DNA of 64,000 bases, from NCBI GenBank assembly GCA_029261875.1, contig JAJDAL010000054.1:1-64000 (forward strand). The letters are read 5' to 3'. Both the position numbers and the translations under genes were made by a program. Below, in pieces: positions 1-64,000 of this stretch. The notes under the pieces were generated by a model. The model had not been told where the DNA came from. It saw only the letters and a program-made list of their open reading frames with translations, and ran no database searches. This DNA is from Deltaproteobacteria bacterium (lineage in GTDB: Bacteria > Myxococcota_A > UBA9160 > JAJDAL01). Within the stretch, counting starts at the first letter, position 1. Each line of letters opens with the position of its first letter.

Positions 1-771
1 GTCGGGATGGGGTTTGCTTTGGGCTTGGAGCACCGCGCAATTGCCGGCGTGGCACGCCGCAAGGTTGTCGTGGCGCGGCGCATGATTGAATTCGCCGCGC
101 GCGCCCGCGACCGCCGAGGGCTGGGTGTCGTAGGTCATCAGGTCGAAGCCGAGGATGTCCTCGGGCGCCGCGTTGGCGACGGACTGCGCTTTCAGCTCCT
201 GGGCGAGGAAATCGAGAAACGCCGGTCCGCCTTCGAGACCCAGTACGGGAACGAGGTGCTTCTGGGCGTTGAGCTTCAGGCCCTCCTCGTGGATCTCGCG
301 TTGCAGATGGATGGCGAGATTGGGAACCCGGAGCAGCGGGCGCGCGAAATCGAGCAGCACCGTGGTGCTCGTGCCGCCGTCCTGCAGACAGACGCGCCCG
401 GCCAGGGAGAGGTCCCGGTCGAGCCAGGTGTGGAGCAGGACGCCGCCGTAGGGTTCCACGGCCAATTGCGCGTAGCCCTGGGCTAGGGTATCGGAGCGCG
501 GCTTGACCCGTAGGTTGGGCGAATCCGTATGGGCGCCAATGATGCGGAAACCCGCCTCCGCGGGCGATGCGGCGCCCACTTCGAACGCCACCAGGCTGCC
601 TTCCGCCCGCACCGCGTAGCGGCAATCGCCGGGTTCGAGCTTCCAGATCTCGCTATCGTCGATGCGGCGAAAACCGGCGCCTTCGAGGCGCCGAACCGCC
701 TCCGCCACTGCGTGGTAGGGCGTCGGAGAACGGTCGATGAAGGCCAACAAGTCGGCGACGGGGTGACTCAC
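1..771 (-). CDS. apeB: M18 family aminopeptidase (aspartyl aminopeptidase), C-terminus cut by window edge
   Basis: This is an M18 zinc aminopeptidase, a cytosolic enzyme that removes N-terminal acidic residues from peptides. I translated 257 codons from a GTG at 771 to the window edge with no stop. Family motifs are clear: GAHTDSPNLRVKP, which carries the first metal-binding His and Asp, then HTWLDRDLSLAGRV, then HLVPVLG. The family is usually about 430 residues, so roughly the last 40% lies outside the window. An in-frame TAG lies a few codons upstream of the GTG and there is no other in-frame start after it, which fixes the start. It lies on the same strand as the DUF6701 array, about 70 bp downstream of it, but there is no functional link. 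Confidence 0.93.
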   Translation of the reverse strand, partial: MSHPVADLLAFIDRSPTPYHAVAEAVRRLEGAGFRRIDDSEIWKLEPGDCRYAVRAEGSLVAFEVGAASPAEAGFRIIGAHTDSPNLRVKPRSDTLAQGYAQLAVEPYGGVLLHTWLDRDLSLAGRVCLQDGGTSTTVLLDFARPLLRVPNLAIHLQREIHEEGLKLNAQKHLVPVLGLEGGPAFLDFLAQELKAQSVANAAPEDILGFDLMTYDTQPSAVAGARGEFNHAPRHDNLAACHAGNCAVLQAQSKPHPD

Positions 772-842
772 AGCGCCGGACTATAGCGACCCGTACCCGG
801 CCGCCTACTCGAAAGGCGCCTGCAACCCGGAACGCTGCCCGC

Positions 843-3800
843 TCAATAGACCTCGCGAACGAACACGCGTTTGCGGCTGCCCTTGTAGATCCCGTAGGTG
901 ATCCGGGTGGTGGGCGATTCGGGGCCATTGCCGTTCCAATCGAACTTCAACCATTCGGGGTCTTCGCTGCACCCGATCCCGACGAGGCCGTCCAGGGGGT
1001 AGGTCTGCGGAAAGGTGAACTGGTTCCCTGCGCCCGGACGCGCGTAGCGAAGCATCGCCTCTCCACCGTTGAGGGTTTCGATCTCCCGGATCTCCGTGGT
1101 GCTGTCGCGCACCACTGTGAGCTCGGCATCGCTCCGGTCTCCCGGAGGATGCCCACCGATCGATTCGAACTTCGGAAGGCCGCGATTCGTCAAGAACAGC
1201 TGGCCAATCGCGTCGCCGCGAAAGTCAACGTCGTCGCCAGCGGTGACTTGGGCGGCTTCGAGTCCGAGACACGAACACGCCGTACCCCCAACCCCCTCGT
1301 CGACGTTCGTCACCCAGGCTCCGCCCCCGATATCGGCGAAATATTCCAATCGTATGGGGACATCCAACAGACCGGATTCGGCTTCCGAGCCGTAGGCGTT
1401 CGGGATGTTCAAGCGACCCCAGCGGAATTGAGGACTTGCGACGTTGACGCTGCCGCCGAGCAGATGGGGAGGGGGGGACGTGATGTCCGGACGGACTGTC
1501 GTGTAGAAATCCCACAGATCCGGCTCTTCGAGGTCCATCGTCAGCGTCAGGGTATGGGGCACATCGTTGAAGTCATAGTTGACGTTCAAGTCTAGCGTCG
1601 CGGCACCCGACGGTGCGCTGGAGAAATCGAGACTGTTCAAGAAGCCGGAAATCGTGGGTTCGAGCGTCTGACCTTGGTAGGAGACTCCCGAGAGGTTGCG
1701 AATTCGGAACCCGTTGTGGTCCGCCAGGTCCGAATCATCCACGTCGAGCTTTGCCCATCCGTCGACGTTGACGTAGTTCTGTGTGATTCCACCGCTCGCG
1801 TTGATGGCTTGGAGATGTACCTGCCCTTTCAGCGGTTGACCCGCGTAGGTGAAGGAACGGTTCACGTCGAAGATGCCGTCCGAAGGTTCGCTGGTGTCGA
1901 TGTAGCGCTCGCAACCGGGTCTCAAGAAGGAATCAGAGTCGGTGACGCCCGTTGCGAGAGCGAGGCCTTGCGTCACATTGGCGATCGCGAACTGGTAGGG
2001 GATGAAGCGCCCCAGGTTCACGCTCGGGAAGCTTCGCGCTCCGATGTCGCTTGCGAGGTAGCCATCCAGGTCGACCGGGTTGCCGGGAGTGTCCTGGGTT
2101 CCGTCACCGTCCCAATCCCATTGTGCGTCGGCGACGTTGGCCCGGACGCCGATGATTCCGACTTCCGGGTACGTGAAGGTCGCCTTGGCGACGCCGTCCC
2201 GGTTTCCGTCCTTGAAGTTGAAGACGACGGAGAGGTTGGGGTCGGGGATCTCTACGATCTCGGGATCGTTCACTCCGCTATGAGACGGTGCCAGGATCTC
2301 CGCATGCAGGCGCACATCTTCGGGCTTGCAGACCGGCGGATCTTCGCTGCTCTGGCACTCGTAGCCGAAGCTCTGCGCCACCTTTCCACCCGGTGCACCC
2401 GTCATGGCGGTAACGGTCACCTCGAAACTTTCGCCGGCCCGGGCGAAGATCGGATTCGCGACGCCATCGTTGGGGTCGACGACGGGGGCTGACGCGCCCG
2501 CGGTCCCCGAATCCAGAATCTGCGAGAACTCGACCTTGAAGTGGTCCGGCGCGACGACGAACGTGCCTTCCCCGAACGGACCGAACTGCATTCCCTCCAC
2601 GGGATTGACCGAACCCAGGTCACAGTTCGCAGTCCACGGAGCGTGCACTTCGCTGTTCATGTAGATCGTTTCCTCTTCGTCCCGCATATCGACGAGACAA
2701 AGCGAAATCTTGCCGACGTCGTCGTAGCGAAGCGGACCGAAAGTCGCGACGCCGTCGACGAACTCGAGCGTGAGGTTGGTATTCGCGATATCCGCCAGGA
2801 GTCCCAAGTAGCCCCCTCCGAGGGGGATCGATAGCGGCGCCCGCGCATTGAGTTCGTTGCCGCCGTAGATGATCAGCTCTTCACCGTCCACGGGGTCGAC
2901 CTGCTTCATCCAGGCGTGGAGCGTCTTGGTTCCGGTGTAGGTTTCGATGACGCCGCATTCTCCGCCGTCCTGCATTCCGTAGGCGGTGATCTTGGGCGTG
3001 AAGTGCACGCCGGCGAATTTGGGCGTCATGCCGGTTGCGGTCGGGTTGTTGTCGGTCAACAGCAAGCCATAGGGGAAGAACGAGATCGTGACGTCGTCGT
3101 TGTCCGCGATCCAGCGCCGACCGACCTGTTCGATGTCGATGTCGAGATGCTTGCTCGGGTGCTTGAACGTCAGGTCGAATTCCGCGACGCCGTCGTTCCC
3201 GGCTTGCCATTGGAAAAAGATCGGTCCGGTTTCCGTTCGCGTGGAATCCGCGAGTTCGTTTCCGAAGATGTCCGTGAATTTTCCAGCACCGACGATCTCG
3301 AGCTCGAATTGATCCGTGATCAGAGTCCCGTCCTTCTCGCGCAGGATGAGTTCCGTGACTTCGCCCTTGTCGCCGAACTGCGGGTGGAGTTCGTGCTGGG
3401 AGTTCCGTGTGTTGACCGAAATCCGCTTGGGGTGGCACGCGGTTCCGTAAGTCGACGGGTAGTTGAAGGAGAACCCCTCCATGTAGGCCTGGCCGTGAAC
3501 GGCCTTCAGGTCCACGTGGGAATCCGTGGCAAAGGCGACGCGCTCGTCTACGATCTTTCGGGCTTTTCCGGCCGGCAGGCCGTCGATGGTGTTCGCCGTT
3601 GCATTGTATTCGATCACATCCCCGTCGCGGAAATAGCGCCGACCCAGGGAAAGGAGTCCGTTACCGCCGGAGCTGCTGCTCGTCGTGGAAAGGAGGTAGA
3701 GTCCGTTGGGGAGCAGCGCGAACGCGTCGATGTCCTCGTCGCGCCGAAACACCTGGTTGGCTCCTTCGAAACCGGCAGACCAGAACAACCGCGCGGCACC

Positions 3801-5441
3801 GGGTGCGAGTCCGTCGCGGGTCGTCGACGAACCGTTCCATTCGACGATGTCGTGGTCATCCCAGCCGACGTATCCCGACGCGAATCCTTTGTCCGTGTTC
3901 ATGTTCTGAACGGTCGAGATCAGCAGACTCAACTCTTGTCCGGTGGCGAGGTCACGGGACACGCTGATGGCGTCGATGTCGACAGAAGTGCTGTTGGTGT
4001 ACACGTTCTCGTCGAGCAGCTTGACAGCGGTACCCGGAGCGATGGGGTCGCCCCAGAGACTCGTGGTCACGGGTCCCAGCGCCGCGGATCCCGCAGGGGC
4101 GTTGGGATTCAAAACGTGCGGATTGTACTCGAAGACTTCTCGCGGACGTAGTTTGATGTGAGGAAACTTGGGGTCGTCCTTGGCTCCCGCATAGGTGACG
4201 AAGCTGGGTCCGGTCGTGAAGGTTCCGATCAGGTTTCCGTTGTCGCGGATGTGAATGCCGTGGAGATCGCAGTTCTGTTCACCGACGCAGATCGGCTCCG
4301 AAGTGCCGAGGACCTGTCCGGGGATGAGGGGAAACGTGACGACGCCGTCGTAGGGCGCGTCCGGGTCGTAGCGGTAGCTGTACACGTGTCCCGGCCGCAT
4401 GCTCCAGACTCCCGCGACCGTATCCGTGTTGTTTCCCGAAACCACGAGATCCCGATTCGAGACGAAGGTATCCGACGACGCGAGCAGTTCCTGGATTTGA
4501 GATTCGTTGAGCTGAAAGTTGAACAGTGCGAGTTCGTCGACGCCACCGCAATAGGGAAACGTGAACACGTTGTTGTCGAGGGGCATCTGCTGTCCGACCG
4601 GGCTGAATTTCTGGCTGGCGCCGATGACCATCGGGTCCGGGTTGTTGGTCAGGTCGAGCAGGACATCCGAATTCTCATCGACGAGTTCGCCCTCGACGTA
4701 GAGACGAACACCGCGGTTGGCCCCGGAGCTCTTCCACGTGACCGTGACGTGGTACCAGTCCTGGTGATTCGTTCCGCCGTAGGGCGGTTGCTGGAGGCGA
4801 ACGAAGACGGGATTGCCCGAAGAGTCGACGGCCTCGATGTCGGCGCGTATCCCCGTCGTGACGGGATTGCCCGAGATCTCGATGCTGTGCTCGTCGATCA
4901 GGGCGGGACTCACGTGGTCGCGCGAGAAGAAGACACCGTCGGCCTTGTGGAGGTCCGTGGGCATCACGAACATCGAGATGGTCCCCTCGGGCGTATTGAA
5001 CGCCGTGGGAATGGGGGGCAGGGGGTCCGGCGCGTTGTTGGTCGTCCAGCCGGGAACCCACGCAAAGCCGGGTTTGTCGAAGGCGACGCCCGGATCGTTT
5101 TCCTTGCAGTTGCCGCGGAACCACACCGCCTGGTCGCCGTCCTCGGTGGCGGACTCTTCGAACCCTTCCCTGTAACCGTTTTTGACCTTGCCGCGGCGCT
5201 CGTAGGAGCCCGTGTAGTTGCCGAACTCGTCGTAGAAGGCCACGCGGTTGGGTCCGGGCGGATCGTCGAAGCGCCAATAGCCCACCGGGCCCAGCGAGGT
5301 CACGGCGTCGCTGTAGGCGGCCTGGGACACGTCACCCGCAAGACCCAGGCTGAAAGCCACGAGGATTGCGAGCCAATTGCCGGTCCGAGAAGTCGATGAG
5401 GAAGAGAGCCAAGTCGAGTGGAAGGGCCGGGGGGAGGCCAT
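843..5441 (-). CDS. Giant secreted LamG-DUF6701 protein (MshQ-like), fourth gene of the array in transcription order
   Basis: A surface protein of about 1,532 residues, probably exported and adhesive. The signal peptide is around residues 20-40 (hydrophobic LAILVAFSLGLAG, then VSQAAYSDAV). A LamG-like lectin fold follows (about 50-300, with WYHVTVTWKSSG, RLYVEGEL, MVIGASQ and CGGVDELALF). Next is a middle module with DNGN and RDEDIDAFALLPNG motifs, a Cys-containing Ig-like stretch, and a C-terminal DUF6701-like region (GRFIPYQFAIAN, FTYAGQPLKGQV, NIPNAYGSE, ending YGIYKGSRKRVFVREVY). DUF6701 is known from MshQ of the MSHA pilus; its biochemical role is unknown. I chose ATG 5441 because GGAG lies 10 nt upstream and the signal peptide fits; an ATG at 5486 is possible. 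I found no c-di-GMP aptamer in this leader. It is the most divergent of the four paralogues. Confidence 0.85.
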   Translation of the reverse strand: MASPRPFHSTWLSSSSTSRTGNWLAILVAFSLGLAGDVSQAAYSDAVTSLGPVGYWRFDDPPGPNRVAFYDEFGNYTGSYERRGKVKNGYREGFEESATEDGDQAVWFRGNCKENDPGVAFDKPGFAWVPGWTTNNAPDPLPPIPTAFNTPEGTISMFVMPTDLHKADGVFFSRDHVSPALIDEHSIEISGNPVTTGIRADIEAVDSSGNPVFVRLQQPPYGGTNHQDWYHVTVTWKSSGANRGVRLYVEGELVDENSDVLLDLTNNPDPMVIGASQKFSPVGQQMPLDNNVFTFPYCGGVDELALFNFQLNESQIQELLASSDTFVSNRDLVVSGNNTDTVAGVWSMRPGHVYSYRYDPDAPYDGVVTFPLIPGQVLGTSEPICVGEQNCDLHGIHIRDNGNLIGTFTTGPSFVTYAGAKDDPKFPHIKLRPREVFEYNPHVLNPNAPAGSAALGPVTTSLWGDPIAPGTAVKLLDENVYTNSTSVDIDAISVSRDLATGQELSLLISTVQNMNTDKGFASGYVGWDDHDIVEWNGSSTTRDGLAPGAARLFWSAGFEGANQVFRRDEDIDAFALLPNGLYLLSTTSSSSGGNGLLSLGRRYFRDGDVIEYNATANTIDGLPAGKARKIVDERVAFATDSHVDLKAVHGQAYMEGFSFNYPSTYGTACHPKRISVNTRNSQHELHPQFGDKGEVTELILREKDGTLITDQFELEIVGAGKFTDIFGNELADSTRTETGPIFFQWQAGNDGVAEFDLTFKHPSKHLDIDIEQVGRRWIADNDDVTISFFPYGLLLTDNNPTATGMTPKFAGVHFTPKITAYGMQDGGECGVIETYTGTKTLHAWMKQVDPVDGEELIIYGGNELNARAPLSIPLGGGYLGLLADIANTNLTLEFVDGVATFGPLRYDDVGKISLCLVDMRDEEETIYMNSEVHAPWTANCDLGSVNPVEGMQFGPFGEGTFVVAPDHFKVEFSQILDSGTAGASAPVVDPNDGVANPIFARAGESFEVTVTAMTGAPGGKVAQSFGYECQSSEDPPVCKPEDVRLHAEILAPSHSGVNDPEIVEIPDPNLSVVFNFKDGNRDGVAKATFTYPEVGIIGVRANVADAQWDWDGDGTQDTPGNPVDLDGYLASDIGARSFPSVNLGRFIPYQFAIANVTQGLALATGVTDSDSFLRPGCERYIDTSEPSDGIFDVNRSFTYAGQPLKGQVHLQAINASGGITQNYVNVDGWAKLDVDDSDLADHNGFRIRNLSGVSYQGQTLEPTISGFLNSLDFSSAPSGAATLDLNVNYDFNDVPHTLTLTMDLEEPDLWDFYTTVRPDITSPPPHLLGGSVNVASPQFRWGRLNIPNAYGSEAESGLLDVPIRLEYFADIGGGAWVTNVDEGVGGTACSCLGLEAAQVTAGDDVDFRGDAIGQLFLTNRGLPKFESIGGHPPGDRSDAELTVVRDSTTEIREIETLNGGEAMLRYARPGAGNQFTFPQTYPLDGLVGIGCSEDPEWLKFDWNGNGPESPTTRITYGIYKGSRKRVFVREVY

Positions 5442-5513
5442 AAGCAGCGTACTCCGAATCCACGCCGCAAAGCCCGCCGGGGCCATTGCGGAAGAGGGGA
5501 ATTCCTAACCAGT

Positions 5514-5537
5514 GTGATCGTCCACACACTTGTTCGG
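5514..5537 (-). promoter_or_regulatory. Upstream element shared with the two riboswitch-bearing paralogues
   Basis: On the plus strand this reads GTGAT-N14-TTCGG. The same edges with a 13-base centre recur at 14882-14904 and 19585-19607, upstream of two other DUF6701 genes. Here the element is about 75 bp upstream of the chosen ATG. Between it and the ATG lies a GC-rich hairpin with outer arms CCGCAA/TTGCGG. It may be a promoter element or an activator-binding site. That is inferred only from recurrence at equivalent places. Confidence 0.4.
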
Positions 5538-5638
5538 CTGCTGAGGCGAAAACCTGAGGAAAAGTGTCAAAAAACCCTGAGAAAAAATCCCCCCGTTTCT
5601 GCAATCCGATGTGCTTGCGCGTTGCCGCACGGGCGCAC

Positions 5639-5668
5639 AAAAAAAAGGGCGCCCCAGAGGACGCCCTT
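5639..5668 (-). terminator. Rho-independent terminator of the 5691-9950 gene
   Basis: Read on the minus strand, AAGGGCG pairs with CGCCCTT around a 10-nt loop, and the second arm runs directly into a run of T residues. It starts just past the stop codon of the third DUF6701 gene. It should separate that transcript from the downstream DUF6701 gene at 843-5441. Confidence 0.85.
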
Positions 5669-5690
5669 CGAGTCGAATGCGTTTCCTGGC

Positions 5691-8600
5691 CTAGTAGACC
5701 TCGCGAACGAACACCCGCCGCCGACTGGCCTTGTGGATCCCGAAGGTAATCTGCGCCACCGGGTTGGTGTCGATCCCAGAACCGTCCCAGTTGAACTGGA
5801 GCCAGGTGGGCGGCACACCGCACATGGTTTCGAGCTTGTAGGGCTGACGGAAGGTGCCGGGGTGATAGTCGGTACCGTCGAAGGGCGGCAGGAAACGCAA
5901 CAGGGCCTGCCCAGCGGGCGTGACCAATCCGTCATCTTCGTTCAGACCGAAGATTTCACTCACGGCCGAATGCGTTCGGGCTTCGGGGCTTTCGTTGGCG
6001 CGATCCGACTCCCGTACCGCCACGAGGTCGAGTTTGAAGGCGGCCTCGGTTCCGTTGTCTTTCGCGGCATCGATTCCCAGGCACGAGCACGAGCCATCTT
6101 CGAACCCGTTGACGACCCAGGAGCCCCCGCCGATGTCGGCGTAGTGTTCCACGAGCATCGGGACGTCGAGGGGCTCGAGCTCCGAACCGTACGCATTGGG
6201 GATCCGGAGACGTCCCCAGCGAACCAACGTGCTCCCGATGTCGGTGAAACGCGCCGGGCCATCCATCTGGTCCGCCGTGAAGGCGGAAAGTTCGTCTTCG
6301 GAAACCTGGATCTGCACGTGGCTCGTCGCCTCGAGCTGGGGATCGGCGCTATCCCATCGGAGATCGAGCTTCACGGTTGCGACACCGTGGGGAGCCGCAT
6401 CGAAGTCCTCTCCCGAAAGGAACTGGGTCGTCATCAACCCGTTGAAAGGCGCATCGTTCTCCAGGCTATTGAGGGCCGTGACTTCGCTCGCGGGATCCAA
6501 CTTCGCGAAATCGCCGAAGTAGTTCGAGGTCCGCGCCCCGTGGACGTTCTGCGCTTCGAGTCGCACTTGACCCGAGAACGGTTGCTTCCCGTAGGTGAAG
6601 GAACGAATGTCGGTGACGAGTCCGTTGCCGTCCTCTTCGACGTTGACGCAGGCGGGCTTGACGAAGGTCGCCGTCGGGCTGTTGTCGTAGTCGAAAGGCG
6701 CGGAGCCCGGGGTGTCCGCCCGGGGATTGAGGACGGCGAACTGGGCCGGGATGAATCGCCCGATGGGGCCTTGCGGGTCCACGACCGCGGCGCCTGCGCC
6801 CGTTCCGAGGTAGTCCCCGTCGCGAACGTCCACCTTGACGTTCAGGCTGCCCACCTCGCTCCAACAGAAATCGCCGGAGGCTACGGCGTCCGTTACATCG
6901 AGATCGGCGAAATCCAGGTTTCGTTCCGACGCCGGATCTGCGGAGCAGCCTTCCGAGAACAATCCGAAACTTCCGTGTTGTCCGCCGTTCGATTCGAGCG
7001 GAGAGACGACGATCGCTTCGAACAGGATGTCTTCGGGCGAGGGTGCCAGTGCGTCGTTGGTCTCGAAGCCGAAATTCGGTGTCGGATCGTCATCCGCATC
7101 GAGAGCGGTGACTTCGACGCGAAGCGAACTCCCGGCGCGCTCGAATACGGGACCCGCAGTGGCATCGGTGCCTTTGGGATTGGTGTCGGGAGCGGAGCCC
7201 GTGAGGTGGATCGTGTCGATCGCCACATCGAAGTGATGCGGGCGCACGACGAAGAGGTGGTCGCCGTAGGGGCCGTGATCGGTTCCCGGGGAAGGCGAAT
7301 CGCTGCCCCACTCGAAGCCGGGGTCGCGCAGGGATTGACCGGTTTCTTCGTCCTGGTCGTCGTAGACGTAGAAGCGGACCTGGCCCACGTCCTTGTACTT
7401 GAGGCCTCGGATGGTGGCTTGACCTGCGGTGAAGGCGACCGGATGTGCGACGGTGGTCTGACCGGCCGCCAGCATGGCGGTGATGTCCGCGGCCTGCATG
7501 GCGGGAACCGGTGAGAGCATGCCGGTGAAGGTCATCTCGCGGCTTCCGATGCTCGGGTCTTCGTACGCCATCCACATGTTGAGATTCTTGGTGCCCACGT
7601 AATCTTCGATTACGCCGCACTCGCCGGTTTCGCCCAGGCCGAAAGCGGTGAGGTTCAGGTCGAAGGGGCTACCCGCGGTGGCGAAGTTGCCCGTCGTACC
7701 CTCGGGGAAGACCGTGTCGACCAGCTCCGTGCGGAAGCCGCGCGGGTAGAAGCGGATGTCCGTGCTCTGACCCTCGATGGTCGGGTTGCCTTCGTCGTAG
7801 ACCACGACGCGCACGTCGTCGTCGCCGCGCTTGTATTCCATCTTGACGGTCGCCATGGCTTCGCCCTGCCAGCGGTAGCGGGCGCGCCCGTCTTCGAGGT
7901 CCTCGAAGCACGGTTCGTCCACGCCATTGATGGGGCAAACGCCGTCGGGTCCGTGCCAGACGATTTTTTTGGGGCCCGTGTATCCGTTGGGATAGACGGC
8001 TTCGATGATGGTGCTTCCACCGTAGGGGGTGAAGCCGTCGCCGTTGCTCAGGAGGGGCTGGATCTCCAGGTCCTCGGGAAAGCAGTTGACGCCGATCTGG
8101 TTGTGCCGGATCGAGAAGGTCTCGTGGTACGGCGGGATCGAGAGGGCGCGGATGTTCTCGACGCGGTTGAACGCGACGCGCTCGCTCAGGATCTTGCGGG
8201 CTTCCTGGGGACCCAATCCGAATACGGTCTTCGTCGGACTCGGATTGAATTCGATCACTTCACCGCGGCCGAAGTAGCGGCGACCGAGCACCGAGGAGGA
8301 AGAAGCCGACGTCATCGACATGGCGACGTTTCCGTTGTGGAACACGTGGAAGGCATCGATGTCTTCGTTGCGCCGCGCAAAGCCGCCGGATTGCTCGCCG
8401 TTGAAGAAGATCCGGGCGTCGCCCTGGGGGAGCGTAACGCTGGTTCCGTCGTAGTCGTTGAAAGTCAGGTCGCTTCCGGTGTTGTTCCACTCGACGATCT
8501 GCGCATCGTCGAAGGGTAGAGCGTTGCTTCCGAACGTCTTGCCGTTCTGCGCGATCGAAAGCAGCAGCGTCCCGCGCTTCGGGTGGACCGAAAGCGCATC

Positions 8601-9950
8601 CGGCGGGAAGCCGACGCCGTTGGGCCAGTCCGAGCGCGTCAGAACCTTGGCCGCGTGCCCGGGCGCGATCGGGTCGCCCCAGATCGATGTCGTGGGCGTC
8701 GAGTTCGGGTTGTATTCGACGATTTCCTGCTTCTCGACGCGCAGCGGTCCGGCGCCGATGTCTTCGCGATCGCGGAACGTCAGGAGAACGTTTCCGTTGT
8801 CGTCGCGGATGTGCGATCCCATGATCTTGCATTGGTCCGCGCAGGGAATGCCGCGTCCGCGGGAACCGGGAATGGCACCCGGGTAGGCACCGGACAGTTG
8901 CGGCGTCTGCTGGTCGTAGTCGACGAGGTCGCCGGGAAAGAACTGGATACCGGCCGCGACTCCGGAATTGTTGACCGTAAGCGCGATGTGACGCCGGGGT
9001 TGAGAGGACGTCATGGTGATGAGCAGGTCGTCGATGTCCGTCGGAGCCAGGGTGTCGCCGAAGAACACGAAATCGTCGAGTCCACCGCAGAAGCCGTCTT
9101 CGTGGAGTTCCGAGCCGGGGTTCGCCTGCTTGCCCGAGGGGCTGTTGCGCTGGCTCGCACCGATCACCATGGGTTCTCCGTTGGCCGCCAGGCTGAAACG
9201 GGCATCCTTCACGAAGTCGACTTCGTCGCCGTCGATGTAGAGCCACATGCCTTTGCGTGCGCCGCTCGCGCGCCAGGCGAAGACGACGTGGTAGAAGGCG
9301 TTGCGGTCCGTCAGGAAGAACGGGTCGGCGTCGTTCTCGGTTTCGCTTTCGTCGTCGTCGAGATTGGACTTGTTGTTCGTGGAGCGCAGGCTCTCGATGT
9401 CGCCGTTGGGCATCTCCATGTCCACGCGCAGCTCACCGGTCGAGGGAACCAGGCTGATTTCGAAGCTCCCCATGCCGTTCGGGTGTCCGCTGGCGTCTTT
9501 GGAGACGATCGTGCGGTTGCGGCCGGCGGGGCCCGCCACCACGTTCCCGCGCTTGACGAAGAAGCTGAGCGAGCCGTTGTCCTGTTCGAAACCCGCGGCG
9601 TGCGGGACTTCGATCACGCCCGGGGCATCGCCCGTGGGGTCGCCGTTGTTGCGGCAATTGTCCATCTCGATCGAGAAATTGGTGCGGTCACTCGGATCCG
9701 CTCCCGGGTTCTGGAATTTGAAACGCCCTTCTTTGATGTAGTACCCGACCTGGCCCTGGATCGGCTCCGCGGCGTTCGGATGCGCGAACTGGGATTCCGA
9801 CAGCTGCCAGTAGTACAGGGCATCGGCGTGGGCCGAGATGCCCTGGTCGTAGGACGCGCGGGCCGCGGGTGCGAGCAGCAGGGCACCGAGCGCGGCGACC
9901 GTCGTCGCAACCTTGTAGGGGGAGTTCTGGGCGTATGTGGAATTTTTCAC
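5691..9950 (-). CDS. Giant secreted LamG-DUF6701 protein (MshQ-like), third gene of the array
   Basis: A 1,419-residue exported protein of the same family as its neighbours. The N-terminus MKNSTYAQ is followed by a hydrophobic segment and an Ala-rich cleavage site (LAPAARASYDQ). The LamG-like module spans about residues 40-310 (SFFVKRGN, FYHVVFAWRASGARKG, MVIGASQRNSP, CGGLDDFVFF). The middle module has the repeat-type motifs GSHIRDDNGN and RNEDIDAFHVFHNGN, ending GRGEVIEFNP. The C-terminus has the DUF6701 hallmarks GRFIPAQFAVLN, SFTYGKQPFSGQV, RIPNAYGSELE and FGIHKASRRRVFVREVY. The start is GTG 9950 with GAGGAG seven bases upstream. The leader contains no c-di-GMP aptamer that I can see, but has a 7-bp stem GTGCCGA/TCGGCAC. 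Downstream is a strong terminator, so it is probably its own transcription unit. Confidence 0.87.
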   Translation of the reverse strand: MKNSTYAQNSPYKVATTVAALGALLLAPAARASYDQGISAHADALYYWQLSESQFAHPNAAEPIQGQVGYYIKEGRFKFQNPGADPSDRTNFSIEMDNCRNNGDPTGDAPGVIEVPHAAGFEQDNGSLSFFVKRGNVVAGPAGRNRTIVSKDASGHPNGMGSFEISLVPSTGELRVDMEMPNGDIESLRSTNNKSNLDDDESETENDADPFFLTDRNAFYHVVFAWRASGARKGMWLYIDGDEVDFVKDARFSLAANGEPMVIGASQRNSPSGKQANPGSELHEDGFCGGLDDFVFFGDTLAPTDIDDLLITMTSSQPRRHIALTVNNSGVAAGIQFFPGDLVDYDQQTPQLSGAYPGAIPGSRGRGIPCADQCKIMGSHIRDDNGNVLLTFRDREDIGAGPLRVEKQEIVEYNPNSTPTTSIWGDPIAPGHAAKVLTRSDWPNGVGFPPDALSVHPKRGTLLLSIAQNGKTFGSNALPFDDAQIVEWNNTGSDLTFNDYDGTSVTLPQGDARIFFNGEQSGGFARRNEDIDAFHVFHNGNVAMSMTSASSSSVLGRRYFGRGEVIEFNPSPTKTVFGLGPQEARKILSERVAFNRVENIRALSIPPYHETFSIRHNQIGVNCFPEDLEIQPLLSNGDGFTPYGGSTIIEAVYPNGYTGPKKIVWHGPDGVCPINGVDEPCFEDLEDGRARYRWQGEAMATVKMEYKRGDDDVRVVVYDEGNPTIEGQSTDIRFYPRGFRTELVDTVFPEGTTGNFATAGSPFDLNLTAFGLGETGECGVIEDYVGTKNLNMWMAYEDPSIGSREMTFTGMLSPVPAMQAADITAMLAAGQTTVAHPVAFTAGQATIRGLKYKDVGQVRFYVYDDQDEETGQSLRDPGFEWGSDSPSPGTDHGPYGDHLFVVRPHHFDVAIDTIHLTGSAPDTNPKGTDATAGPVFERAGSSLRVEVTALDADDDPTPNFGFETNDALAPSPEDILFEAIVVSPLESNGGQHGSFGLFSEGCSADPASERNLDFADLDVTDAVASGDFCWSEVGSLNVKVDVRDGDYLGTGAGAAVVDPQGPIGRFIPAQFAVLNPRADTPGSAPFDYDNSPTATFVKPACVNVEEDGNGLVTDIRSFTYGKQPFSGQVRLEAQNVHGARTSNYFGDFAKLDPASEVTALNSLENDAPFNGLMTTQFLSGEDFDAAPHGVATVKLDLRWDSADPQLEATSHVQIQVSEDELSAFTADQMDGPARFTDIGSTLVRWGRLRIPNAYGSELEPLDVPMLVEHYADIGGGSWVVNGFEDGSCSCLGIDAAKDNGTEAAFKLDLVAVRESDRANESPEARTHSAVSEIFGLNEDDGLVTPAGQALLRFLPPFDGTDYHPGTFRQPYKLETMCGVPPTWLQFNWDGSGIDTNPVAQITFGIHKASRRRVFVREVY

Positions 9951-10170
9951 CGTCGGGCTCCTCGAGCGTGCCGACGGTGTGGGGGGGTGGCTGAACCCCG
10001 TCCCGTCCCTTGGATCGGCACGAAAGTGTCACGACGCGGCCTCCAGCGAGCGAGGTTTGGCGTCTACAGGTGAGTGCCGGTCTGGACTCGAATTGGTGAA
10101 AAAAATCGCTTCAGGACGAAAAAAGCCGAACGAATGCGAAAGCGAATCCGCAAGCAATGTGCACAAACAG

Positions 10171-10203
10171 ATCGGCCCCGAGCAAGCGTCGCTCGGGGCC
10201 GAT
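10171..10203 (-). terminator. Perfect 13-bp hairpin after the 10232-14722 gene
   Basis: ATCGGCCCCGAGC and its exact reverse complement are separated by a 7-nt loop, 28 bp past the stop codon of the second DUF6701 gene. On the minus strand it is followed by CTGTTTGTG rather than a clean T run. It is therefore probably a terminator or 3'-end-stabilising hairpin of imperfect type. Confidence 0.7.
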
Positions 10204-10231
10204 GTTCTCTAGTGAAGGGGTGGTTGGCGGT

Positions 10232-13200
10232 CTAATACACTTCGCGCGTGAAGACCTGCTTCTGGCTGTGCTTGTGGATGCCGAAGGTGACTTTTCCATC
10301 GACGACCTCGTCGGGCTCGTCGAGCCAGGGGACCATGGTGGTGTCGAATTCGACCACCACATCGCCACCGTTCTCTTCTCCGGGAGCCGCGAGGACTGCG
10401 CCGGGTTCGCCGACTGTGTCCACCAGGCGTCCGCCTAAGAATCGCGGCAAGGGATTAACCTCCGGATCGTCCACGATGCCGGGCGTGTGCTGACTGGCCG
10501 CGCTGTCGGGCTGGATATCCTTCAATTTGAAGTAGGTTCCGACCACGTTGGTTCCCGTATCCGGATCCGGGTCGAGTGCCTCTTGGGTACACGCATCGTC
10601 CGAAGCCACGACCCAGGCCTCTTGTCCCCCGCCCAGGTCGACCTTGTGTTCGATCTGGACCGGAACCCGCACGTCTTTGAGCTCGGAACCATAGGCGTTG
10701 ACGACTCGAATCCGTCCATTGCGAATCTCGGTGGTTTCGAAATCGAAATGCGTGTCCGGGTCGATGTCGTGGTCCACTAGGATTGCACCGTCCGGTTCCG
10801 AGAAACTGGACTCGTCCAACTGGAGGGTGACGTCGGTCTTAGGCCCATAGAATTCGGCGATCGACGCGCCGAATTGGACCACTCTCTCGCCGAACCCCCA
10901 CCCGGACGAACTCTGGACACTGTCGACCTCGAGGTAGGCGTCTTCGAGGATCGCATCCGCCTCGACGACGGGATTGATTCGGTAGTCGATCGAAGCCGGG
11001 TCCCAGGTGTCTTCGGAGAGGTTGGCCGAGTGGTAGTTGACGGCCTTCGATCCATCTCCGCGCAGCGCGCGCATTTTCACGAAGGCCAGCTTGAAGGGTT
11101 GGTCCGCATAGGTGAATCCGTCGCTGGGATCGCCGCACGCGGGAACGACGCCCGTCGGGTAGTCGTCCGCGATTTCGAATGCAGCGGGCGAGAACCGCAA
11201 AGGATCCGACACCGGAACCGTTTGGGACACGAATCCCGAATCCAGGTACCCACCGATCGTGTTTCCACTGGCGATCGCCGCCGCTGCGTTGTTGACGTCG
11301 GCTTTGATTTCGATCGTCCCCACCGCGTCCCAGGCCACGGTGCCGGTCGCGACCCCGTTGGCGAAGACGAATTCCGTGCAATCCCCACAGCCATCCGCGG
11401 GGTCCGCGGTCAGCAGGTCGGGTTCGTGGCGGTCGTCGAAAGGAAGCGGGGACAGCATGTCGTAGCTCAGCTCGACCGTTTGGGGTGTGGCTTCGTGACC
11501 GAAGTTCAGAGTCGTATTGCCCTTGGAGTTCTTCGCCGTCACGGTGACGTCGAAGGTCTCTCCCGCGTAGGCGAACCAGTTCTGGGTCGAGCCGCCGGCC
11601 CCGCCCGTGGACGGGTTTCGGATCGGACTGGAACCGACTTCGAAGTGGTCGGGCGCGAAGACGACGGATTCGCCGATCATGCCGAGTGCGCCTGTTCCCA
11701 GGAAGCTGTCCGATCCGGTGATGCCGAGGGGAAGCCCCTCGTTCCAATCGAGCAGCAGCAAGTGCAGCTCGCCGACTTCGTCGAATGCGAAGTTGTCGAG
11801 TGTGGCGACTCCCTGATCGAATTCGATTTCCGGGAAAGTGACCGCAGACGATATCGCGAGGGACGATCCTCCGTTCTCGAAGGTGATCGGCGGTCGCACG
11901 GGATACGTGGCCTCCGTGCCCGGGTACCAGAGAGCCGCGAGCGTGTTGGGACCATCGTAGGATTCGATGATCGCGCAGTTCGCACCGGGCTCCTCGGACC
12001 CGTAGGCGGTCAGGTACATCGTGTTGTCGGTGCCCGACACCATGGGGGCTCGCTCCATGACGGGATTCGCCGGGTCGAGGGGCTCGTTGGTGAAGGTGAA
12101 GGAGTACGGATACAGGGTCATCGGTTGGCCGATGCCATTGAGCGTGTTGTCCCCCAATTCCTGGACTTTGGGGAGAACCTTGTGACCCCAGAGGCCCTCT
12201 GAGGAGGAGCCGATCTCCTGACGGAAGGTGAAATCGACGGATCCCTGATCGTCGGGATGGAAGGTGTAGGTTCCGAACAAGGCGCCGTAGACGGTTCCCA
12301 TGGCCACTTGATTGTGTCCGTTCGTCGTCGACCACTCAGCGAGGTGCGATCCCTCGGTGCCCTGCGCGGAGAACAGAATAATCGTGCCGCTGTACCCTAC
12401 GAGGACGTTGTCCGCCGTATTGACCGCGGTCACGGTGACCTTGTTGTCGGCGCAGTGGAGGCCGGTGCGGCTGTTCTGAACCAAGAAGTGCGAGAGCGTG
12501 CTCGAGTACTCATCGATCGTAATGGCGGCGATGTTCTCGCTGTTCTTGAACATCGCCTCTTCGTTCCAGACCTTGCGGGCCTGGTAGGCGCCGAGCGCGT
12601 CGACGGCGTGGTCGTGGGGATTGAATTCGATGATGTCTCCGTTTTCGAAGTACTTTCCGCCGATTTCCTGGGCGCTCGAAGCCGTGGTGGTGGACATGAT
12701 GAGATTGCCGTTGGGCCGAACGTGGAAGGCGTTGATGTTCTCGTCTTTTCTGAATTTTTCTTTCTCGAGATCGCCGGAATCCCCCGCGAAGAACAGGCGA
12801 GCACCACCCGGTTTGAGTTCGTAGGCGGGGGTTCCGTCGCCGGGGTAACCGAAGGAGGACGGGTCTAGATCGTCGTCATCATCGGTCTGGATTGGGAAGT
12901 TCGCGGTCTTGCGCGCTTCCCACTCCGGAATGACGACGGCGTGCGCGTTTCCGTTGTACTCGACGACGTCGCCATCGCCGAAGTTGTCAACCCAGTCGAG
13001 GGTGCCCCCGCTCGGGGGACCGGTGAAATTGATCGCATTCTGGCCCGCACAATGGATGCGGCCGAGTTTGTTGTTGCTGGACTCGACGGAGAGCAGCAAG
13101 GTATTGCGCTCCGGGTGGACCGAGACGGCGTTGATGTTGATTCCCTGACCTTCCCAAACGCATTCGTCCAGTAGCTTTCGCGTCGTACCCGGCTGGATCA

Positions 13201-14722
13201 TCGTTCCTGGCGGGCCCCACATGGCTTCGAGGGGGACAATGGTGGGATTGAACTCGCCGATCTCGTGGTTCCGGACGCGGGGCTGGGAGGCGGCGTCCGG
13301 GTTCGTTCCGAAGTGTTCTCCGGAATGGTAGGTCAGCAGGATGTTTCCATTTTTCCGGACGTGCGCGCCCTTGATCCGGCACGCGCCGTTGCAAATGCCG
13401 TTTCCGCTCTCGGGGTCGGGCCACGCCGGGTGATGGGTGATGTGGCCGCCTTCGTTGACCGGGTCCGTGGGCGGATCGAAATGCATGAGGATGGCGGCTT
13501 TCCAGCTCAGGTCCGCGGGCGTCGACGTCACTTCGGGCGGCTCAGGGCCGGGATTCGGCTGGGCCGCACCGTTCGTTGCGAACCAACCGGGGTACGTCTT
13601 TTGACCGCCGATGCACTTCATCTTGCGATCGAACTCGGTCACCGTCGGAAGCCAATTTTGGATCGCGACCTCGTCGAGCGATCCGCACATCTGCGTCTGG
13701 GAAATCATGTTGTCGAATTTCCCGATCGGGCTCGCCTGGCGACTGCTCGCGAAGATCATGGGCATGGTGTTGTTCGCGAGGGTGAAGCGCGTGTTGTCGG
13801 GTCCGAAAGCGTGGTTCTGGTTGTCCACGCGCTCGATGAGATCGCTGTTGTTCGTGCTTTCGACGAAGAGCTGTAGGTTGGGTGCGGTCGGCTGCCAGGA
13901 GAAGGCCACGAACGTCCATTCTTCGCGGGGGATTCGATCGGATTGGAGTTGGGCTTCGTGGACCGGCCCCGGAATTCCAAATTCGTCGACGTGGTAGAAA
14001 TTGACCTGAATCACCGGATCGCGGTCGGCGATCTGGTCCGGCGCGAGTTGGATGGGATCGTTGCTTGGATCTTCCGTGTAGCGATAATTCAGAATGATCT
14101 CGAAGCCGAACTCGTTCGAACCCAGGGGAATTCCGTGGGATCCGGCGTAACCCGCGGCCATCTCGTTCTCGTTGTAGCGGGATATGATCGTACCGTTGAG
14201 GGGCTGATCGTTCTGTCGATTGATGTTGACGAACTCATCGGGCTTGATGAAGAAACTGATCGTGCCCCGGTCGAGCTGCGTCGCCGGGTTCGCGAGATTG
14301 TAGAGAAGCGGGTTGGTCGCGTAGGGGGTGGGGTCGTAAATTCGAACATGGGCGACGGGTTCGTTGTTCTGAACCCCGCAATCCTCGCCGAGGTTGAAGC
14401 CCTTCGCGAAGTTGCCGTCGTGGGTGCGTCCCGGATGCTGGAAGTCGACCTGGCCCTCTCGCCAGTACTCGCCATCGGTGGTCCCAATCTGGTCGCTCAC
14501 GCCGCCGACGCCCGCCAGGTTGACGTTCTCGCCCATGCGCCAATATGCGACCGTGTCGTCGTCGATGGCGTCCGGCGTGTTGACACCCATGCACTCTTCG
14601 TAGGTCGCCGCAGCGGGGCGCGGCGCCAGGGCGGCGATCCAGAGGATGGCCAGCAGGAAACCGATGGTTTCGGTGCGGGTGAGGGTGAATCGAAGCGCGC
14701 ACTCGCGGGGATTGCTTCGCAT
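10232..14722 (-). CDS. Giant secreted LamG-DUF6701 protein (MshQ-like) under a c-di-GMP riboswitch, second gene of the array
   Basis: A 1,496-residue exported protein. The signal peptide is IGFLLAILWIAALAPRPAAA followed by TYEEC. The LamG-like module (about 40-370) has ISFFIKPDEF, EEWTFVAFSWQ and MIFASSRQASPIG. The middle module repeats an HVRxNGN...EFNP pattern at least twice (HVRKNGNILLTYHSG; FRKDENINAFHVRPNGN ending GDIIEFNP), which looks like propeller blades. The DUF6701-like C-terminus has CAIIESYDG, GFTYADQPFKLAF, RVVNAYGSELKDV and FGIHKHSQKQVFTREVY. It is a close paralogue of the 15085-19422 gene, including signal peptide and leader. ATG 14722 is preceded by AAAGGAG with a 10-nt spacer, at the 3' edge of the riboswitch. 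A longer reading frame to 14983 runs through the aptamer and is rejected. Confidence 0.87.
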   Translation of the reverse strand: MRSNPRECALRFTLTRTETIGFLLAILWIAALAPRPAAATYEECMGVNTPDAIDDDTVAYWRMGENVNLAGVGGVSDQIGTTDGEYWREGQVDFQHPGRTHDGNFAKGFNLGEDCGVQNNEPVAHVRIYDPTPYATNPLLYNLANPATQLDRGTISFFIKPDEFVNINRQNDQPLNGTIISRYNENEMAAGYAGSHGIPLGSNEFGFEIILNYRYTEDPSNDPIQLAPDQIADRDPVIQVNFYHVDEFGIPGPVHEAQLQSDRIPREEWTFVAFSWQPTAPNLQLFVESTNNSDLIERVDNQNHAFGPDNTRFTLANNTMPMIFASSRQASPIGKFDNMISQTQMCGSLDEVAIQNWLPTVTEFDRKMKCIGGQKTYPGWFATNGAAQPNPGPEPPEVTSTPADLSWKAAILMHFDPPTDPVNEGGHITHHPAWPDPESGNGICNGACRIKGAHVRKNGNILLTYHSGEHFGTNPDAASQPRVRNHEIGEFNPTIVPLEAMWGPPGTMIQPGTTRKLLDECVWEGQGININAVSVHPERNTLLLSVESSNNKLGRIHCAGQNAINFTGPPSGGTLDWVDNFGDGDVVEYNGNAHAVVIPEWEARKTANFPIQTDDDDDLDPSSFGYPGDGTPAYELKPGGARLFFAGDSGDLEKEKFRKDENINAFHVRPNGNLIMSTTTASSAQEIGGKYFENGDIIEFNPHDHAVDALGAYQARKVWNEEAMFKNSENIAAITIDEYSSTLSHFLVQNSRTGLHCADNKVTVTAVNTADNVLVGYSGTIILFSAQGTEGSHLAEWSTTNGHNQVAMGTVYGALFGTYTFHPDDQGSVDFTFRQEIGSSSEGLWGHKVLPKVQELGDNTLNGIGQPMTLYPYSFTFTNEPLDPANPVMERAPMVSGTDNTMYLTAYGSEEPGANCAIIESYDGPNTLAALWYPGTEATYPVRPPITFENGGSSLAISSAVTFPEIEFDQGVATLDNFAFDEVGELHLLLLDWNEGLPLGITGSDSFLGTGALGMIGESVVFAPDHFEVGSSPIRNPSTGGAGGSTQNWFAYAGETFDVTVTAKNSKGNTTLNFGHEATPQTVELSYDMLSPLPFDDRHEPDLLTADPADGCGDCTEFVFANGVATGTVAWDAVGTIEIKADVNNAAAAIASGNTIGGYLDSGFVSQTVPVSDPLRFSPAAFEIADDYPTGVVPACGDPSDGFTYADQPFKLAFVKMRALRGDGSKAVNYHSANLSEDTWDPASIDYRINPVVEADAILEDAYLEVDSVQSSSGWGFGERVVQFGASIAEFYGPKTDVTLQLDESSFSEPDGAILVDHDIDPDTHFDFETTEIRNGRIRVVNAYGSELKDVRVPVQIEHKVDLGGGQEAWVVASDDACTQEALDPDPDTGTNVVGTYFKLKDIQPDSAASQHTPGIVDDPEVNPLPRFLGGRLVDTVGEPGAVLAAPGEENGGDVVVEFDTTMVPWLDEPDEVVDGKVTFGIHKHSQKQVFTREVY

Positions 14723-14736
14723 GTCTAACAAGCTCC

Positions 14737-14830
14737 TTTCGCCAACCGTTCGACCCGTTCGGCCATCGCCGAGTGAGGGCACTGGCTTTGCGCCACCGCC
14801 TTTCGACGGCTTTGCCTCTTCGCGGAGCCG
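14737..14830 (-). promoter_or_regulatory. Class I cyclic-di-GMP riboswitch (GEMM-I) controlling the 10232-14722 gene
   Basis: Minus-strand RNA shows the GEMM-I core: GAGGCAAAGCC, a P1b stem closed by a GAAA tetraloop (CCGTC-GAAA-GGCGG), then GGCGCAAAGCCAGTGCCC, a variable hairpin, and GGGTCGAACGGTTGGCG. The base equivalent to Vc2 G20 is G, which favours c-di-GMP over cGAMP. The conserved C near the 3' end is present. The aptamer runs straight into AAAGGAG (14733-14739). A CTCC on its 5' flank (14824-14827) could pair with that GGAG, so control is probably at translation. A small hairpin CGGCAC-GGT-GTGCCG (plus strand, 14829-14843) sits just 5' of the aptamer. Confidence 0.88.
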
Positions 14831-14880
14831 GCACGGTGTGCCGCTCTTGCGGGACCCGACGTAGGCAATCGCCCACATGA

Positions 14881-14904
14881 GGTGATATCCGCTACACAGT
14901 TCGG
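14881..14904 (-). promoter_or_regulatory. Element shared with the 15085-19422 leader, possible promoter or operator
   Basis: Plus-strand GGTGAT at one end and TTCGG at the other. It matches the 24-bp element at 19584-19607 in 18 of 24 positions without gaps. It lies about 50 bp upstream of the aptamer in both cases. No clear sigma-70 or sigma-54 promoter could be assigned in this leader. The remaining non-coding DNA between 14723 and 15084 holds the riboswitch and nothing else that I recognise. Confidence 0.45.
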
Positions 14905-15084
14905 CGGAATCGGACCGAACTTGAGCGAGAAAATCCGCTGCGAAAAAGATTTCGTAGAAGGGAAGGGGGAGCGATGCGCGCACATCGATCGCGATGCGGA
15001 TCGCGCGGCTTCTTCGCCGTTGGAACCGCTTCGCGAAGCCCCTGCTCCCGAATTACGCAGCGCGCGGAAGCGCCACGCGTGGCC

Positions 15085-18000
15085 TCAGTAAACCTCGCGA
15101 ATGAAGACGCGCTTCCGGCTGGCTTTGTGAATGCCGAAGGTGGCCTTGCTCGGCTCGGGCGGCGGTTGGAGATGGACGGGAGCGTTGTCGAAGGTGATCC
15201 CCAGGCTTCCCTGCAGATCATCGGATGCGGGGGCTCCGAGCACAGCCGTTGTTTCTCCCCCGACGAAGGACGGCAGCTCCGTCCACGCCGTTGCGTTTCG
15301 GAGGTCTTCGTCCTCGGAAGTGTAGGGTGCGAGCCCACCCTCCAAGAAGTGCGCAATCATGTCTTCGGGGTCCGAACTCCCGGTGGCCGCGACGGCGGCC
15401 GCTGCGAGTACGTCTTGGGTGCACGACACATCGGCTTCGTTGCGCACCCAGGCTACGTTTCCGTTGAAGTCGGTCTTGTATTCGATCCGAATGGGCACCT
15501 CGAGGTCTTCCAGTTCGGACCCATACGCGTTGGGAATGTGGATTCGTCCGACGCGGATTTCCGTGTCGCCCACGGGAACGGCAACCCCGCCCTGAAGCAC
15601 CGCACCATCCGCATCGAGGGAGATCGCGTCCAATTGGACGGTGACGGTCTTTGCGGGGCCGTCATATTCCGAAGTGAGGTTGATACCGACCTTCCCGGTC
15701 CCGTTTTCCCATTGGGCCGTATGCCAGAAAACGTTTGTCTCATCATCGTCGAGGGTGTCGGACTCATCCACCGACTGCTGGTCGACCAGGCCGAGGTTGA
15801 GCGATGCCGGAGACGCGGCATCCCATTCGTGGGTGATCCACTGGCTGTGGTAGTTCTGTGCAAGGGTGTCGTTCGCCGTACGCGCCTGCAACGTCACCTC
15901 CGCGTCGAAACCTTGATTCGCGTACGTGAAGTGCGATCCATCGGTGCATGTGGTGTTGGCGGGCGTAACGTTCGTTGCCTCTGCCGCTGTATCGACGGAA
16001 AAGTACGCTGGAGAGAATCGATAGGACTTGCCAAAGGTCGTTTTGTCGACGGCGACCAGGTTCTTGTCGAGGTAGCCCGTCGTCAAGTGATTGTTCACGT
16101 CCGCGTTGATCTGAATGGTTCCGACGGCGTCCCAGGACACGGCCGCGGTCGCGACCCCCCCGCTGAACACGAAATCCGAGCAGCCCGCGCAATCGGTTTG
16201 GAGGGTTGGTTTGTTGACCGCCAGCTCGGGATCGGGTTCGGTCATCGTGTAGAGCAGATCGATCGTTTGCGGCGTGAGTTCATGGCCGAAGTTCTTCGTG
16301 GTTGCGTCTTTTGCGTTCTTCGCCGTGACGGTGAAATTGAACGGTTCGCCCGCGTAGGCGACCCAATCGGTGTCTTCGAGTACCGTGCCTTCGCCCAGAC
16401 CCGCGAGCGGTTCTCGTGCGCCACCGCTGATTTCGAAGTGGTGGGGTCCGAAGGTGAGCTGCTGCCCCCAGAGTCCGAGGACGCCGAAGGGTTGATCCGA
16501 ACCGGCGATCGATCCCGGCTCGATATCGAGCAAATACAAATTTACCGTCCCGACTTCGTCGTACTGAAGGTTGTCGAGTACGGCCCGGCCATTCGTGAAT
16601 TCGATTTCTGGGAAGGAACCGCCGTTGATCGTCACCGTGTTCTCGCCATTCTCGAAGGTAAGGGGAACGCGGTTCGGATCGATGTTGGCCGCATCGGGAG
16701 ACACGGGGATCCAAAAGGACGCCAACGACTTGGTGCCCGTGTAGCTCTCGACCACCGCGCATGCTTCGCTGGGGTTTTCGCTCCCGTAGGCGGTCAGGTG
16801 CAGTGTGTTTGGCATCCCGGCGATCATGGCGTCGGTCGTCAGCTCCAGCTCTGGATCGGTCTCGTCCACGGCTTCGTTGGTCAGGGTCAGGGCGACAGGG
16901 TAGAGGGTGATCTCTTGCCCCGTTCCGTTGAGCGTTGCGTCTCCCATCTGCTGCACATAGGGGACAATTTTTCGGCCCGCGTAGGTCTCGCCGGAATGGC
17001 CGAATTCTTGGCGGAATGTGAACTCGACGGATCCCTGGTCTTCGGGTGCGAAGGTGTAGGTGGCAAACAAGGCTCCATACACGGTGCCCATGTTGACCGG
17101 GTTGGCGCCATCGGTGGTCGACCAGGTGGCGAGGTGCGAGCCCTCCCCCGCGTAACCCGAAAACAGAATGATGGTTCCCGTGTAGCCCGCGAGCACGTTT
17201 CCCGCGGTATTGGTCGCGATCACCGTCACCTTGTTGTCCGCGCAATGCAGTCCGGTGGGTTCGTTGATGACCGTGAAACGATCCAGGGTGACGTCGAATT
17301 CGTCCAGCGAGATGGCACCGATGTTCTCGTCGTTCTTGAACATTGCCTCTTCGTTCCAGATCTTGCGGGCCTGGTAGCCACCGAGCCCGTCCACGAGGTA
17401 GGGATGGGGGTTGAATTCGAGAATGTCGCCCCGCTCGAAATACTTGCCGCCGATCTCCTGGCCACTGGCGGCCGAGGTGGTGGACATGACGATGTTTCCA
17501 TTGGGGCGCACGTGGATCGCGTTGACGTTCTCATCCTTGCGGAATTTCTCTTGATCGAATTCTCCCGAATCACCGGCGAAGAAAAGCCGCATTCCCCCGG
17601 GCAGAAGTTCGGGGCCCGGAGTCGCGTCGTCGTCATCATCCGCCTTTGAAATCGTTACGAAGTAGTCCGACGTTCGGGCTTCCCAGGCCGGAATGGGGAC
17701 CGCAGTGGCGTGGCCGTTGTACTCGATGGCGTCGCCATCCCCGACATTGAAGATGTAATCGCCCGTCACGCCGCTGGCCGGTAGATCGGGATTGATGGCC
17801 TGCTGACCGGCACAGTGCCCGTAGCCGGCGCTGCCCAGTTGCGCTTCCGTGGAGACGATCAGCGTGTCGCGGTCCGGATGAACCGATATGGCGTTGATGT
17901 TGAGCTGCTGCCCGCCCCAGACACAGAGGTCGAGAATTTTTACCGTCTTTCCGGGCTCGATCGTCTGATGCCCCCAGAGATCCGTGGTGGCGTCGGGGCC

Positions 18001-19422
18001 GGGATTGAATTCTCCGACCTCGTGATTCTTGATGAACGGCTGGCTAACGGCGTCCGGGTTGGTTCCGAATCGTTCGCCCGAGTGATACGTGAGCAGGATG
18101 TTCCCGTTCTCGCGAACGTGAACTCCCTTGATGCGACAGGCACCGTTGCAAATCCCGGTTCCACTTTCCGGGTCCGGCCAGGCATCGTGATGGTCGATGT
18201 GTCCCCCCTCGACGTTCGGGTCATCGGGTGGGTGGAAGCGCATCAGCGCCGCGGCTCTCCAGGTGATCGGCGACGGACTCGTGGTGACCGCCGGCGGCGA
18301 CGGTCCGGGATTGGCCTGGGCCGCGCCATTGGTGGAGAACCAACCCGGGAAAGCCTTGGTTCCCCCGATGCACTTGAGTCGGATGTCCCACTGGGTTTCC
18401 GTCGGAACCCACTTCATGACGGCGATCTCGTCGAGGCTGGCACACAGCTGACGGTCTTTGTCGAGGTTGTCGAATTGGCCGAGAAGACTGACCTTGCGAC
18501 TCGTGCCGAACACCATGGGCATGGTGTTGTCGATCAGGCTGAAGGGACGGCCCGAGTCGGGGTGCGTGTAATTCTCGGAATCGACCTCGTAGACGACGTG
18601 GCCGTCGGCTTCTCCTTCGACGAAAAGCGAGAGATCGCCGTTCGCCTTCCAGGAAAACGCGACGAACGACCACTCTTCTCGCGGGATCGGGTCCGGCGAG
18701 CGAAGGGTGACGACATTGTTGAGCTGGATCGGGCCGAACTCCGAGGTAATGGAGTAGATCTTGATTTCGATGTGGGGATCGTCGGTCGTGGTGTCGTTGT
18801 AGTCGAGTACGATTTCGAAGCCAAACTCGTTCCGGCCATGGTTGGGCGCGATCCCGGTGTAGCCCGCGTACATTTCCAAGATGTTGTAACGCGAGACGAT
18901 GACGCCATCCATCCCGATCCCGCTGTCTTTTTCCGGTTCGTGATTCAAGGTGTCGGGTTTGACGAAGAAACTCAGGGTGCCCGTACCGAGCTGAGTGGCG
19001 CTGTTTTCGAAGTGATATTGGTGCGGACCGGTTGCATATTCGTCCGGGTCGTAGACGAAGAACGACGCCGGTGCGTCGTTGCGGCCGCAATTGTCACCGA
19101 GGTTGAAGCCCTTCGAGAAGGAGCCGTCGTGGGTGCGGCCGGGGTTGTCGAACACGATCTGGCCTTCGTGTTTGAATGCGCCGTCGGAGGTGCCGACCTG
19201 ATCCGAAACACCGCCGATGCCCGGCAGGTTGACGTTCTCACCCAGGCGCCAATAGGCGACGGTTTCCTGACCCGGTGTGTCGACCGCGATGCATTGGTCG
19301 TAGGTCGCCGCGGCCGGGCGCGGTGCGAGGGCGACGATCCAAAGAATCGCGAGCAGAAGCCCGATCGCGATCGATTCCCGTGTCGGGATGCGGAGGGTGT
19401 TTTCTTTGGAACTACGTCCCAT
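15085..19422 (-). CDS. Giant secreted LamG-DUF6701 protein (MshQ-like) under a c-di-GMP riboswitch, first gene of the array
   Basis: A 1,445-residue exported protein. The signal peptide is IAIGLLLAILWIVALAPRPA followed by AATYDQC. The LamG-like module covers about 40-340 (LSFFVKPDTL, EEWSFVAFSWKANG, MVFGTSRKVSLLGQF, CASLDEIAVM). The middle module repeats HVRENGNILLTYHSG and FRKDENVNAIHVRPNGN, ending ERGDILEFNP. A Cys-containing Ig-like stretch (LHCADNKVTVIA) and a DUF6701-like end follow (CAVVESYTGTK, HIPNAYGSELEDL, FGIHKASRKRVFIREVY). It is the closest paralogue of the next gene downstream, and the shared leader suggests duplication of the whole unit. ATG 19422 has AAAGGAG eight bases upstream; a TTG 21 bases further up would lie inside the riboswitch. 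Confidence 0.87.
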   Translation of the reverse strand: MGRSSKENTLRIPTRESIAIGLLLAILWIVALAPRPAAATYDQCIAVDTPGQETVAYWRLGENVNLPGIGGVSDQVGTSDGAFKHEGQIVFDNPGRTHDGSFSKGFNLGDNCGRNDAPASFFVYDPDEYATGPHQYHFENSATQLGTGTLSFFVKPDTLNHEPEKDSGIGMDGVIVSRYNILEMYAGYTGIAPNHGRNEFGFEIVLDYNDTTTDDPHIEIKIYSITSEFGPIQLNNVVTLRSPDPIPREEWSFVAFSWKANGDLSLFVEGEADGHVVYEVDSENYTHPDSGRPFSLIDNTMPMVFGTSRKVSLLGQFDNLDKDRQLCASLDEIAVMKWVPTETQWDIRLKCIGGTKAFPGWFSTNGAAQANPGPSPPAVTTSPSPITWRAAALMRFHPPDDPNVEGGHIDHHDAWPDPESGTGICNGACRIKGVHVRENGNILLTYHSGERFGTNPDAVSQPFIKNHEVGEFNPGPDATTDLWGHQTIEPGKTVKILDLCVWGGQQLNINAISVHPDRDTLIVSTEAQLGSAGYGHCAGQQAINPDLPASGVTGDYIFNVGDGDAIEYNGHATAVPIPAWEARTSDYFVTISKADDDDDATPGPELLPGGMRLFFAGDSGEFDQEKFRKDENVNAIHVRPNGNIVMSTTSAASGQEIGGKYFERGDILEFNPHPYLVDGLGGYQARKIWNEEAMFKNDENIGAISLDEFDVTLDRFTVINEPTGLHCADNKVTVIATNTAGNVLAGYTGTIILFSGYAGEGSHLATWSTTDGANPVNMGTVYGALFATYTFAPEDQGSVEFTFRQEFGHSGETYAGRKIVPYVQQMGDATLNGTGQEITLYPVALTLTNEAVDETDPELELTTDAMIAGMPNTLHLTAYGSENPSEACAVVESYTGTKSLASFWIPVSPDAANIDPNRVPLTFENGENTVTINGGSFPEIEFTNGRAVLDNLQYDEVGTVNLYLLDIEPGSIAGSDQPFGVLGLWGQQLTFGPHHFEISGGAREPLAGLGEGTVLEDTDWVAYAGEPFNFTVTAKNAKDATTKNFGHELTPQTIDLLYTMTEPDPELAVNKPTLQTDCAGCSDFVFSGGVATAAVSWDAVGTIQINADVNNHLTTGYLDKNLVAVDKTTFGKSYRFSPAYFSVDTAAEATNVTPANTTCTDGSHFTYANQGFDAEVTLQARTANDTLAQNYHSQWITHEWDAASPASLNLGLVDQQSVDESDTLDDDETNVFWHTAQWENGTGKVGINLTSEYDGPAKTVTVQLDAISLDADGAVLQGGVAVPVGDTEIRVGRIHIPNAYGSELEDLEVPIRIEYKTDFNGNVAWVRNEADVSCTQDVLAAAAVAATGSSDPEDMIAHFLEGGLAPYTSEDEDLRNATAWTELPSFVGGETTAVLGAPASDDLQGSLGITFDNAPVHLQPPPEPSKATFGIHKASRKRVFIREVY

Positions 19423-19434
19423 CGCGGGGACTCC

Positions 19435-19530
19435 TTTCGACAACCGTTCGACCCTCTCGGCACGCGCCGAGGTCGGGCACTGGCTTTGCGCGACCGCCTT
19501 TCGGCGGCTTTGCCTGTTCGCGGAGCCGGC
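19435..19530 (-). promoter_or_regulatory. Class I cyclic-di-GMP riboswitch (GEMM-I) controlling the 15085-19422 gene
   Basis: The minus-strand core reads ACAGGCAAAGCC, then GCCGCC-GAAA-GGCGG (P1b with GAAA tetraloop), then CGCGCAAAGCCAGTGCCC, a stable hairpin CTCGGC-GCGT-GCCGAG, then GGGTCGAACGGTTGTCG. It aligns element by element with the aptamer at 14737-14830, with base changes on both sides of P1 (CGA:TCG here, CGC:GCG there). The G20-equivalent base is G. The aptamer abuts AAAGGAG (19431-19437), and an upstream CTCC (19522-19525) could mask it. Translational control is inferred. Confidence 0.9.
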
Positions 19531-19560
19531 GTCGTGACGCTGCTCGAATTCACGATCCCA

Positions 19561-19576
19561 AGCCAGATCAGTGCCC
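19561..19576 (-). promoter_or_regulatory. Sigma-54-like promoter for the riboswitch leader of the first DUF6701 gene
   Basis: Minus-strand GGGCACTGATCTGGCT fits the -24/-12 pattern TGGCACGNNNNTTGCW, with the essential GG and GC at correct spacing and GGCAC intact. Transcription would begin near 19550, a few bases before the aptamer. The paralogous leader at 14.8 kb has no equivalent GG-N10-GC, which lowers confidence. Confidence 0.45.
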
Positions 19577-19583
19577 GGTTCAG

Positions 19584-19607
19584 GGTGATATTCAACACAT
19601 AGTTCGG
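19584..19607 (-). promoter_or_regulatory. Recurrent upstream element of the DUF6701 array
   Basis: Plus-strand GTGAT-N13-TTCGG core, as at 14882-14904. It sits just upstream of the sigma-54-like element, where an activator could bind. The function is not established. Confidence 0.4.
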
Positions 19608-19678
19608 TTGCGCCGGGGCGAGCTTGAGGCGCGATTGCGCGAGCGAAATCCGATCGACGTGGAGGTCGCGGACGAGCG

Positions 19679-21274
19679 TCAGGAAGTGGGGCGAACTTTT
19701 CGTCGATCTTTCACGACGCTGAGCAGAGCGCCTGCGCGTTCGATGCGCGCGATCTCGCGTCCCGACAATTTCTTGTGGCAATTGAAACGCGTGTAGGCGA
19801 TGAAGAAATCCGCGCTGCGCGGTTCGCGCGCGAGTTCGAGTCCCGGGGGCAGGAAGTAGGTGGTGGAAATCGGGTTGCCGCAAACTTGCACACGAAAGGG
19901 GCCGGGGCTGCCCTCCGCTTCCACGAAGGCCGCGAGTGCGCGCGCGGCTTCGGACAGGGAGTTTCCCCAGTAGTCGAGTTCGTAGCGTCCCTGGGCACCG
20001 GCGGTTCCGCCCACCAGCGCGTTGTAGAAAACGTATTGGTGGGGATGCAGGACCGCAAGTCGCTGGATCTGAAATCCGCCAGCACAAACGATTGCGACCG
20101 CGAGCAAGCGCGCGGCGAATTCCGAACGCGCGCCGAGCCAGCTCCACACCGCGTCGAAACCAACCGCCGCAGCGGCGGCGAGAAGCGGCAAGAGGAAGAG
20201 GAATTGGCGAATGCCGTCGTAGGCGTTCGGGCGCAACACAAGGAAGTAGGTGAACGGAGCCGCGATCGAGCAGGCGAGCAGGGCGGGCGGGAGGTAGCGG
20301 TCCAAACGCCCGCGTCCGCGCAAGGCCTCGACGCTCGCGAATCCGAACAGCCCGGTGGCGGCGACTGCGCCGAGCAGAACGACCTCCGGAAGCTTGGCAC
20401 CGAAATACAGAAACAAGTAATTCCAAGGCAGGTTGTCGGCCGCCACCGTGCGGCCCGCCAGGAGCACGGGACCGCCCCAGGGGTAGTCGCTGAATACCGT
20501 GATGGCGCGCCAGGGGTTGGCGAAGGGGTCCTGTTGGGCCCAGGGCCACAGCAACAGCATCACCCCATAGGCGACCGCGACCGCGGGCAGCAAGAAACGC
20601 ACGACGGTGTCGCGTGCTTCCCGCCAGGCGAAGCGCCGCTCGCGGATTGCGAGCAGAATCAGATAAAGAAGACCCACCACAGCCAAATAGATGGGTAGAA
20701 AGAATCCCCCGACCCGCACACCGAGCGCCATCCCCATGGCGATCCCCAGTCCGAGTGTGAGTCTCCAGGGGACCTTGGGGAGCCAACCCATCGCGCGCGT
20801 CCCCAACGCGAGGGACCACACCACACCCACCGCGAACGGGATGTCTTTGGGGTTGTTGAACATGTGACCGTAATAACTGGGCGTCAGAAACAGCAGCGCA
20901 GCGGCGAGAAAGGCCGCTCGCGGCCCCGCCAATGAGCGTCCGAGCAGCCAGCAACCCACGATGCCGAGGATTCCCACCAGCGGGTTCAGCAGGTGGCGGG
21001 TCTCGTACTCGCCGAGCGGGGAGAGGCGGTTCGCGAGGGCCGCCACACCGTCGAACAGCCCCCCATACAGATACATGTTGTGATCCGGCAGATAATCGAA
21101 GGCCCGCCGGTCCTCGAGGCCCGAGGTGTAGTAGGCGAGTACGTACTTCCCATATTCGTTGTAATAGGGCTCGTCGGAAGGGATACCGTAGTCTCCGAAG
21201 GTCCATACCACCGCGGCGAGTGCCCCGAGGAGACCCAACAGAGAGAATTTGTCGTAGCGATCCCAGCGCTTCAG
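19679..21274 (-). CDS. GT39-like polytopic membrane glycosyltransferase
   Basis: An integral inner-membrane protein of about 530 residues resembling GT39/PMT or ArnT-type enzymes. These transfer sugars from a polyprenyl-phosphate carrier to a target on the periplasmic side. The first membrane segment is followed by an acidic loop with GIPSDEPYYNEYG, where the DE pair sits at the usual catalytic position. Later motifs are LLNPLVGILG and YGHMFNNPKDIPFA, then about ten hydrophobic segments. The start is uncertain. No ATG, GTG or TTG lies near a good ribosome site, and I placed it at CTG 21274, just before the first membrane helix. An ATG at 21433 would overlap the divergent receptor gene by about 90 bp. 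The substrate is unknown. Confidence 0.75.
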   Translation of the reverse strand: MKRWDRYDKFSLLGLLGALAAVVWTFGDYGIPSDEPYYNEYGKYVLAYYTSGLEDRRAFDYLPDHNMYLYGGLFDGVAALANRLSPLGEYETRHLLNPLVGILGIVGCWLLGRSLAGPRAAFLAAALLFLTPSYYGHMFNNPKDIPFAVGVVWSLALGTRAMGWLPKVPWRLTLGLGIAMGMALGVRVGGFFLPIYLAVVGLLYLILLAIRERRFAWREARDTVVRFLLPAVAVAYGVMLLLWPWAQQDPFANPWRAITVFSDYPWGGPVLLAGRTVAADNLPWNYLFLYFGAKLPEVVLLGAVAATGLFGFASVEALRGRGRLDRYLPPALLACSIAAPFTYFLVLRPNAYDGIRQFLFLLPLLAAAAAVGFDAVWSWLGARSEFAARLLAVAIVCAGGFQIQRLAVLHPHQYVFYNALVGGTAGAQGRYELDYWGNSLSEAARALAAFVEAEGSPGPFRVQVCGNPISTTYFLPPGLELAREPRSADFFIAYTRFNCHKKLSGREIARIERAGALLSVVKDRRKVRPTS

Positions 21275-21339
21275 AGGCTCCCCCCCACGAGCTAACGTTG
21301 GCGGCTCAGTATAGAGAGTTCGGAAATGTTGGGCGGGCC

Positions 21340-23424
21340 ATGACGAATAGGCACTTGCGAGCGGCAGTTCTTCTGATCGGATGCGGATTCGCTCCGATTC
21401 GGGCCGAGGCGGAGCCCGCGCTGCGCGTTCCACCGGTCCGGATCGAGGTCGAACGCAGCACGCGCCCGGGCGATCGCATTGCCGCCGATGTCACGGTGCT
21501 CACGCGGGCCGATCTCGACGCCAATCCGGGACAGACCCTCGACGACGTGCTGCGTCGGTTGCCGGGTTTCCGCTTGTTCCGAAGGACCAGCAGCCAGGTC
21601 GCGCACCCGACGGCCCAGGGCGCCTCCCTGCGCGTGGCGGGGCCGAGTGGCGCGAGCCGAGCCCTGGTCGTCGTCGACGGCGTCCCCTTGAACGATGCCT
21701 TCGGGGGCTGGGTGTACTGGAGCAAGCTGCCGCTCGAAAGCATCGAACGCATCGAAGTGTTGCGCGGTTCCGGGGCGCCGGGTTGGGGCGACGGCGCCCT
21801 CGGCGGCGTGATCGACATTCGAACCCGCGCGCCCGCGGACGCGGGGGTGGCGGCGCGCGCGGAGGCGGGCAATCGCAGCCGAAAGCGCGCCGAATTCTGG
21901 ACCGGGGGTACGCGCGGTGCGGCGGGGGCTGCGTTGTCGGGACGCTACTTCGACAGCAACGGCTATACGCCCGTGGCTTCCGGGCAGCGCGGCGCCATCG
22001 ACAGCCGGGCGGAGGCCGAGCAAATGGCCCTGCGCGGTCGTGTCGATTACGCGTGGACACCGCGTGCACGCGGGCGCGTGGACGCGCAGCTGTTTCGCGA
22101 AGATCGCACCAATGGAACCGAACTGACGGACAATCGAACGCGTTCCGGGGCCTTGCGCGGCGGGGGAGAATTCGATCTAGGGGATTGCGGGCAGCTCGAA
22201 CTGAACGTGTTCGGCGAACGCCAGCAATTCGAAAGTTTGTTTTCGAGTCAGGCCGCGGACCGTTCCAGCGAAAGTCCCGCACTGGATCAATTCGATGTTC
22301 CCTCCGGGCGCCTCGGCACGCGGATCCGCTGGAGCCATACCGTCGGCGCACACCAGCTCGCGGCGGGAGTGAATACGGAATGGCGTTTCGGTGCGACCCG
22401 CGAAGACTTCCGGAACCTGGGCGCGGGGTTCACCCGGCGCCGCAAGGCCGGCGGCGACCAGCTGTTGTCGGGCTTCTACGCCGAAGACGTCTTCTCCCCC
22501 GCAGCGGGCTGGCAGCTCGCGCTGGGGGGGCGCGTGGACTTCTGGCGCAGCTTCGACGGGTTTCGCCGGGAACGCGATTTTCAGACCGGCGCACAGGTTC
22601 GCGACCAGAATTTCCGCTCTCGCGAACGGGTGCTCGCGAGCCCGCGCGTGGCCGTCTCCCGCGAGTGGGGCGACCACATGGCCGTGCGCGCCACGTTCCA
22701 CCAGGGCTTTCGGGTGCCGACGTTGAACGAACTCTACCGGCCCTTTCGGGTTCGCAATGACATCACCGAGGCGAATCCGGATCTCGATCCCGAGCGTTTG
22801 TTGGGAGGAGAGCTCGCCTGGCTCTACGCCGACGACCGGGGGAGCGCTCGGATCACGGCTTTCTGGAACGAATTGGAAGACGCCATTGCGAACGTGACGC
22901 TCGGGGAAGGCGTTGGGGCTGCGATCGCACCGTGCGGTTTCGTCCCCAACGGCGGCACCTGCCGCCAGCGCATGAACCTGGGAAAGACGCGCAATCGCGG
23001 CGTCGAGTTCGAATTCGAGTTGCACCCGTTTTCGCATTGGACCGTGTGGGGGAGCTACGTCTTCAACGACGCCGAGATCCTGCGGGCGTCGCCCGGCAGC
23101 CTCGAGGGCAATTCCATCTTGCAGACGCCGCGTCACGCCTTCGCGCTCGAGGTGCAATACGCCAACCCGCGTTGGTTTACGCTGACCGTCGCCTTGCGTC
23201 ACGTGGGCGCCCAGTTCGAAGACGATCGCAACACGCTCCGCCTGGACGATTACCCGGTTGTCGACGCGGTGCTGTCGCGGGAATTGCTCCCGGGCCTCGA
23301 AGCCTATCTGGCCGGGGAGAACCTGTTCGATCGAGGCTATGCGGTGGGGAAAACCGCAGATGGCTTGGAGACCGTGGGAACACCGGCCGGGGTCCTGGTT
23401 GGAGTCCGCCTGAGACTGCCGTAA
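21340..23424 (+). CDS. TonB-dependent outer-membrane receptor
   Basis: A 694-residue outer-membrane active transporter. The signal peptide is MTNRHLRAAVLLIGCGFAPI followed by an Ala/Glu cleavage region. The plug domain (about 40-165) has VLTRADLDANPGQTLDDVLR, VVVDGVPLNDAFGG, IERIEVLRG and GALGGVIDIRTR. A 22-strand barrel pattern follows, with HQGFRVPTLNELYRPFRV and a final YLAGENLFDRGYAVGKTADG. It ends VGVRLRLP rather than in the usual aromatic residue. BtuB-like and siderophore receptors share this layout; nothing here fixes the substrate. I chose ATG 21340 because the signal peptide begins there, although an in-frame extension reaches 20932. The TSP3-repeat gene follows after 39 bp. Confidence 0.88.
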   Translation: MTNRHLRAAVLLIGCGFAPIRAEAEPALRVPPVRIEVERSTRPGDRIAADVTVLTRADLDANPGQTLDDVLRRLPGFRLFRRTSSQVAHPTAQGASLRVAGPSGASRALVVVDGVPLNDAFGGWVYWSKLPLESIERIEVLRGSGAPGWGDGALGGVIDIRTRAPADAGVAARAEAGNRSRKRAEFWTGGTRGAAGAALSGRYFDSNGYTPVASGQRGAIDSRAEAEQMALRGRVDYAWTPRARGRVDAQLFREDRTNGTELTDNRTRSGALRGGGEFDLGDCGQLELNVFGERQQFESLFSSQAADRSSESPALDQFDVPSGRLGTRIRWSHTVGAHQLAAGVNTEWRFGATREDFRNLGAGFTRRRKAGGDQLLSGFYAEDVFSPAAGWQLALGGRVDFWRSFDGFRRERDFQTGAQVRDQNFRSRERVLASPRVAVSREWGDHMAVRATFHQGFRVPTLNELYRPFRVRNDITEANPDLDPERLLGGELAWLYADDRGSARITAFWNELEDAIANVTLGEGVGAAIAPCGFVPNGGTCRQRMNLGKTRNRGVEFEFELHPFSHWTVWGSYVFNDAEILRASPGSLEGNSILQTPRHAFALEVQYANPRWFTLTVALRHVGAQFEDDRNTLRLDDYPVVDAVLSRELLPGLEAYLAGENLFDRGYAVGKTADGLETVGTPAGVLVGVRLRLP

Positions 23425-23463
23425 GATTTGCTGGGTTTGGGCCATGTAGGCTAAAAGCACCTT

Positions 23464-25929
23464 ATGGAGTCCTCGGGGAAGCCACTGATCCAGCGCTTTT
23501 CGATGGTTTTCTGGCCGGTTATCGGATTGCTCGCGGCTCTGGCGGGCGGCAGTGCCCGGGCCCAGACTCCGCTTCCCTTTGCTCGTGGGGACGCGGTGGG
23601 TCTGAACCTGAATTTCCGGCTGGAGATCCTGGGGATCGGAGAGGCGGATCTCGACCTGACGGGGTCCCTGGTGTGGATGCGGAGCGCACCCCAGGCCCCC
23701 GAAGCATCGAACTGCCGGATCGCGATCGAAGTGGTGGGGCTGCGTGCAGTCGGGGAAGCTTCGCCCTTCGGCGCCATCCGCGTGACCCACGATCCGGCGC
23801 GCAGCGCCGCGGGCGAATTGCAGTCCGCGGGAACGCCGTGCGTGTTTCCGGTTTCGGGTTTCGTCGACCTGGCCTTGCGGATCGAAGTCGAAAATTTTCC
23901 CGTCGACCTCGTCACGGAAACGGAAGTTCGCGTGACGGTTCCCTCCCTCGCAGCACTCCCGCCGCTGTTCGAAAGCTGGATCGCGACCGGGCCCATGGCC
24001 CTGCGGAATGCGGACGATCCGAGTGTGCCCTCGTTTGCCTCGATCTCCGATGCGCTCCGCCTGAGCTTTCCCCACACGCTGACCGCGGTCGCGGGCGACG
24101 ACGCGCTGCTGCAGGGGGTGGGAAGCGATCCGCCCCCCGCGATTCCGGCCGTGCGTCTTTCCCTCCTCGACGAGGACGTCATCGACGCGTTGTCTTTCGG
24201 ATTGGAGACCATCGACGATCCGAGTGTGACACGAATCGCGTTTTCGAAGGCGATGGCCCAGGCTGAAGAGCCTGTTTTCATCTCGGCCTTCACGGATGGC
24301 CACGAGCGCTTGATCGAACCCGCAGAGTTGGGACTCACCGGGAGCGGAGTTGCAGCCCTCGATCTGAGCAGCCCGACGGGGGTCGATTCGGATTCGAATA
24401 CGCTGCCGGAGCGGCCGGTCTTTTTCTCGCTGGCCCCCGGGTCGCCCACGCTGGCCGGGATGGGGGCCGTTGCCGCGGACATTCTGGTGTTCGACCCCAC
24501 GCTGGGGCTCGGGATCTTCGCCTTCGCGGACACGGACCTCGGGCTGACGTTGAATGACGACATCGATGCGCTGTGCCTCATGAAGGCGGGTCTGCCCATT
24601 CCGTTCCTGCGCCACGGGGTCTCCGATGTGGCGGCCCAGTTCGATGGCGTTCGCAACAGCCAACACGATTGGGCCCTCTATTCCCTGGCCCCCGGGTCGC
24701 CTTCCCTCGCGCTCTTTCAGGCGTCGCCGTCGGACATCTTCATCACCAACTTCAGCCGGCGGGTTGGCTCGAACGCGGGGAGCACTGTGTACGTGGACCG
24801 GTCCGCTCTGGGTTTGGGCGCGCAGGATGACATCGACGCCATGAGTTGTGTGCGGGCTCTCGCCGCGGTGGCGATTTCCGGGACCGCGAGCGCGTCGGGT
24901 ACGCTGCTCGCCAACGCCGGGCTTCCCGAAGATGCCGGCGATCCGCTGGCGCCGCGCGACGTGCCGGGAACCTACGACTTCTGGAAAGTCGACAACCCGA
25001 TCGATGGGCATCGGGACGGCCCGTTCGCACTGCCCGAAGCGGCGACGCCGGGTGCGCTACACGTGGGCGACCCCGTAACCCTACCGTGGGATAGCCAGGG
25101 GGCGTGTGGCGGGTTTCAGCTCGATGACACGAAATTCGAGCATGCGGAGCCCGAGCCGGTCTGTGGCCACGGGCGTTTCGTCTCTCTGGTCGGACCGCAG
25201 CTCGAAATCGGCGACGGTGACGCTCCCGAGGAAGTGGCGCGGGCGCTCGCTGAATCGATCGCGAGCGATCCAACCCTGCAGGGGCTGGGAGTCGATGCGC
25301 ATTGGCATCGCAGGACCCCACTCGGGAATGCGGCGCTGATCGTGACGGGCGCGGGACCGACGCGTTTCGAAATTCTCGAGAGCGAAGGCCACGGCATGGC
25401 GTTCGGGAGTCCCGTCGACGTCTTCGCGCTGCCCCTGGTGGGGCCCGCGGATGCGGACCAGGATGGCGTCTTGGACAGCGAAGACAATTGCCCCGCCCAC
25501 GCGAATACGAATCAAGCCGACGAGGACGACGACGGCGTGGGGGATGTTTGCGACAACTGCGTGGACCGGTTCAACCCGCGCCTCGGGGACCTGGGAACGC
25601 CGGACCGGGAAGCCTTTCAATCCTCGACCGGGGGTCAATTGGACGATGATGGAGATGGCTTCGGCAATGCCTGCGACGCCAAATTCCTGGCCGGCGGCCT
25701 GGTGGTCGGGGGGCCGGACCTCGTCGCCCAGCAAAGTTCCTTCAATCGCGATCGGTCCGGCCAAGATTGTGGGCTCCAGCGAAATCTCCCCTGCGCGATC
25801 TTCGATCTCGACAATGCGGGACAATTCATCGGTGCGGCAGATCTGGGCCGCGCGCTGACGCTCTTCAATCGCGCCCCGGGCCCGCGTTGCGGGGCCTGTC
25901 CTTTGGAATGCGAAGGACCCGCCTGCTAA
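23464..25929 (+). CDS. Secreted protein with two DIDAL-type repeats and thrombospondin type 3 calcium-binding repeats
   Basis: An 821-residue exported protein of unknown function. The signal peptide includes FWPVIGLLAALAGGSARA. The middle contains two similar blocks of about 90 residues, each with a SLAPGSPxL strand and ending in DDIDALCLMKAG or DDIDAMSCVRA. Residues about 660-740 carry Asp-rich TSP3 repeats (DADQDGVLDSEDNCP, DEDDDGVGDVCDNC, DDDGDGFGNACDAKF), known to bind calcium in thrombospondins and bacterial OmpA-type surface proteins. The Cys-rich tail contains DLGRALTLFNRAPGP, a motif I have seen in secreted TSP3 proteins of marine delta-type genomes. The likely site is periplasm or cell surface. 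The close spacing suggests co-transcription with the receptor gene. Confidence 0.75.
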   Translation: MESSGKPLIQRFSMVFWPVIGLLAALAGGSARAQTPLPFARGDAVGLNLNFRLEILGIGEADLDLTGSLVWMRSAPQAPEASNCRIAIEVVGLRAVGEASPFGAIRVTHDPARSAAGELQSAGTPCVFPVSGFVDLALRIEVENFPVDLVTETEVRVTVPSLAALPPLFESWIATGPMALRNADDPSVPSFASISDALRLSFPHTLTAVAGDDALLQGVGSDPPPAIPAVRLSLLDEDVIDALSFGLETIDDPSVTRIAFSKAMAQAEEPVFISAFTDGHERLIEPAELGLTGSGVAALDLSSPTGVDSDSNTLPERPVFFSLAPGSPTLAGMGAVAADILVFDPTLGLGIFAFADTDLGLTLNDDIDALCLMKAGLPIPFLRHGVSDVAAQFDGVRNSQHDWALYSLAPGSPSLALFQASPSDIFITNFSRRVGSNAGSTVYVDRSALGLGAQDDIDAMSCVRALAAVAISGTASASGTLLANAGLPEDAGDPLAPRDVPGTYDFWKVDNPIDGHRDGPFALPEAATPGALHVGDPVTLPWDSQGACGGFQLDDTKFEHAEPEPVCGHGRFVSLVGPQLEIGDGDAPEEVARALAESIASDPTLQGLGVDAHWHRRTPLGNAALIVTGAGPTRFEILESEGHGMAFGSPVDVFALPLVGPADADQDGVLDSEDNCPAHANTNQADEDDDGVGDVCDNCVDRFNPRLGDLGTPDREAFQSSTGGQLDDDGDGFGNACDAKFLAGGLVVGGPDLVAQQSSFNRDRSGQDCGLQRNLPCAIFDLDNAGQFIGAADLGRALTLFNRAPGPRCGACPLECEGPAC

Positions 25930-25938
25930 CCCTTCGCC

Positions 25939-26556
25939 ATGACCGGACCCTCACTGCGTGGGATCGCGCTGACGGGAATCCTGTTGCTCGCCGGGACGAG
26001 CTGTGTCACGTCGCCGCCAAGCAACCTCGACAATGCCTGCGCGATCCTGCACGAGAAAGACGATTGGTATGAAGACACGGCGGGTTCGCGAAAGCGCTGG
26101 GGGCTTCCCATCTCCACGCAGCTCGCGATCGTCCACCAGGAATCGCGCTTTCGCGGCGACGTTCGGCCGCGGCGTCGACGCTTCCTGTGGATCTTTCCCG
26201 GCCCCCGGTTGTCGTCGGCCTACGGCTACTCCCAGGCCCTCGAAAGCACGTGGATGGAATACAAGGAGGCGACCGGGAACCGTGGAGCGGATCGCGACGA
26301 TTTCGCCGACGCGGTGGACTTCATCGGTTGGTACGCAGCCCGCGCCCATTCCCGGCTCGGGATCGCGCTGACGGACACCTACTCCCTGTACCTCGCCTAT
26401 CACGAGGGCCTGGGTGGGTACGCGCGGGGCAGCTACCGCGATCAACCCCACGTGCGCTCCCTGGCGCGCAAGGTGGCGACGCGCGCCGCCGCCTATCGTC
26501 GGCAGCTCCTGGGCTGCGAGGAGAGTCTCCGCCGGCCGTGGTGGCAATTTTGGTAG
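25939..26556 (+). CDS. Lytic-transglycosylase-like (SLT-related) lipoprotein
   Basis: A 205-residue lipoprotein-like protein, with LLLAGTSC ending at Cys22. It matches a family annotated as transglycosylase SLT domain protein that may cleave peptidoglycan glycan strands. Visible motifs are WGLPISTQLAIVHQESRFRG, where the Glu of HQES is the expected catalytic acid, then SSAYGYSQALESTWMEYKEA and YLAYHEGLGGY. The lipobox is imperfect (GTSC). It starts 9 bp after the TSP3 gene. Confidence in the fold is good; enzymatic activity is inferred. Confidence 0.82.
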   Translation: MTGPSLRGIALTGILLLAGTSCVTSPPSNLDNACAILHEKDDWYEDTAGSRKRWGLPISTQLAIVHQESRFRGDVRPRRRRFLWIFPGPRLSSAYGYSQALESTWMEYKEATGNRGADRDDFADAVDFIGWYAARAHSRLGIALTDTYSLYLAYHEGLGGYARGSYRDQPHVRSLARKVATRAAAYRRQLLGCEESLRRPWWQFW

Positions 26557-26581
26557 GCTCCCGGTTCGGAAGACGAACCGC

Positions 26582-27400
26582 GTGAACGAAAACCAATCGA
26601 ACTCCGTAGCGATCTATCGGCGCCGCATTCGCGCTTCTCTCGAGCGCGTCTGGGAGAACGTGCGCGATTGGGAACATCTGCCGTGGTTGCACCGCGAGGC
26701 CTTTGCGCGGATCGAATTGCTCGAAGCGGGCAGCTGGGGGTGGCGCGCCCGAATCGGGCTTCACGGCGATCCGTCCCCGGAAATCGAAGTCGCACTCCGC
26801 ATCGAATCCGATGCACAACGCTACGTGGCGAGGACCGAGTCAGGTCCCGGTATCGGGACCGAAATCTGGACGCAGCTCCAGGCCGCGGGCGCCGACGCGA
26901 CGGACATCGAAGTGAATTTTTGCATTCCGGGCGTCGCGCCCGCCGAGCGCGATGCGGTTGGACGCGGATACACGGCGCTCTACACCCAACTCTGGGATCA
27001 AGATGAAGCCATGATGATTCGCCGCGCGGAGTTGCTGGGCCGACGGCCAAAGCCGGGCGCAGCCGAAATCGATTTCATCGAGTTGGGTGACCGGGATGCG
27101 CTTCTGCGTCGGCTTCCGCTGTGCGTCGAAGCCTTCGGTCGGCGCGTTCGCATCCTCGACTGCGCGGGAACCCTCGTCGCGCACGACACGGTCTGTCCCC
27201 ACATGCTGGGTCCCCTGGAGGACGCTCGCGTCGAGAATGGGGCTGTGGTCTGCCCCTGGCACGGCTACCGCTTCGACTTGGCGTCGGGGTGTGAAACGTC
27301 CGGAGGACGCCTGCGGATGTTTCCCGCCCCGCGCGTCGAAATCGACGGCCGGTCGAATCGGGTTCGGCTGGTGCGGGGCCCCGCAGCTTCGACCCGCTGA
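26582..27400 (+). CDS. SRPBCC domain fused to a C-terminal Rieske [2Fe-2S] domain
   Basis: A 272-residue cytoplasmic protein. The N-terminal 150 residues look like an SRPBCC/START hydrophobic-pocket fold (IRASLERVWENVRDWEHLPW). The C-terminal third is a Rieske domain with both ligand pairs, CPH then 16 residues then CPWH. In ring-hydroxylating oxygenase alpha subunits the Rieske domain comes first and is followed by a larger iron catalytic domain. Here the order is reversed and I see no mononuclear-iron site. GTG 26582 is preceded by GGAAG, which lies in the loop of a 7-bp hairpin (26562-26580). The partner reductase and the substrate are unknown. Confidence 0.82.
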   Translation: MNENQSNSVAIYRRRIRASLERVWENVRDWEHLPWLHREAFARIELLEAGSWGWRARIGLHGDPSPEIEVALRIESDAQRYVARTESGPGIGTEIWTQLQAAGADATDIEVNFCIPGVAPAERDAVGRGYTALYTQLWDQDEAMMIRRAELLGRRPKPGAAEIDFIELGDRDALLRRLPLCVEAFGRRVRILDCAGTLVAHDTVCPHMLGPLEDARVENGAVVCPWHGYRFDLASGCETSGGRLRMFPAPRVEIDGRSNRVRLVRGPAASTR

Positions 27401-27418
27401 GCGAGCTACGTTGTCGAA

Positions 27419-27440
27419 TCCCGCACCCCGTGGTGCGGGA
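27419..27440. terminator. 9-bp hairpin between Rieske and BON genes
   Basis: TCCCGCACC pairs perfectly with GGTGCGGGA around the loop CCGT. It lies 18 bp past the Rieske stop codon. There is no T run on either strand, so it may be an attenuator, an RNA-processing site or a weak terminator. Confidence 0.35.
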
Positions 27441-27485
27441 AGAATTGGAATCGTGGACAGAGTCAGAATGTACGAGGCGGAAAAA

Positions 27486-27977
27486 ATGCGAGGATGGGCG
27501 ATCGGTTTGGGACTTGCGTTGGTTTTGGCGGGCACGGGGTGCGGCGGAGAAGATCAGGTCGAAGCCCTGGAGCGCGCCAGTGAACGGCTCGCCGTTGCAC
27601 GCAAGGCGGTCGAGGATGCGCAGTTGCATGTCGACCGGCAGGCCGAGGCCGTCGATTCAGCCAACGAGAAACTCAAGCAGGCCTACGAAGTCCTCCACAC
27701 CGCCGAACAGAAGCTGGCCGATACCGAGGATGAAATCGATCTGCGCGCCACGGATGCGGTGCTGTTTCGCCTGATTCAAAAGCGTCTCCTGGATGACGAC
27801 GATCTCGAAGACGTCGCCATCTCCGCCCGCGTCAGCAAAGGCGTTGTCACGCTCAGCGGCACGGTTCCGAACGAGGAACTGCGCGAGCGCGCCATCGACA
27901 TTGCGCGCGACACGCCGGGCGTCGTGTCGGTCGAGAGCCGCATCGAGATTCCCGTCGGCGCGGCGCCGCCCGTTTGA
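27486..27977 (+). CDS. BON-domain lipoprotein with coiled coil
   Basis: About 163 residues. MRGWAIGLGLALVLAGTGC forms a lipoprotein signal with Cys19. Residues about 25-90 are a heptad-like, Ala/Glu/Lys-rich coiled coil (VEALERASERLAVARKAVED). The C-terminus is a BON domain (SKGVVTLSGTVPNEELRERA, then TPGVVSVESRI), a small fold in periplasmic proteins such as OsmY that is thought to touch phospholipid or envelope surfaces. ATG 27486 has GAGGCGG upstream; ATG 27468 is an alternative. Its stop overlaps the start of the crotonase gene (TTGA), so the two are probably translationally coupled. Confidence 0.8.
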   Translation: MRGWAIGLGLALVLAGTGCGGEDQVEALERASERLAVARKAVEDAQLHVDRQAEAVDSANEKLKQAYEVLHTAEQKLADTEDEIDLRATDAVLFRLIQKRLLDDDDLEDVAISARVSKGVVTLSGTVPNEELRERAIDIARDTPGVVSVESRIEIPVGAAPPV

Positions 27978-28840
27978 GTCGGACCACGCTCCGGACCGAG
28001 GTCGAGGATGGCGTGTTCGCCATCACGCTCAGTCGCCCGGAGGCCTACAACACCATCACGCCGGAATTGCGCGACGAGTTGGCAGCGGCGATCGACGAAG
28101 GGGATGCGGATCGCCGAGCGCACGTGATTCTCCTGCAAGCGGAAGGGAAAGCCTTCTGCGCCGGCTACGGGCTCGATTGGTCGACGAAGGCCCAGGCGAG
28201 CGAAGAAAAGACGGGGGAAGGACCGTCGCGGGTCTGGGACTCGGTGTCGGACCTGCGCATGATGGGGAAGTTCGTCGAGACCTACATGAAACTCTGGTAC
28301 GCGAGCAAACCCACGATTGCCGCCGTCCAGGGTTGGTGCATCGGTGGCGGCACCGACATGGTGCTATGTGCGGACCTCGTCGTCGCCGGGGAAGGGGCGT
28401 CGTTTGGTTATCCGCCCGCGCGCGTTTGGGGAACCCCGACCACCAACATGTGGGTCTACCGCATGGGCCTCGAGCAAGCGAAGCGCTACCTCCTGACCGG
28501 CGACGAGATCCCTGCGCCGGAAGCCGCAAGAATCGGTCTCATCCTGGAGACCGTGCCCGATGCGGAACTCCGAGAGCGTTCCTGGACGCTGGCGAAACGC
28601 ATGGCGCGCTTGCCCACCAATCAACTCGTCATGTTGAAACTGCTGTGCAATCAAACCGTCGAGAACATGGGCTTCGCCAACAGCCGAACCCTGGGAACGC
28701 TGTTCGACGGAATCGCGCGCCACACCCAGGAGGGTCTGGATTTCGTCGGCCGAGCGGAGCAGGTCGGGTTCCGCCAGGCAGTCCGCGATCGGGATGATCC
28801 CTTCGGCGATTACGGATCCCGCAAGAGGAGCGGCGAATAG
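27974..28840 (+). CDS. Crotonase / enoyl-CoA hydratase family protein lacking both usual catalytic glutamates
   Basis: A 288-residue crotonase-fold protein. The fold is clear: FAITLSRPEAYNTITPELRD, then FCAGYGLDW for the first oxyanion strand, then QGWCIGGGTDMVLCADL for the second. In enoyl-CoA hydratase the Glu pair lies in GGGxE and in the following FGxPE loop. Here these are GGGTD and FGYPPARVWG, so the first Glu is Asp and the second is missing. It may therefore be an isomerase, hydrolase or other crotonase chemistry rather than a hydratase. It starts at TTG within the TTGA overlap with the BON gene. Confidence 0.85.
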   Translation: MSRTTLRTEVEDGVFAITLSRPEAYNTITPELRDELAAAIDEGDADRRAHVILLQAEGKAFCAGYGLDWSTKAQASEEKTGEGPSRVWDSVSDLRMMGKFVETYMKLWYASKPTIAAVQGWCIGGGTDMVLCADLVVAGEGASFGYPPARVWGTPTTNMWVYRMGLEQAKRYLLTGDEIPAPEAARIGLILETVPDAELRERSWTLAKRMARLPTNQLVMLKLLCNQTVENMGFANSRTLGTLFDGIARHTQEGLDFVGRAEQVGFRQAVRDRDDPFGDYGSRKRSGE

Positions 28841-29259
28841 AGGCGAGGAAGAGGCGGAGTGGGGGCGGGACACACAATCGCTGGAAGTTTGAGCTGCCCC
28901 GAGGGTGCGACCTGACAGCTTGGACAGAACAGCCCGAACTAGCGCGTCGTGTGTCCCTGACCTCCCACTACCCGGGCGTGGATTCGAAAGGCACGAATGT
29001 GCAATTCCGGGGCACGCGATGGGATGCGAACACGGGCAGATCCGACCGAAGCGCAATCGCGGCCGGGGCCCCGAACAAGTGTGGAGGGGAGGACGGTGGG
29101 AGAAAGCTTCCGGCTGCCCCATCTCAGCAGAGGGTGTGCGACAGGGTCTTGGGGGGGCAAGTCTGATTGTATTTTTTCCCGCTTCTCCCACCGTATATGA
29201 ACTGGGCGTGCCTTAATGTGGCACGAAAGTGCCACGCGGCGGCACGAAACCGCGATTTC
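28841..29259. other. 419-bp non-coding region with GCAC-GAAW-GTGC palindromes
   Basis: I see no gene or RNA I can support between the crotonase and the convergent regulator gene. It contains GCACGAATGTGC (28991-29002) and GTGGCAC-GAAA-GTGCCAC (29218-29235, a perfect 7-bp stem), the latter followed by CGCGG/CCGCG around another GGCACGAAA (29235-29254). The 29218-29254 pair of hairpins lies just past the regulator stop on the minus strand and could end its transcript. A plus-strand CTTG-GGGGGG-CAAG with a downstream T-rich stretch near 29150-29177 is a weak terminator candidate for the crotonase gene. Confidence 0.5.
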
Positions 29260-32200
29260 CTAGAGATTCCAATGGATATCGAGGCGCGGGTCCGGGTTGT
29301 AGGAGACGAAGGTCCCGGTCTTGATCGTCGCGTTGAGGTGTTGGGTCAGGGCTTCGTGGTGTTCCGCGAGTCTTCGCAGCGCGGAACGGATCGCCTTGGT
29401 GACGTTGAGGCGCGCGCGTTCGGACTCGGAGTTGCATTTCCGGTCGCGACCCCCAAGGCCGATGGCCCCCGACAATTCCGCCAAGATGAAGTCGATCTCT
29501 TGTTGGCGGAGGCGGGCGCGCTCGGGATCGTTGAAGGCGCTGGCTTCTTCGTGTTCCTCGCGGAGGTCGCGCAAGCGGTCGCGATAGGCGCGTTTGGCCG
29601 CGTCGTCGAGGATCGGGCCGGCGTCGCTGGAATGGGTTTTTACAGGTTCGGTGTTGCCGCGAACCGCCGCGTTGAGGGCTGCAGCGTGAAACTCTTCGCC
29701 CGGGTGATGAAGCAGCTCAGCGATGTACCTGAGTCCGACTTGATCGCGCACGCGGATCATTTTTCCCGCGAACACAACCGTCCAATAATCGCCCTCTTTC
29801 CGAAGTTCGTTTTCGAGCGGGGCCGGTAGCGGCGAGGCGACGGTTGCCACCGGTGCGACTTCCCGGCTCTTGCCGAGCCGGGCGACCAGCCGCCCCATTC
29901 CGAGCTGGTCCGCGGTTTCGCGCGCGCGGGCCAACAAATCCTGGGCGCGTTGCTCGTCGTCGGCGAGTCCGCGTCGACGCAGCATCTCGGCATAGGCGAC
30001 CTGGGTGTTGGCGATCCAGGGGCGAGCTCCCATCCGCGCATTCATCGCGAGAGCAGATTCGAAATGGCGGGCGGCGTCGGACCCGCGATCGCAAGCGTCG
30101 GCGAGCAGGCCCAGGTAGTGATGGGTCGAGCCCAAACAGGCGATTCCCAGACCGAGCGTCGCGTTCTGCTCCGCGTGGGGCGTGAGAATCGCGTAGAGCC
30201 GTTCCGCGTGATCGCGCGCGCCAATCTCGGCGGCGGTTTCCGCGAGCAGGAGCAAGGAGAACAATCCGTGTCGATCGTCTCGAAGTCGATCGAAACCACT
30301 GGCGGCGAAGCGCTCCAACTCCGCACGCGCAGCTTCCACATATCCGAGATCGCAGTGGACGCGCGTCAAGGTCGCGCGCCAGCCCGGCAGAGTAGGAGAC
30401 TGGGATGCGCGCCGTTTCAGGGGTTCTTCGAGTTCGCGAAGCCGTCCCTGGTGCGTTCGCGCGAAGAAGATCTGCGCGGTGAATACCTGGGACGCACTGC
30501 GCGGGATGAAGTGCTCGCCCATGTTGGCTGCATCCTGGGCGAAACGCTCGACGTCTTCGAAGTGGCCATCGAGAAGCGCGCGCAGGGCGCGGTAACGCAA
30601 TACAGACCAGAGGAAACTCGGACGCTGAAGCTCTTCCGCTCCAGCGGCGAAGATTTCGAGCTCTGCGTCCGCGGCCGCGATGTCGCCGACTTCGAGCAGT
30701 GCGAGGAGGCGCCAGCTGCGGCCGGCGAGTTCCAGAACCCGATCGTTGGCGCTTTCCGCCAAACGAACGATTTCTCCGGCTCCCTCCAGACGCTCGTGGA
30801 CATGCGCGGGGTCGTAGTCGGTCCATTGACGCTGGAGCAACGTGAAGGCCAGCACGCTGGGTTCGTTCTCGAGGCGCGCCAACTCGATGGCTTCGCGACC
30901 CAAACGGTCCGAGCGTTCCGGTTCCCGGGAAAGCCCCAAGGCAACCGACAATCGGCTCGTGAGTTTTGCGCGGAGTCCGCGGTGGGCGTCGCCCAGGGCC
31001 GTGATGGCCCCTTCTATCTCGTCCACCAGAGATTTCTCGACCCATTCGTAGTCGATCGCGACGCTACTCAGGCCGAGCGCCGCCTGAGCGCGCTGGACAT
31101 GGAGGCCGGCGCGCTTGGAAATCTCCAGAGCGCGGACGAACACCGCCCGGGCCTTGGCTGCGTCTCCGGCGCTCTCACAAGCATTTCCCAGGGCGACGGT
31201 CAGCTCGGCCTGTTCGCGATCTTCGGCACCCGTGCGAAGTTCGAGTGCCTGGAGTGCGCGTTCGAGGTGGGTGACCGCTTGCTCGTAGGCGAGCATGTCG
31301 CGGGCTTGTTCGGCCGCGCAACGCGCATACCGAACTGCGCGATCGGCCTGGCCCAAGGGGGCGGCCTGGAAAAAGTGGTAGGACAGCTCCGAAAGGTACG
31401 GGGCCAGGTTTCCGTCGGCGCGCGCTTCCAGGGCTTCGGCAACGCGCGCATGGAGACTCAAGCGGCGCGAGGCGGTCAGCTCTTCGTAGAGCGCGTCCTG
31501 CAGAATGGCGTGGGAAAAACGATAGCGACCCGGAACGCCATCGACCTCCGTGACGACGTGGGCCTGACTGGCTGCGTCGAGGGTGGCGAGCAAATTGGAT
31601 TGGGATTGCTGGGATACCGGTTCCAGGATGGAGAGATCGAAGCGGCGCCCGATTACACAGGCACAGCGCAATACGTGGAGAATGTCTTCGGAGAGGTATT
31701 GGAAGCGGTGACGCACCAGATCCCGAACGCTGCGGGGAAGCGAAATGCGCTGGACCGCGGAGGAATGGCCCATGGTGTCTTCCGACAGCATCATCCGAAC
31801 GGTTTCCGTAACGAAGAACGGGTTGCCTTCGGTCTTCTCGTGAATGCGTTTGGTGAGGGCTTTGGGAATGCGCGTGCCCGCGACATTTTCGATCAGCTGC
31901 TGGGTTTCCTGTAGGGAGAGCCCGCGGAGCGCGATTTGGCGGCAGGTGGGCCGTGTGCGCAAGCTTTCGAAACTATCGTTGGCGGGGGCCGGCCGAGTTG
32001 CGATCAGATCCCGGTAGGAGCCGAGTACCAACAGGTTGGCATCCGCGATCTCGCGCGTCAGGAAGCGCATGAGCAGGACCGTCGAGGGGTCGGCCCAGTG
32101 CAGGTCATCGAGGAAAAGCAGCAACGGCGTGTCTTGGCCGAGCTTCTTCAGAAAGAGTGTGATGCCATCGAACAGCCGAAAGCGGGTTTGTTCGGAATCG

Positions 32201-32625
32201 AGCAGCGAATCCGTAGCGCCGCGTGCAGCCGGGCGGCGCAATTCCGGGATGAGTTCCCCGAGTACCGAAGCGGCGGGGCCGAGTTCGCGGCAAAGTGCTT
32301 CGGCATCGACGTCGCGGGTGAGATCTCGGAGCACCTGGACCCAGGGCCAGAAAGGCGGTGTTCCCGGGGTTTCCTGACAGCGACCGGTCACGATTCGAAG
32401 TCCGGCGTCGCGCGCGTACTCGGCGATCTCCGCCGCGGTGCGGCTCTTCCCGATCCCGGGTTCGCCGACCAGCATGATCGCCCGCCCGGACCCGTGGCCC
32501 ACGTGGTCGACAGCGGATTTCAGCTCTTCGAGAATCGACTCGCGCCCGACGAAACCGCGCGCTTGTTCGGCGGAACGGTCCGTCCAGGGGGCCCTCTCCA
32601 GATTTCGACTTCGTGCTTCACTCAA
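29260..32625 (-). CDS. MalT-like AAA ATPase / TPR regulator with conserved C-terminal domain
   Basis: An 1,121-residue cytosolic signalling ATPase. Residues 20-300 form a STAND/AAA-16 type NTPase with Walker A GEPGIGKS at 54-61, Walker B LLLFLDDLHW and QIALRGLSLQETQQLI. Then come a winged-helix-like stretch (SLPRSVRDLVRHRFQYLSED) and about 450 residues of TPR-like helical repeats. The last 170 residues start at YWTVVFAGKMIRVRDQVGLRY and end TGTFVSYNPDPRLDIHWNL. They are shared with the next gene upstream, so this is a distinct domain. No LuxR-type helix-turn-helix is visible. It starts at TTG 32625, with only a weak ribosome site. Its ligand and targets are unknown. Confidence 0.82.
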   Translation of the reverse strand: MSEARSRNLERAPWTDRSAEQARGFVGRESILEELKSAVDHVGHGSGRAIMLVGEPGIGKSRTAAEIAEYARDAGLRIVTGRCQETPGTPPFWPWVQVLRDLTRDVDAEALCRELGPAASVLGELIPELRRPAARGATDSLLDSEQTRFRLFDGITLFLKKLGQDTPLLLFLDDLHWADPSTVLLMRFLTREIADANLLVLGSYRDLIATRPAPANDSFESLRTRPTCRQIALRGLSLQETQQLIENVAGTRIPKALTKRIHEKTEGNPFFVTETVRMMLSEDTMGHSSAVQRISLPRSVRDLVRHRFQYLSEDILHVLRCACVIGRRFDLSILEPVSQQSQSNLLATLDAASQAHVVTEVDGVPGRYRFSHAILQDALYEELTASRRLSLHARVAEALEARADGNLAPYLSELSYHFFQAAPLGQADRAVRYARCAAEQARDMLAYEQAVTHLERALQALELRTGAEDREQAELTVALGNACESAGDAAKARAVFVRALEISKRAGLHVQRAQAALGLSSVAIDYEWVEKSLVDEIEGAITALGDAHRGLRAKLTSRLSVALGLSREPERSDRLGREAIELARLENEPSVLAFTLLQRQWTDYDPAHVHERLEGAGEIVRLAESANDRVLELAGRSWRLLALLEVGDIAAADAELEIFAAGAEELQRPSFLWSVLRYRALRALLDGHFEDVERFAQDAANMGEHFIPRSASQVFTAQIFFARTHQGRLRELEEPLKRRASQSPTLPGWRATLTRVHCDLGYVEAARAELERFAASGFDRLRDDRHGLFSLLLLAETAAEIGARDHAERLYAILTPHAEQNATLGLGIACLGSTHHYLGLLADACDRGSDAARHFESALAMNARMGARPWIANTQVAYAEMLRRRGLADDEQRAQDLLARARETADQLGMGRLVARLGKSREVAPVATVASPLPAPLENELRKEGDYWTVVFAGKMIRVRDQVGLRYIAELLHHPGEEFHAAALNAAVRGNTEPVKTHSSDAGPILDDAAKRAYRDRLRDLREEHEEASAFNDPERARLRQQEIDFILAELSGAIGLGGRDRKCNSESERARLNVTKAIRSALRRLAEHHEALTQHLNATIKTGTFVSYNPDPRLDIHWNL

Positions 32626-32854
32626 ACCTGTCGCTTCTCCCAGGAACAGAATCTCATAGGGAGTCTGTCCCTGGGAAGGTCGGCACGCGTCCGGGACTGA
32701 TGGTTATTGAGATCAATCGGGTCGATCGGCACCAAGAGCGATTGAAAACGTCGAAAAACCGTTTCGATTTTTTGGTGTTGCCCGGTTTCTGGGCCGATCC
32801 GGGGAGCGTCGAACCCCGCGCAAGTGGCGGGTTTAACATGATAAAGGGGGGGTC

Positions 32855-33676
32855 CTAGATGTCCCAGGCGATCGGAAGGTCGGGAGCCGGGCAATAGGAC
32901 ACGAAGATTCCCGTGCGAATCGAAGAGGTCAGGTGAGTTCCCAGACTGGAGTCGAGTTTCGCGATATTGGCGATCGCGGAGCGAAGGTTGCGCGTGACAC
33001 TGACGCGAGCACGCTCGCTGTTGGACCCCAGCGTCCGGTCTCGCCCGGAGAGCCCCACGGCGCGATTGAGTTCCGCGTCGAGAAACGCGATCTCGGCTTC
33101 CACGTTTTCGACGGGTTCGCGCCGTTTCCGGAGAAGGGATCGCTCCGCCCGCAGTTCGTCGAGGCGTCGGCGGTAGCTTCGCTTGGCTTCGCGGTCGAGG
33201 ATCGCTCCGCCGTCTGCGGCCGAGACGCGCGGGGAAGCGTCCGGGTCCGGGCTTCGATGGGTGAGCGCGATCAGTTCTGCGGCATGGACTTCCTCGCCGG
33301 GCGAGGCGAGCAGGCAGGCGAGGTAGCGCAGGCCCTTCTGGTCTTTGAGGCGCAACAGGCGGTCGCCGTAGCGAAGGGTCCAGAAATCCCCGTCGCGACG
33401 GAATCGGTGGATTTCGCATGGGTCTTCACGGCTTCCAGCCGACCCGCCCATTTCGCATTCGGCGGCGCGAACCCGATCGAGGAGCGGTGCCATGCCCAGC
33501 TCCGTTGCGGTCTCTCGGGCGCGTTGTAGGAGTTCGTGGATTCCCCCAGCGCCGGCGCGGGCATTCGAATCCGATCGGGCCCGCGCGAGTCCAGATCGCG
33601 CATGCGCGACACCGGGTCGGTTCGCGATGGCGGTGTCGGATAGTGCTGCCGATTGTTTGCCGCTCACGACTCCCAC
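32855..33676 (-). CDS. Stand-alone copy of the regulator's C-terminal domain
   Basis: A 273-residue protein. From residue 95 on (FWTLRYGDRLLRLKDQKGLRY, AILDREAKRSYRRRLDELRA, GLSGRDRTLGSNSERARVSV, RTGIFVSYCPAPDLPIAWDI) it matches the last 170 residues of the 1,121-residue regulator downstream, motif for motif. It also keeps a short piece of preceding helix (LLQRARETATELGMAPLLDRV), equivalent to the last TPR of the large protein, but lacks the ATPase. It is either a truncated duplicate or a functional partner. GTG 33676 follows AGAGGGAGAA closely; GTG 33667 is equally possible. It is separated from the large regulator gene by 229 bp with no clear terminator. Confidence 0.75.
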   Translation of the reverse strand: MGVVSGKQSAALSDTAIANRPGVAHARSGLARARSDSNARAGAGGIHELLQRARETATELGMAPLLDRVRAAECEMGGSAGSREDPCEIHRFRRDGDFWTLRYGDRLLRLKDQKGLRYLACLLASPGEEVHAAELIALTHRSPDPDASPRVSAADGGAILDREAKRSYRRRLDELRAERSLLRKRREPVENVEAEIAFLDAELNRAVGLSGRDRTLGSNSERARVSVTRNLRSAIANIAKLDSSLGTHLTSSIRTGIFVSYCPAPDLPIAWDI

Positions 33677-33751
33677 TTCTCCCTCTGTTGTGAGTGGCCA
33701 CAGCGGATCGAAAAGTGGTGTCGTTGGGCTCCGATGGCCCCGCGCGCGAGC

Positions 33752-34702
33752 CTAGAGCGAGCGGCTACGACGCCGGGCGGCGGCCAGGCCGAGGGTACCG
33801 AGGCTCATGAGCACCCAGGTCGAAGGCTCCGGAACGACGGTGAAGCCCAGGAGCATGCTCTGGTCTTCGAAGACGACCCAGAACTCCTGACCGTTGACCG
33901 CGATGCCTTCGGGATCGTTGCAGCCGTCGCCGTCGCGCATTTCGTCGCAGCCGGCGATGTTCAGCGTGAGGCCCTGCATGTCTTCGGTCTGATCGACGAT
34001 GGCGCCCGTGGTGGGATCCATCAGGAAGATGCGCGAGCGATTACCGCCGGAACTGTCGTCGGAGAACATGATGAGGTTGCCGAACAGATCCATGCCCGAG
34101 GGGTCATCGAAGGGATCACCCGGCGTCGGAAAGTTGTTCAGAACCGATCCGTCGAGGCCAATCTCGATGATGCGGCCATTTTCATTGACCCCTTCCTCGT
34201 CGCCAAAGAAGACCGTGTTGTTTGCGACGTGGAAGAACGCGGACTCGTTCTCCGGTGGGAAACCTCCGACGCTCGGCAAGCTGATGTCGATGCCGCCGGC
34301 AATCACCGAGCCGTCGACGGCGGAGATTTCCACGACGCGCTGGTCTTTGGCGAGCGAGGCGAGCAGGTTGCCGTTCGGGAGCAGGTCGAGACCCCGCATG
34401 GCTTCGAAGTTGACGGTGAAGCTTCCGAGATCCGAACCGTCGCTGCCGACTTTCTGGATGACGGTGATGTCGTTGAAGCCCTGGGGGATTTCGCGGCTTA
34501 CGTAGAGAATGTCGATGCCGCCGGGGCCCGCACCGGGATCGATGGCGAGTCCCTCGGGCTCGGGGGCGAGGCTGATCAAGTCGATCGCGACGTTGAACTG
34601 GATCTCGAGGGCCTGACTGGCCGTGGATCCAAGCGCGACTCCCGCCGCCAATACACCGAGGGCCAAACCTCGAACCGAAACAAGACCGAACCGCTTTGTC
34701 AT
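33752..34702 (-). CDS. PEP-CTERM surface protein, beta-propeller-like
   Basis: A 316-residue exported protein. The signal peptide begins MTKRFGLVSVRGLALGVLAA and the mature part begins near LEIQFNV. Repeated strand motifs (EPEGLAIDPGAG, RGLDLLPNGNLLASL, DPSGMDLFGNLIMFSDD, DPEGIAVNGQEFWVVFED) suggest a six-bladed NHL/SMP-30-like propeller. The C-terminus carries a PEP-CTERM sorting signal: VPEPSTW, a hydrophobic helix, then RRRSRS. Such tails are recognised and cut by exosortase (EpsH/XrtA) in exopolysaccharide-producing bacteria. No exosortase is in the window. ATG 34702 has GGGAG seven bases upstream and is preferred over 34735. Confidence 0.85.
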   Translation of the reverse strand: MTKRFGLVSVRGLALGVLAAGVALGSTASQALEIQFNVAIDLISLAPEPEGLAIDPGAGPGGIDILYVSREIPQGFNDITVIQKVGSDGSDLGSFTVNFEAMRGLDLLPNGNLLASLAKDQRVVEISAVDGSVIAGGIDISLPSVGGFPPENESAFFHVANNTVFFGDEEGVNENGRIIEIGLDGSVLNNFPTPGDPFDDPSGMDLFGNLIMFSDDSSGGNRSRIFLMDPTTGAIVDQTEDMQGLTLNIAGCDEMRDGDGCNDPEGIAVNGQEFWVVFEDQSMLLGFTVVPEPSTWVLMSLGTLGLAAARRRSRSL

Positions 34703-34797
34703 CTCTGTACTCCCAAGACTCGCGTTTGGACGCACGGGGCGCTCGACGAGAGCGGCCCGTGTGCGTTGAAAATCTCCGAGGGGCTATCCCACCAAAC

Positions 34798-34814
34798 TTG
34801 ACGGAAGCTGTCAA
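34798..34814. promoter_or_regulatory. Inverted repeat TTGAC-N7-GTCAA, operator candidate
   Basis: A perfect 5-7-5 dyad about 100 bp upstream of the PEP-CTERM gene start and about 90 bp past the pilin stop. It could bind a dimeric regulator. On the minus strand it also contains a TTGACA -35-like hexamer, but no convincing -10 follows. Confidence 0.35.
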
Positions 34815-34904
34815 CGGGAATGTTCCCCAAGGTCTTGTTCCAAAGGGGAAAAACGCTGAAATCCCCCAGGGGGGCGCTCTCGATCGGAGGTACTTTGGAG
34901 GGAG

Positions 34905-35390
34905 CTAGGGGATGGGGAGGATTTCGGTTTGGCCGGTGGCGGGGTCGTAGCGAAAGGCACTTCCGTTCGAGTAGGTGAACAGGGCCTTGGGGGACACCGG
35001 GGGGCCGACGCGGGTGACGACCCAATCTCCATCGGGACCGGTATCGAGGCCGCCGGTGACCAGGCCACCGAACAGGTTGAGGACCGCAATCCTTTCGTCG
35101 GGCTCCTGGACTGCATCCTCGAGGGCGGGCCAGCCCGCGTTAGTGACGGAGATCAACACGCCGTCGCCCCGATCCACGGGATTCTGACGCCGGTTCGTGA
35201 GCCAGACGGCGTGGATGAGTTTGGCGCTCGAGTCGAAGGCGCTGCGGGTGGTCTCGAACGTGGTCTCGTGGGCGCGTGCCGCGGTATCGACGTACCGGGG
35301 TAGGGCGATAGCGGCGAGGATCCCCAGGATGACGATGACGACGACCAACTCCATCAGCGTAAAAGCTTGCTTACGTGTCTGTCGGGCCAT
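34905..35390 (-). CDS. Type IV prepilin, MshA-like
   Basis: A 161-residue prepilin. The short positive leader MARQTRKQA is followed by FTLMELVVVIVILGILAA, the class III signal cleaved and N-methylated by PilD, with Glu5 of the mature pilin present. The residue before the cleavage point is Ala rather than the usual Gly. IVILGILAAIALPRYVD is typical of MSHA pilins and type II pseudopilins. The C-terminal globular part is short and lacks an obvious Cys pair. ATG 35390 has AGGAG seven bases upstream, and a sigma-54 promoter lies 33-48 bp upstream. It fits an MSHA-like pilus together with the MshQ-like genes at 0.8-19.4 kb. Confidence 0.87.
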   Translation of the reverse strand: MARQTRKQAFTLMELVVVIVILGILAAIALPRYVDTAARAHETTFETTRSAFDSSAKLIHAVWLTNRRQNPVDRGDGVLISVTNAGWPALEDAVQEPDERIAVLNLFGGLVTGGLDTGPDGDWVVTRVGPPVSPKALFTYSNGSAFRYDPATGQTEILPIP

Positions 35391-35422
35391 GTTGGTTCTC
35401 CTGAGCGCGTGTCCACATCGAT

Positions 35423-35438
35423 CGCAAAGGCCGTGCCA
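35423..35438 (-). promoter_or_regulatory. Near-perfect sigma-54 (RpoN) promoter of the pilin gene
   Basis: Minus-strand TGGCACGGCCTTTGCG matches TGGCACGNNNNTTGC exactly, with GG and GC in the correct register. Transcription should start near 35411, leaving a leader of about 20 nt that contains AGGAG before ATG 35390. Sigma-54 control is well known for pilin genes and needs an enhancer-binding activator, which is not visible in the window. Confidence 0.85.
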
Positions 35439-35719
35439 CCTCCAGTGCTGTGCAGGTGTCGAGCAAACCGCTGGAATTCCCGTCGGAAATCCCGCCTAGA
35501 CCCTGCAGGTGACGTCGCTCGGCGGGGAAAATTTTTTCCTTTTCTGAGCTTTCCCTGCCTCCGGAGACAACGGCGCGTCGCGTCGGACGGGTGGCGAATG
35601 TCGAAATTTCGTATCGGCAGGCACCGCCGAAGGCTTACTCCCGGGCGCGAAAGCCCAGTTCAAGTCCGCGTCGCACCTCACCGATTTTCCCCTTATTCCC
35701 CTGCAGGTGAGGTCTCGTC
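35439..35719. other. Divergent pilin/EAL intergenic region with repeated CCCTGCAGGTGA
   Basis: The pilin and EAL start codons are 329 bp apart. This part holds two exact copies of CCCTGCAGGTGA (35501-35512 and 35699-35710, same orientation). The second supplies part of the EAL ribosome site (GGTGAGG before TTG 35720). A related GTGCAGGTG lies near 35453. There is also an A/T block near 35526-35545, possibly a promoter region. No riboswitch or gene is seen. Confidence 0.4.
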
Positions 35720-36439
35720 TTGGCGGCTGGGCTCGAGGAGTCGTTTGAGCAGGCGTTGCGATCCCTTTGGATCGCGTTCCAGCCGGTCGTCCGAGCTGGG
35801 CCACGCGACACCTTCGGCTTCGAGGCGTTGGTGCGCTCGAGCCATTCGACCCTAAGCAACCCTCCGGCGCTGTTCGACACCGCGGATCAATTGGGCTGCG
35901 TGATGGAACTCGAGCAAGCCATCCGTCGCTGCGTGGCGGAGCGGGTTTCGAACGCACCGGATGGGACGGTTCTGCTCGTCAACCTGCACCCGATGTCCCT
36001 CAACGACCCGGATCTGTTCTCCAACGATGACCCCCTGTTCCCGTGGGCCGAGCGAATCGTGCTCGAAGTCACCGAGCGCGCATCGCTCGAAACCGTGGTC
36101 GATGTGGAGGAGAAGGTGGCCGAGTTGCGGCGTCGCGGTTTCCGCATCGCCATCGACGACCTCGGGTCGGGCTACGCGGGGCTGACGAGCTTGGCGCTGT
36201 TGCACCCGGAATTCGTGAAGTTCGACATGTCGCTCGTTCGCGATGTCGAAATGTCCCAGACCAAGAGTCGTCTGATTGGATCCATGGCTTCGCTGTGTCG
36301 CGAACTCGGAATCCAAACCGTTGCCGAAGGAATCGAGCGCCCGGCGGAACGGGATCGGATCGTGGACCTCGGGTGTGACTACATGCAGGGTTACTTGTTC
36401 GGAAGGCCCGCAAAGGGATTCGCGCCGGGATGCGGTTGA
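35720..36439 (+). CDS. Stand-alone EAL-domain cyclic-di-GMP phosphodiesterase
   Basis: A 239-residue single-domain EAL protein, which would linearise c-di-GMP to pGpG in the cytosol. All metal and catalytic positions are present: EAL at 35-37, Asn88 (VNLHP), Glu116 (LEVTE), Asp146-Asp147 (IDDLGSGYAG), Lys167 (FVKFD), Glu203 (AEGIE) and Gln223 (MQGYLFGRP). It should therefore be active rather than a degenerate receptor. There is no sensor, GGDEF or membrane segment. It starts at TTG 35720 with GGTGAGG seven bases upstream. It is divergent from the pilin gene and in the same neighbourhood as two c-di-GMP riboswitches, so local control of the second messenger is plausible. Confidence 0.92.
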   Translation: MAAGLEESFEQALRSLWIAFQPVVRAGPRDTFGFEALVRSSHSTLSNPPALFDTADQLGCVMELEQAIRRCVAERVSNAPDGTVLLVNLHPMSLNDPDLFSNDDPLFPWAERIVLEVTERASLETVVDVEEKVAELRRRGFRIAIDDLGSGYAGLTSLALLHPEFVKFDMSLVRDVEMSQTKSRLIGSMASLCRELGIQTVAEGIERPAERDRIVDLGCDYMQGYLFGRPAKGFAPGCG

Positions 36440-36512
36440 GCCTACGCGCGCGTTTGAGGTGGGTACCCGCGGGAGCTAGACTCCGCCTTGCGCCTACCCA
36501 AGAGGGACATTC

Positions 36513-37664
36513 ATGCGACGTTGGTGGCTGAGGGGCATCATCGCGGTTGCCGCGTTGGTTGTCGTCGCGCGAATGCTCGGTTGGTGGGGAACCGAACCGA
36601 TTTCCGTCAAAGCGGTTCGCGCCGAGCTGGGGCGCGTCGAATCCACCATCACGAATTCGAAGGCGGGAACGATTCGGGCGCGTCGGCGCGCGGATTTGAG
36701 TGCCGAGGTCGGTGGGCGCGTGGTCGCCATCGAAGTCCGGGAAGGCGCTGTGGTTCAAGCCGGCGACGTCCTGGTCTTGCTCGATTCCACGTCCCACACC
36801 GCGCAACTCAAGCTCGCCGAGGAAAGCCTGCGCGTCGCCGAAGCGCGGCAACGCGAGGTCTGCATCGCGCGCGATCGGGCCGATCGCGAGCTGCAACGCA
36901 AGCGCAAACTTGCGGACAAGAACATCATCTCGAAGGATTCCCTGGATCAGCTCGAAAGTGTCTTGGAGGGAGCGCACGCCACCTGTAGTGCGGCGACGGC
37001 ATCGGTGGACCGCGAACGGGCTCAGATCGTGGCCGCCCAGGCGGAACTCGACAAGCTGACGATCCGCGCACCATTCGATGGCGTGATTGCAGAAGTCGGC
37101 GTCGAGTTGGGCGAATGGGTGACGCCATCGCCCCCGATGCTCACGGCGCCCGCGGTGGTGGATTTGATCGACATTTCTTCGCTCTACGTCAGTGCACCGA
37201 TGGACGAGGTCGACTCTTCGGCGGTACGTCGAGACCAGGAGGTCAAGGTCACGATCGATTCCTTTCCCGAACGCGAGTTCGCCGGTCGCGTCGTGCGTGT
37301 CGCTCCTTATGTGTTGGACATCGAAGCGCAGAATCGAACCGTCGAAATCGAGGTGGAACTCGACGATCGCGAGTTCGCTGCCACGCTCTTGCCCGGCACG
37401 TCCGCCGACGTCGAAGTGATTCGCTCGAGCCGAGACAATGTGTTGCGCATCCCGACTCCCTCCGTACTCGATGGGGGCCGCGTTCTCGTGGCCGACAACG
37501 GAGTTCTGCGCGAACAAGCCGTCGAAACCGGTCTCAAGAACTGGGACTTCGTCGAAATCGTTTCGGGCCTCGAAGCCGGGCAGCGTGTCGTGGTGTCGCT
37601 GGACAGCGAAGATGTGAAAGACGGCGCGAAGGTCGTGGTCGAAGAGACCACCTTCGAGCGTTAG
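36513..37664 (+). CDS. Periplasmic adaptor (membrane fusion) protein of a MacAB-like exporter
   Basis: A 383-residue HlyD/MacA/RND-type adaptor. One N-terminal membrane anchor (IIAVAALVVVARMLGW) is followed by a biotinyl-lipoyl half (LSAEVGGRVVAIEVREGAVV), a coiled-coil hairpin (about 90-165, LAEESLRVAEARQREV to AAQAELDKL) and the second lipoyl half (IRAPFDGVIAEVGVELGEWV). Beta-barrel and membrane-proximal domains follow. It would bridge the inner-membrane ABC transporter to an outer-membrane channel. It is the first gene of a tightly packed five-gene run; the ATPase gene starts 9 bp downstream. No TolC-type gene is in the window. Confidence 0.87.
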   Translation: MRRWWLRGIIAVAALVVVARMLGWWGTEPISVKAVRAELGRVESTITNSKAGTIRARRRADLSAEVGGRVVAIEVREGAVVQAGDVLVLLDSTSHTAQLKLAEESLRVAEARQREVCIARDRADRELQRKRKLADKNIISKDSLDQLESVLEGAHATCSAATASVDRERAQIVAAQAELDKLTIRAPFDGVIAEVGVELGEWVTPSPPMLTAPAVVDLIDISSLYVSAPMDEVDSSAVRRDQEVKVTIDSFPEREFAGRVVRVAPYVLDIEAQNRTVEIEVELDDREFAATLLPGTSADVEVIRSSRDNVLRIPTPSVLDGGRVLVADNGVLREQAVETGLKNWDFVEIVSGLEAGQRVVVSLDSEDVKDGAKVVVEETTFER

Positions 37665-37672
37665 GGCCGGGC

Positions 37673-38398
37673 GTGATCGAATTGTCTGGCGTCGGTCGTG
37701 CATACGAGGTCGGCGGCGAAGTGCTCCACGCGTTGCGCGATGTCGACGAGACGATTGACTCCGGCGACTACGTGGCGCTGATGGGGCCGTCGGGTTCCGG
37801 GAAGTCCACGCTCCTCAACGTCATGGGCTGTCTCGACCAGCCGACGAGCGGAACCTACCGCTTGGATGGGCGTGAGGTCGGGAGCCTTACCGAGGACGAG
37901 CTGTCCGAGGTCCGCCGACACAAGATCGGTTTCGTGTTTCAGTCCTTTCATTTGATTCCGCGGCTCTCGGCGGTCGAGAACGTTGCGCTTCCGATGATGC
38001 TCGCCGGCGTGTCGGTGGCCGAACGCCGTAAGCGCGCGTTGGAGGCGCTCGAGACCGTGGGATTGGCGAAGCGCGCCGACCATCGACCCAACGAAATTTC
38101 AGGCGGCGAAGCGCAACGCGTGGCAATTGCGCGAGCAACCATCATGCGTCCCGCGATCCTGCTCGCCGACGAGCCGACCGGAAACCTCGATTCTGCATCC
38201 GGCGCCACCGTCGTGGCGTTGCTCGAGGAGCTGAACGCCCAGGGGCTGACGCTCGTCGTCGTGACCCACGATCCGAACATGGCGGCGCGCGCCAAGCGCG
38301 TGCTCCTCATGCGGGACGGCCGGATCGTGAATCGGATCGCGGGCTCGGAGCTCTCCGAGACCCTTCACCGTTCCAAGGTTCTCGAGGCCACCCCGTGA
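37673..38398 (+). CDS. MacB/LolD-type ABC transporter ATPase
   Basis: A 241-residue ATPase subunit. Walker A GPSGSGKST, Q-loop FVFQSFHLIPRL, signature ISGGEAQRVAIARA (first position I, fourth E rather than the common LSGGQ), Walker B ILLADEPTGNLD and the switch His in VVVTHD are all present, so it should hydrolyse ATP. In E. coli MacB the ATPase is fused to the permease; here it is separate, as in LolD/YknY systems. GTG 37673 follows the adaptor gene after 8 bp, and its stop overlaps the next start (GTGA). Confidence 0.92.
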   Translation: MIELSGVGRAYEVGGEVLHALRDVDETIDSGDYVALMGPSGSGKSTLLNVMGCLDQPTSGTYRLDGREVGSLTEDELSEVRRHKIGFVFQSFHLIPRLSAVENVALPMMLAGVSVAERRKRALEALETVGLAKRADHRPNEISGGEAQRVAIARATIMRPAILLADEPTGNLDSASGATVVALLEELNAQGLTLVVVTHDPNMAARAKRVLLMRDGRIVNRIAGSELSETLHRSKVLEATP

Positions 38399-39594
38399 CC
38401 GGGGCGGACTTCATCGGCTTCGCCTGGACGGCACTTTCGCGCCAGCGTCGGCGCACCTTCCTCAGCTTGATCGGAGTCACGGTGGGTGTGGCGGCGGTGA
38501 TTCTCTTGACCGCGTTGGGGGAGGGCGCGCGCATCTACGTCTCGCAACAATTCGAAGCCCTGGGGAAGAATCTCATCATCGTGATGCCCGGCAAGAACGA
38601 AACCACGGGCTTTTCGGGCGTCGGCGGTGCACCCAACGATCTGACGCTCGAGGATGCCGAAGCGCTTGCGCGACAAGTGACCCAGATCCGCGAACTCGCG
38701 CCGGTGACGATCGGCGAAAGTCTGATCGCCCACCAGGAGCGTCGCCGCCGATCGACGGTTCTCGGGACCACCGAGGCCATGAAGAGCATTCGCGGGTTGC
38801 GGGTCTCCATGGGGCGTTTTCTTCCGGAAGGGGCCATGGATCGCGGCGACGCGGTGGCGGTGCTGGGAGCGGATATCGCCTCGGAGTTGTTCGGGAATAC
38901 CTTCCCGGTGGGCAAAGTGGTGCGGATCGGAGATTGGCGCACGCGTGTCATCGGCGTGCTCGAATCCCAGGGTACGCAGATGGGGCTCGATCTCGACGAA
39001 GTGGTCATCATCCCCGTGGCGTCCGGGATGCGGCTCTACAATCGAACCTCCCTGTTCCGCATCATGGCGTCGGCCCGGCATCACGGTGACCTCGAGGTCG
39101 TTCGCCGCCGCATCACCGAGGTGCTGACCGACCGGCACGAGGAAGAGGATTTCACCTGCATCAGCGAGGATTCGGTGGCGGGTGCGTTTTCGCAGATCCT
39201 TACGGCCTTGACCGCCGCCCTGGGCGGGATTGCGGCCATCTCGCTCTCTGTGGCGGGGATTGGCATCATGAATCTGATGTTGGTTTCGGTGTCCGAGCGC
39301 ACCCCGGAAGTGGGGCTGTTGAAAGCCCTGGGGGCGACGCGTTTCCAGATTCTCGGCGTGTTTCTCACTGAGGCGATCCTGCTCACCACCGGGGGGGCGA
39401 TTCTGGGGGTCTGCCTGGGCTGGCTTCTCGTTCAGGTCCTGGTCGCCGTTTATCCCACGCTGCCCGCGACACCTCCACTCTGGGCCATCGCGATGGTGGT
39501 GGCGACGGCGTTCGCAACGGGCATCTTCTTTGGATTGCTGCCGGCGCGGCGCGCCACGGATCTCGATCCCGTGGCATCGCTCGCGAGGCGCTGA
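38395..39594 (+). CDS. MacB-like FtsX-family ABC permease, first of two
   Basis: A 399-residue permease. The order is one N-terminal membrane segment (TFLSLIGVTVGVAAVILLTALGEGA, read in parts), a large MacB_PCD periplasmic domain (about 45-265), then three membrane segments. The motif SVSERTPEVGLLKALGATR is the FtsX coupling-helix region that contacts the ATPase. The GTG start overlaps the ATPase stop by 4 bp. The second permease begins three bases after its stop, so the two permeases probably form a heterodimer. MacAB relatives use mechanotransmission to move substrates already in the periplasm. Confidence 0.9.
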   Translation: MTGADFIGFAWTALSRQRRRTFLSLIGVTVGVAAVILLTALGEGARIYVSQQFEALGKNLIIVMPGKNETTGFSGVGGAPNDLTLEDAEALARQVTQIRELAPVTIGESLIAHQERRRRSTVLGTTEAMKSIRGLRVSMGRFLPEGAMDRGDAVAVLGADIASELFGNTFPVGKVVRIGDWRTRVIGVLESQGTQMGLDLDEVVIIPVASGMRLYNRTSLFRIMASARHHGDLEVVRRRITEVLTDRHEEEDFTCISEDSVAGAFSQILTALTAALGGIAAISLSVAGIGIMNLMLVSVSERTPEVGLLKALGATRFQILGVFLTEAILLTTGGAILGVCLGWLLVQVLVAVYPTLPATPPLWAIAMVVATAFATGIFFGLLPARRATDLDPVASLARR

Positions 39595-39597
39595 TCC

Positions 39598-40800
39598 ATG
39601 CAAACCCGCGACTACTTGAGCCTCGGAATCCAGACCCTGCGCGGGCATCGCTTGCGCGCCTTTCTGTCCGCGCTCGGAATCGCGATTGGAATTGCGGCCG
39701 TCATCCTCTTGACCTCCATCGGCGAAGGCTTGCGGCAGTACATGATGGATCAATTCACCCAGTTTGGGACGAACGTGATCGCCATCAATCCCGGCAAGTC
39801 CGACACCATGGGGATGCCGGGGATTTTCGGCGGAACGACCCACAAACTCACCATCGACGACGCGGAGTCCCTGCGCCGAATCCCCGGGGTGAGTGAAGTG
39901 GTGCCGCTCTCCATGGGGCAGGCCCGGGTCCGGGCCAACGGTCGCGGACGCAGCGTTTTCGTCTACGGAGTGACGTCGGACATGCCAAGGGTATGGAAGT
40001 TCGACGTCGGACAGGGAAACTTCCTACCCGCGGGCGATCCGCGCCGCGCGGGTCAGGTCGCGGTTCTCGGACCGAAGCTCCGACGCGAGTTGTTCGGCGA
40101 GGAAAACGCCCTGGGTCGCTTCGTTCGCATCGGGGATTTTCGGTTGCGCGTGATCGGCGTGATGTCACCCAAGGGGCGGATGTTGGGGATCGACATCGAC
40201 GACTCCGCCTATGTCCCGGTAGCGACGGCCATGCAGCTCTTCAACCAGGATGAATTGTTCGAAATCGACCTCGTCTACCACGCGACCGCCGACGGAGCCG
40301 CGGTGGTCGCAGGCGTGACCGAGATGTTGACCGAGCGCCACCGCGGTCACGAGGATTTCACGATTACCACCCAGGAAGCGATGCTCGAGGTCATGGACAA
40401 CGTGATCTCCGCCGTGACGTTCGCCGTCGCGGCCATTGCGGGGATATCGCTCATCGTGGGCGCGATCGGAATTTTTTCGATCATGTGGATCGCGGTCGGT
40501 GAGCGCGTGTCGGAGATCGGGTTGTTGCGGGCGATCGGCGCCACGGGCGTCGAGATCCAGCGCTTGTTCCTGCTCGAATCCGTCATCCTTACGGTCGTCG
40601 GGGGCGTCTGCGGTTTGCTGTTGGGCCTCGGGGCCGCCCAGCTGTTGGGCCTTACCGTGAGCAACCTTCCGGTCCACACCCCGCTTCGTTTTCTGGTGGC
40701 CGCGCTCGTGGTTTCCGCACTCACCGGGGTGGTGGCGGGCGTCGTGCCCGCCCGGCGTGCGGCGGCCCTGCGTCCCGTCGAAGCCTTGAGGGCCGAGTGA
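39598..40800 (+). CDS. MacB-like FtsX-family ABC permease, second of two
   Basis: A 400-residue paralogue of the preceding permease with the same layout: LSALGIAIGIAAVILLTSIG membrane segment, MacB_PCD periplasmic domain, then three C-terminal helices. The coupling motif is VGERVSEIGLLRAIGATGVE. Local similarity along the whole length (both have a GxxPGK loop, NVIAINPGKSD here and LIIVMPGKNE before) points to tandem duplication and divergence. Its stop overlaps the GTG start of the phosphopantetheinyl transferase gene. Confidence 0.9.
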   Translation: MQTRDYLSLGIQTLRGHRLRAFLSALGIAIGIAAVILLTSIGEGLRQYMMDQFTQFGTNVIAINPGKSDTMGMPGIFGGTTHKLTIDDAESLRRIPGVSEVVPLSMGQARVRANGRGRSVFVYGVTSDMPRVWKFDVGQGNFLPAGDPRRAGQVAVLGPKLRRELFGEENALGRFVRIGDFRLRVIGVMSPKGRMLGIDIDDSAYVPVATAMQLFNQDELFEIDLVYHATADGAAVVAGVTEMLTERHRGHEDFTITTQEAMLEVMDNVISAVTFAVAAIAGISLIVGAIGIFSIMWIAVGERVSEIGLLRAIGATGVEIQRLFLLESVILTVVGGVCGLLLGLGAAQLLGLTVSNLPVHTPLRFLVAALVVSALTGVVAGVVPARRAAALRPVEALRAE

Positions 40801-41543
40801 TCGAAGGCGAGCGTGCATTGGATCGCCAGACCGTGGAGGTGTGGTGCGTCTGTCCGGAACCGATCGACGATGAAGCCTTGATCGAGCGCTATCACGGGCT
40901 GTTGTCGGCGGAAGAATCGATCCAGCAGAAGCGTTTTCATTTCGCTCGCGACCGCCATCAATATCTCGTCACCCGGGCGCTCGTTCGGTCCGTGCTGTCG
41001 CGCTACGCGCCGGTCGATCCGCCGGCCTGGACCTTTCAGGTCAACCAATACGACTGCCCGTCGATTCTCGAACCCGCTGCCTTCGCTGGCCTGCGGTTCA
41101 ACTTGTCCCACACGGCGGGCTTGATCGTGTGCGCCGTGGCGCAGGATCGCGACCTGGGGATCGATGTCGAGAATTTGAATCGCAAGGGACAAACCGTCGA
41201 AATCGCGGATCGATTCTTTGCGCCCTTCGAGGCGCGCGCGCTGCGCGCTCTGCCCACAGGTCTCCAGCGCCGGCGCTTCTTCGAATATTGGACCCTCAAG
41301 GAGGCCTACATCAAGGCGCGGGGCATGGGGATCTCGTTGCCCCTGGAGGAATTCTGGTACGACCTGGATGCCGGGGATGCGATTCGAATCGATTTCGGTC
41401 CGGGCATTCGAGACGACGCCTCGGATTGGCAATTTCTACAACGGGAAATGGGAGCCGAACATTTGCTCGCGCTGGCGATTCGACGCGGAGCGGACCCCGA
41501 GCTCCAGATTCGATTCCAAAACATCGTCCCCCTCGTCGACTGA
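40797..41543 (+). CDS. Sfp-type 4'-phosphopantetheinyl transferase
   Basis: A 248-residue enzyme that moves the phosphopantetheine arm of CoA onto carrier proteins of polyketide, peptide or fatty-acid synthases. Motifs are FNLSHTAGLIVCAV, DLGIDVE (the magnesium-binding Asp-x-Glu) and RRRFFEYWTLKEAYIKARG (WxxKEAxxKxxG). All catalytic residues are present and the length is normal for the broad-specificity Sfp class. The GTG start overlaps the second permease stop (GTGA). That suggests its carrier-protein substrate and the exporter serve one pathway, although no synthase is in the window. Confidence 0.92.
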   Translation: MIEGERALDRQTVEVWCVCPEPIDDEALIERYHGLLSAEESIQQKRFHFARDRHQYLVTRALVRSVLSRYAPVDPPAWTFQVNQYDCPSILEPAAFAGLRFNLSHTAGLIVCAVAQDRDLGIDVENLNRKGQTVEIADRFFAPFEARALRALPTGLQRRRFFEYWTLKEAYIKARGMGISLPLEEFWYDLDAGDAIRIDFGPGIRDDASDWQFLQREMGAEHLLALAIRRGADPELQIRFQNIVPLVD

Positions 41544-41582
41544 AGCGTGTGGCTTCTCTAAGTTTCGCCTTGGGGGGGGTGG

Positions 41583-43448
41583 GTGCCGCGATCACCGGTC
41601 CAAAAGAAACGGCGGGCTGACCCGCGCCCGAAGTCCTTCTTCGCGGCGGTCGTCCTCGCGACACTGCTTGGGATCGGTACGTTCGCGGTGTTCTCGCCGG
41701 CGCTCGATAACCAGTTCCTGGTTTTCGACGACGACACCTACGTCACCGAGAACCCCCAGGTGCTTTCGGGATTGACGCGGCAGAGCGTTGCCTGGGCGTT
41801 CACGACCGGCCACGATTCGAATTGGTTCCCGCTGACCTGGCTGTCCCACATGTTGGATGTCGAGCTGTTCGGCGTCGATCCCCGCGGTCACCACGCGACC
41901 AACTTGATTCTCCACGCCGCGAGCTGTGCGTTGCTGTTCGCCTTTCTGGTTCGCACGACGGGTGGGCTCTGGTGGAGCGCCCTGGGGGCGGCGGTGTTCG
42001 CCCTTCACCCCCTGCGCGTCGAATCCGTGGCCTGGGTGGCCGAGCGCAAGGACGTTCTTTCGGTGTTCCTCGCCATGGGGGTGCTGTGGGCCTATGCGGG
42101 CTACGCGGCACGCCCAACCCCGCTTCGCATGGCTGGCGTCGTCGCGCTCTTCGCGCTTGGCCTGTGTGCGAAGTCCATGTTGGTGACCTTGCCCTTCGCC
42201 CTCATGCTGCTCGACTATTGGCCGCTCCGGCGTTTCTCGGCAGGAGAGCGTTCGATCGGTATTGCGCGTTGGATTGCGGAGAAGATTCCACTCTTCGTCC
42301 TCGCGGCGCTTTCTTGCGTCGTGACGTTTCGCGTCCAGCAAGCCGGGGGCAGCGTCAGCAGTATCGAGGCACTGCCCCTGTGGGCGCGTCTGCAGAATGG
42401 GCTGATGGCCTACGTGGGATATCTCGAGAATTTCTTCTGGCCCGATGGGCTTGCACCGTACTACCCGCATGCGGCGGCCGGGTTGGCGGCGTGGAAGCCC
42501 GCCCTGGCCGCGCTCGGACTGGCGGCGCTGAGTGCAATCTTGTGGAAAGCGCGTCGATCCGCGCCAGCCGCGTGGGTGGGATGGCTGTGGTTCCTGGGAA
42601 CCCTGGTGCCGGTGATCGGATTGGTTCAGGTCGGCGGGCAGGCCATGGCGGATCGCTACACCTACCTCCCCTCCGTCGGGCTGTCGATCGCGTTGGCGGG
42701 CGGTCTCCCCTGGCTCGCGCTGCGGCGCTATCCGCTTCCCGTGGTCGCGTTGTCGATCGCCTGCCTCGTGGCGCTCGGTACGGCGACCCGCTTCCAATTG
42801 CGGCATTGGGTCGACGGTCGCACGCTCTTTACCCACACGTTGAATGTCACGGAGAACAATGCGCTGGCGCACAAGATGCTGGGAACGATCCTCGCCCGGG
42901 CGGGCGAGCACGAGGCGGCGTTGGATCAATACGACCGGGCGCTGCAGCTCGATCCCGTCGACGGTTGGTTGCACAACAATCTCGCCAACAGCCTGCTCGC
43001 CCTGGGTCGCAGCGATCGGGCGTTGGTGCACTACCGCAAAGCGGTCGAATCCGATCCCAGGGATGCGCGCATCCGCTTCAATCGGGCTCGCGCCCTATTC
43101 GAGCGGGCGGATTACGAAGCCGCGGCGGCGGAGCTGGAACGCGCCCTGGAACTCGATCCGGATCTCTTCGAAGCCCGCTACACCCTGGCGTTGTCCCTCC
43201 ACCTGGCGGGACACGACGCCGAGGCGCGCGCACAGTACGACGCGGTGCTGCGGCTTCGACCCGACACGGTGGACGCCCATTTGAACCTCGCGAGTCTACT
43301 TGCGAAGCACGGCGAACCCCGAACCGCCGCCCATCATCTGGAACGCGCGTTGGTGCTCGAACCCGACAATGTCGACGCCAAGCGCCGACTCGCGGCCCTG
43401 CGGGCCCAGACGCCACCTGTGGGTGCGGCGCCGCGCAACACCCCTTGA
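41583..43448 (+). CDS. Polytopic membrane protein with C-terminal TPR repeats (TMTC-like)
   Basis: A 621-residue inner-membrane protein. A GT-C-like N-terminal part begins with a hydrophobic helix, FDDDTYVTENPQV in the first loop, and FPLTWLSHMLDVELFG, then DPRGHHATNLILHA, then VFALHPLRVESVAWVAERKD. These are hallmarks of TMTC-type mannosyltransferase relatives common in delta-proteobacteria. About eight more helices follow, then four or more TPR units (420-610; ALAHKMLGTILARAGEHEAA, YDRALQLDPVDGWLHNNLAN). A role in protein or cell-surface glycosylation is inferred. It starts at GTG 41583 after a G-rich stretch. The methyltransferase start overlaps its stop. Confidence 0.8.
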   Translation: MPRSPVQKKRRADPRPKSFFAAVVLATLLGIGTFAVFSPALDNQFLVFDDDTYVTENPQVLSGLTRQSVAWAFTTGHDSNWFPLTWLSHMLDVELFGVDPRGHHATNLILHAASCALLFAFLVRTTGGLWWSALGAAVFALHPLRVESVAWVAERKDVLSVFLAMGVLWAYAGYAARPTPLRMAGVVALFALGLCAKSMLVTLPFALMLLDYWPLRRFSAGERSIGIARWIAEKIPLFVLAALSCVVTFRVQQAGGSVSSIEALPLWARLQNGLMAYVGYLENFFWPDGLAPYYPHAAAGLAAWKPALAALGLAALSAILWKARRSAPAAWVGWLWFLGTLVPVIGLVQVGGQAMADRYTYLPSVGLSIALAGGLPWLALRRYPLPVVALSIACLVALGTATRFQLRHWVDGRTLFTHTLNVTENNALAHKMLGTILARAGEHEAALDQYDRALQLDPVDGWLHNNLANSLLALGRSDRALVHYRKAVESDPRDARIRFNRARALFERADYEAAAAELERALELDPDLFEARYTLALSLHLAGHDAEARAQYDAVLRLRPDTVDAHLNLASLLAKHGEPRTAAHHLERALVLEPDNVDAKRRLAALRAQTPPVGAAPRNTP

Positions 43449-44209
43449 GTGCGAAGCCGGGCTACCAATCGATTCGAATCGAAGGGGGCGACACCGCAAC
43501 GCCCTTGAACCTGGCCAAGCGTCTCGCGAGAATCCGCAGCATTCCCGGTGGCGTCCGAGGGCGACGCATCTTGGATTGTGGCTGCGGTGCCGGGGAATAC
43601 GTGGTGGCTCTGCGAGACGCTGGCGCTCTCGCCATTGGCATCGAATTCGATTCGGAGAAACGCGCGCAGTTCGCGCAACGTCATCCCGGAGCGGATTGGG
43701 TCCGCGCCGGTGACAGTCAGTCGCTGGAATTCCCGGACGCCAGCTTCGACGCGGTGCTCATCAACGAAGTGCTCGAACACGTTCCCGACGACGCTCTTGC
43801 GTTGAGCGAAGCGCATCGGGTCACGAAACCCGGCGGACGCCTGATCCTGTTCGCGCCCAATCGCATGTATCCCTTCGAGACCCACGGCGTGTATCGCCTG
43901 GGCAGCGATCGGAAACTGTCGCCTGCACTCCCCGGTATTCCCTACCTACCGCTCCGCTTGGGGCAGCGTTGGTTCCGCTATTGGGCGCGCAACTATTGGC
44001 CCGGGGAGCTGCGGCGCTTGGTCGTCGCCGCGGGTTTCGCGATCGAATCCACGGGATTCGTGTGGCAAACCTTCGAGAACATCTCGAATGCGCAGCCGGG
44101 ATTCATCGGGGCGGTTCGCCCCGCGGCGCGGGCGCTGGCAAATTTCTGCGAAACGATCCCCGGCGTGCGGCGGTTCGGCGTCTCTCAGCTCATCGTCGCG
44201 CAGCGCTGA
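43445..44209 (+). CDS. SAM-dependent class I methyltransferase
   Basis: A 254-residue methyltransferase. Motif I is RRILDCGCGAGEYVVAL, the acidic strand-2 end is GIEFD, and EFPDASFDAVLINEVLEHV and ILFAPNRMYPFETHGVY follow. The type is Methyltransf_11/UbiE-like, often found with glycan or lipid modification genes. It starts at TTG 43445 in a TTGA overlap with the preceding TPR membrane protein, the same unusual junction as at 27974. Its 3' end overlaps the convergent phosphoesterase gene by 20 bp. The substrate is unknown. Confidence 0.85.
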   Translation: MSAKPGYQSIRIEGGDTATPLNLAKRLARIRSIPGGVRGRRILDCGCGAGEYVVALRDAGALAIGIEFDSEKRAQFAQRHPGADWVRAGDSQSLEFPDASFDAVLINEVLEHVPDDALALSEAHRVTKPGGRLILFAPNRMYPFETHGVYRLGSDRKLSPALPGIPYLPLRLGQRWFRYWARNYWPGELRRLVVAAGFAIESTGFVWQTFENISNAQPGFIGAVRPAARALANFCETIPGVRRFGVSQLIVAQR

Positions 44210-45404
44210 AGCTGCGCGCCTGGATGCTCCCCAGGGCAAAATCGCGATAGCCGCCACGAAAGAAGTCTCGGCAGCGCGTCGAGTGCTCGAGGGCGCGGGG
44301 GCTCGACGTTCTTCGAACCTCCTGACGAAAGCTTCCGTCTTCGAAGAGCCGGTAGTGGGCAAACCCGCCGGGGTAGTCTTTGGTGCATTGCACCTCGATG
44401 AACGGGATCGCACCCGCCTGAGGGTATGTGCGAACGCGATTGCGATGGGTGTGGCCGATCAGGACGCCGCGCACTTCGGGATGGGTTCCGATGCACTCGA
44501 GGAGCGGGATCGAATCCTCCGGTCGGATTCCGATGGAGTTGGGGTAGCGATCTCGGTGTTCGGGAGGCACCGGCTGATGGTGCATGAAGATCAAGGTGGG
44601 GAGCTTGTCGTCGCGTCCGGCGGCGAGTTCGCTTTCGAGCCAAGCCAAGCGATCCTCGGGGAAGATGCCGTGGTGTTCTCCCGGCTCCACGGTGTCGATC
44701 AGTACGAAACGCCAGCCTGACGCTACGAAGCTCCGCGGCGCACGCGGTTGTCCGAGCAGCGCGTAGCCATCGACGTTCAATCCCTCGTTGACCGCATAGT
44801 GGTCGTGGTTCCCGAGAAATGCGTGATGGGGGTTCTTGAATTGCGCAAAGGTCTGGCGCGCAATTTCGAACTGGTCCGGACGGCCGCGGTCCGCAATGTC
44901 GCCCTTGATGATGCTGAAGTCCACGCCGAGGGCGTTGATGTCCGCGATGGCGTCTTCGTTCATGAATTGCCAATAGGGAACGTCGCCTTCGGATTCGCGA
45001 ATTTCCGGAAATCCCGCGGCTTCGGGGCCGTAGTCTCCGTTTTCGAGCAGGGTGCCACCGAACTTGGGTTCTCCGAAGTGGAGGTCGTTGAGGGTGGCGA
45101 AGCGCGCCACACAGCGGGCATCGGGCGGCGCGAAGGTTCGGGTCGAATTCGGAAAGTAGCGATCCGGTGCCGCGCAATCGCCGTTTTCGAGTTCGAGGGC
45201 GAGGCTGTATTCCGTGTCCGGTTCGAGACCTTCGATCCGAACGAAGCGGGGACCCGCACCCGCGGTCTCCGCGCGGATTTCGCCGCCGAGGCGAACCCGC
45301 ACCGGAGCGTCCACGGGCCCCTGGTTGTCTTCGACGGAAAAACACAGTGTCAGACTTTGTTCGCACAGGCCAAAGAGTTCGGGGTGACGAATCGATACAC
45401 TCAT
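44190..45404 (-). CDS. Calcineurin-like metallophosphoesterase with N-terminal fibronectin-III-like domain
   Basis: A 404-residue protein. The N-terminus (about 10-90) is a beta-sandwich resembling FnIII (RFVRIEGLEPDTEYSLAL). The catalytic domain has all dimetal motifs: NDLHFGE, KGDIADRG, LGNHDHY, FMHHQP and IGHTHRN. There is no signal peptide, so it is probably cytosolic. Relatives hydrolyse phosphomonoesters or cyclic nucleotides; specificity cannot be read from sequence. It is divergent from the ABA4-like gene (48 bp apart) and overlaps the methyltransferase end. Confidence 0.87.
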   Translation of the reverse strand: MSVSIRHPELFGLCEQSLTLCFSVEDNQGPVDAPVRVRLGGEIRAETAGAGPRFVRIEGLEPDTEYSLALELENGDCAAPDRYFPNSTRTFAPPDARCVARFATLNDLHFGEPKFGGTLLENGDYGPEAAGFPEIRESEGDVPYWQFMNEDAIADINALGVDFSIIKGDIADRGRPDQFEIARQTFAQFKNPHHAFLGNHDHYAVNEGLNVDGYALLGQPRAPRSFVASGWRFVLIDTVEPGEHHGIFPEDRLAWLESELAAGRDDKLPTLIFMHHQPVPPEHRDRYPNSIGIRPEDSIPLLECIGTHPEVRGVLIGHTHRNRVRTYPQAGAIPFIEVQCTKDYPGGFAHYRLFEDGSFRQEVRRTSSPRALEHSTRCRDFFRGGYRDFALGSIQARSFSAARR

Positions 45405-45452
45405 GGCCGAGCCTTATCACGGTGGAGGCTCTTTGTAAATCAAAGGAGCGTC

Positions 45453-45884
45453 GTGAGCCTCGAAACTCTGTTCAGCGTTTGCAATCTCGCCGTCATACCC
45501 GCCTGGTTGTTGCTCGCCCTGGTACCGCGCTGGGAATGGACCCAACGACTCGTGCACGCGGCCTGGATTCCCATTGCGTTGGCACTGGTCTACGGCTGGG
45601 CGTTGTTCGCGAGCCCGACTGCGCCCGAGGGCGCGGGTTTTTCGAGCCTGGCGGGCGTGATGGCTTTGTTTACGAGTCCACAAGCGGTGCTCGCCGGCTG
45701 GATCCACTATCTCGTGTTCGATTTGTTCGTGGGTGCGTGGGAGGTGCGGGATGCGGCAAGGCACCGGATTCCCCACGGCCTCCTGTTGCCCTGCCTGTTC
45801 TTCACGTTCATGCTCGGCCCGATCGGGTTGGCGCTGTATCTGGTATTGCGCGCAGCGCTACGTCGGGAATTCGCGGTGGAATAG
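45453..45884 (+). CDS. ABA4-like (DUF4281) four-helix membrane protein
   Basis: A 143-residue membrane protein with four hydrophobic segments and the family core WIHYLVFDLFVGAWEVRDA. Plant ABA4 takes part in neoxanthin formation, and bacterial homologues are uncharacterised. GTG 45453 has an excellent AAAGGAG five bases upstream. There are no carotenoid genes nearby, so the family name should not be read as function. Confidence 0.82.
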   Translation: MSLETLFSVCNLAVIPAWLLLALVPRWEWTQRLVHAAWIPIALALVYGWALFASPTAPEGAGFSSLAGVMALFTSPQAVLAGWIHYLVFDLFVGAWEVRDAARHRIPHGLLLPCLFFTFMLGPIGLALYLVLRAALRREFAVE

Positions 45885-46025
45885 GTCGAGCGAAGTACTG
45901 AGCCCACTCCTACATCTCCCCCACTCAAGTCCAGGGTGCACCGGGTAGCACACGATCGTGCACTTCAGCCGGGTATGGGGACGTCCGTAAAAAGATGAAA
46001 GCCGACCACCCTCCCCGGGGCCCCC

Positions 46026-48428
46026 ATGTTCGTCATCCCCATAACACACGATTCCACCTCCGTGCGTCGCCACCCCTGGGTGACGTACACGATCATGGCC
46101 ATCTGCCTCGGCGTCTTCATGCTGACCAACAACGTGGGCGACCAGGCCCGCGAGGCGGCGGAAGTCGAGTTCCAGGAAGCCATCACCTATTACCTTCAGC
46201 ATCCCTACCTCGCCCTCGATGTTCGCGTCAGCGATCTGGTGGGAAACGAGTTCGTCGAACTCGCTCGTGCGGATTACGAAGCCACGGTTGCGGTCTGGGG
46301 CGAGAAGAAGATTCCGGAATTCCGGCGTGTCGAACAGCAGATTCAACTGGACGAATTGATCGACAAGGCGTTCGTCGAGCTCGACAAGGACCCGGTGCGC
46401 AGCTGGGGGCTCGTGACCGGCGATCTGAGTCCGATCACGTTCGTGACCCACATGTTCCTCCACGGCGGCTGGATGCACTTGATCGGCAACATGCTGCTGC
46501 TGTTCCTGACGGGTTCCTTCATCGAAGATCGTTGGGGAAGGCCCCTCTATTCGAGTTTCTATCTCGTGTCGGGTCTGGCGGCGGCAGCGGTGTTCTCGCT
46601 TCGGTACCCCGCGCTGCAGATTCCCATGGTGGGCGCGTCGGGCGCCATCGCGGGCATGATGGGCGCCTTCCTCGTGCGCTATTTCCGCACGAAGATTCGT
46701 TTCGCCTACCTGTTTTGGTTCGTGTTGGTCTTCTACGGAACCTTCACGGCGCCCGCTTGGTTGATGCTGCCCCTGTGGTTCGGTTGGGAACTCCTGTCGG
46801 CCCAGATCATGGACACGGTGGCACCGGGTGCCGGCGGCGGCGGCGTCGCCCACTGGGCCCACGTCGGCGGTTTCGCCTTTGGTGCTCTCGGCGCCCTCGG
46901 ACTCAAATACTTTCGGATCGAAGAGCGTTTCATCGACGAAAAGCTCGACGCCAAGGTCCAGGTTGCGGAGAACAACGTGCTCGAAGAGGCGTTGTTGGCG
47001 CGGGAGAACGAGGACCACGAGGCCGCGTTCGAAATGCTCGAAGCGGAACAGCGTCGCCAACCCCGGAACCGCGATGTCGCGCTGGCGTTCTGGGATGTCG
47101 CGTCGGCCCTCGAGCGTGCCTCGGAGGCCGCCGCCGCCATGGTGCGCGTGGTGCACGACGAATTTCGCAGTGGCGAGGAAGAGTTGGCACTCGGTCATTT
47201 CGTCGAACTGGCGGGCCGCGTACCCGACTTTCGGGCCGAGAGCGGACTCCTGTTGCGCATTGCCCCGCGCCTGGCCGAGACGGGACGGGCGGACATCGCC
47301 CGCATCGCCCTGCATCGCGCCCTCGAGGGCGAGGTGCCTGTCATGTCCGCCATCGCGGTGCGTGTGGCCAAGGCGGCGCGCGAACTCGACCCGCAATTGG
47401 CCTTCGACGCGGCGAAGCTGGCCTTCGACAGTGGCGAACTCGGACCCTCGGATCGAATTCAGATCGAAGCCATCGCCGTCGAGATGGAGCGTGAGCTCGA
47501 CAAGCGGCGCGGACCCGCCACCGCCACCGAACAGGCCGCGGAACGCGTGGCCGCCCAGGAAGATCTGGGGGTGGAGGGTCTCGAGGACGGGGGTCTGGTG
47601 AGCGCGGCAGACTGGTTTGGAAACACGCCGGCCGCAGCCAGCGAAGAACCCACCGCCTTCGACCCGTCGGAAATCGATCTCGATGCCCCGCTCGAGATGC
47701 CCGAGGAAGCCCCCGAAAGCGATTTTGGACTCGACCAGACGATGATGTTGGATCCCGATGCGCTCTCGGAGCCGGGCGAGGAACACGGGGGGGACGAGGA
47801 CCTGCTGCGTCCCGAAGTCGGTTCCGAGCCGAGTTTCGGTTTGGATCAGACCGTGATGCTCGATCCGGACGAGGTCGCGTCACTGGGAAGCCTCGAGGAA
47901 GGACCGTGCGAGAACGGTGTCTTCGACCCCGAACAACTCGGCGAAGAGGTGACCCTCGTCGAGGAAAAACCCGACGACGATTTTTCCCTCGACGGGCTAC
48001 TCGGCGCGCGTGCGCTCCTGATCGAGGAAGGCGTTCCGCGCGTGCTCGAAGCCCAGGCCCTTCGCTTCGACGCGACGGCGGGGCACACGGAAGTCGTGAC
48101 CCTCGCGGATATCGATGCGGTCGCGGTGGCGGCGGTGAAGGGCATCAAGGGAAAGCCGGTGCTGATCGTCGACCTGATGACGAACTGGCTCGACCTGGAG
48201 GCCGAGTGCCTGCACGTGATTCGCTTTCGCAGCGATCGGTTCGATCCGCGCCAACTCGTCGGCGAAGGTGGCTCGCCGCTCGACGCCCTACGGCAGCTCG
48301 TGGGGCGCATTCTCGACGGGAGCGGAGCGACTCCGCTCCCAGATGCGGATGCAGCTGCCGGACGGCCGTTCCGCACCTACGACACCCTGGTCGAGTACGA
48401 GGGCGAAGTCCTCGGCGCCGCGAGCTAG
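46026..48428 (+). CDS. Rhomboid-family intramembrane serine protease with long TPR/acidic regulatory tail
   Basis: An 800-residue protein. The N-terminal 300 residues are a rhomboid protease: HGGWMHLIGNMLLL with Asn155, catalytic Ser205 in VGASGAIAG, and catalytic His279 in WAHVGGFAFG, so it should be active. A large insert of about 90 residues (45-135) lies between helix 1 and helix 2. Residues about 310-500 are helical repeats (EAALLARENEDHEAAFEML type). Then comes an acidic low-complexity part with two copies of FGLDQT[MV]MLDPD (near 575 and 610), and a compact C-terminal domain (about 655-800; VVTLADIDAVAVAAVKG). The tail probably binds partners. No substrate is apparent. The ribosome site before ATG 46026 is weak. 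Confidence 0.83.
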   Translation: MFVIPITHDSTSVRRHPWVTYTIMAICLGVFMLTNNVGDQAREAAEVEFQEAITYYLQHPYLALDVRVSDLVGNEFVELARADYEATVAVWGEKKIPEFRRVEQQIQLDELIDKAFVELDKDPVRSWGLVTGDLSPITFVTHMFLHGGWMHLIGNMLLLFLTGSFIEDRWGRPLYSSFYLVSGLAAAAVFSLRYPALQIPMVGASGAIAGMMGAFLVRYFRTKIRFAYLFWFVLVFYGTFTAPAWLMLPLWFGWELLSAQIMDTVAPGAGGGGVAHWAHVGGFAFGALGALGLKYFRIEERFIDEKLDAKVQVAENNVLEEALLARENEDHEAAFEMLEAEQRRQPRNRDVALAFWDVASALERASEAAAAMVRVVHDEFRSGEEELALGHFVELAGRVPDFRAESGLLLRIAPRLAETGRADIARIALHRALEGEVPVMSAIAVRVAKAARELDPQLAFDAAKLAFDSGELGPSDRIQIEAIAVEMERELDKRRGPATATEQAAERVAAQEDLGVEGLEDGGLVSAADWFGNTPAAASEEPTAFDPSEIDLDAPLEMPEEAPESDFGLDQTMMLDPDALSEPGEEHGGDEDLLRPEVGSEPSFGLDQTVMLDPDEVASLGSLEEGPCENGVFDPEQLGEEVTLVEEKPDDDFSLDGLLGARALLIEEGVPRVLEAQALRFDATAGHTEVVTLADIDAVAVAAVKGIKGKPVLIVDLMTNWLDLEAECLHVIRFRSDRFDPRQLVGEGGSPLDALRQLVGRILDGSGATPLPDADAAAGRPFRTYDTLVEYEGEVLGAAS

Positions 48429-48462
48429 CGCCCAGGGGCCCGCGCCTTTCCGATCGCAAACG

Positions 48463-48491
48463 AAAAACGCCCCGGCCGAAGCCGAGGCGTT
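48463..48491 (-). terminator. Rho-independent terminator of the PEP-CTERM gene
   Basis: Read on the minus strand: ACGCCTCGGC, loop TTCG, GCCGGGGCGT (one internal mismatch), then TTTTT. It lies 24 bp past the stop at 48515 and between two convergent genes, so it may also slow transcripts from the rhomboid gene. Confidence 0.88.
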
Positions 48492-48514
48492 CGAATGCAC
48501 CGTGAAGCCAACGC

Positions 48515-49534
48515 CTAGGCGTTGTCGGTGAGCCTGCGTCGCGCTCCCAACCCCAGGGCGACCAACCCGACCGAGAACAGCGCGATGGCACTGGGTTCCG
48601 GAACCGGATTGTGGACCAGTGCACCGTTGTGCTCGAGGCGGACTTCGCGTCCCCAGAGAAAACCGTCGACGTCGAATTTCGAACCGCCGGAACCCAGCTT
48701 GATCAAACCGAAGGGCGCGAATACCCCGCCGACCACGGAGGCGCCGCCGGCTTCTCTGAAGTCGCCGTGAACCTCGGTGAAGATCTGGTTCGCAAGGCCG
48801 CCGATCACCTGAACGTCGAGACCCGAGCCCACCTTCCAGTCGCCCGTGACGTAGACCTTGATCTCGCCGTCGGTGACGTCGTAGACGATCTCTCCGCCGC
48901 TCTTCATGTGGAACGAATCCAAGAAGTAGGTTCCGGCCGTCAGCACCAACGTATTGCCGACACCGAGTTCGACGGCGCCGTGGCTTCCCGTCGAGAGGTT
49001 CGTCGTCGTGCTCGAACCCGTCACCACACCGGCGCCGCCGGAGGAGAACACCGACGCCCCCGGAAGGCCGGGCAACATCGGCGCCGTCGGACTGCCGAAG
49101 GAATGGCCGCCGTGCGAGCTCGTGCTTCCGAAGTGGAAATCGGAACCGGGGTTTTGGGTAATGGTCCCCATCACCGTGGCGCCGTGGGCGATCGTCGTGA
49201 CGTCGCCGCCGCTGTGAATATCGCCGTGCAGGGTCACGTTGCCGACCTTGACGTCGCCGGCGGCGAAGATGCTGCCGGTGATTTCATTCTTGCGGGTCAA
49301 TACGCTGCCACCGCTGTGGACGTCGCCGTTGACCTTCACACCCGAGGCGAAGTTGACCTTGGTCTCGCCACCGACGTCGCCGGACAGGATCTGGGTGCTG
49401 TGACCGATGATGACGCTGTCGACGCCGTAGATGACGAAGTCGTGGATGGAACCCGCGTGGGCGGCGGCCGGTAACAGGACTACGGCGGCCAGGGCGGCGA
49501 GCGCGCCGCGCAGTGTGGTGGTTATGGGGGGCAT
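48515..49534 (-). CDS. PEP-CTERM protein with beta-helix-like repeats
   Basis: A 339-residue exported protein. The signal peptide is LRGALAALAAVVLLPAAAHA. Residues 45-130 show short periodic strands (GDVGGETKVNFASGVKVNGD, VHSGGSVLTRKNE, IFAAGDVKVGN, LHGDIHSGGDV), as in bactofilin or right-handed beta-helix folds. Then come a Gly/Ser-rich part and a second strand-rich domain. The tail VPEPSAIALFSVGLVALGLGARRR is a PEP-CTERM sorting signal for exosortase processing. ATG 49534 has AGAGGA nine bases upstream, and a sigma-70-like promoter and a strong terminator bracket the gene, so it is probably monocistronic. Confidence 0.87.
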   Translation of the reverse strand: MPPITTTLRGALAALAAVVLLPAAAHAGSIHDFVIYGVDSVIIGHSTQILSGDVGGETKVNFASGVKVNGDVHSGGSVLTRKNEITGSIFAAGDVKVGNVTLHGDIHSGGDVTTIAHGATVMGTITQNPGSDFHFGSTSSHGGHSFGSPTAPMLPGLPGASVFSSGGAGVVTGSSTTTNLSTGSHGAVELGVGNTLVLTAGTYFLDSFHMKSGGEIVYDVTDGEIKVYVTGDWKVGSGLDVQVIGGLANQIFTEVHGDFREAGGASVVGGVFAPFGLIKLGSGGSKFDVDGFLWGREVRLEHNGALVHNPVPEPSAIALFSVGLVALGLGARRRLTDNA

Positions 49535-49579
49535 GTCTCAAATCCTCTCAAACCGCATGAATGGGTGCAGTGAAAGTCA

Positions 49580-49609
49580 AGTATGAGGCAAAAAGACCTC
49601 ATGTTTCAA
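49580..49609 (-). promoter_or_regulatory. Sigma-70-like promoter with palindromic spacer
   Basis: Minus-strand TTGAAA, an 18-bp spacer, and CATACT. The inverted repeat ATGAGG/CCTCAT (49583-49588 and 49597-49602) overlaps the -10 and the spacer, so a repressor or activator dimer could act here. The start point would be near 49573, about 40 nt before ATG 49534. Confidence 0.5.
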
Positions 49610-49761
49610 GTAGAACGGAGATTTGGAGAGCCGTCTCTATGTTCTCGGTGAGTGGCAGGGAAGGGGGAATAGGTGAGCTTTCGCGCAGAAACGGATCGGT
49701 CCTGTGCAGAATTGCGACGGGGACGCGCAAGCTTATCCCCAGGGGGACCCGCTGGACTCGG

Positions 49762-50757
49762 CTACGCGACCCACGGGAGGCAACCGGTCTCTTCGAGCAC
49801 CGGATCCAGGGCGGCTCGGTCCTTTACCGCCTGATAGCGAGCGCGCAGCACGCCGAGGGATCGCGCGTGGTACTTCTGCACAGCTTGCTGATACGGCTGT
49901 CCTTCGAGCTCCACGCTGAACTCGGCGTCGCCCCGGCCGAGGGCCTCGGCGTTGGCGGTCGACCAGGGGAGAAACAGTCCCGCAACTTCGTCGCGCAGCA
50001 GGGGGGCCAGCGTCGGGGCGAGGTCGCTCCACGCTTCGAAGTCGTCGGAGGCCTGCGGGGAAAGCATCCGCTCGACCCACGCGACCGCATTGGGCGCAAC
50101 CTCGCGCATGCGGGCTCCGGCCGTCGGGTCACTCAAACATTGCTGGAGCTGCGGGGCCAAACCGAAGTCACCGAAGGCAGGGCGCCCGCCGAACAGGTAG
50201 GGGCGTTGTTCGAGATGGGGCTCGAGGATCGCGAGCATTCGCTCGTAGGAGCGCTCGATCTGGTCCCGCGTGCCTTCGTGGGATCCCACGAAGGAGAGCC
50301 GGGGAACCATCCGCTTTCGAATCGCAGCCGCCATCTTGGCGACCGCCTCTTCCGGCGCACCCGGTAGGTTCCCAGTAGCGATGCGTTGGGCCGCCGATTC
50401 CTGGTCCGCCTCGTACCACCAGCGATAGTGGAACATGGCCTTGTTCCCCCATTCGTCGCCGTACTCTTCGATCAATGCGGAGAGGAACGCCAGCGCGGGG
50501 TCTTCGGGATGGATGGACGGTTCGGGAAACTGCGCTTCCAGCTTTTCCAAAATCGGCGTCGAGTCTTGCAGGGCTTCGTCGTCGGGAGTGATGACGAGCG
50601 GAATCAACGGCAACTTTGCGCGACGCGTGAATTCCTCCATGTTGCCCGCGTTGCGACTGATCCATTCATGGGAAATTTCTTTGTATCGGAAATAGGAGCG
50701 GACCTTGACCGAGTAGGGCGAAAGTTCGAAACCGATGATTCGATAAGGGGTCGACAT
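49762..50757 (-). CDS. Glutathione S-transferase family protein
   Basis: A 331-residue protein, longer than the usual 200-230 of GSTs. The N-terminus is a thioredoxin-like GST fold (IIGFELSPYSVKVRSYFRYK, with SPYS in the active-site loop; KLPLIPLVITPDD; LQDSTPILEKLE, the gamma-glutamyl-binding ExS-like motif). The helical C-terminal domain follows (ERMLAILEPHLEQRPYLFGG, RPAFGDFGLAPQLQQCL). It may be detoxification or thiol transfer. ATG 50757 has AGGAG about seven bases upstream. It is divergent from the BamE-like lipoprotein gene. Confidence 0.85.
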   Translation of the reverse strand: MSTPYRIIGFELSPYSVKVRSYFRYKEISHEWISRNAGNMEEFTRRAKLPLIPLVITPDDEALQDSTPILEKLEAQFPEPSIHPEDPALAFLSALIEEYGDEWGNKAMFHYRWWYEADQESAAQRIATGNLPGAPEEAVAKMAAAIRKRMVPRLSFVGSHEGTRDQIERSYERMLAILEPHLEQRPYLFGGRPAFGDFGLAPQLQQCLSDPTAGARMREVAPNAVAWVERMLSPQASDDFEAWSDLAPTLAPLLRDEVAGLFLPWSTANAEALGRGDAEFSVELEGQPYQQAVQKYHARSLGVLRARYQAVKDRAALDPVLEETGCLPWVA

Positions 50758-50874
50758 GGGGCTCTCCTGGGTTTCCGGATCTGCGCTGGACCCGAGGATC
50801 GTTCCGACGCGCGTCGTTCGCAAGGGCGCGATTGACGGCTCGACCCTGAGCCGGGAGCGGTGTATACCCGGCCC

Positions 50875-51306
50875 ATGAGCCGAACGCGCGTCGAACCCGT
50901 CTGGGCGATTCTTTGCCTCGCAGCGGCAGTCGGATTCCTGGGGGCGTGTTCGACGACCGGGAGGCCCTTCGACGCGGATCGCATCGCGAAAATCCAAATG
51001 GGCGTGACGACCCTCGACGATGTTCGCGGGATGTTCGGCGACCCGCAGAGTGTGGAGATCTGGGGCCACGGCGGGGCGGAGTGGAACTACCTTCACGAAG
51101 AGGAAACGCGACGCGACACGGGAATGCTTTCGCGGATCGTGCGCTCCATCGCGTCGTTCTTCGTCCGGCCGATTTTTTTTCCGCCGGTCAACGTCGAGTA
51201 CAAGAACAACATCACCCACGAATTGATGGTCTACTTCGACTCCAACGGAGTCGTGTCCAACTACAAGTACGCAAAGACCGAGGTCCCGAGCAAGCGCGTC
51301 TATTGA
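50875..51306 (+). CDS. SmpA/BamE-like outer-membrane lipoprotein
   Basis: A 143-residue lipoprotein. The lipobox is perfect, FLGAC with Cys25. The following sequence (IAKIQMGVTTLDDVRGMFGDPQSVEIWG) is the SmpA/OmlA signature KIxxGMTxxxVxxxxGxP. A hydrophobic hairpin (RIVRSIASFFVRPIFFPPV) and VMVYFDSNGVVSNY-type strands follow. Related BamE helps the BAM complex insert outer-membrane proteins; as an extra small family member its exact role is uncertain. ATG 50875 is chosen over GTG 50860. Its 3' end overlaps the symporter gene by 7 bp. Confidence 0.8.
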   Translation: MSRTRVEPVWAILCLAAAVGFLGACSTTGRPFDADRIAKIQMGVTTLDDVRGMFGDPQSVEIWGHGGAEWNYLHEEETRRDTGMLSRIVRSIASFFVRPIFFPPVNVEYKNNITHELMVYFDSNGVVSNYKYAKTEVPSKRVY

Positions 51307-52769
51307 GCCGGGGCGGTTCGGTCCAGGCTTCGCGCGACGCCGAGCGAGATTGCGGCGGCTGCGGGAATCCACCACGTCCACGCCAGCAGGGTTGTGCCCA
51401 GCACGACCGGGTGAAGGAACAGGGCGACGCCGACGCCGGTGCCCGCCCACAGGCCCGCAACCCCAGCCCGGTCCGCGAGCGGTTTCCGGCTCCACAGGGC
51501 CCGAACGAACACGCCCAGCAGGCCGCCGTACACCAGTGTCATGGCGGACAGCGCGAGTTCGACCAGGGATAGGGAAGGGCCGTTGTCGGCGAGGGCGCGT
51601 TCGTACACCACCATGGCGAGCGCTGCTGCGATCAACAGTCCGCAGAACAGCGCGGAAACGCGCCTCGCGCGCAACAGCGGGTCCGGGTGGCGCTCTTTCC
51701 GCGGTGCGATGTCGGTGACCCAGGTGGTCGCGATCGCGCAGATCGCGGAATCGAAGCTCGACATGGCGGCGGCGAATACCCCGGCAAACAGCAGGCCGCG
51801 CGCTCCGGAGGGAAGTTCCGCGAGTGCGAAGAGGGGAACGATGCGCGGTGTGTCGCTGATGTCGTAGGCGGGCGGGGTGCTGTAGAAGAACGCGAGCCCC
51901 GTACCCACGGCGAGGAACAACGCCGTGAGGGGAAAGTTGAGGAGCGCGGAAGCGACGAGTGCGCGTCCACCGCTGCGGCCGTCGCGCGTGGTCAAGAGGC
52001 GTTGAACCATGTCGTGGTCGGTGGTGTGGGTCGCCAGGGTGAGGAAGAACCCGCCCAGGGTGGCGACGCCGAACAGTTGCGTGTTCGTCCACGACAGCCA
52101 CGCATCGACGTGGAAGATCTGTGTTCGCTGGTCCACCTGTGCCCAGCGCCAGATTTCTTCGGCGCCGCCGGGGGCGCTTCCGATCACCGCGGCGAGCATC
52201 GCGACGGCGCCACCGATGAAGACCGCAGCTTGGAGCGAATCGGTCCACACCACGGCGCGAATGCCCCCCCAGACCGTGTAGAGCCCCGCCACGAGGCCGC
52301 TTACCGCAATCGCGATCTCGATTCGCCACCCCGTGACGGCGCTGGCCGCCAGGGCGGCGATGAAGAGTCGGACCCCCGATGCGAGTAGGCGTCCCGCGAC
52401 GAAGAAGATCGCCGACGCGCGCTGGGTTCGGGGTCCGTAGCGCTCACCGAGGAAGCCGTACACGGTGATGACACCGCGCCGATGGAAAACCGGAATCACC
52501 CGCCAGGCGATGATGAGTTTGGCCGCGAAGGCACCGAAGGCGAATTGGAGATAACTCCAATCGCCGCGGTACGCGGCTTGGGGGACACCGATGAAGGTCG
52601 CGGCCGACAGTTCGGTGGCCACCATCGAGCTGAACGCGAGCCAAGTGGGGATGTTGCGCCCGGCGAGAACGTAGTCGTCGCCCGATGCGGTTTGCCGGCT
52701 CGCCCGCAGCCCGATCCAGAGAACCAGCAACGCATAGGCAGCGATCAGCACGTAGTCAAAGCCACTCAC
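51300..52769 (-). CDS. Sodium/solute symporter (SSS family)
   Basis: A 489-residue inner-membrane transporter with about 13 helices. Family features are YVLAGRNIPTWLAFSSMVATELSAATFIG (in parts), GVITVYGFLGERYG, GLYTVWGGIRAVVWTDSLQA, and in helix 8-9 TTDHDMVQRLLTTRDGRSG and AAMSSFDSAICAIATTWVTDI, close to the sodium-binding region of PutP/SglT. The substrate cannot be told. It starts at GTG 52769, where the first helix begins; the ribosome site is weak. It is divergent from fabH. Confidence 0.9.
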   Translation of the reverse strand: MSGFDYVLIAAYALLVLWIGLRASRQTASGDDYVLAGRNIPTWLAFSSMVATELSAATFIGVPQAAYRGDWSYLQFAFGAFAAKLIIAWRVIPVFHRRGVITVYGFLGERYGPRTQRASAIFFVAGRLLASGVRLFIAALAASAVTGWRIEIAIAVSGLVAGLYTVWGGIRAVVWTDSLQAAVFIGGAVAMLAAVIGSAPGGAEEIWRWAQVDQRTQIFHVDAWLSWTNTQLFGVATLGGFFLTLATHTTDHDMVQRLLTTRDGRSGGRALVASALLNFPLTALFLAVGTGLAFFYSTPPAYDISDTPRIVPLFALAELPSGARGLLFAGVFAAAMSSFDSAICAIATTWVTDIAPRKERHPDPLLRARRVSALFCGLLIAAALAMVVYERALADNGPSLSLVELALSAMTLVYGGLLGVFVRALWSRKPLADRAGVAGLWAGTGVGVALFLHPVVLGTTLLAWTWWIPAAAAISLGVARSLDRTAPAQ

Positions 52770-52972
52770 GCCGTAAGTATCCGTCCTGCCGCAGGAAGGT
52801 GCGGCGCCCCTCAGCGCGGGTAGCGATGTGGCGGTTTTTTCGCCATACCTAGCACCTGTGAAGGGCCGTCGGGGCCACCCCCAAATCACCCGACGCTCGC
52901 GTCCCCTCGGGTCCAACGAAGAAAATTTCAAACCGCAGATTTGACCCACGCGGTCGAGCTCGGGAGGGTGCC

Positions 52973-53974
52973 ATGGCAGTGCGCACGAAGATCATCGGTA
53001 CGGGGATGTACGTTCCCGATCGCGTCGTCACCAACGACGATTTGGCCAAGCTCATGGACACGAGCGACGAATGGATTCAGCAGCGGTCGGGGATCTCCAC
53101 GCGCCGCTTCGTCGATGGTGAGACCCCCGCCGACCTGGCCTTCGAAGCTTCGAAGCGCGCGTTGGCGTCCGCGGAACTCGACGCCGACGACATGGAATTG
53201 ATTCTGCTGGCGACGCTCTCCCCGGAACACGACTTTCCGGGTACGTCGTTTTTCCTTCAGCGCCGGTTGGGCCTGGAAGATACGCCGTGTGTCGATCTGC
53301 GGGCCCAGTGCAGTGGTTTCCTGTACGCGCTTTCGACCGCCGACGCCTTCATCCGGTCGGGTCAATACCGCCGGGTGCTGGTGGTGGGGTGCGAAGTCCA
53401 TTCGACGGGGCTCGAGTTTACGGACCGCGGCCGCGCGGTATCGGTGTTATTCGGCGACGGCGCCGGGGCCCTCGTGCTCGAAGCCAACGAAGACGAAAAA
53501 GATTCCAGTGGAATTCTGCAAACGCGACTGCACGCCCAGGGCGAGCACGCGGAAAAATTGTGGACCGAAGCGCCGGGCTCGGCGTTGTCCCCGCGTTTGA
53601 CCCAGGCGATCATCGACGAAGGCCGCATCTTCCCCCGCATGGAAGGACGCTTCGTCTTCAAGCACGCGGTGACGCGAATGCCTGAAGTTCTCCTCGCAAC
53701 CCTGAACGCAGCCAGCCTCAAGCTCGACGATGTCGATCTGTTCCTGTTCCATCAGGCGAATCTTCGCATCAACGAATACGTGGCTCAGCAGCTGGGCATC
53801 CCCGCGGAGAAGTGCCTCAACAACATCCAGAAGTACGGCAATTGCTCGGCGGCCTCGCTGCCGATGCTGTTGGCCGAAGCGAACGAAACGGGTTTACTCG
53901 AAGCGGGCAAGATCGTGACGTTGACGGCCTTCGGCTCCGGGTTCAGTTGGGCGAGCGCCGTCGTTCGCTGGTAG
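52973..53974 (+). CDS. fabH: 3-oxoacyl-ACP synthase III (KAS III) family protein
   Basis: A 333-residue condensing enzyme that joins acyl-CoA to malonyl-ACP to start fatty-acid or polyketide chains. The catalytic triad is complete: Cys113 (AQCSGFLYAL), His260 (LFHQANLRI) and Asn290 (YGNCSAAS). GDGAGALVLE and the C-terminal GSGFSWASAVVRW are typical. Length equals the family norm. A GGGAGG ribosome site precedes ATG 52973. sppA follows after 13 bp. A role as a specialised KAS III rather than the housekeeping FabH cannot be excluded, since no other fab genes are nearby. Confidence 0.92.
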   Translation: MAVRTKIIGTGMYVPDRVVTNDDLAKLMDTSDEWIQQRSGISTRRFVDGETPADLAFEASKRALASAELDADDMELILLATLSPEHDFPGTSFFLQRRLGLEDTPCVDLRAQCSGFLYALSTADAFIRSGQYRRVLVVGCEVHSTGLEFTDRGRAVSVLFGDGAGALVLEANEDEKDSSGILQTRLHAQGEHAEKLWTEAPGSALSPRLTQAIIDEGRIFPRMEGRFVFKHAVTRMPEVLLATLNAASLKLDDVDLFLFHQANLRINEYVAQQLGIPAEKCLNNIQKYGNCSAASLPMLLAEANETGLLEAGKIVTLTAFGSGFSWASAVVRW

Positions 53975-53987
53975 AGACATCCACACC

Positions 53988-54974
53988 ATGAGAATCCTCG
54001 CGATATGCTCCCTCGCGGCGCTGCTGTCTGGCTGCGTCCTCGATTTGAGTTCCGTCACCCGCACGAGCCCACTGCGCGAAACCGTGCTGCAGGGCGACTC
54101 CGGTCCGAAGGTGGCGCTCGTCGAAGTGCACGGCGTGATCACGTCCTCCCAACGGCGCGGGGGACTGGGGACCCGCGCTCCCAGTTTGTTGGCGGAAGTG
54201 CGTGAGGCACTCGATCGCGCCGCGGAGGATTCCGCGGTCGAGGCGGTGCTGTTGTCGGTACGCAGCCCCGGCGGTGCCGTCGATGCCAGCGAGACCCTGC
54301 ATCACGAACTCGAAGTGTGGAAGCAAGAGACGGGCAATCCCATCGTGGCGTTCCTCTACGGACTGGCGGCCTCCGGGGGCTACTACATCGCCATGGCGGC
54401 AGACGAAGTGGTCGCACACCCGACGGCAGTGACGGGCTCCATCGGCGTGGTGATGTCGGGTGTGAATGTGTCGGGTCTGATGGAGCGCTTTGGCGTCGAA
54501 AACCAAACCATGACGAGTGGACCCTACAAGGACGCGGGCTCGCCCCTGCGTCCCATGAAGGCCGCCGAGCGCGCCCAACTTCAGGGGGTCGTCGACAGCT
54601 TGTACCAGCGGTTCGTTTCCGTGGTCGATGCCGGGCGCCCGGAACTCGACCGCGAGGCCGTGGTCGAGCGCGCGGACGGTCGAATCTTCACTGCGGACCA
54701 GGCCCTCGAACTCGGTCTCGTCGATTCCATCGGACACATGGACGCCGCGTTGAAAGCGGTGGAAAGCCGCATCGGTGCAACATCGTCGCGACTCGTCATC
54801 TATAGCCGGCCCAATGTGTACCGAGATAATTTCTACGCCCGGTCCGGCGGCGCGCCGGCGATTCAAGTCGTCGACGTCGACCTGTTCGATATGGGGAGCC
54901 TGACCCTGGCGCCCGGCTTCTACTACATGTGGCCCGCCGCTCTCCCTTCCACGGGAGTTTCCCTCGGTCCCTAG
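53988..54974 (+). CDS. sppA: Signal peptide peptidase SppA, S49 family, lipoprotein form
   Basis: A 328-residue protease that degrades cleaved signal peptides. The lipobox is LLSGC with Cys16, so it is probably lipid-anchored rather than membrane-spanning. The catalytic Ser129 (YGLAASGGYYIAMA) and Lys181 (TSGPYKDAGSP) are present with the normal 52-residue spacing of the single-domain SppA36K type. VRSPGGAVDASETL and TGSIGVVM are family motifs. It is probably co-transcribed with fabH. Confidence 0.9.
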   Translation: MRILAICSLAALLSGCVLDLSSVTRTSPLRETVLQGDSGPKVALVEVHGVITSSQRRGGLGTRAPSLLAEVREALDRAAEDSAVEAVLLSVRSPGGAVDASETLHHELEVWKQETGNPIVAFLYGLAASGGYYIAMAADEVVAHPTAVTGSIGVVMSGVNVSGLMERFGVENQTMTSGPYKDAGSPLRPMKAAERAQLQGVVDSLYQRFVSVVDAGRPELDREAVVERADGRIFTADQALELGLVDSIGHMDAALKAVESRIGATSSRLVIYSRPNVYRDNFYARSGGAPAIQVVDVDLFDMGSLTLAPGFYYMWPAALPSTGVSLGP

Positions 54975-55047
54975 GCACGCTTGCGCGCCCCTTCAGCCCC
55001 GTTCGTTCGATCCATCAGGCGGGCTATGCTGCCTCTCCGGAGGGACC

Positions 55048-56364
55048 ATGCGACGCTGGGCACACAGAGGATTCGCAAACGGGGCGGCGGTTGGATTGAC
55101 GGCGTTGGGGGCTGCCTGCGCGGGTGCGTTACCTCCGGTGTCCTTGCCCCCGCCGTTGCCCATCGGGTCGAGCGAAGGCATCGAGAGCGAGGAGTTCGAA
55201 GCGCCCGCGGATGAAATCGCCAGCGCGCTGCTCGCTCCGGAACTCCGCCTGGGGCCCCACCACGAAGTCGCGGAACGCGTCGAAAACGATGGCCTGACGC
55301 GTTTCTACACCCTCGAGTCGCCCTACGGGCAGTTTCGGGCGCGCGGCTACGCGATGCTCGAAACGCGGCTGCACGAACTCGACGCGATCGCGACGCTCAA
55401 GCAAATGTCCTCCACGAAAGAGTTCGCCGAGGCTGCGGCACGCGCGCTGGCGAGTCCGTTGGTGGCGACTTGGAATCTGGTGCGAAACCCCGTGGCTTCG
55501 CTGACGGGTTTACCGCGAGCAGCCTGGGAATCCGTGCAGAAGACCGCTGACCTGGCTACGTCCGGCGGCGAGCGGAGCGAGTTCGAAGACAACGCGATTC
55601 GCGAGTTGATCGGGTTCGAGAAACGTAAACGCAAGCTCGCCCACCGCTTGCGCGTCGATCCCTATTCGTCGAACCCCGAGTTGCAACGCGAACTCAACCG
55701 TCTGGCCTGGGCGGAGTTTGCCGGCGGGTTGCCCGGGCAGTTCATTCCGTTTCAAGGCGAACAAAACGCCGAAGAGGCGGGCCCACCCGAGGATCGCTTG
55801 GCGGAGCTGTTGCGAGAGTATTCGCCGGAAGATCTGCGCCGCATCAATCGAATCGAACTCGCGGTCATGGGCGTTCCCGATTCCCTGCGAGAGGAGTTCC
55901 TGGGGCACCCCTGGTATTCGCCGCGCCACGAAACCGTGCTCGTCGAAGCGCTGGCTCAAATGGATCCAGCTCGCGATCGCAACGCGCTCGTGCGCGAAGC
56001 GCTGCGCGCGCGGTCCGAAGACGATGCGTTCTTCTATCAACGAAGTGTGGAGATGTTGCGCGGCTATCACCGTCACGCTCCGCTCGAACGCGTGATTGCC
56101 GTTCAGGGGGCCCTCGCAGGGGTCGGTTCCGATGGCGTTCTCGTGGTGGCGTTACCCGTCGACCATGCGCTGTGGTCACCGCCTACGGCCAGCCTGGTGC
56201 GAACGCTGAGTATCGGGTCGAAGGCCTATGGGGCGAAACGCGTCGAACTCTGGGTGGGGGGAAGCGTCTCGAAGCGAACGCGTGCGGAGCTCGAGCGCGC
56301 CCGGATCGGATTGACGGAACGCGCGTTCGAGCGCATCGACGCCCTGGCGCAGGTGCAGCACTGA
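55048..56364 (+). CDS. Hypothetical exported protein, possible lipoprotein
   Basis: A 438-residue protein that I do not recognise. The N-terminus has positive residues, a hydrophobic stretch and GAACAG (Cys24), which could be a poor lipobox, then a Pro-rich linker (LPPVSLPPPLPIG). The rest is mainly alpha-helical, charged and soluble, with an FEDNAIRELIGFEKRKRKLA segment. A mixed strand-helix end (VIAVQGALAGVGSDGVLVVALPVD) follows. The stop overlaps the M48 protease ATG (TGATG), so translation is probably coupled. It may be a partner or substrate of that protease; this is inference from context. Confidence 0.7.
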   Translation: MRRWAHRGFANGAAVGLTALGAACAGALPPVSLPPPLPIGSSEGIESEEFEAPADEIASALLAPELRLGPHHEVAERVENDGLTRFYTLESPYGQFRARGYAMLETRLHELDAIATLKQMSSTKEFAEAAARALASPLVATWNLVRNPVASLTGLPRAAWESVQKTADLATSGGERSEFEDNAIRELIGFEKRKRKLAHRLRVDPYSSNPELQRELNRLAWAEFAGGLPGQFIPFQGEQNAEEAGPPEDRLAELLREYSPEDLRRINRIELAVMGVPDSLREEFLGHPWYSPRHETVLVEALAQMDPARDRNALVREALRARSEDDAFFYQRSVEMLRGYHRHAPLERVIAVQGALAGVGSDGVLVVALPVDHALWSPPTASLVRTLSIGSKAYGAKRVELWVGGSVSKRTRAELERARIGLTERAFERIDALAQVQH

Positions 56365-57824
56365 TGTCGGGCAAGAAACGAATCCTCGGATGGCTGGCCG
56401 TGTTCGCCTTTGCGTGCGCGGGCGGGTCCAACAACGCTCCCCTCGAAGAGGAAGAGCCGGATACGCGCAACCGGGTTCTCAACAGCGAATACGACGATCG
56501 CGACGTCGGCAAGACCGACGCGGAGCGCGTGGCCGCGGAGATCGGAATCCTCGACGATCCCGAGCTCACCGCCTACGTCGATGCCATCGGTCAACGGCTG
56601 GCGCGATACGCGCCGCGGGGCCAATTCGATTACACGTTCAAGATCGTCGATCAGGATGCGCCCAACGCGTTCGCGCTTCCGGGTGGGTACATCTTCGTAT
56701 CGAGGGGGCTCCTGGCGCTCACGAACTCCGAAGATGAACTCGCCAACGTGATCGGACACGAAATCGTTCATGTGGCGCGGCGGCACGCATCGGCGCGACA
56801 GGGGGTCGCCCAGTCCGGGCTGCCCCTTACGTTGTCGTGGTTTCGCTATGCGCAGATTGCGAGCTATAGCCGGGAACAGGAATGGGAGGCGGATCGCCTG
56901 GGGCAGGGGCTCGCGGCGTTGGCGGGATTCGATCCCAAGGGCATGTCGACCTTTCTCCGCGATCTCGAGTTCACCGAGCGGCTGCGATTGGGGCATTCGC
57001 GTTTACCGAGTTTTCTCGACACCCATCCCGCTGCCACGCAGCGCGCCGGAGCCGCCGCCGCGCGTGCGTCGCGCGTCGACTGGACCCGGAAGCCGGGGAT
57101 CGTTCCCGATCAACCGACCTATTTGCGCAATCTGGCCGGCATCGCGGTAGGGCCGGCGGCCAAGGAAGGCGTGTTCCGCGACCAGCGCTTCATCCACGCG
57201 GATCTCGCGTTCACCCTGCGGTTTCCCGATGGCTGGACCACGCAGAATTCCCACACCGCCGTCGGCGCGATCTCTCCGAAGCGCGACGCGCAGATCATCC
57301 TCGAAGGCGAAGGGGAGGGCGATGACGCGGAAAAAGTCGGCCGCGCGTTCCTTGCCAAAGTCGAGGCACGGGGGTTTCGTCCGAGTCATACGGAAGTCGT
57401 GAAGCTCCGGGGGAAGCCCGTGTTCCGTGTGGATGGCCGCACGCGCATGGGGAGTTTCTTCGTCACGGTCAACATGATCTTCGTGCCCTATCGCGGGGTC
57501 GTGTATCGAATCACCGGTTCGAGTCTCGGAACCGTCGCGTCCAAATACGAAGACCTGTTCGTCAACGTCGCGCGCAGTTTCCGACCCCTGACCCGAGAAT
57601 TGCTCGCCACGGTGACGGAGACCCGTCTTCAACTGGTCGAGGCGCGTTCGGGCGAAGCGCTGGGCGCGCTGTCGAAGCGCAGCGGCAATGCGTGGAATCT
57701 TCAGCGCACGGCGGTGATGAACGACCTGCCCCCGAACGCCACCTTGAGTGCGGGGCAATTGGTCAAGGTCGCGGTTTCCGAGCGCTACACGCCCGCGCTG
57801 GCGAATCGCTCGCCCGGCGCGTGA
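56364..57824 (+). CDS. M48 family zinc metalloprotease with C-terminal LysM-like tail (BepA-like)
   Basis: A 486-residue envelope protease. The signal peptide ends near FACAGG (Cys18). The zinc site is HEIVH at 132-136, with the third ligand Glu173 in EQEWEADRLG; the substrate-side motif NAFALPGGYIFVSRGLL is conserved. Residues about 255-415 form a beta-rich domain (FRDQRFIHADLAFTLRFPDGW), and the last 60 residues (ALGALSKRSGNAWNLQRTAV) resemble a degenerate LysM. E. coli BepA is a periplasmic M48 protease of outer-membrane assembly; a similar quality-control role is likely here. It starts within the stop of the preceding gene. Confidence 0.88.
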   Translation: MSGKKRILGWLAVFAFACAGGSNNAPLEEEEPDTRNRVLNSEYDDRDVGKTDAERVAAEIGILDDPELTAYVDAIGQRLARYAPRGQFDYTFKIVDQDAPNAFALPGGYIFVSRGLLALTNSEDELANVIGHEIVHVARRHASARQGVAQSGLPLTLSWFRYAQIASYSREQEWEADRLGQGLAALAGFDPKGMSTFLRDLEFTERLRLGHSRLPSFLDTHPAATQRAGAAAARASRVDWTRKPGIVPDQPTYLRNLAGIAVGPAAKEGVFRDQRFIHADLAFTLRFPDGWTTQNSHTAVGAISPKRDAQIILEGEGEGDDAEKVGRAFLAKVEARGFRPSHTEVVKLRGKPVFRVDGRTRMGSFFVTVNMIFVPYRGVVYRITGSSLGTVASKYEDLFVNVARSFRPLTRELLATVTETRLQLVEARSGEALGALSKRSGNAWNLQRTAVMNDLPPNATLSAGQLVKVAVSERYTPALANRSPGA

Positions 57825-57858
57825 GTTTCACCTCGTCCGTGGTGACCTCCCTCAAGCT

Positions 57859-57873
57859 TTCTACCGGGTAGAA
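57859..57873. promoter_or_regulatory. Perfect 7-1-7 inverted repeat upstream of the SGNH hydrolase
   Basis: TTCTACC-G-GGTAGAA, 14 bp before ATG 57888. With a one-base centre it cannot form a stable hairpin loop, so a protein-binding dyad is more likely than a terminator. It is the only such dyad that I noticed in this intergenic gap. Confidence 0.35.
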
Positions 57874-57887
57874 CCGATTCCACCCTC

Positions 57888-58793
57888 ATGCGCCTGTTCG
57901 CACGAATCGCGCTGCTCGCCGCCCTGGGGTGCGCGACGGTGGCCCAGACTCCGCTCCACGCGGTCGGGTTCGCCGCCATGGGCGACAGTCTCACGGCGGG
58001 CGACGGATACACGACCACCTGGGTGCCGTTCCTCTCCCGAACCCGCGAACTCAATTTTGGCGGGGAGGGCGATCCCTTCAACGCAGCGGTGGGGGGCAGC
58101 AGTGCCATGCGACTCCTGCGTCAGGGGCAACACCTTCGCGTTCGCGACTGGGTCGCCGCGGGGCGCGTCGACTATGTCTTCCTCATGATCGGCGCCAACG
58201 ATTTCGTCGAACTGGCTGGGCGCATCGCTCACGGACAGCTCGATGGCGATGCGCTGGATCAGCGCATCGACCGCATCGTGGCCAATATCATGCGTGCGGC
58301 GGACGAAGTGTTGAGCGCAAAGCCCAACGGCATGTTGATCGGCGAAATCCCGGATCTCGCCCTCACGCCCTATTTCGAGGTCCAATTGTCGACGGAGCTG
58401 CAACGCGAGCGCGTTTCGCACGCCATCGAACGCGCGAATCACCGCATCCGAACGCTGGCGCATGCCCGGGGATTGCCGACCCTCGACATGGCGGCCCTGG
58501 GGCGCGATTTCACCGACATCCCGGTCTTTCTCGGGGGGCGCCGGGTCGACTTCACGACGCCCGATCGGACCGACAGCGTGCCCTTCTTCGAAGACGGCGT
58601 GCATCCGTCGGCGGTCGGGAACGGAATCCTCGCCAACTTGATGTTGACTGCACTCGGTCAGGCCTACGGCCACGGGGTGCCGCTGATATCCGACCGGGAA
58701 GTGCTCGAGATCGCCGGTGTCGCGGACCTCTACGGCGTCGAAACCTTCTCGCCGCGCCTGAGCCTATCCCGCTTCGTTCACCTTCCGAACTGA
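57888..58793 (+). CDS. SGNH/GDSL-family exported hydrolase
   Basis: A 301-residue periplasmic or secreted esterase/lipase-type enzyme. The signal peptide is ARIALLAALGCATVAQTPLHA. Block I is MGDSLTAGDG with the nucleophile Ser, block II has AAVGGSSAM with the oxyanion Gly, block III is IGANDF with Asn, and block V is EDGVHPSAVG with the Asp and His. All four catalytic blocks are intact. The substrate class (lipid, acyl-sugar or peptidoglycan) is not deducible. Confidence 0.88.
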   Translation: MRLFARIALLAALGCATVAQTPLHAVGFAAMGDSLTAGDGYTTTWVPFLSRTRELNFGGEGDPFNAAVGGSSAMRLLRQGQHLRVRDWVAAGRVDYVFLMIGANDFVELAGRIAHGQLDGDALDQRIDRIVANIMRAADEVLSAKPNGMLIGEIPDLALTPYFEVQLSTELQRERVSHAIERANHRIRTLAHARGLPTLDMAALGRDFTDIPVFLGGRRVDFTTPDRTDSVPFFEDGVHPSAVGNGILANLMLTALGQAYGHGVPLISDREVLEIAGVADLYGVETFSPRLSLSRFVHLPN

Positions 58794-58841
58794 ACGATCG
58801 CCTCGCCGCCAGCGTATCCTCGCCGCAAGCGGTTCTTCGCC

Positions 58842-60239
58842 CTAGTCCTCGGTGTATCCCAGGGCGCGCAGACGCGCGCGGGTTTCGTCGCTAACACCCT
58901 CGCTGGCACCGGGAGCGCGCTCGGTGGCCGCGCGGGATCGATGCTGCATCAGGGCCTCGAGGAGTTCCGCGACGAGTTCGGGCTCTTCCTCCCGTCGATT
59001 CTCGGCTTCCTCGGCATCGCGCGGCAGGTAGAGTTCGAGGGGGGCGCGAACGGGCACCGGCGCGCCTTTCCCTTCGCCGAGTTGTTCGCTCAGATTGGGT
59101 GTTTCGATCAATTTGCCGCGCTCGGTCCGCACACTCGTACGCGCCGGTCCGTGGCGGACTCCCTCCGCGAAGAGCGTGCGCCCGCTGGGGGCGGGGGCGC
59201 TGTTCGCGAACACGGGAGTCAGGTCGATTCCGTCCTGGGCTTCCGCGGGGTCCAGGCCGAAGCGCTGCAGCACCGTCGGCACGATGTCGAGGAGGCTGAC
59301 GTTCTCGTCGATCTCCCGCCCGGGGTTTCGAACGTAGGGGTCGTACCAGATGAGCGGAACGCGGAGCAAGTCGTCGTAGAGCGTGTGGCCGTGGTAGGCC
59401 GCGCGTCCGGTGGCCCCCCAGAATTCCTCGCCGTGATCGCTGGTGACGATGACGACCGTCCGGTCGAGAAGATTCAGCTCCTCGAGGGTTCCCCAGAGCT
59501 TTGCCACCATCTCGTCGGCGCGTCGCACTCCGCCGTCGTAGAGCGCCAGCAGGTATTCGCGTTCCTCGTCCGTGGCCCGCGCAAAGTTTCCGCGCACGAG
59601 GCTCTGGTTGAGTCGCGAGGGACCTCCGGCGGGTTTCGAATCGAAGATGCCGTGCAGCCGGCCGCCATGCAGGTCGTTCGCGTAGCGCTTGTCGTTGTAG
59701 GGCGAATGCGCGGTGTAGGTGTGAAAGAACAGGAAGAAGCGCTCGTCGCGGTGTTGCCGAAGCCACTTCTGTGCCCTCGGTGGCCCCGACCAGGCAAAGG
59801 TTTCGAAGCCCCGGTCCGCCCCCACGTCCTTGGACACGAATCCCCCACCGGTGACGGCTCCGGTTGCGTAGCCCGCCGCACGAAAGCGTTGGGCCAGGGT
59901 GGGGGCCGCTCGAAACAGGCCGTCGTCCGTGGGATCGACGGACAGGGACGAGGGGTAGAGCCCGGTCAGCATGGCGGCGTGGGCGGGCAGTGTCCACGGT
60001 GAAGTCGTGAAGGCGTTGCGAAACAACAAACCGCGGGCCGCGATTGCACTCAGGGTGGGGGTCGTGTCCCGGGGACCCCCGTAGGTCGACATGCGCAGGG
60101 GCGTTAGCGTGTCGAGGGAGATCAAGACCAGATTCTCGGGTCGCGGCGACGCCGCGGGGCCGCAAGCGATTGGGAAGAGCAGCCCCACTGCGATCCCGAG
60201 GATCTTTGTCCGTCGATTGGTTCCGCGGCCCGGTTTCAC
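58842..60239 (-). CDS. Sulfatase-like hydrolase with Thr at the nucleophile position, lipoprotein
   Basis: A 465-residue alkaline-phosphatase-superfamily enzyme. LLFPIACGP suggests a lipoprotein (Cys26). The metal site LVLISLDTLTPLRMSTYGG and TSDHGEEFWG are clear. The activation site reads SPWTLPAHAAMLTG: it lacks the Cys/Ser-x-Pro-x-Arg needed for formylglycine, and Thr sits where LtaS and phosphoethanolamine transferases carry their nucleophile. It may therefore be a phosphotransferase or phosphodiesterase rather than a sulfatase. Its ATG overlaps the stop of the upstream sulfatase gene (ATGA), the last step of a three-gene operon. Confidence 0.85.
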   Translation of the reverse strand: MKPGRGTNRRTKILGIAVGLLFPIACGPAASPRPENLVLISLDTLTPLRMSTYGGPRDTTPTLSAIAARGLLFRNAFTTSPWTLPAHAAMLTGLYPSSLSVDPTDDGLFRAAPTLAQRFRAAGYATGAVTGGGFVSKDVGADRGFETFAWSGPPRAQKWLRQHRDERFFLFFHTYTAHSPYNDKRYANDLHGGRLHGIFDSKPAGGPSRLNQSLVRGNFARATDEEREYLLALYDGGVRRADEMVAKLWGTLEELNLLDRTVVIVTSDHGEEFWGATGRAAYHGHTLYDDLLRVPLIWYDPYVRNPGREIDENVSLLDIVPTVLQRFGLDPAEAQDGIDLTPVFANSAPAPSGRTLFAEGVRHGPARTSVRTERGKLIETPNLSEQLGEGKGAPVPVRAPLELYLPRDAEEAENRREEEPELVAELLEALMQHRSRAATERAPGASEGVSDETRARLRALGYTED

Positions 60240-61600
60240 GGCGTCGCTCCGGTTTCCCGTTTGCGCAGACGGATCTCCTCTTTCAATCGGCCCGGAAGTC
60301 CGAACGCGCGTCCCATCTCATCGCGCCAGGCGATGACGATCTCGCGCAGCTGGCGGGTGACTTCCGGACGGTCGGTGCTGAGATCGTTTTCCTGACGGGG
60401 ATCCTGGCGCAGGTCGTGCAATTCCTGGTGATCCGTGCGCGGATACCAGACGTAGCGCCAATCGTCCTTGCGCAGGGTAAAGGCCGAGGGTTGTGAGGGA
60501 TCCGCGTGTTTTCCGACGGCACGCGGTGCGCGCACCCACCCTGCGAGCGAATCGCGCTTTGGACCGTCTCCGGTTTCGATGCGAGAGCGAAGATTGATTC
60601 CGGGACGGTCCGCCAGGGCCGGGGCTCCCGCGAAGTCGAGCAGCGTGGGAATCAGGTCGACCGTGGAAACCAGGCTCGCGTCGACTTTTCCCGCGGGCAC
60701 GCGCCCGGGCCAGGCGAACAAAATCGGCGTGCGAAAGCCGATTTCATAGACGGTTCCCTTGCCGCGATCCCCGTCGCGAATCGAAAGCATCCGACGCCGG
60801 GCGGTTGGACCCTGATCCCACCCGTTGTCGATCAGGAAGACGATCAACGTGCGCTCGCGCAAACCGTGACGTTCCAACGTTTCGATCAGTTCGCCCACGA
60901 CCTGGTCGAAGCGGGTGACGTTCGCGTAGTAGCGGCGCGCACCGTAGCTGAGGTTTTCCGGGTAGCTCGCGACGAGTTCCGCCGATGCGTCGTGAGGGAC
61001 GTGGGGAAGTTTCGGAGCAAACCATAGAAAGAACGGTTCCTGTCCGTGGGTTTCGATGAATCGTTGAACGGGTTCGATCGAAGGGCGTCCCAGCGATTCG
61101 GCGTCGACGCTGCCCCAGAAACTGTTGTCGCCTTCTTCCTGCATGCCGTGGGTGAAACCCGCGAGCGCGTAGGTGGCTTCCCAGAATTTCCCCGCTTGGA
61201 AGCTTCGGTACCCGACGCTGGCCAGGCGTCCCGGAAGCGTCTCGAAATCCTGGATCTGTTTCGCAAACCCGCGCCGGACACCCGATCGTTTGAGTTGCAG
61301 CGACCTGGCCCACCATTGGATGGTTTCGAGACCCGTCAGCAGGCTCCGCATGGCGGGGCGACAGGTGCTCGCGGTGGAGTAACCGTGGGAGAAGACGGTT
61401 CCGCTGGCGGCGAGTGCGTCCAGATTCGGCGTGCGGATCGTTTCGGAACCCATGAACCCGAAATCCCCGTATCCCTGATCGTCGGAGATGATCATCACGA
61501 TGTTGGGGGGCGTTGCGTCGACCGGGGCCGGGGGGGCGCCGCACGCGAGCAACGCTCCGAGGCAAAGGCCGATGGTCGACACGCACTTCCTGCGACTCAC
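60236..61600 (-). CDS. Formylglycine-type sulfatase, lipoprotein
   Basis: A 454-residue sulfatase. LGALLACGA gives a lipoprotein signal (Cys20). DDQGYGDFG provides the calcium-binding Asp pair. The activation site is STCRPAMRSLLTG, where Cys would become formylglycine, although Arg is one residue later than in the CxPxR consensus. GKFWEATYALAG and FLIDNGWD complete the active site. It probably removes sulfate esters from glycans in the periplasm. It needs a formylglycine-generating or anSME enzyme, not seen in the window. It overlaps both neighbours by 4 bp (ATGA). Confidence 0.86.
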   Translation of the reverse strand: MSRRKCVSTIGLCLGALLACGAPPAPVDATPPNIVMIISDDQGYGDFGFMGSETIRTPNLDALAASGTVFSHGYSTASTCRPAMRSLLTGLETIQWWARSLQLKRSGVRRGFAKQIQDFETLPGRLASVGYRSFQAGKFWEATYALAGFTHGMQEEGDNSFWGSVDAESLGRPSIEPVQRFIETHGQEPFFLWFAPKLPHVPHDASAELVASYPENLSYGARRYYANVTRFDQVVGELIETLERHGLRERTLIVFLIDNGWDQGPTARRRMLSIRDGDRGKGTVYEIGFRTPILFAWPGRVPAGKVDASLVSTVDLIPTLLDFAGAPALADRPGINLRSRIETGDGPKRDSLAGWVRAPRAVGKHADPSQPSAFTLRKDDWRYVWYPRTDHQELHDLRQDPRQENDLSTDRPEVTRQLREIVIAWRDEMGRAFGLPGRLKEEIRLRKRETGATP

Positions 61601-62244
61601 GTCCGATGTTCCCAGGCGGAGATTCGAAACAGCGATCCAGCGGGCGGGACGCTGCGGATCTGCAGGCGTTGCAGGGATTTCGCGAGGGTCGATTCGATGT
61701 CGAAGATGGTGGTCGTATGGTAGTGGCCGTCGAACCCGGCAATGCGGCGCCCGAGTCGATAGAGGGAGGATTCCGTCGGGCCCGATAGGATGAGCCGCCC
61801 GTCGGGCTGCAGCGCGCGGACCAAACGCAGGACAAGCCCTCCGACGTCTTGGTTGTGTTCGAGACTATCGAGGGCAAAGATCGTTGCAAATCGCCCAGCG
61901 GGCAACGTGTCGATCTGGAGTCGGGATGCACCGGGAACCTGGCGCAGCAACAACTCCGCCAAGCCATCCGCCTCTTCGACGAAATGGTAACCCGTGGGAA
62001 GTCCCAGGATGTGTGCGATCTCGCCGGTCGCCGCTCCGAAATCGAGGATATCGCCCGGAATTCCCACGTCTCGATACAGATTGCGTGCAGCGACGAGGCG
62101 CCACCAGGAGATCGCCGCCGCCAGGGGATTGGGGTGGCAATAGGAGGGAATGCAGCTTTCTTCGATCTCGGACATCTGTCGCTCGATGTCGAAATCGCTG
62201 CGCAATTGCCTGCGCCGCTGTCGGATGAGCTGGAAGAGATTCAT
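61597..62244 (-). CDS. Class I SAM-dependent methyltransferase
   Basis: A 215-residue methyltransferase that begins the methyltransferase-sulfatase-sulfatase operon. The SAM site is GDILDFGAATGEIAHIL (motif I with Ala in place of the second Gly), followed by FATIFALDSLEHNQDVGGLV and PDGRLILSGPTES. The C-terminal GFDGHYHTTTIFDIE is typical of methyltransferases near surface-glycan genes. The stop overlaps the next ATG (ATGA). The acceptor is unknown; a sugar or lipid is likely given the sulfatases. Confidence 0.83.
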   Translation of the reverse strand: MNLFQLIRQRRRQLRSDFDIERQMSEIEESCIPSYCHPNPLAAAISWWRLVAARNLYRDVGIPGDILDFGAATGEIAHILGLPTGYHFVEEADGLAELLLRQVPGASRLQIDTLPAGRFATIFALDSLEHNQDVGGLVLRLVRALQPDGRLILSGPTESSLYRLGRRIAGFDGHYHTTTIFDIESTLAKSLQRLQIRSVPPAGSLFRISAWEHRT

Positions 62245-62368
62245 TCAACGTGCTTTCACGCGCCCACGCCGTGCGCTATGTCCTGGCGAGCGCAGCAGAA
62301 AGCAATCTCGCTGTGGGAAGTATGGCCGCACCACCACTGGGGTGCAACGCGGCGTCGGGCACCCGCTT

Positions 62369-64000
62369 GTGAACCCTTCGGTCGCCACACCGCCGGATCC
62401 CTCGAATCCGTTCCAGCGCCCCTGGGCGACGTGGCTCGCTTTGGCCCTCTTGACGCTGCTCGTGGCGGGGAAGTTTGCGCCCACCTGGCGGGCCGGGATC
62501 GATTCCGTCGTTCCCGCACTGTCGGTGTTCGGCGATCGAACGCAATTGAGTCCGCAGCAGAAGATGTGGAATGTCACGACCCGCGCGGACACCACCTTTG
62601 CGGCCTGGTTGGTCAGTCGCAACGCCTACACGTTGCTCCACCGACCGACGTCCTTGTTCCATGGGGAGCACTGTGCGCCAACCGAAAACAGCCTGACACT
62701 CGGTGAGCCGATGATCACCCTGGGCCTGCTCGCCGTGCCCGCATATCTCGTCACCGGCGATCCCATCGTTACCTACAACCTCGCGATGTTTACGGTTTGG
62801 TGGTTGGGGGCCGTTGCGATCTTTTCCCTGGTGGTCGCCTGGACGGGGAATCCAGTCGCGGGTTTCCTGGCTGCGGTGATCTACACCTTTCACCCCGCCC
62901 ACGCGCGCGACATCACGCATCCGTTCATCTACGACATGGCGTGGACGACCTTCGCGCTGTTGTTCTCCCAGCGCTTGTTGGCGCGGGGACGTTGGCGCGA
63001 CGCTGTCGGGCTATCCGTCTGCCTGGTGCTGCAGATGGGCGCGAGCTTCTACCCCCTGCTGTCGGCGCTCTTTCTCGTGCTTCCGTTTTCCGTGTGGTTG
63101 GTCGTCACCTACGGGCTGCGCCAGGTGACGCTTGCGCAATTCGGTTTCGTGCTCGCCTGCGCGGGGCTCGGCGCCTTTGCGATCTATTCCCCCTACCTGG
63201 AACTGCGGGCGGGTTCGGATCTGCTCGAACGTGCGAATCACAACTATTCGCCCTGGGTGACGTTTCTGCCCGGCGGATTGCGGTTTCCCGGATGGCCGCC
63301 GCTGCTCCTGATCGTGGCCGGGTTGGTGTTGGGTCGCAGGGAACTTCGCGGGCGTCTCGGCGGCGATCCGCGCGGGGCGCTCGTTCTCGGCGCGCTGTTG
63401 GTGGCCCTCGCGGCAACCGGAGGCACTGAGGTCGCGGAACGGGCGGCCTTGTTTGGCGCGCCGCCCCCCCCGGTCCCGCTGCCGAATCTCTACCGCGCGC
63501 TCGCGTCCTGGCTACCCGGCCTCGACGCCATTCGAAACGTTTCGCAATTGGGGCTGGGCGTGCATCTGGCCGCGAGTGTGCTGGCGGGACTCGGTGCGGC
63601 GTCGCTGTGGAGGCGCGTGCAGGGAAGGCGCATGGCGGTTGCCGTCGCGCTCGTTGCTGCGGCCGCGGTATCGATCGAAGCCGTGCGTCCGATCGGTACG
63701 CCGCCCAAGACCCATTGGGATCAGCTCGAGATCCGACCCGGTCCGGATGCCATCGACTTCTACGCCCAACTCGACCAGCTCGGAAACACCGGGGCGATGT
63801 TGGAAGTTCCCATCGCGGCCAACGTGATGTACAGCTTCGGGCGCGCCTTGAACCAGATCCTTCTCTCGGCCTGGCACCACCGGCCGACCTCGGCGTGCTT
63901 CGGCTCCTACAAGCCTCCCGAGCAGGAACGCGTGGTGGCGCTTGCGCGCTTGCTGCCGGATGCCGAGGCTGTGCGGGAGCTCGCCGCTTTGGGATTCACC
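62369..64000 (+). CDS. Polytopic membrane protein, C-terminus cut by window edge
   Basis: At least 544 residues, open to the end of the window. Reading from GTG 62369, a first helix (WLALALLTLLVAG-type) is followed by a large loop with KMWNVTTRADTTFAAWLVSR and FHGEHCAPTENSLTLGEPM, then about eight membrane helices, then a periplasmic tail containing LNQILLSAWHHRPTSACFG and LPDAEAVRELAALGF. This arrangement resembles GT-C-type or YfhO-like membrane proteins of polysaccharide or glycoprotein pathways. GTG 62342 is an alternative start; neither has a good ribosome site. It is divergent from the methyltransferase-sulfatase operon. Confidence 0.75.
   Translation, partial: MNPSVATPPDPSNPFQRPWATWLALALLTLLVAGKFAPTWRAGIDSVVPALSVFGDRTQLSPQQKMWNVTTRADTTFAAWLVSRNAYTLLHRPTSLFHGEHCAPTENSLTLGEPMITLGLLAVPAYLVTGDPIVTYNLAMFTVWWLGAVAIFSLVVAWTGNPVAGFLAAVIYTFHPAHARDITHPFIYDMAWTTFALLFSQRLLARGRWRDAVGLSVCLVLQMGASFYPLLSALFLVLPFSVWLVVTYGLRQVTLAQFGFVLACAGLGAFAIYSPYLELRAGSDLLERANHNYSPWVTFLPGGLRFPGWPPLLLIVAGLVLGRRELRGRLGGDPRGALVLGALLVALAATGGTEVAERAALFGAPPPPVPLPNLYRALASWLPGLDAIRNVSQLGLGVHLAASVLAGLGAASLWRRVQGRRMAVAVALVAAAAVSIEAVRPIGTPPKTHWDQLEIRPGPDAIDFYAQLDQLGNTGAMLEVPIAANVMYSFGRALNQILLSAWHHRPTSACFGSYKPPEQERVVALARLLPDAEAVRELAALGFT

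Follow-up and report, generated by a model that had tools for sequence, protein, structure and literature searches.

MshQ, the closest described relative of the proteins analysed here, is a putative adhesin of the MSHA pilus, and its loss lowers the amount of MSHA at the cell surface (PMC7096442). It is secreted and of large size, with an N-terminal part that varies, a C-terminal DUF6701 domain (PF20419) and a conserved R-[ED]-x-Y end, and it is usually encoded by one gene per genome. On the RNA side, c-di-GMP-I (GEMM-I, RF01051) riboswitches of the Vc2 type have a full aptamer, a G at position 20 and a Shine-Dalgarno sequence hidden by the P1 helix, and Vc2 itself is described as a P1-dependent translational OFF switch (PMC9262584). 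A c-di-GMP riboswitch located directly before a surface adhesin gene is found for Cap (Bc2) of Bacillus thuringiensis and for surface proteins and pili of Clostridioides difficile, the one for Cap being an ON switch that acts on transcription through a terminator (PMC4933901). Pilus-related genes are also the targets of the GEMM-Ib riboswitches of Geobacter, which carry an A at position 20, respond to cGAMP (PMC6456294) and precede assembly genes (pilMNOP) and cytochrome genes.

The locus described here brings a known protein family and a known riboswitch class together in a combination that is new and lineage-specific; in the literature, no earlier case of a DUF6701 gene or of MshQ linked with a riboswitch was found. 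It lies in the window, which is the first 64,000 nt from base 1 of the 319-kb contig C54, in a 5.68-Mb draft genome of 60 contigs (94% complete, 64% GC) that is the sole representative of its family among the genomes compared. The proteins share with MshQ the large size, the secretion, the variable N-terminal part, the C-terminal DUF6701 domain and the R-[ED]-x-Y end. However, MshQ is encoded at the msh locus in three relatives, whereas the family described here comprises five genes away from that locus, and its LamG-like N-terminus contrasts with the beta-helix that both of the tested msh-linked copies have there. Two of the genes, A and B, have leaders that agree with the Vc2 type in the aptamer, in G20 and in the position of the Shine-Dalgarno sequence, but differ from it in having U or G at position 92, a putative upstream anti-P1 hairpin and a DUF6701 gene as target. 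In contrast to Cap, they are predicted to be translational OFF switches and precede genes of an unrelated protein family, and in contrast to the Geobacter riboswitches they have G20 and a tip-like protein as target. Leaders of the same aptamer subtype, also with the Shine-Dalgarno sequence in P1, are present in the same order before genes for SLT lytic transglycosylases, but the A and B aptamers bear more resemblance to one another and to that in the leader of a subtilase gene in their own genome.

Architecture of the DUF6701 array

As the initial annotation had proposed, the array consists of four consecutive open reading frames on the minus strand, all in the same orientation and 4.26-4.64 kb long, which together span 843-19422 (Table 1). 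The array had been drawn as reaching from 843 to 19680; its start is retained, but it ends near 19550 with the leader of gene A, and from 19679 onwards the sequence belongs to another gene. This is a glycosyltransferase-like PMT_2 gene at 19679-21433, immediately upstream of the array.

Table 1. Positions of genes and predicted RNA elements in the 64,000-nt window.
Feature	Position	Strand	Description
Gene A	15085..19422	-	Translated ORF, 1,445 aa, ATG at 19422; order: signal peptide, LamG-like region, middle region, DUF6701 end; PF20419 154.8 bits
Gene B	10232..14722	-	Paralogue of A, 1,496 aa, ATG at 14722; PF20419 143.5 bits
Gene 3	5691..9950	-	LamG-DUF6701 paralogue; PF20419 242.7 bits; PF13385 33 bits; no aptamer
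Gene 4	843..5486	-	LamG-DUF6701 paralogue; PF20419 189.8 bits; PF13385 40.2 bits; no aptamer
c-di-GMP-I (GEMM-I) aptamer, gene A leader	19436..19524	-	RF01051 48.9 bits, full length
c-di-GMP-I (GEMM-I) aptamer, gene B leader	14738..14826	-	RF01051 52.9 bits, full length
Shine-Dalgarno GGAG, gene A	19431..19434	-	3' strand of P1; pairs with GGCUCC on the 5' side of the aptamer
Shine-Dalgarno GGAG, gene B	14733..14736	-	3' strand of P1; pairs with GGCUCC
Upstream hairpin, gene A	19523..19545 (approximate)	-	Possible anti-P1; stems GAGC/GCUC and GCGUC/GACGC
Upstream hairpin, gene B	14825..14846 (approximate)	-	Possible anti-P1; stems GAGC/GCUC and GGCAC/GUGCC
Terminator-like hairpin after gene B	10171..10203	-	Strong, 15 pairs
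Terminator-like hairpin after gene 3	5644..5669	-	11 pairs

The products have 1,419-1,547 residues and, with a signal-peptide-like segment read directly at the N-terminus of all four, are taken to be secreted. At the other end, all four match PF20419 up to the last position of the profile, with scores of 143-243 bits (E 1e-41 to 1e-71) against a Pfam cut-off of 27 bits, and direct reading shows that each protein terminates in REVY, which agrees with what had been reported from the sequence. A fifth paralogue of the same family is encoded on contig C33, with sulfatase and glycan genes next to it. The suggested expansion of the DUF6701 family is borne out.

The assignment of a LamG domain to all four proteins holds at the level of Pfam for two of them. 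PF13385 (Laminin_G_3) exceeds its cut-off of 27.6 bits in genes 3 and 4 only, at 33 and 40 bits, and in A and B the Pfam profile search gave no match even at E<=1. The products of A and B do align with that of gene 3, at 29% over the whole N-terminal half (E 1e-39) and about 32% in the LamG part, and this alignment indicates that they are homologous to gene 3 across the LamG region despite the missing Pfam match. The best-conserved region lies between LamG and DUF6701 (66% between A and B, 39% between genes 3 and 4). It had been described as propeller-like, which is suggestive at most: many of the top Foldseek matches of the middle region are beta-propellers, but all have E values of at least 0.01, and the AlphaFold2 model has a mean pLDDT of 41, with values of 58-84 in part of the middle only. 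Fold assignment from the structure models was rejected because these are too weak. As modelled, the DUF6701 half looks similar to generic Ig-like domain chains. A profile search of the PDB returned no solved relative of DUF6701, and NCBIfam has no name for the array proteins.

Aptamers and translation start sites of genes A and B

The two clear GEMM-I aptamers of the initial annotation were both recovered by the covariance model, over model positions 1-87 and above the gathering score of 35 bits. The two results that the annotation had named as refuting its reading, lack of a DUF6701 match in the C-termini and sub-threshold RF01051 scores in both leaders, are thus the opposite of what was found. 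In the first 25 kb, including the sequences before genes 3 and 4, no further RF01051 match was present even at E<=5, and degenerate aptamers upstream of genes 3 and 4 were rejected on this basis. In both leaders, GGAG starts one base past the last aptamer position and is followed by the start codon, which in gene A lies 8 nt after GGAG.

The proteins of A and B are 54% identical and their aptamers 87% (77 of 89 bases). In the coding DNA the longest match has an identity of about 66%, and the leaders remain homologous for about 150 nt on the upstream side of the aptamers. Beyond this pair, the aptamer most similar to that of B belongs to the genome's own subtilase leader (78%), and those nearest to A are L024 (76%) and then, again, the subtilase leader (75%). 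The joint homology of leaders, aptamers and coding DNA indicates that one gene was duplicated together with its riboswitch, A and B being the products of a single duplication of a gene-plus-leader unit. The array had been presented as a second-messenger-controlled set; two genes do carry riboswitches, but these are only two of the four and go back to one duplicated unit, and the claim was overstated.

Both aptamers have a G at position 20, the base that selects c-di-GMP over cGAMP (PMC6456294). With seven GGDEF proteins encoded in the genome and an EAL protein within the window (35720-36439), c-di-GMP is likely to be present, and we infer from the sequence that it is the ligand of both aptamers. 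Position 92, in contrast, reads U in the aptamer of A and G in that of B, while it is C in 10 of the 16 related leaders used for comparison, which are of one aptamer subtype and from the same order, A and B included. In Vc2, whose numbering is followed here, this position is a C that contacts the ligand. The substitutions are what speaks for the aptamers being in decay or binding another ligand, for example 3',3'-cGAMP. We consider this quite improbable, since the aptamers score well above the RF01051 threshold, are more conserved between A and B than the coding DNA and share G20, since U92 recurs in other genomes, and since the Cd1 aptamer retains binding with a shifted ligand-pairing C (PMC9262584). 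Position 19 is G wherever position 92 is U or G, in six of six such cases among the 16 leaders (A, B, L003, L024, L033, L053), a pattern that could point to an altered ligand pocket or to a shift in register.

The GGCUCC that leads into both aptamers is complementary to the Shine-Dalgarno GGAG plus two bases. Pairing of the Shine-Dalgarno sequence within P1 is seen in 14 of the 16 leaders, and is weak or partial in the remaining two (L033, L053). Cognate P1-Shine-Dalgarno duplexes have a mean energy of -12.4 kcal/mol versus -10.4 kcal/mol for swapped ones, with 52 of 20,000 permutations as good, a count that gives no strict probability because the leaders are related. The register is specific: among nine leaders, 87% of cells are paired, against at most 59% when the strands are slid. 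Covariation between the Shine-Dalgarno sequence and P1 is modest, because the former hardly varies. The same 5' strand of P1 is often taken up by an upstream hairpin (mean z -1.29 over the 16 leaders), but the hairpins of A and B are individually no better than shuffled sequences (z -0.4 and -0.5). They are supported by compensatory changes, in that the stems GCGUC/GACGC and GGCAC/GUGCC are unlike in sequence yet each complementary. According to ViennaRNA the two states of leader A are close, with P1 ahead by 1.3 kcal/mol, while in leader B anti-P1 is ahead by 4.7 kcal/mol without ligand, which leaves the response range uncertain.

These features suggest a mechanism in which, without ligand, the 5' P1 strand GCUC(C) would be sequestered in the upstream hairpin and the Shine-Dalgarno sequence would be accessible. 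Binding of c-di-GMP would then favour P1, formed by GGCUCC and the GGAG, and translation of A and B would stop. Action on translation is the most likely mode, and the predicted sign is OFF, because the ligand stabilises P1 in this riboswitch class and Vc2 is switched off through P1. If the same genes were instead under an ON switch, c-di-GMP would raise A and B as it does with described riboswitch-controlled adhesins. The usual effect of c-di-GMP, which favours attachment, would fit such a switch, as would the ON switch of Cap (PMC4933901) and the ligand-free fold of leader B, in which the Shine-Dalgarno sequence is paired with the coding sequence. However, Cap uses a terminator, for which A and B have no room as the aptamer abuts the Shine-Dalgarno sequence and start codon, and the Shine-Dalgarno sequence is part of the very helix that the ligand stabilises; an ON switch is for these reasons rather unlikely.

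Control by an OFF switch would be confined to A and B. Terminator-like hairpins follow gene B and gene 3, which argues against a common transcript of the four genes under one riboswitch. Genes 3 and 4 should therefore lie beyond the reach of the riboswitches, and these two and the distant paralogue on C33 would remain outside riboswitch control. A search for Sigma-70 promoters gave no match, a result that is uninformative at 64% GC. The leaders of gene 4 (window 5486-5590) and of the C33 paralogue (L012:18795-18930) have the short stretches CTCAGGGTTT and CGATCACAC in common, which could be a promoter or regulator site shared by the two genes.

Relation to the MSHA pilus

An MSHA pilus locus is present on contig C39 of the same genome (L070:10526-16719, L071:1251-4883). 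It contains MshL (TIGR02519, 275 bits versus a cut-off of 250.2), MshE with an MshEN domain, an MshG-type protein, several pilin-type genes and an MshM-type ATPase, and by these matches the genome encodes an MSHA pilus. No DUF6701 gene was found beside this locus. The next gene encodes a PMT_2-like glycosyltransferase (below cut-off), at the place where the locus of relatives closes with a DUF6701 gene. Such a gene lies in the msh cluster in three genomes of the same order (G033, G003, G076) and in a Gallionellales genome (L034), and in both members of the order that were tested the msh-linked copy has a beta-helix N-terminus. At two further loci of relatives (L058, L060) the DUF6701 gene has no msh genes around it. 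A pilus cluster adjoining the array or the C33 copy was considered and rejected, as none was found at either: within the 64-kb window there is a lone protein with an N-methylation motif (34905-35390) and no pilus or msh cluster, nor was there one at the C33 copy.

What the proteins do can be approached through MshQ, itself a putative adhesin (PMC7096442), to which they are homologous. The array would be the result of a lineage-specific expansion of MshQ-like secreted DUF6701 proteins, in the course of which one gene acquired a c-di-GMP-I leader and was then duplicated together with it. Its products are most likely large surface or pilus-associated adhesins, with a LamG-like N-terminal domain, a conserved middle, a DUF6701 stalk and a constant C-terminus, and they probably work with the MSHA-type pilus of the genome, whose own locus is without a neighbouring DUF6701 gene. 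The adhesin function is thus deduced from homology, and the link to the pilus is indirect. For this account as a whole, including riboswitch gain, duplication and a translational OFF switch, we see about an even chance. The array proteins may alternatively be free secreted or cell-surface proteins unrelated to the MSHA pilus, with DUF6701 as a general surface-anchoring end, in which case the riboswitch may still work. The lack of a pilus cluster near the array and the C33 copy, the DUF6701 genes without msh surroundings in relatives and the C39 locus itself, with no DUF6701 gene, all agree with this. Against it stand the DUF6701 genes within msh clusters in the three relatives and in the Gallionellales genome, together with the retention of that cluster in the source genome, and we regard it as a serious but less probable option. 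More speculative, and in our judgement unlikely, is that one MSHA-type pilus takes its tip from five interchangeable, dispersed DUF6701 proteins, with c-di-GMP driving the motor through MshEN while riboswitches turn two of the tips off, which would change the binding specificity of the pilus as the cell passes from searching to settling.

If genes A and B are wired as proposed in the preferred account, they would be an uncommon instance of a c-di-GMP riboswitch that directly targets a pilus-tip-like protein and not the pilus machine. The predicted sign would moreover be opposite to the usual rule, by which c-di-GMP favours adhesin production. The family also shows that DUF6701 proteins can expand and leave the msh locus, which makes the role of MshQ testable through its paralogues.

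Distribution in other genomes and further aptamers

Of 80 genomes sampled from the order, 11 have DUF6701; the corresponding figures are 15 of 379 for the phylum and 81 of 369 for the class to which the Gallionellales genome belongs. Among the genomes sampled, five full copies occur in the source genome only, the others having one or rarely two. What comes closest to another such array is a tandem of two full DUF6701 genes in a genome of another class (G627, contig C32:35253-41022). The expectation that DUF6701 genes and RF01051 would frequently co-occur in related genomes failed. In the order, 10 other genomes carry DUF6701, and RF01051 adjoins a DUF6701 gene in none of them, with four having it elsewhere. 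Nor does it in any of 80 further DUF6701 genomes, 27 of which carry RF01051 elsewhere; these genomes are fragmented and the search of the 80 used stricter filters, by which rare cases may be missed. The pairing of DUF6701 with the riboswitch is a lineage-specific recruitment, not a widespread system.

Other aptamers of the source genome lie before an SLT transglycosylase gene, before a pair of subtilase genes and, in one case, before no obvious gene. The second of these is a c-di-GMP-I riboswitch upstream of two adjacent secreted subtilases (L016:7946-10840). The third (L015:8297-8378, minus strand) has no obvious gene on its strand, and the next gene runs towards it. SLT transglycosylase genes are the usual c-di-GMP-I target found in the order: leaders with the Shine-Dalgarno sequence in P1 precede small secreted SLT lytic transglycosylases at L022, L023, L026, L027, L032, L054 and L014:7661-8410, and this looks like an order-wide regulon. 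In a related genome, a c-di-GMP-I aptamer is located upstream of an EAL-HDOD gene (L053:1501-2932), an arrangement that is possibly a feedback loop.

Follow-up and report, generated by a model that had tools for sequence, protein, structure and literature searches.

Introduction

Among the closest described systems, the Vc2 RNA of Vibrio cholerae is a translational OFF switch with the P1 helix as its key element (PMC9262584), and its G20, A47 and C92 bases touch the ligand (PMC4744006). In the pilM RNA, another member of the GEMM-I class, P1 was observed solely in the presence of the ligand (PMC9262584). In Bc1, a c-di-GMP-I RNA of Bacillus thuringiensis, the ribosome site is trapped upon c-di-GMP (PMC11218506), while the GEMM-Ib cGAMP riboswitches of Geobacter have the same fold and, in the examples considered, work as ON switches via terminators; in a Geobacter RNA an A or a G at position 20 sets the selectivity for cGAMP or c-di-GMP (PMC6456294). 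With a different aptamer and ligand, the TPP riboswitch of E. coli tbpA (thiBPQ) hides the Shine-Dalgarno (SD) sequence in a ligand-stabilised P1, and its ON state is an anti-P1 stem (PMC11487190).

Here we analyse two leaders (copies 1 and 2) located in the window, by which the whole 64-kb stretch of DNA is meant. They share with Vc2 the aptamer class, the ligand-contact bases and, as predicted, translational OFF control with P1 as the key element; however, the ribosome site of Vc2 is described as distant from the aptamer (Inuzuka 2018), whereas in the window copies the SD is itself the P1 3' strand. Trapping of the ribosome site upon c-di-GMP is proposed for them as in Bc1, but the expression platform of Bc1 is long, contains two terminators and places the ribosome site far from the aptamer. 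The proposed likeness to tbpA lies in the ligand-stabilised P1 hiding the SD, although the candidate competitor in the window, a hairpin named P0, stands 5' of the aptamer. The A20 of the Geobacter riboswitches is shared by another leader of the same genome (L001), whereas the window copies have G20 and the SD in P1. Both the aptamer class and switching by P1/SD pairing are known. In the literature searched, mostly outside subscription journals, no published account was found of the two combined, with the SD inside P1 of a c-di-GMP-I RNA, co-variation throughout the phylum and a candidate competitor upstream.

Results

Two c-di-GMP-I aptamers in the window

The Rfam search of the window detected two matches to RF01051 (c-di-GMP-I) well over the gathering score of 35, and no other Rfam family exceeded its threshold anywhere in the 64 kb. 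The aptamers and their ligand bases, placed by alignment to the Rfam model, are as follows.

14738..14826, minus strand: c-di-GMP-I aptamer of copy 1, P2/P3 core (RF01051, 52.9 bits)
14816, 14789 and 14741, minus strand: G20, A47 and C92 of copy 1
19436..19524, minus strand: c-di-GMP-I aptamer of copy 2 (RF01051, 48.9 bits)
19514 and 19439, minus strand: G20 and C92 of copy 2, its A47 being the first A of CGCAAAG

The CGAAAG loop, with the GAAA tetraloop of P2, is present in both copies, and the P1 helix closing the three-way junction is supported by the co-variation described below. Score, ligand-contact bases and P2 tetraloop identify both leaders as RF01051 members, predicted to bind c-di-GMP; this agrees with the preliminary description, which had placed a c-di-GMP aptamer at 14733-14830, where the match of 52.9 bits has G20, A47 and C92 intact. 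Position 20 is G in both copies and not the A20 of cGAMP-selective GEMM-Ib RNAs.

The Shine-Dalgarno sequence as a strand of P1

Direct reading of the minus strand confirmed that CTCC can pair with GGAG in both leaders, and that the SD forms the 3' edge of the aptamer, as had been proposed: in both copies GGAG starts after the GAAA linker behind C92.

14824..14829, minus strand: P1 5' strand and anti-SD of copy 1, GGCUCC, core CUCC at 14827-14824 (sequence and phylum-wide co-variation)
14731..14736, minus strand: P1 3' strand of copy 1, GGAGCU, with the SD GGAG at 14736-14733 (sequence and co-variation)
19522..19527, minus strand: P1 5' strand and anti-SD of copy 2, GGCUCC (sequence; the unconstrained fold pairs the SD with a probability of about 0.9)
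19429..19434, minus strand: P1 3' strand of copy 2, GGAGUC, with the SD GGAG at 19434-19431 (sequence and co-variation)

The start codons follow closely, ATG 14722-14720 (minus strand) standing 10 nt after the SD in copy 1 and ATG 19422-19420 (minus strand) 8 nt after it in copy 2. The CUCC:GGAG pairing of the preliminary description was therein taken as four base pairs long, while the helix in fact has six in each copy including one G-U pair, which does not occupy the same position in the two. When the 5' flank was shuffled, a helix of such length in register arose in 0.5% of the shuffles for copy 1 and in 0.9% for copy 2. Since the copies are paralogues they are not independent, and the weight of the argument rests on other genomes.

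The same pairing had been regarded as lying outside P1 and prolonging it past an AAA bulge. This part of the interpretation has to be abandoned: CUCC:GGAG is P1 itself, and the two linkers, 7 nt between the P1 5' strand and G20 and GAAA between C92 and the SD, belong to the junction. The assignment to the P1 position follows from the spacing, because the sister aptamers of class A in this order have a helix, GATTC:GAATC, whose 5' strand likewise ends 7 nt before G20. The inner P1 suggested earlier (CGC:GCG) was rejected, as it would consume C92, a ligand-contact base in Vc2, and its 3' GCG is unconserved, being replaced by TCG in copy 2 and by GCC, ACC or further triplets in other leaders.

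Conservation and co-variation of P1

The first set comprised 36 thinned class B leaders, gathered with an Rfam search at the order level and with a scan for a pattern that did not contain the SD. Their in-register pairing was better than that of permuted partners (41 of 20000 permutations reached it), and sliding one strand by 1-3 nt cut the pairing score about by half. In the variant-only subset of these leaders the co-variation was not significant (3727/20000), therefore a phylum set was built from the RF01051 matches of a 286-genome phylum-wide sample together with the order set, giving 97 usable matches in 55 clusters.

An SD within the P1 3' strand and a nearby start codon were found in 48 of the 97 matches and 25 of the 55 clusters. 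Own P1 partners paired better than swapped ones with z=5.2 in the SD-adjacent clusters and 9.5 in all clusters, none of 5000 permutations reaching the observed value in either case, shared ancestry being reduced by the clustering and not fully removed. At fixed register all four pairs were formed in 27 of 37 leaders (73%) vs 35% for cross-genome swaps, and sliding lost pairs. Matched changes on the two strands could be recognized in GTCTCC:GGAGAC, TCTTCT:GGAAGA, CCCC:GGGG, GCTTC:GGAGC, CCTCT:AGAGG and CTTCCA:TGGAAG. It was thus established that the SD lies within the P1 helix, and that this arrangement is conserved and co-varies across the phylum.

In the SD-adjacent clusters the start codons stand 10-19 nt after C92, and in six of 32 of these clusters (L002, L049, L051, L133, L137, L138) P1 has just 2-3 bp. 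In the gammaproteobacterial class B leaders L075, L080 and L094 CUCC:GGAG is kept in P1 and the start codon stands about 72 nt after C92, consequently a GGAG in P1 does not in every case serve as an SD, and the helix of these three presumably has another role or serves another platform.

The upstream hairpin P0

A hairpin can be drawn immediately upstream of both aptamers, and its 3' arm takes in three bases (CUC) of the anti-SD strand in each copy.

14825..14846, minus strand: P0 of copy 1, GAGC-GGCAC..GUGCC-GCUC (repeated folds; excess stability in relatives)
19523..19545, minus strand: P0 of copy 2, GAGC..GCUC; the outer stem matches that of copy 1, the inner stem differs from it on both sides

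Within the SD-in-P1 clusters, the stretch of 36 nt that ends 6 nt before G20 folds more stably than shuffles of it (mean z -1.32, Fisher 5e-7); the mean z was about -0.3 in comparison windows 35-105 nt further upstream. A literal GGAG is present in the P0 5' arm of L021, L023, L046, L048 and L074. The capture of the anti-SD strand by P0 gave a weak signal in the swap test (p about 0.08). P0 may be the ON-state competitor of P1, or it may merely stack beside P1. A promoter scan found no sigma-70-like site, hence the transcription start is assumed, and with it that the mRNA includes P0.

Putatively controlled genes

Both leaders precede large open reading frames, and the neighbourhood contains the following features.

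10232..14722, minus strand: open reading frame of copy 1, 1496 aa, secreted-looking, with a DUF6701 (MshQ-type) C-terminus
15085..19422, minus strand: open reading frame of copy 2, a paralogue of 1445 aa with a DUF6701 C-terminus
10171..10203, minus strand: strong intrinsic-terminator-like hairpin past the copy 1 gene

The name adhesin is a guess from two features: the C-terminus is DUF6701 (MshQ-type), and the N-terminus resembles a signal peptide. As the terminator-like hairpin follows the gene, copy 1 probably controls its own gene alone. The further DUF6701 / Laminin_G_3 genes at 5691-9950 and 843-5486, in the same orientation, have no recognisable riboswitch leader; a terminator-like hairpin (5669-5644) follows one of the two. 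Homologues of the DUF6701 proteins in the class were too few for an orthology comparison of leaders.

Discussion

We consider it likely that both leaders act as c-di-GMP-I (GEMM-I) riboswitches that turn translation OFF, with P1 doubling as the expression platform. The P1 3' strand is the SD and the P1 5' strand its built-in anti-SD. At low ligand concentration P1 would be unstable and the anti-SD strand could be held by P0, so that the ribosome could bind; c-di-GMP entering the three-way junction would stabilise P1, the SD would become occupied and less DUF6701 surface protein would be made. The stabilisation of P1 by the ligand is carried over by analogy from the published relatives; that c-di-GMP represses in the cell and that P0 forms the alternative fold are inferences of ours. 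Since the ligand stabilises P1 in GEMM-I RNAs and the SD sits in P1, c-di-GMP should lower translation by hiding the SD. The shut-off of translation suggested in the preliminary description is thereby upheld as a predicted direction, now with a pairing that is conserved and co-varies. Neither leader contains a terminator-like site and the SD and start codon come directly after the aptamer, therefore regulation at translation initiation is the most economical interpretation. A hidden SD could also expose the mRNA to Rho or RNase, with most of the effect then falling on the mRNA amount; such control at the transcript level, which we regard as rather unlikely, would add to the OFF reading and would not replace it. 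In the E. coli tbpA TPP riboswitch an effect on the mRNA amount was reported beside that on translation (PMC11487190).

Adhesin expression is usually raised by c-di-GMP, which would fit a translational ON switch, where the SD is trapped without ligand, in copy 1 for example by CCCC of the coding region, and freed by the folding of the aptamer. Nearest-neighbour folding, a model that has the ligand and tertiary contacts outside its scope, does set the copy 1 SD in a local hairpin with downstream codons, its preferred partner being that CCCC, and the c-di-GMP-I RNA Bc2 of Bacillus thuringiensis is an ON switch of an adhesin (PMC4933901). However, the SD would end up in P1 once the aptamer folds, and the trap of copy 1 is missing in copy 2, whereas the P1/SD pairing is conserved phylum-wide; we hold an ON switch to be improbable.

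The same calculation, within the same limits, favours P1 in copy 2 even without ligand, and this would suit a P1 whose state is ligand-independent, the overlap arising simply from short leaders with purine-rich SDs beside the conserved GAA after C92. CUCC and GGAG are indeed of low complexity, and swapped partners were fully paired at the 35% given above. Against this stand the compensating changes of the non-SD strand in many lineages and the intact ligand-contact bases of both copies, and we judge an absence of switching likewise improbable. The OFF switch with the SD in P1 is retained as the preferred model.

The phylum set also contains a branch with A20, comprising 16 of the 97 matches and including L001 of the same genome as the window (contig C28). 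A frame with the SLT lytic-transglycosylase motif lies downstream of 15 of the 16 A20 leaders vs none of 80 G20 leaders; the exceptional A20 leader (L044) is truncated by the contig end, and Pfam confirmed SLT in two of the A20-linked frames. The genome of the window additionally encodes two GGDEF domains with GHLVGS replacing GHxxGD (L151 and L155, on contigs C15 and C46), a GHxxGS variant which we take to be the Hypr (cGAMP synthase) signature.

Other c-di-GMP-I leaders were encountered as well. HDOD-type proteins stand behind the leaders L027, L028, L036 and L037, whose P1 is GCUUC:GGAGC; that of L027 has HDOD and a weak EAL match and the other three look alike by sequence, which suggests feedback on c-di-GMP signalling. 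The class A leaders L006-L020 of the same order, with P1 GATTC:GAATC, are upstream of other large secreted proteins, and by eye the P3 3' side GGGACCG can pair with a downstream CGGUCCC, which is followed by UUUU. Judged from sequence, class A platforms appear to be of the terminator type, and one cell may hold both terminator-type and SD-in-P1 switches.

As a broader model we propose, tentatively and as a possibility short of even chances, that cyclic-dinucleotide riboswitches with the SD in P1 are widespread in the phylum and have their platform 5' of the aptamer, where P0, sometimes with an SD mimic, would hold the anti-SD until the ligand pulls it into P1. A single base would split them into a c-di-GMP branch, serving surface proteins, pilins and HDOD proteins, and an A20 cGAMP branch serving secreted lytic transglycosylases.

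With the direct P1/SD layout the direction of control can be read from the sequence, and roughly every second c-di-GMP-I RNA of the phylum sample has this layout. Repression by c-di-GMP can thus be predicted for numerous surface proteins, minor pilins and HDOD/EAL proteins of the phylum. Furthermore, a single genome that holds both a G20 and an A20 branch as well as two GHxxGS GGDEF proteins offers a natural system for separating c-di-GMP and cGAMP signalling.

Follow-up and report, generated by a model that had tools for sequence, protein, structure and literature searches.

A STAND-like ATPase and its short neighbour share a C-terminal domain predicted to be a cryptic winged helix

We analyzed a 64,000-nucleotide stretch of bacterial DNA (the window) in which two neighbouring minus-strand genes encode proteins that end in the same domain, here called domain X. 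Structure prediction suggests that X is probably an OmpR-like, DNA-binding output, cryptic in sequence, through which a STAND-like ATPase would act; the neighbouring gene would encode a relative without a sensor. Since the shared tail is most likely a disguised winged helix, the pair looks like a switchable regulator next to a sensor-less relative.

Two genes with a common C-terminal domain

The large gene (29260..32625, TTG start) encodes a 1,121-aa protein with a STAND-like AAA_16-TPR architecture followed by domain X, a predicted cryptic winged helix (residues 938-1121, 29263..29814). The short gene (32855..33676, GTG start) encodes a 273-aa protein made up of a weakly coding N-terminal part, a remnant of the last TPR helix (about residues 46-72, 33461..33541) and a domain X of 188 aa (32858..33421). 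All of these features are on the minus strand, and both reading frames were found where an earlier note on this DNA had placed them. The P-loop NTPase module of the large protein (residues 25-200, 32026..32553) matched AAA_16 (PF13191) over the cut-off with an E value of 2.6e-29. TPR_12 matched residues 438-504 with an E value of 1e-5 and 26.1 bits, below the Pfam cut-off of 30.1 bits, and the remainder of the TPR region (about residues 438-930, 29836..31314), which aligned with three paralogs, is presumably of TPR type as well. These matches support the ATPase architecture that had been proposed. NB-ARC had no match anywhere in the genome, and at E 1 the Pfam search of the large protein gave none for GerE, Trans_reg_C or BTAD. 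Weak sub-cut-off matches on its tail (VPS11_C, DrmE_C, DUF3209 and TIGR02606) were set aside, as was an identity as a defence system, for which PADLOC gave weak P-loop matches only.

The earlier note had called the large protein MalT-like. MalT consists of an ATPase, a TPR-type sensor and a C-terminal DNA-binding output, the GerE helix-turn-helix, and the large protein has the same order, with a putative sensor and a predicted output. The likeness holds for the layout but not for the output: MalT, a LAL-type STAND activator, ends in GerE, whereas the large protein has no GerE match and its ATPase matches AAA_16.

The C-termini of the two proteins aligned by BLASTP with 164 bits, an E value of 7e-50 and 107/275 identities (39%), far above chance, so the shared C-terminal domain reported earlier is real. 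The similarity begins inside the last TPR helix (LLxRARETAxxLGM), ahead of the 184-188 aa domain, which makes the common stretch somewhat longer than the last 170 residues first described. Domain X occurs five times in this genome, and four of the copies end open frames of 1,120-1,156 aa. It was counted in at least 46 of 377 genomes; two tallies agreed on the total with slightly different members, and both are lower bounds because at most 9 candidates were scored per genome. Further comparisons used an alignment of 39 domains (A4), from which L019 and partial hits were excluded, and a protein set (A8) of 53 of 58 frames (57 collected plus the large protein of the window). Two duplicates (L064, L065), a near-duplicate (L068) and two cut frames (L132, L133) were omitted from the latter, and three of its members (L098, L101, L130) run off the end of their contig.

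Searches of both window proteins with the Pfam and NCBIfam models gave no match over the cut-off in domain X. Trans_reg_C had no match at E 1 in either protein or in the large protein's tail alone, and was absent from the families (at least 25) listed for the 39 X domains at E 0.1; the cut-off of PF00486 was likewise not reached by domain X at the sequence level. A search against sequences of solved structures listed 24 chains up to an E value of 1, the lowest being 0.021, and kinship to them was dismissed as composition matching because the three printed alignments ran chiefly over the coiled hairpin. DUF4404, which matched 8 of the 39 members (best 8.1e-6), was discounted on the same grounds. 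Domain X was undescribed in the literature searched, which left out most subscription journals, and two annotated examples are named 'AAA family ATPase' and 'hypothetical protein'.

Predicted fold of domain X and its insert

AlphaFold2 run on six rows gave a model with a pLDDT of 79.8 and a pTM of 0.59, in the order E-E-E-H-(EE)-H-[hairpin]-H-H-E-E. The predicted domain would comprise a three-stranded N-terminal sheet, alpha-1, alpha-2, alpha-3 as the recognition helix and then a beta wing; alpha-2 and alpha-3 would be separated by a helical hairpin and its linkers, which together make an insert of 55-85 aa. The strand and helix order is that of the OmpR/PhoB domain (Trans_reg_C, PF00486), and the N-terminal sheet, three helices and wing that define the OmpR/PhoB fold are all present in the model. 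When 50 structural matches were listed by VIA-align, ranks 1-40 were chains that we take, in part by title, to be OmpR/PhoB-type DNA-binding domains. They had 80-97 superposable residues and Z scores of 6.2-8.7, over ranges starting at model residue 1-10 and ending at 177-188. BaeR (4b09_B) was the top match (Z 8.7, 91 residues, 2.9 A), and other scores included SaeR and NsrR (8.5 each), GlnR-DNA (8.1), PhoB-DNA (7.6), ToxR-DNA (7.5), CadC (7.4) and OmpR (6.9). Ranks 41-50 (Z 4.9-5.8) held two more OmpR/PhoB-type chains and eight others. VIA-align re-examines Foldseek candidates only, and Z scores of 7-8.7 lie near the range that it describes as frequent even where a model lacks clear relatives. 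On this predicted structure, domain X most likely folds as a divergent OmpR/PhoB-type winged helix, in the short protein (AF2 and VIA-align) with the hairpin as an insert.

These results bear on two statements of the earlier note. That the domain has no familiar helix-turn-helix is correct for sequence, since the Pfam and NCBIfam searches ended without a match at cut-off, but probably wrong for the fold, which AF2 and VIA-align make a winged helix. Its description as an undescribed output module survives in so far as the domain is missing from the libraries and stands in the output place, and gives way in that the predicted structure is probably a known DNA-binding fold. A winged-helix match, named in advance as evidence against that description, came from structure prediction, the model being of the OmpR/PhoB type, and not from sequence.

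A conserved, basic stretch leads up to and into alpha-3, and one residue ahead of the wing is conserved and basic too: positions 129, 137, 139, 147 and 169 are Lys or Arg in 97, 97, 100, 92 and 90%, respectively, of up to 39 other domains. In the short protein the putative recognition helix alpha-3, the next helix and the wing, assigned from the AF2 model and conservation, span 32858..33022 on the minus strand.

The insert is 75 aa long in the large protein (29431..29655, minus strand) and 55-85 aa in 39 of 41 X domains, and its helices appear in both AF2 models. In OmpR/PhoB proteins the alpha-2/alpha-3 loop is the transactivation loop. Members of this family touch RNA polymerase through the transactivation loop according to two reports (PMC3960148, PMC5430869), and the loop of AfsR has seven residues according to another (PMC10936776). 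The short loop of the OmpR/PhoB type is thus a feature from which 39 of the 41 X domains depart. The natural relatives L129 (genome G069) and L026 (G055) have 1 and 4 residues where the insert sits elsewhere, and when the insert is left aside, L129 agrees at 83 of 96 positions with L030, an insert-bearing relative from the same genus. Since both forms exist in nature, the effect of an altered alpha-2/alpha-3 loop could be tested directly.

Place of the domain and alternative roles

Twelve of the 19 Trans_reg_C places in this genome carry an N-terminal Trans_reg_C followed by the same AAA core (phmmer E 9e-50 to 8e-89), and none of the 12 overlaps the five X places. The ATPase cores are homologous, but the Trans_reg_C proteins have a recognisable winged helix N-terminal to the AAA-TPR core, whereas X is C-terminal. 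Among three scanned hydrolase homologs, two carried GerE and one Trans_reg_C; the single TolB-TPR homolog scanned, chosen for its winged-helix label, carried Trans_reg_C. In the 53 X proteins the GerE, Trans_reg_C, cyclase and kinase models were unmatched at E 1e-4, and GerE was not among the 24 families found at that threshold. Homologs of the whole large protein had a cyclase in place of X in 18 of 40 cases among the matches listed, and of the 25 matches listed for the TolB-TPR part, 11 had a cyclase, 2 a winged-helix label and 12 no label. Domain X stands where the output module belongs, and homologs of its partners carry other outputs there. Since a cyclase often occupies it, the place alone is no sign of DNA binding.

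AfsR and other large SARPs join a STAND ATPase and TPRs that control an OmpR-type output, a combination also predicted for the large protein. In AfsR, ATP lifts the inhibition that the NOD and TPR parts exert on the OmpR-type SARP domain, and SARPs exist in large and small versions (PMC10936776). The arrangement differs: AfsR has its DNA-binding domain at the N-terminus, followed by a BTA domain, whereas the output of the large protein is C-terminal, and neither the N-terminal OmpR-type domain nor the BTA domain of the SARP layout was matched in it at E 1. We infer that the TPR region of the large protein would sense an inducer, that the AAA_16 module would exchange ADP for ATP and oligomerise, and that the oligomer would present several C-terminal winged helices to DNA.

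Domain X was also found outside such ATPases. It is appended to QatC-like enzymes in 5 of the 53 X proteins, and relatives turned up in three of six viral-contig scans (three contigs in all), the other three giving none, so that X proteins are present on phage-like contigs. Searching 50,697 phage records with two queries yielded no homolog, and no structural match was obtained in a viral structure library at E 0.001. On QatC-like enzymes and phage-like contigs a transcriptional role is not obvious, which counts against reading X as a regulator.

These occurrences would suit a winged helix used for protein-protein contact, in dimerisation or partner docking with the hairpin as docking surface, rather than for DNA. 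Winged helices are able to mediate protein contacts, and the output place, filled by cyclases in other proteins, need not be a DNA-binding one. We nevertheless regard such a role as unlikely, given the 12 proteins in this genome in which the same core carries Trans_reg_C, the GerE or Trans_reg_C on the hydrolase homologs and the conserved basic stretch through alpha-3. It is more improbable still that X has a fold of its own and that the OmpR-like model is an artefact of a shallow alignment. The first AF2 model, built on three rows, was indeed poor (pLDDT 57.2, pTM 0.35), and its 50 listed matches lay on the hairpin, or on the hairpin and the helices behind it, with a winged helix in none. Foldseek reached E 0.001 with no match, its best being KdpE with an E value of 0.82, and the profile comparison with Trans_reg_C was marginal. 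With the insert columns removed, hhalign scored X at 18.2 against 46 Trans_reg_C domains (probability 3.5%, 49 columns), a score equalled by 2 of 100 column shuffles; earlier runs gave 16.6 against 19 Trans_reg_C domains and 15.8 (18 columns) against three GerE domains, and a GerE profile, with 35.2 against the same set of 46, did far better than X. Against an artefact, mean pLDDT was 77.8-79.8 in four of the five models from the six-row run (54.4 in the fifth), 40 consecutive structural matches came from one family, and X domains measure 96-122 aa once the insert is left out, near the size of a winged-helix domain.

If the tail binds DNA, as the OmpR-like reading has it, a set of unrecognised transcription regulators would come to light in Candidatus Binatota, Actinomycetota and the phylum to which the window belongs. 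The fusion to QatC-like enzymes is a lead on that defence system. A wider proposal, which we offer tentatively and rather doubt as a whole, is that X founds a widespread OmpR-type output family missing from the searched libraries, in which the hairpin replaces the polymerase-contact loop and makes a new polymerase or subunit contact. The family would be plugged into STAND ATPases, hydrolases, TolB-TPR sensors, QatC-like anti-phage enzymes and mobile elements, and its stand-alone copies would be regulators sharing operators with full-length neighbours, like small beside large SARPs.

The short gene and an upstream inverted repeat

The short protein resembles a 5'-truncated paralog, since its match with the large protein sets in within the last TPR helix. 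A recent partial tandem duplication of its neighbour's tail was rejected, since the two domains pair with different paralogs: in the tree that of the large protein pairs with the C57 paralog (97/88) and that of the short protein groups weakly with the C5 and C3 paralogs (90/43). Judged from sequence, the short protein thus looks like a sensor-less, truncated paralog and not a recent copy. Upstream remnants of its lost ATPase half were sought by tblastn with the four large proteins across the window, the large gene itself excluded; the search hit the short gene and beyond it only chance-level matches (best E 0.060, far away). On the preferred reading the short protein is an older paralog that lost the ATPase and most TPRs and kept the predicted DNA-binding domain, and it might bind without input, regulating constitutively or competing for shared sites. 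It may be a decoy, a constitutive output or a partner, as the earlier note proposed.

Plausible, if on balance somewhat improbable, is that the short gene is a decaying remnant without a function of its own and the large protein the sole active member of the pair; this question is separate from that of the fold and is compatible with the OmpR-like reading of the large protein. Decay would account for the long branch (0.93), for the mere fragment of the last TPR helix and for the weak coding character of the first 85 residues, where GC by codon position is 0.776/0.612/0.635 compared with 0.697/0.511/0.761 in the domain. Yet the frame is intact, a stand-alone form is known elsewhere (L057, a 218-aa frame), and the short protein retains 29 of the 34 columns whose conservation across 39 other domains is at least 80%. 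Three of the five lost columns are in the hairpin, one lies just behind it and the fifth has the same change as the large protein.

Upstream of the large gene we found an inverted repeat with 16-nt arms and a 7-nt spacer (32638..32676), a possible operator or RNA stem. Its arms match at 14 of 16 positions, a level also attained by 1 of 300 resampled sequences. The half-site palindrome occurred at one other place in the genome, and a backward control pattern likewise had one occurrence. The half-site GANTCTG was picked after looking, so its recurrence is a lead only. One or more copies were present in 12 of 70 control regions and two or more in 1 of 70; with five X-like frames removed, the counts were 9 of 65 and 0 of 65. 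With hand-chosen start codons, GANTCTG was not found upstream of L009 or the short gene, and was found upstream of two other X genes, twice at L007 and once at L008.

The two genes and their shared domain

The large protein (1,121 aa; 29260-32625, minus strand) and the short protein (273 aa; 32855-33676, minus strand) are open frames separated by a gap of 229 bp. A profile search identified an AAA_16 ATPase module at residues 25-200 of the large protein (E 2.6e-29), and its putative TPR region scored 26.1 bits with TPR_12, under the cut-off of 30.1. The claim of the earlier note that both proteins share a C-terminal domain, here called X, was borne out: the short protein aligned to the tail of the large protein with 107 identities in 275 positions (E 7e-50). 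Since the last TPR helix falls inside this similarity, the short protein consists of X and a piece of the sensor tail. Neighbours in the window were a Rieske protein (26414-27400), a PEP-CTERM phytase-like protein (33752-34735), a pilin-like N_methyl protein (34905-35390) and an EAL-domain protein (35720-36439).

No Pfam or NCBIfam model matched the X of the window proteins at its cut-off. PADLOC gave zero matches for the short protein and PHROGs returned two models of unknown function (E 0.008 and 0.02); neither was informative on X. Across 39 diverse X members, DUF4404 and ABC_tran_CTD led the listed Pfam matches, each with 8 members, which we set down to coiled-coil composition.

Predicted fold of X and its insert

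Structure prediction, proposed in the earlier note, gave a winged-helix-like model in a second AlphaFold2 run. The first run, with three sequences, gave a weak model (pLDDT 57.2, pTM 0.35), and its structural matches lay on a helical hairpin or on the hairpin and the helices behind it. The second run used six sequences with the X of the short protein as target and reached a pLDDT of 79.8 and a pTM of 0.59; four of the five models scored 77.8-79.8 and the fifth 54.4. The model had N-terminal strands at 3-10, 13-18 and 21-26, helices at 29-39 and 47-55, the hairpin at 77-99 and 105-122, helices at 134-156 and 158-167, and final strands at 173-176 and 184-187.

When we took a second look with VIA-align, ranks 1-40 of the best 50 matches listed were OmpR/PhoB-type DNA-binding domains, judged by title or, for some chains, by the type of the protein. 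The top match was BaeR (Z 8.7, 91 residues, 2.9 A), followed by SaeR, NsrR, CosR, GlnR, PhoB, ToxR, CadC, KdpE, OmpR and others. These 40 matches flanked the insert (the hairpin with its linkers, between alpha-2 and alpha-3) and covered the domain on both sides; ranks 41-50 (Z 4.9-5.8) held two OmpR/PhoB-type and eight other chains. Foldseek by itself found nothing significant (best KdpE, E 0.82); the insert probably spoils searches that need a continuous alignment. The description of X as an undescribed module without a familiar helix-turn-helix held for the sequence libraries searched but probably not for the fold, which is predicted to be an OmpR-like winged helix.

We also compared profiles with hhalign. 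With insert columns removed, the alignment of X to 46 domains of Trans_reg_C (PF00486, the OmpR/PhoB-type winged helix) ran over 49 columns in the expected register and had a score of 18.2 (probability 3.5%). Among 100 column shuffles two did as well, and the same 46 domains gave 35.2 with a GerE profile. The score of X against 19 Trans_reg_C domains was 16.6 over 72 columns, with 14.2 the highest of 30 shuffles; against three GerE domains it was 15.8 over 18 columns. The comparison weakly backs a kinship of X with Trans_reg_C; PF00486 does not include X.

The insert site was 55-85 residues long in 39 of 41 X domains (75 in the large and 73 in the short protein by this alignment). Two natural relatives nearly lacked the insert: L129 had 1 residue there and L026 had 4 (genomes G069 and G055). 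The loss in L129 looks recent because 83 of 96 positions outside the insert agree with insert-bearing L030 of the same genus. The alpha-2/alpha-3 loop is the transactivation loop of OmpR/PhoB proteins, and for this reason the insert may change polymerase contact; alternatively, it may serve dimerisation. Contact of the OmpR/PhoB transactivation loop with RNA polymerase is described in two studies (PMC3960148, PMC5430869).

X as a putative output domain

X finished at most 18 residues before the frame end in all 57 frames (55 distinct, two loci having been fetched twice). Partner domains in the 53 scanned X proteins included AAA_16 (31) and alpha/beta hydrolase (2), and no Trans_reg_C, GerE, cyclase or kinase model matched any of the 53 at E 1e-4. 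Three further X frames have a common part that, by eye, we take to be TolB-TPR, though no search gave it the name TolB. Among the homologs listed for the large protein, 18 of 40 had a cyclase in the place of X; for the TolB-TPR part these were 11 of 25, and 2 of the 25 were labelled winged helix. Trans_reg_C was found on one TolB-TPR homolog, chosen for its label, and of three hydrolase-partner homologs scanned, two carried GerE and one Trans_reg_C. Judged from these sequences, X occupies the position of a known output in related proteins, either a DNA-binding domain or a cyclase. Because place alone is insufficient, DNA binding is predicted from the modelled fold together with the basic, conserved third helix. 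In the genome of the window, 12 of 19 Trans_reg_C places had the same AAA core after an N-terminal Trans_reg_C, and none of the 12 was an X place; these 12, among loci L077-L090, represent an expansion of STAND-like regulators.

According to a study on AfsR, its NOD and TPR parts inhibit an OmpR-type output until ATP binds (PMC10936776). By analogy with AfsR, the large protein would be a regulator gated by ligand and ATP. We conclude that X is a predicted OmpR-like winged helix, cryptic in sequence and enlarged by a helical insert, which would serve STAND-like ATPases and other sensors as their C-terminal, DNA-binding output. A 16-nt inverted repeat lay 13-51 bases upstream of the large gene start; an equally good one arose in only 1 of 300 resampled sequences. 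Related half-sites occurred upstream of two other X genes, the motif having been picked after looking. An operator role is possible, though the motif is not convincing when set against the controls.

Copies of X and the status of the short protein

The genome had five X copies, four of them closing open frames 1,120-1,156 aa long and the fifth in the short protein. The five formed one group (94/95) in a tree of 41 domains. There the X of the large protein paired with its paralog C57 (97/88) and that of the short protein grouped weakly with paralogs C5 and C3 (90/43); from these positions we reject a recent origin of the short gene by copying of the tail next door. The short protein, which would act without the gate, kept 29 of 34 strongly conserved columns. 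Of the five lost, three lay in the hairpin, one lay just behind it and the fifth was also lost in the large protein, so the fold core is probably under selection. Its first 85 residues had weak coding character. We place a gate-less DNA-binding protein, as predicted function, slightly ahead of decay.

X is widespread, patchy in distribution and without a name in the libraries searched. It was present in at least 46 of the 377 genomes sampled from the window's phylum, in 12 of a set of 60 genomes of the order (own genome included), in 5 of 148 sampled from the phylum that includes a Candidatus Binataceae genome and in 4 of 72,556 plasmid records, all Actinomycetota. The window's phylum is likely a third one besides two named phyla, since its listed genomes do not overlap with those of the Candidatus Binataceae phylum.

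Five of the 53 X proteins (L123-L127, in G077, G251, G267, G239 and G134) matched a PADLOC QatC model (best E 4.7e-55), with a diverged X downstream of the QatC part. Upstream of one such gene (L064, the L124 place), on the same strand, lay a 258-aa frame that matched nothing, a PLD-helicase gene (E 1.3e-230) and one for a DUF1156 methyltransferase (E 5e-209). On phage-like metagenome contigs, 396-412 aa proteins ended in X (L066:3305-4543, L067:1325-2515, L068:3341-4531), each gene directly after a ~400-aa ORF; two of these three partners were scanned, with no Pfam match at E 0.001. Nearby, going by eye from the translations, we read one ORF as recombinase-like (L066) and a region as primase/helicase-like (L067, L068). 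Two X proteins, L059:958-2004 and L060:3133-4437 (G272), had a common N-terminal part that by eye looks like a MerR/excisionase-like HTH, for which a Pfam search at E 0.01 gave no match. In a 403-aa frame (L054:4265-5473, G034) a worn-down ATPase fragment seems, by eye, to run straight into X, a further stage of reduction.
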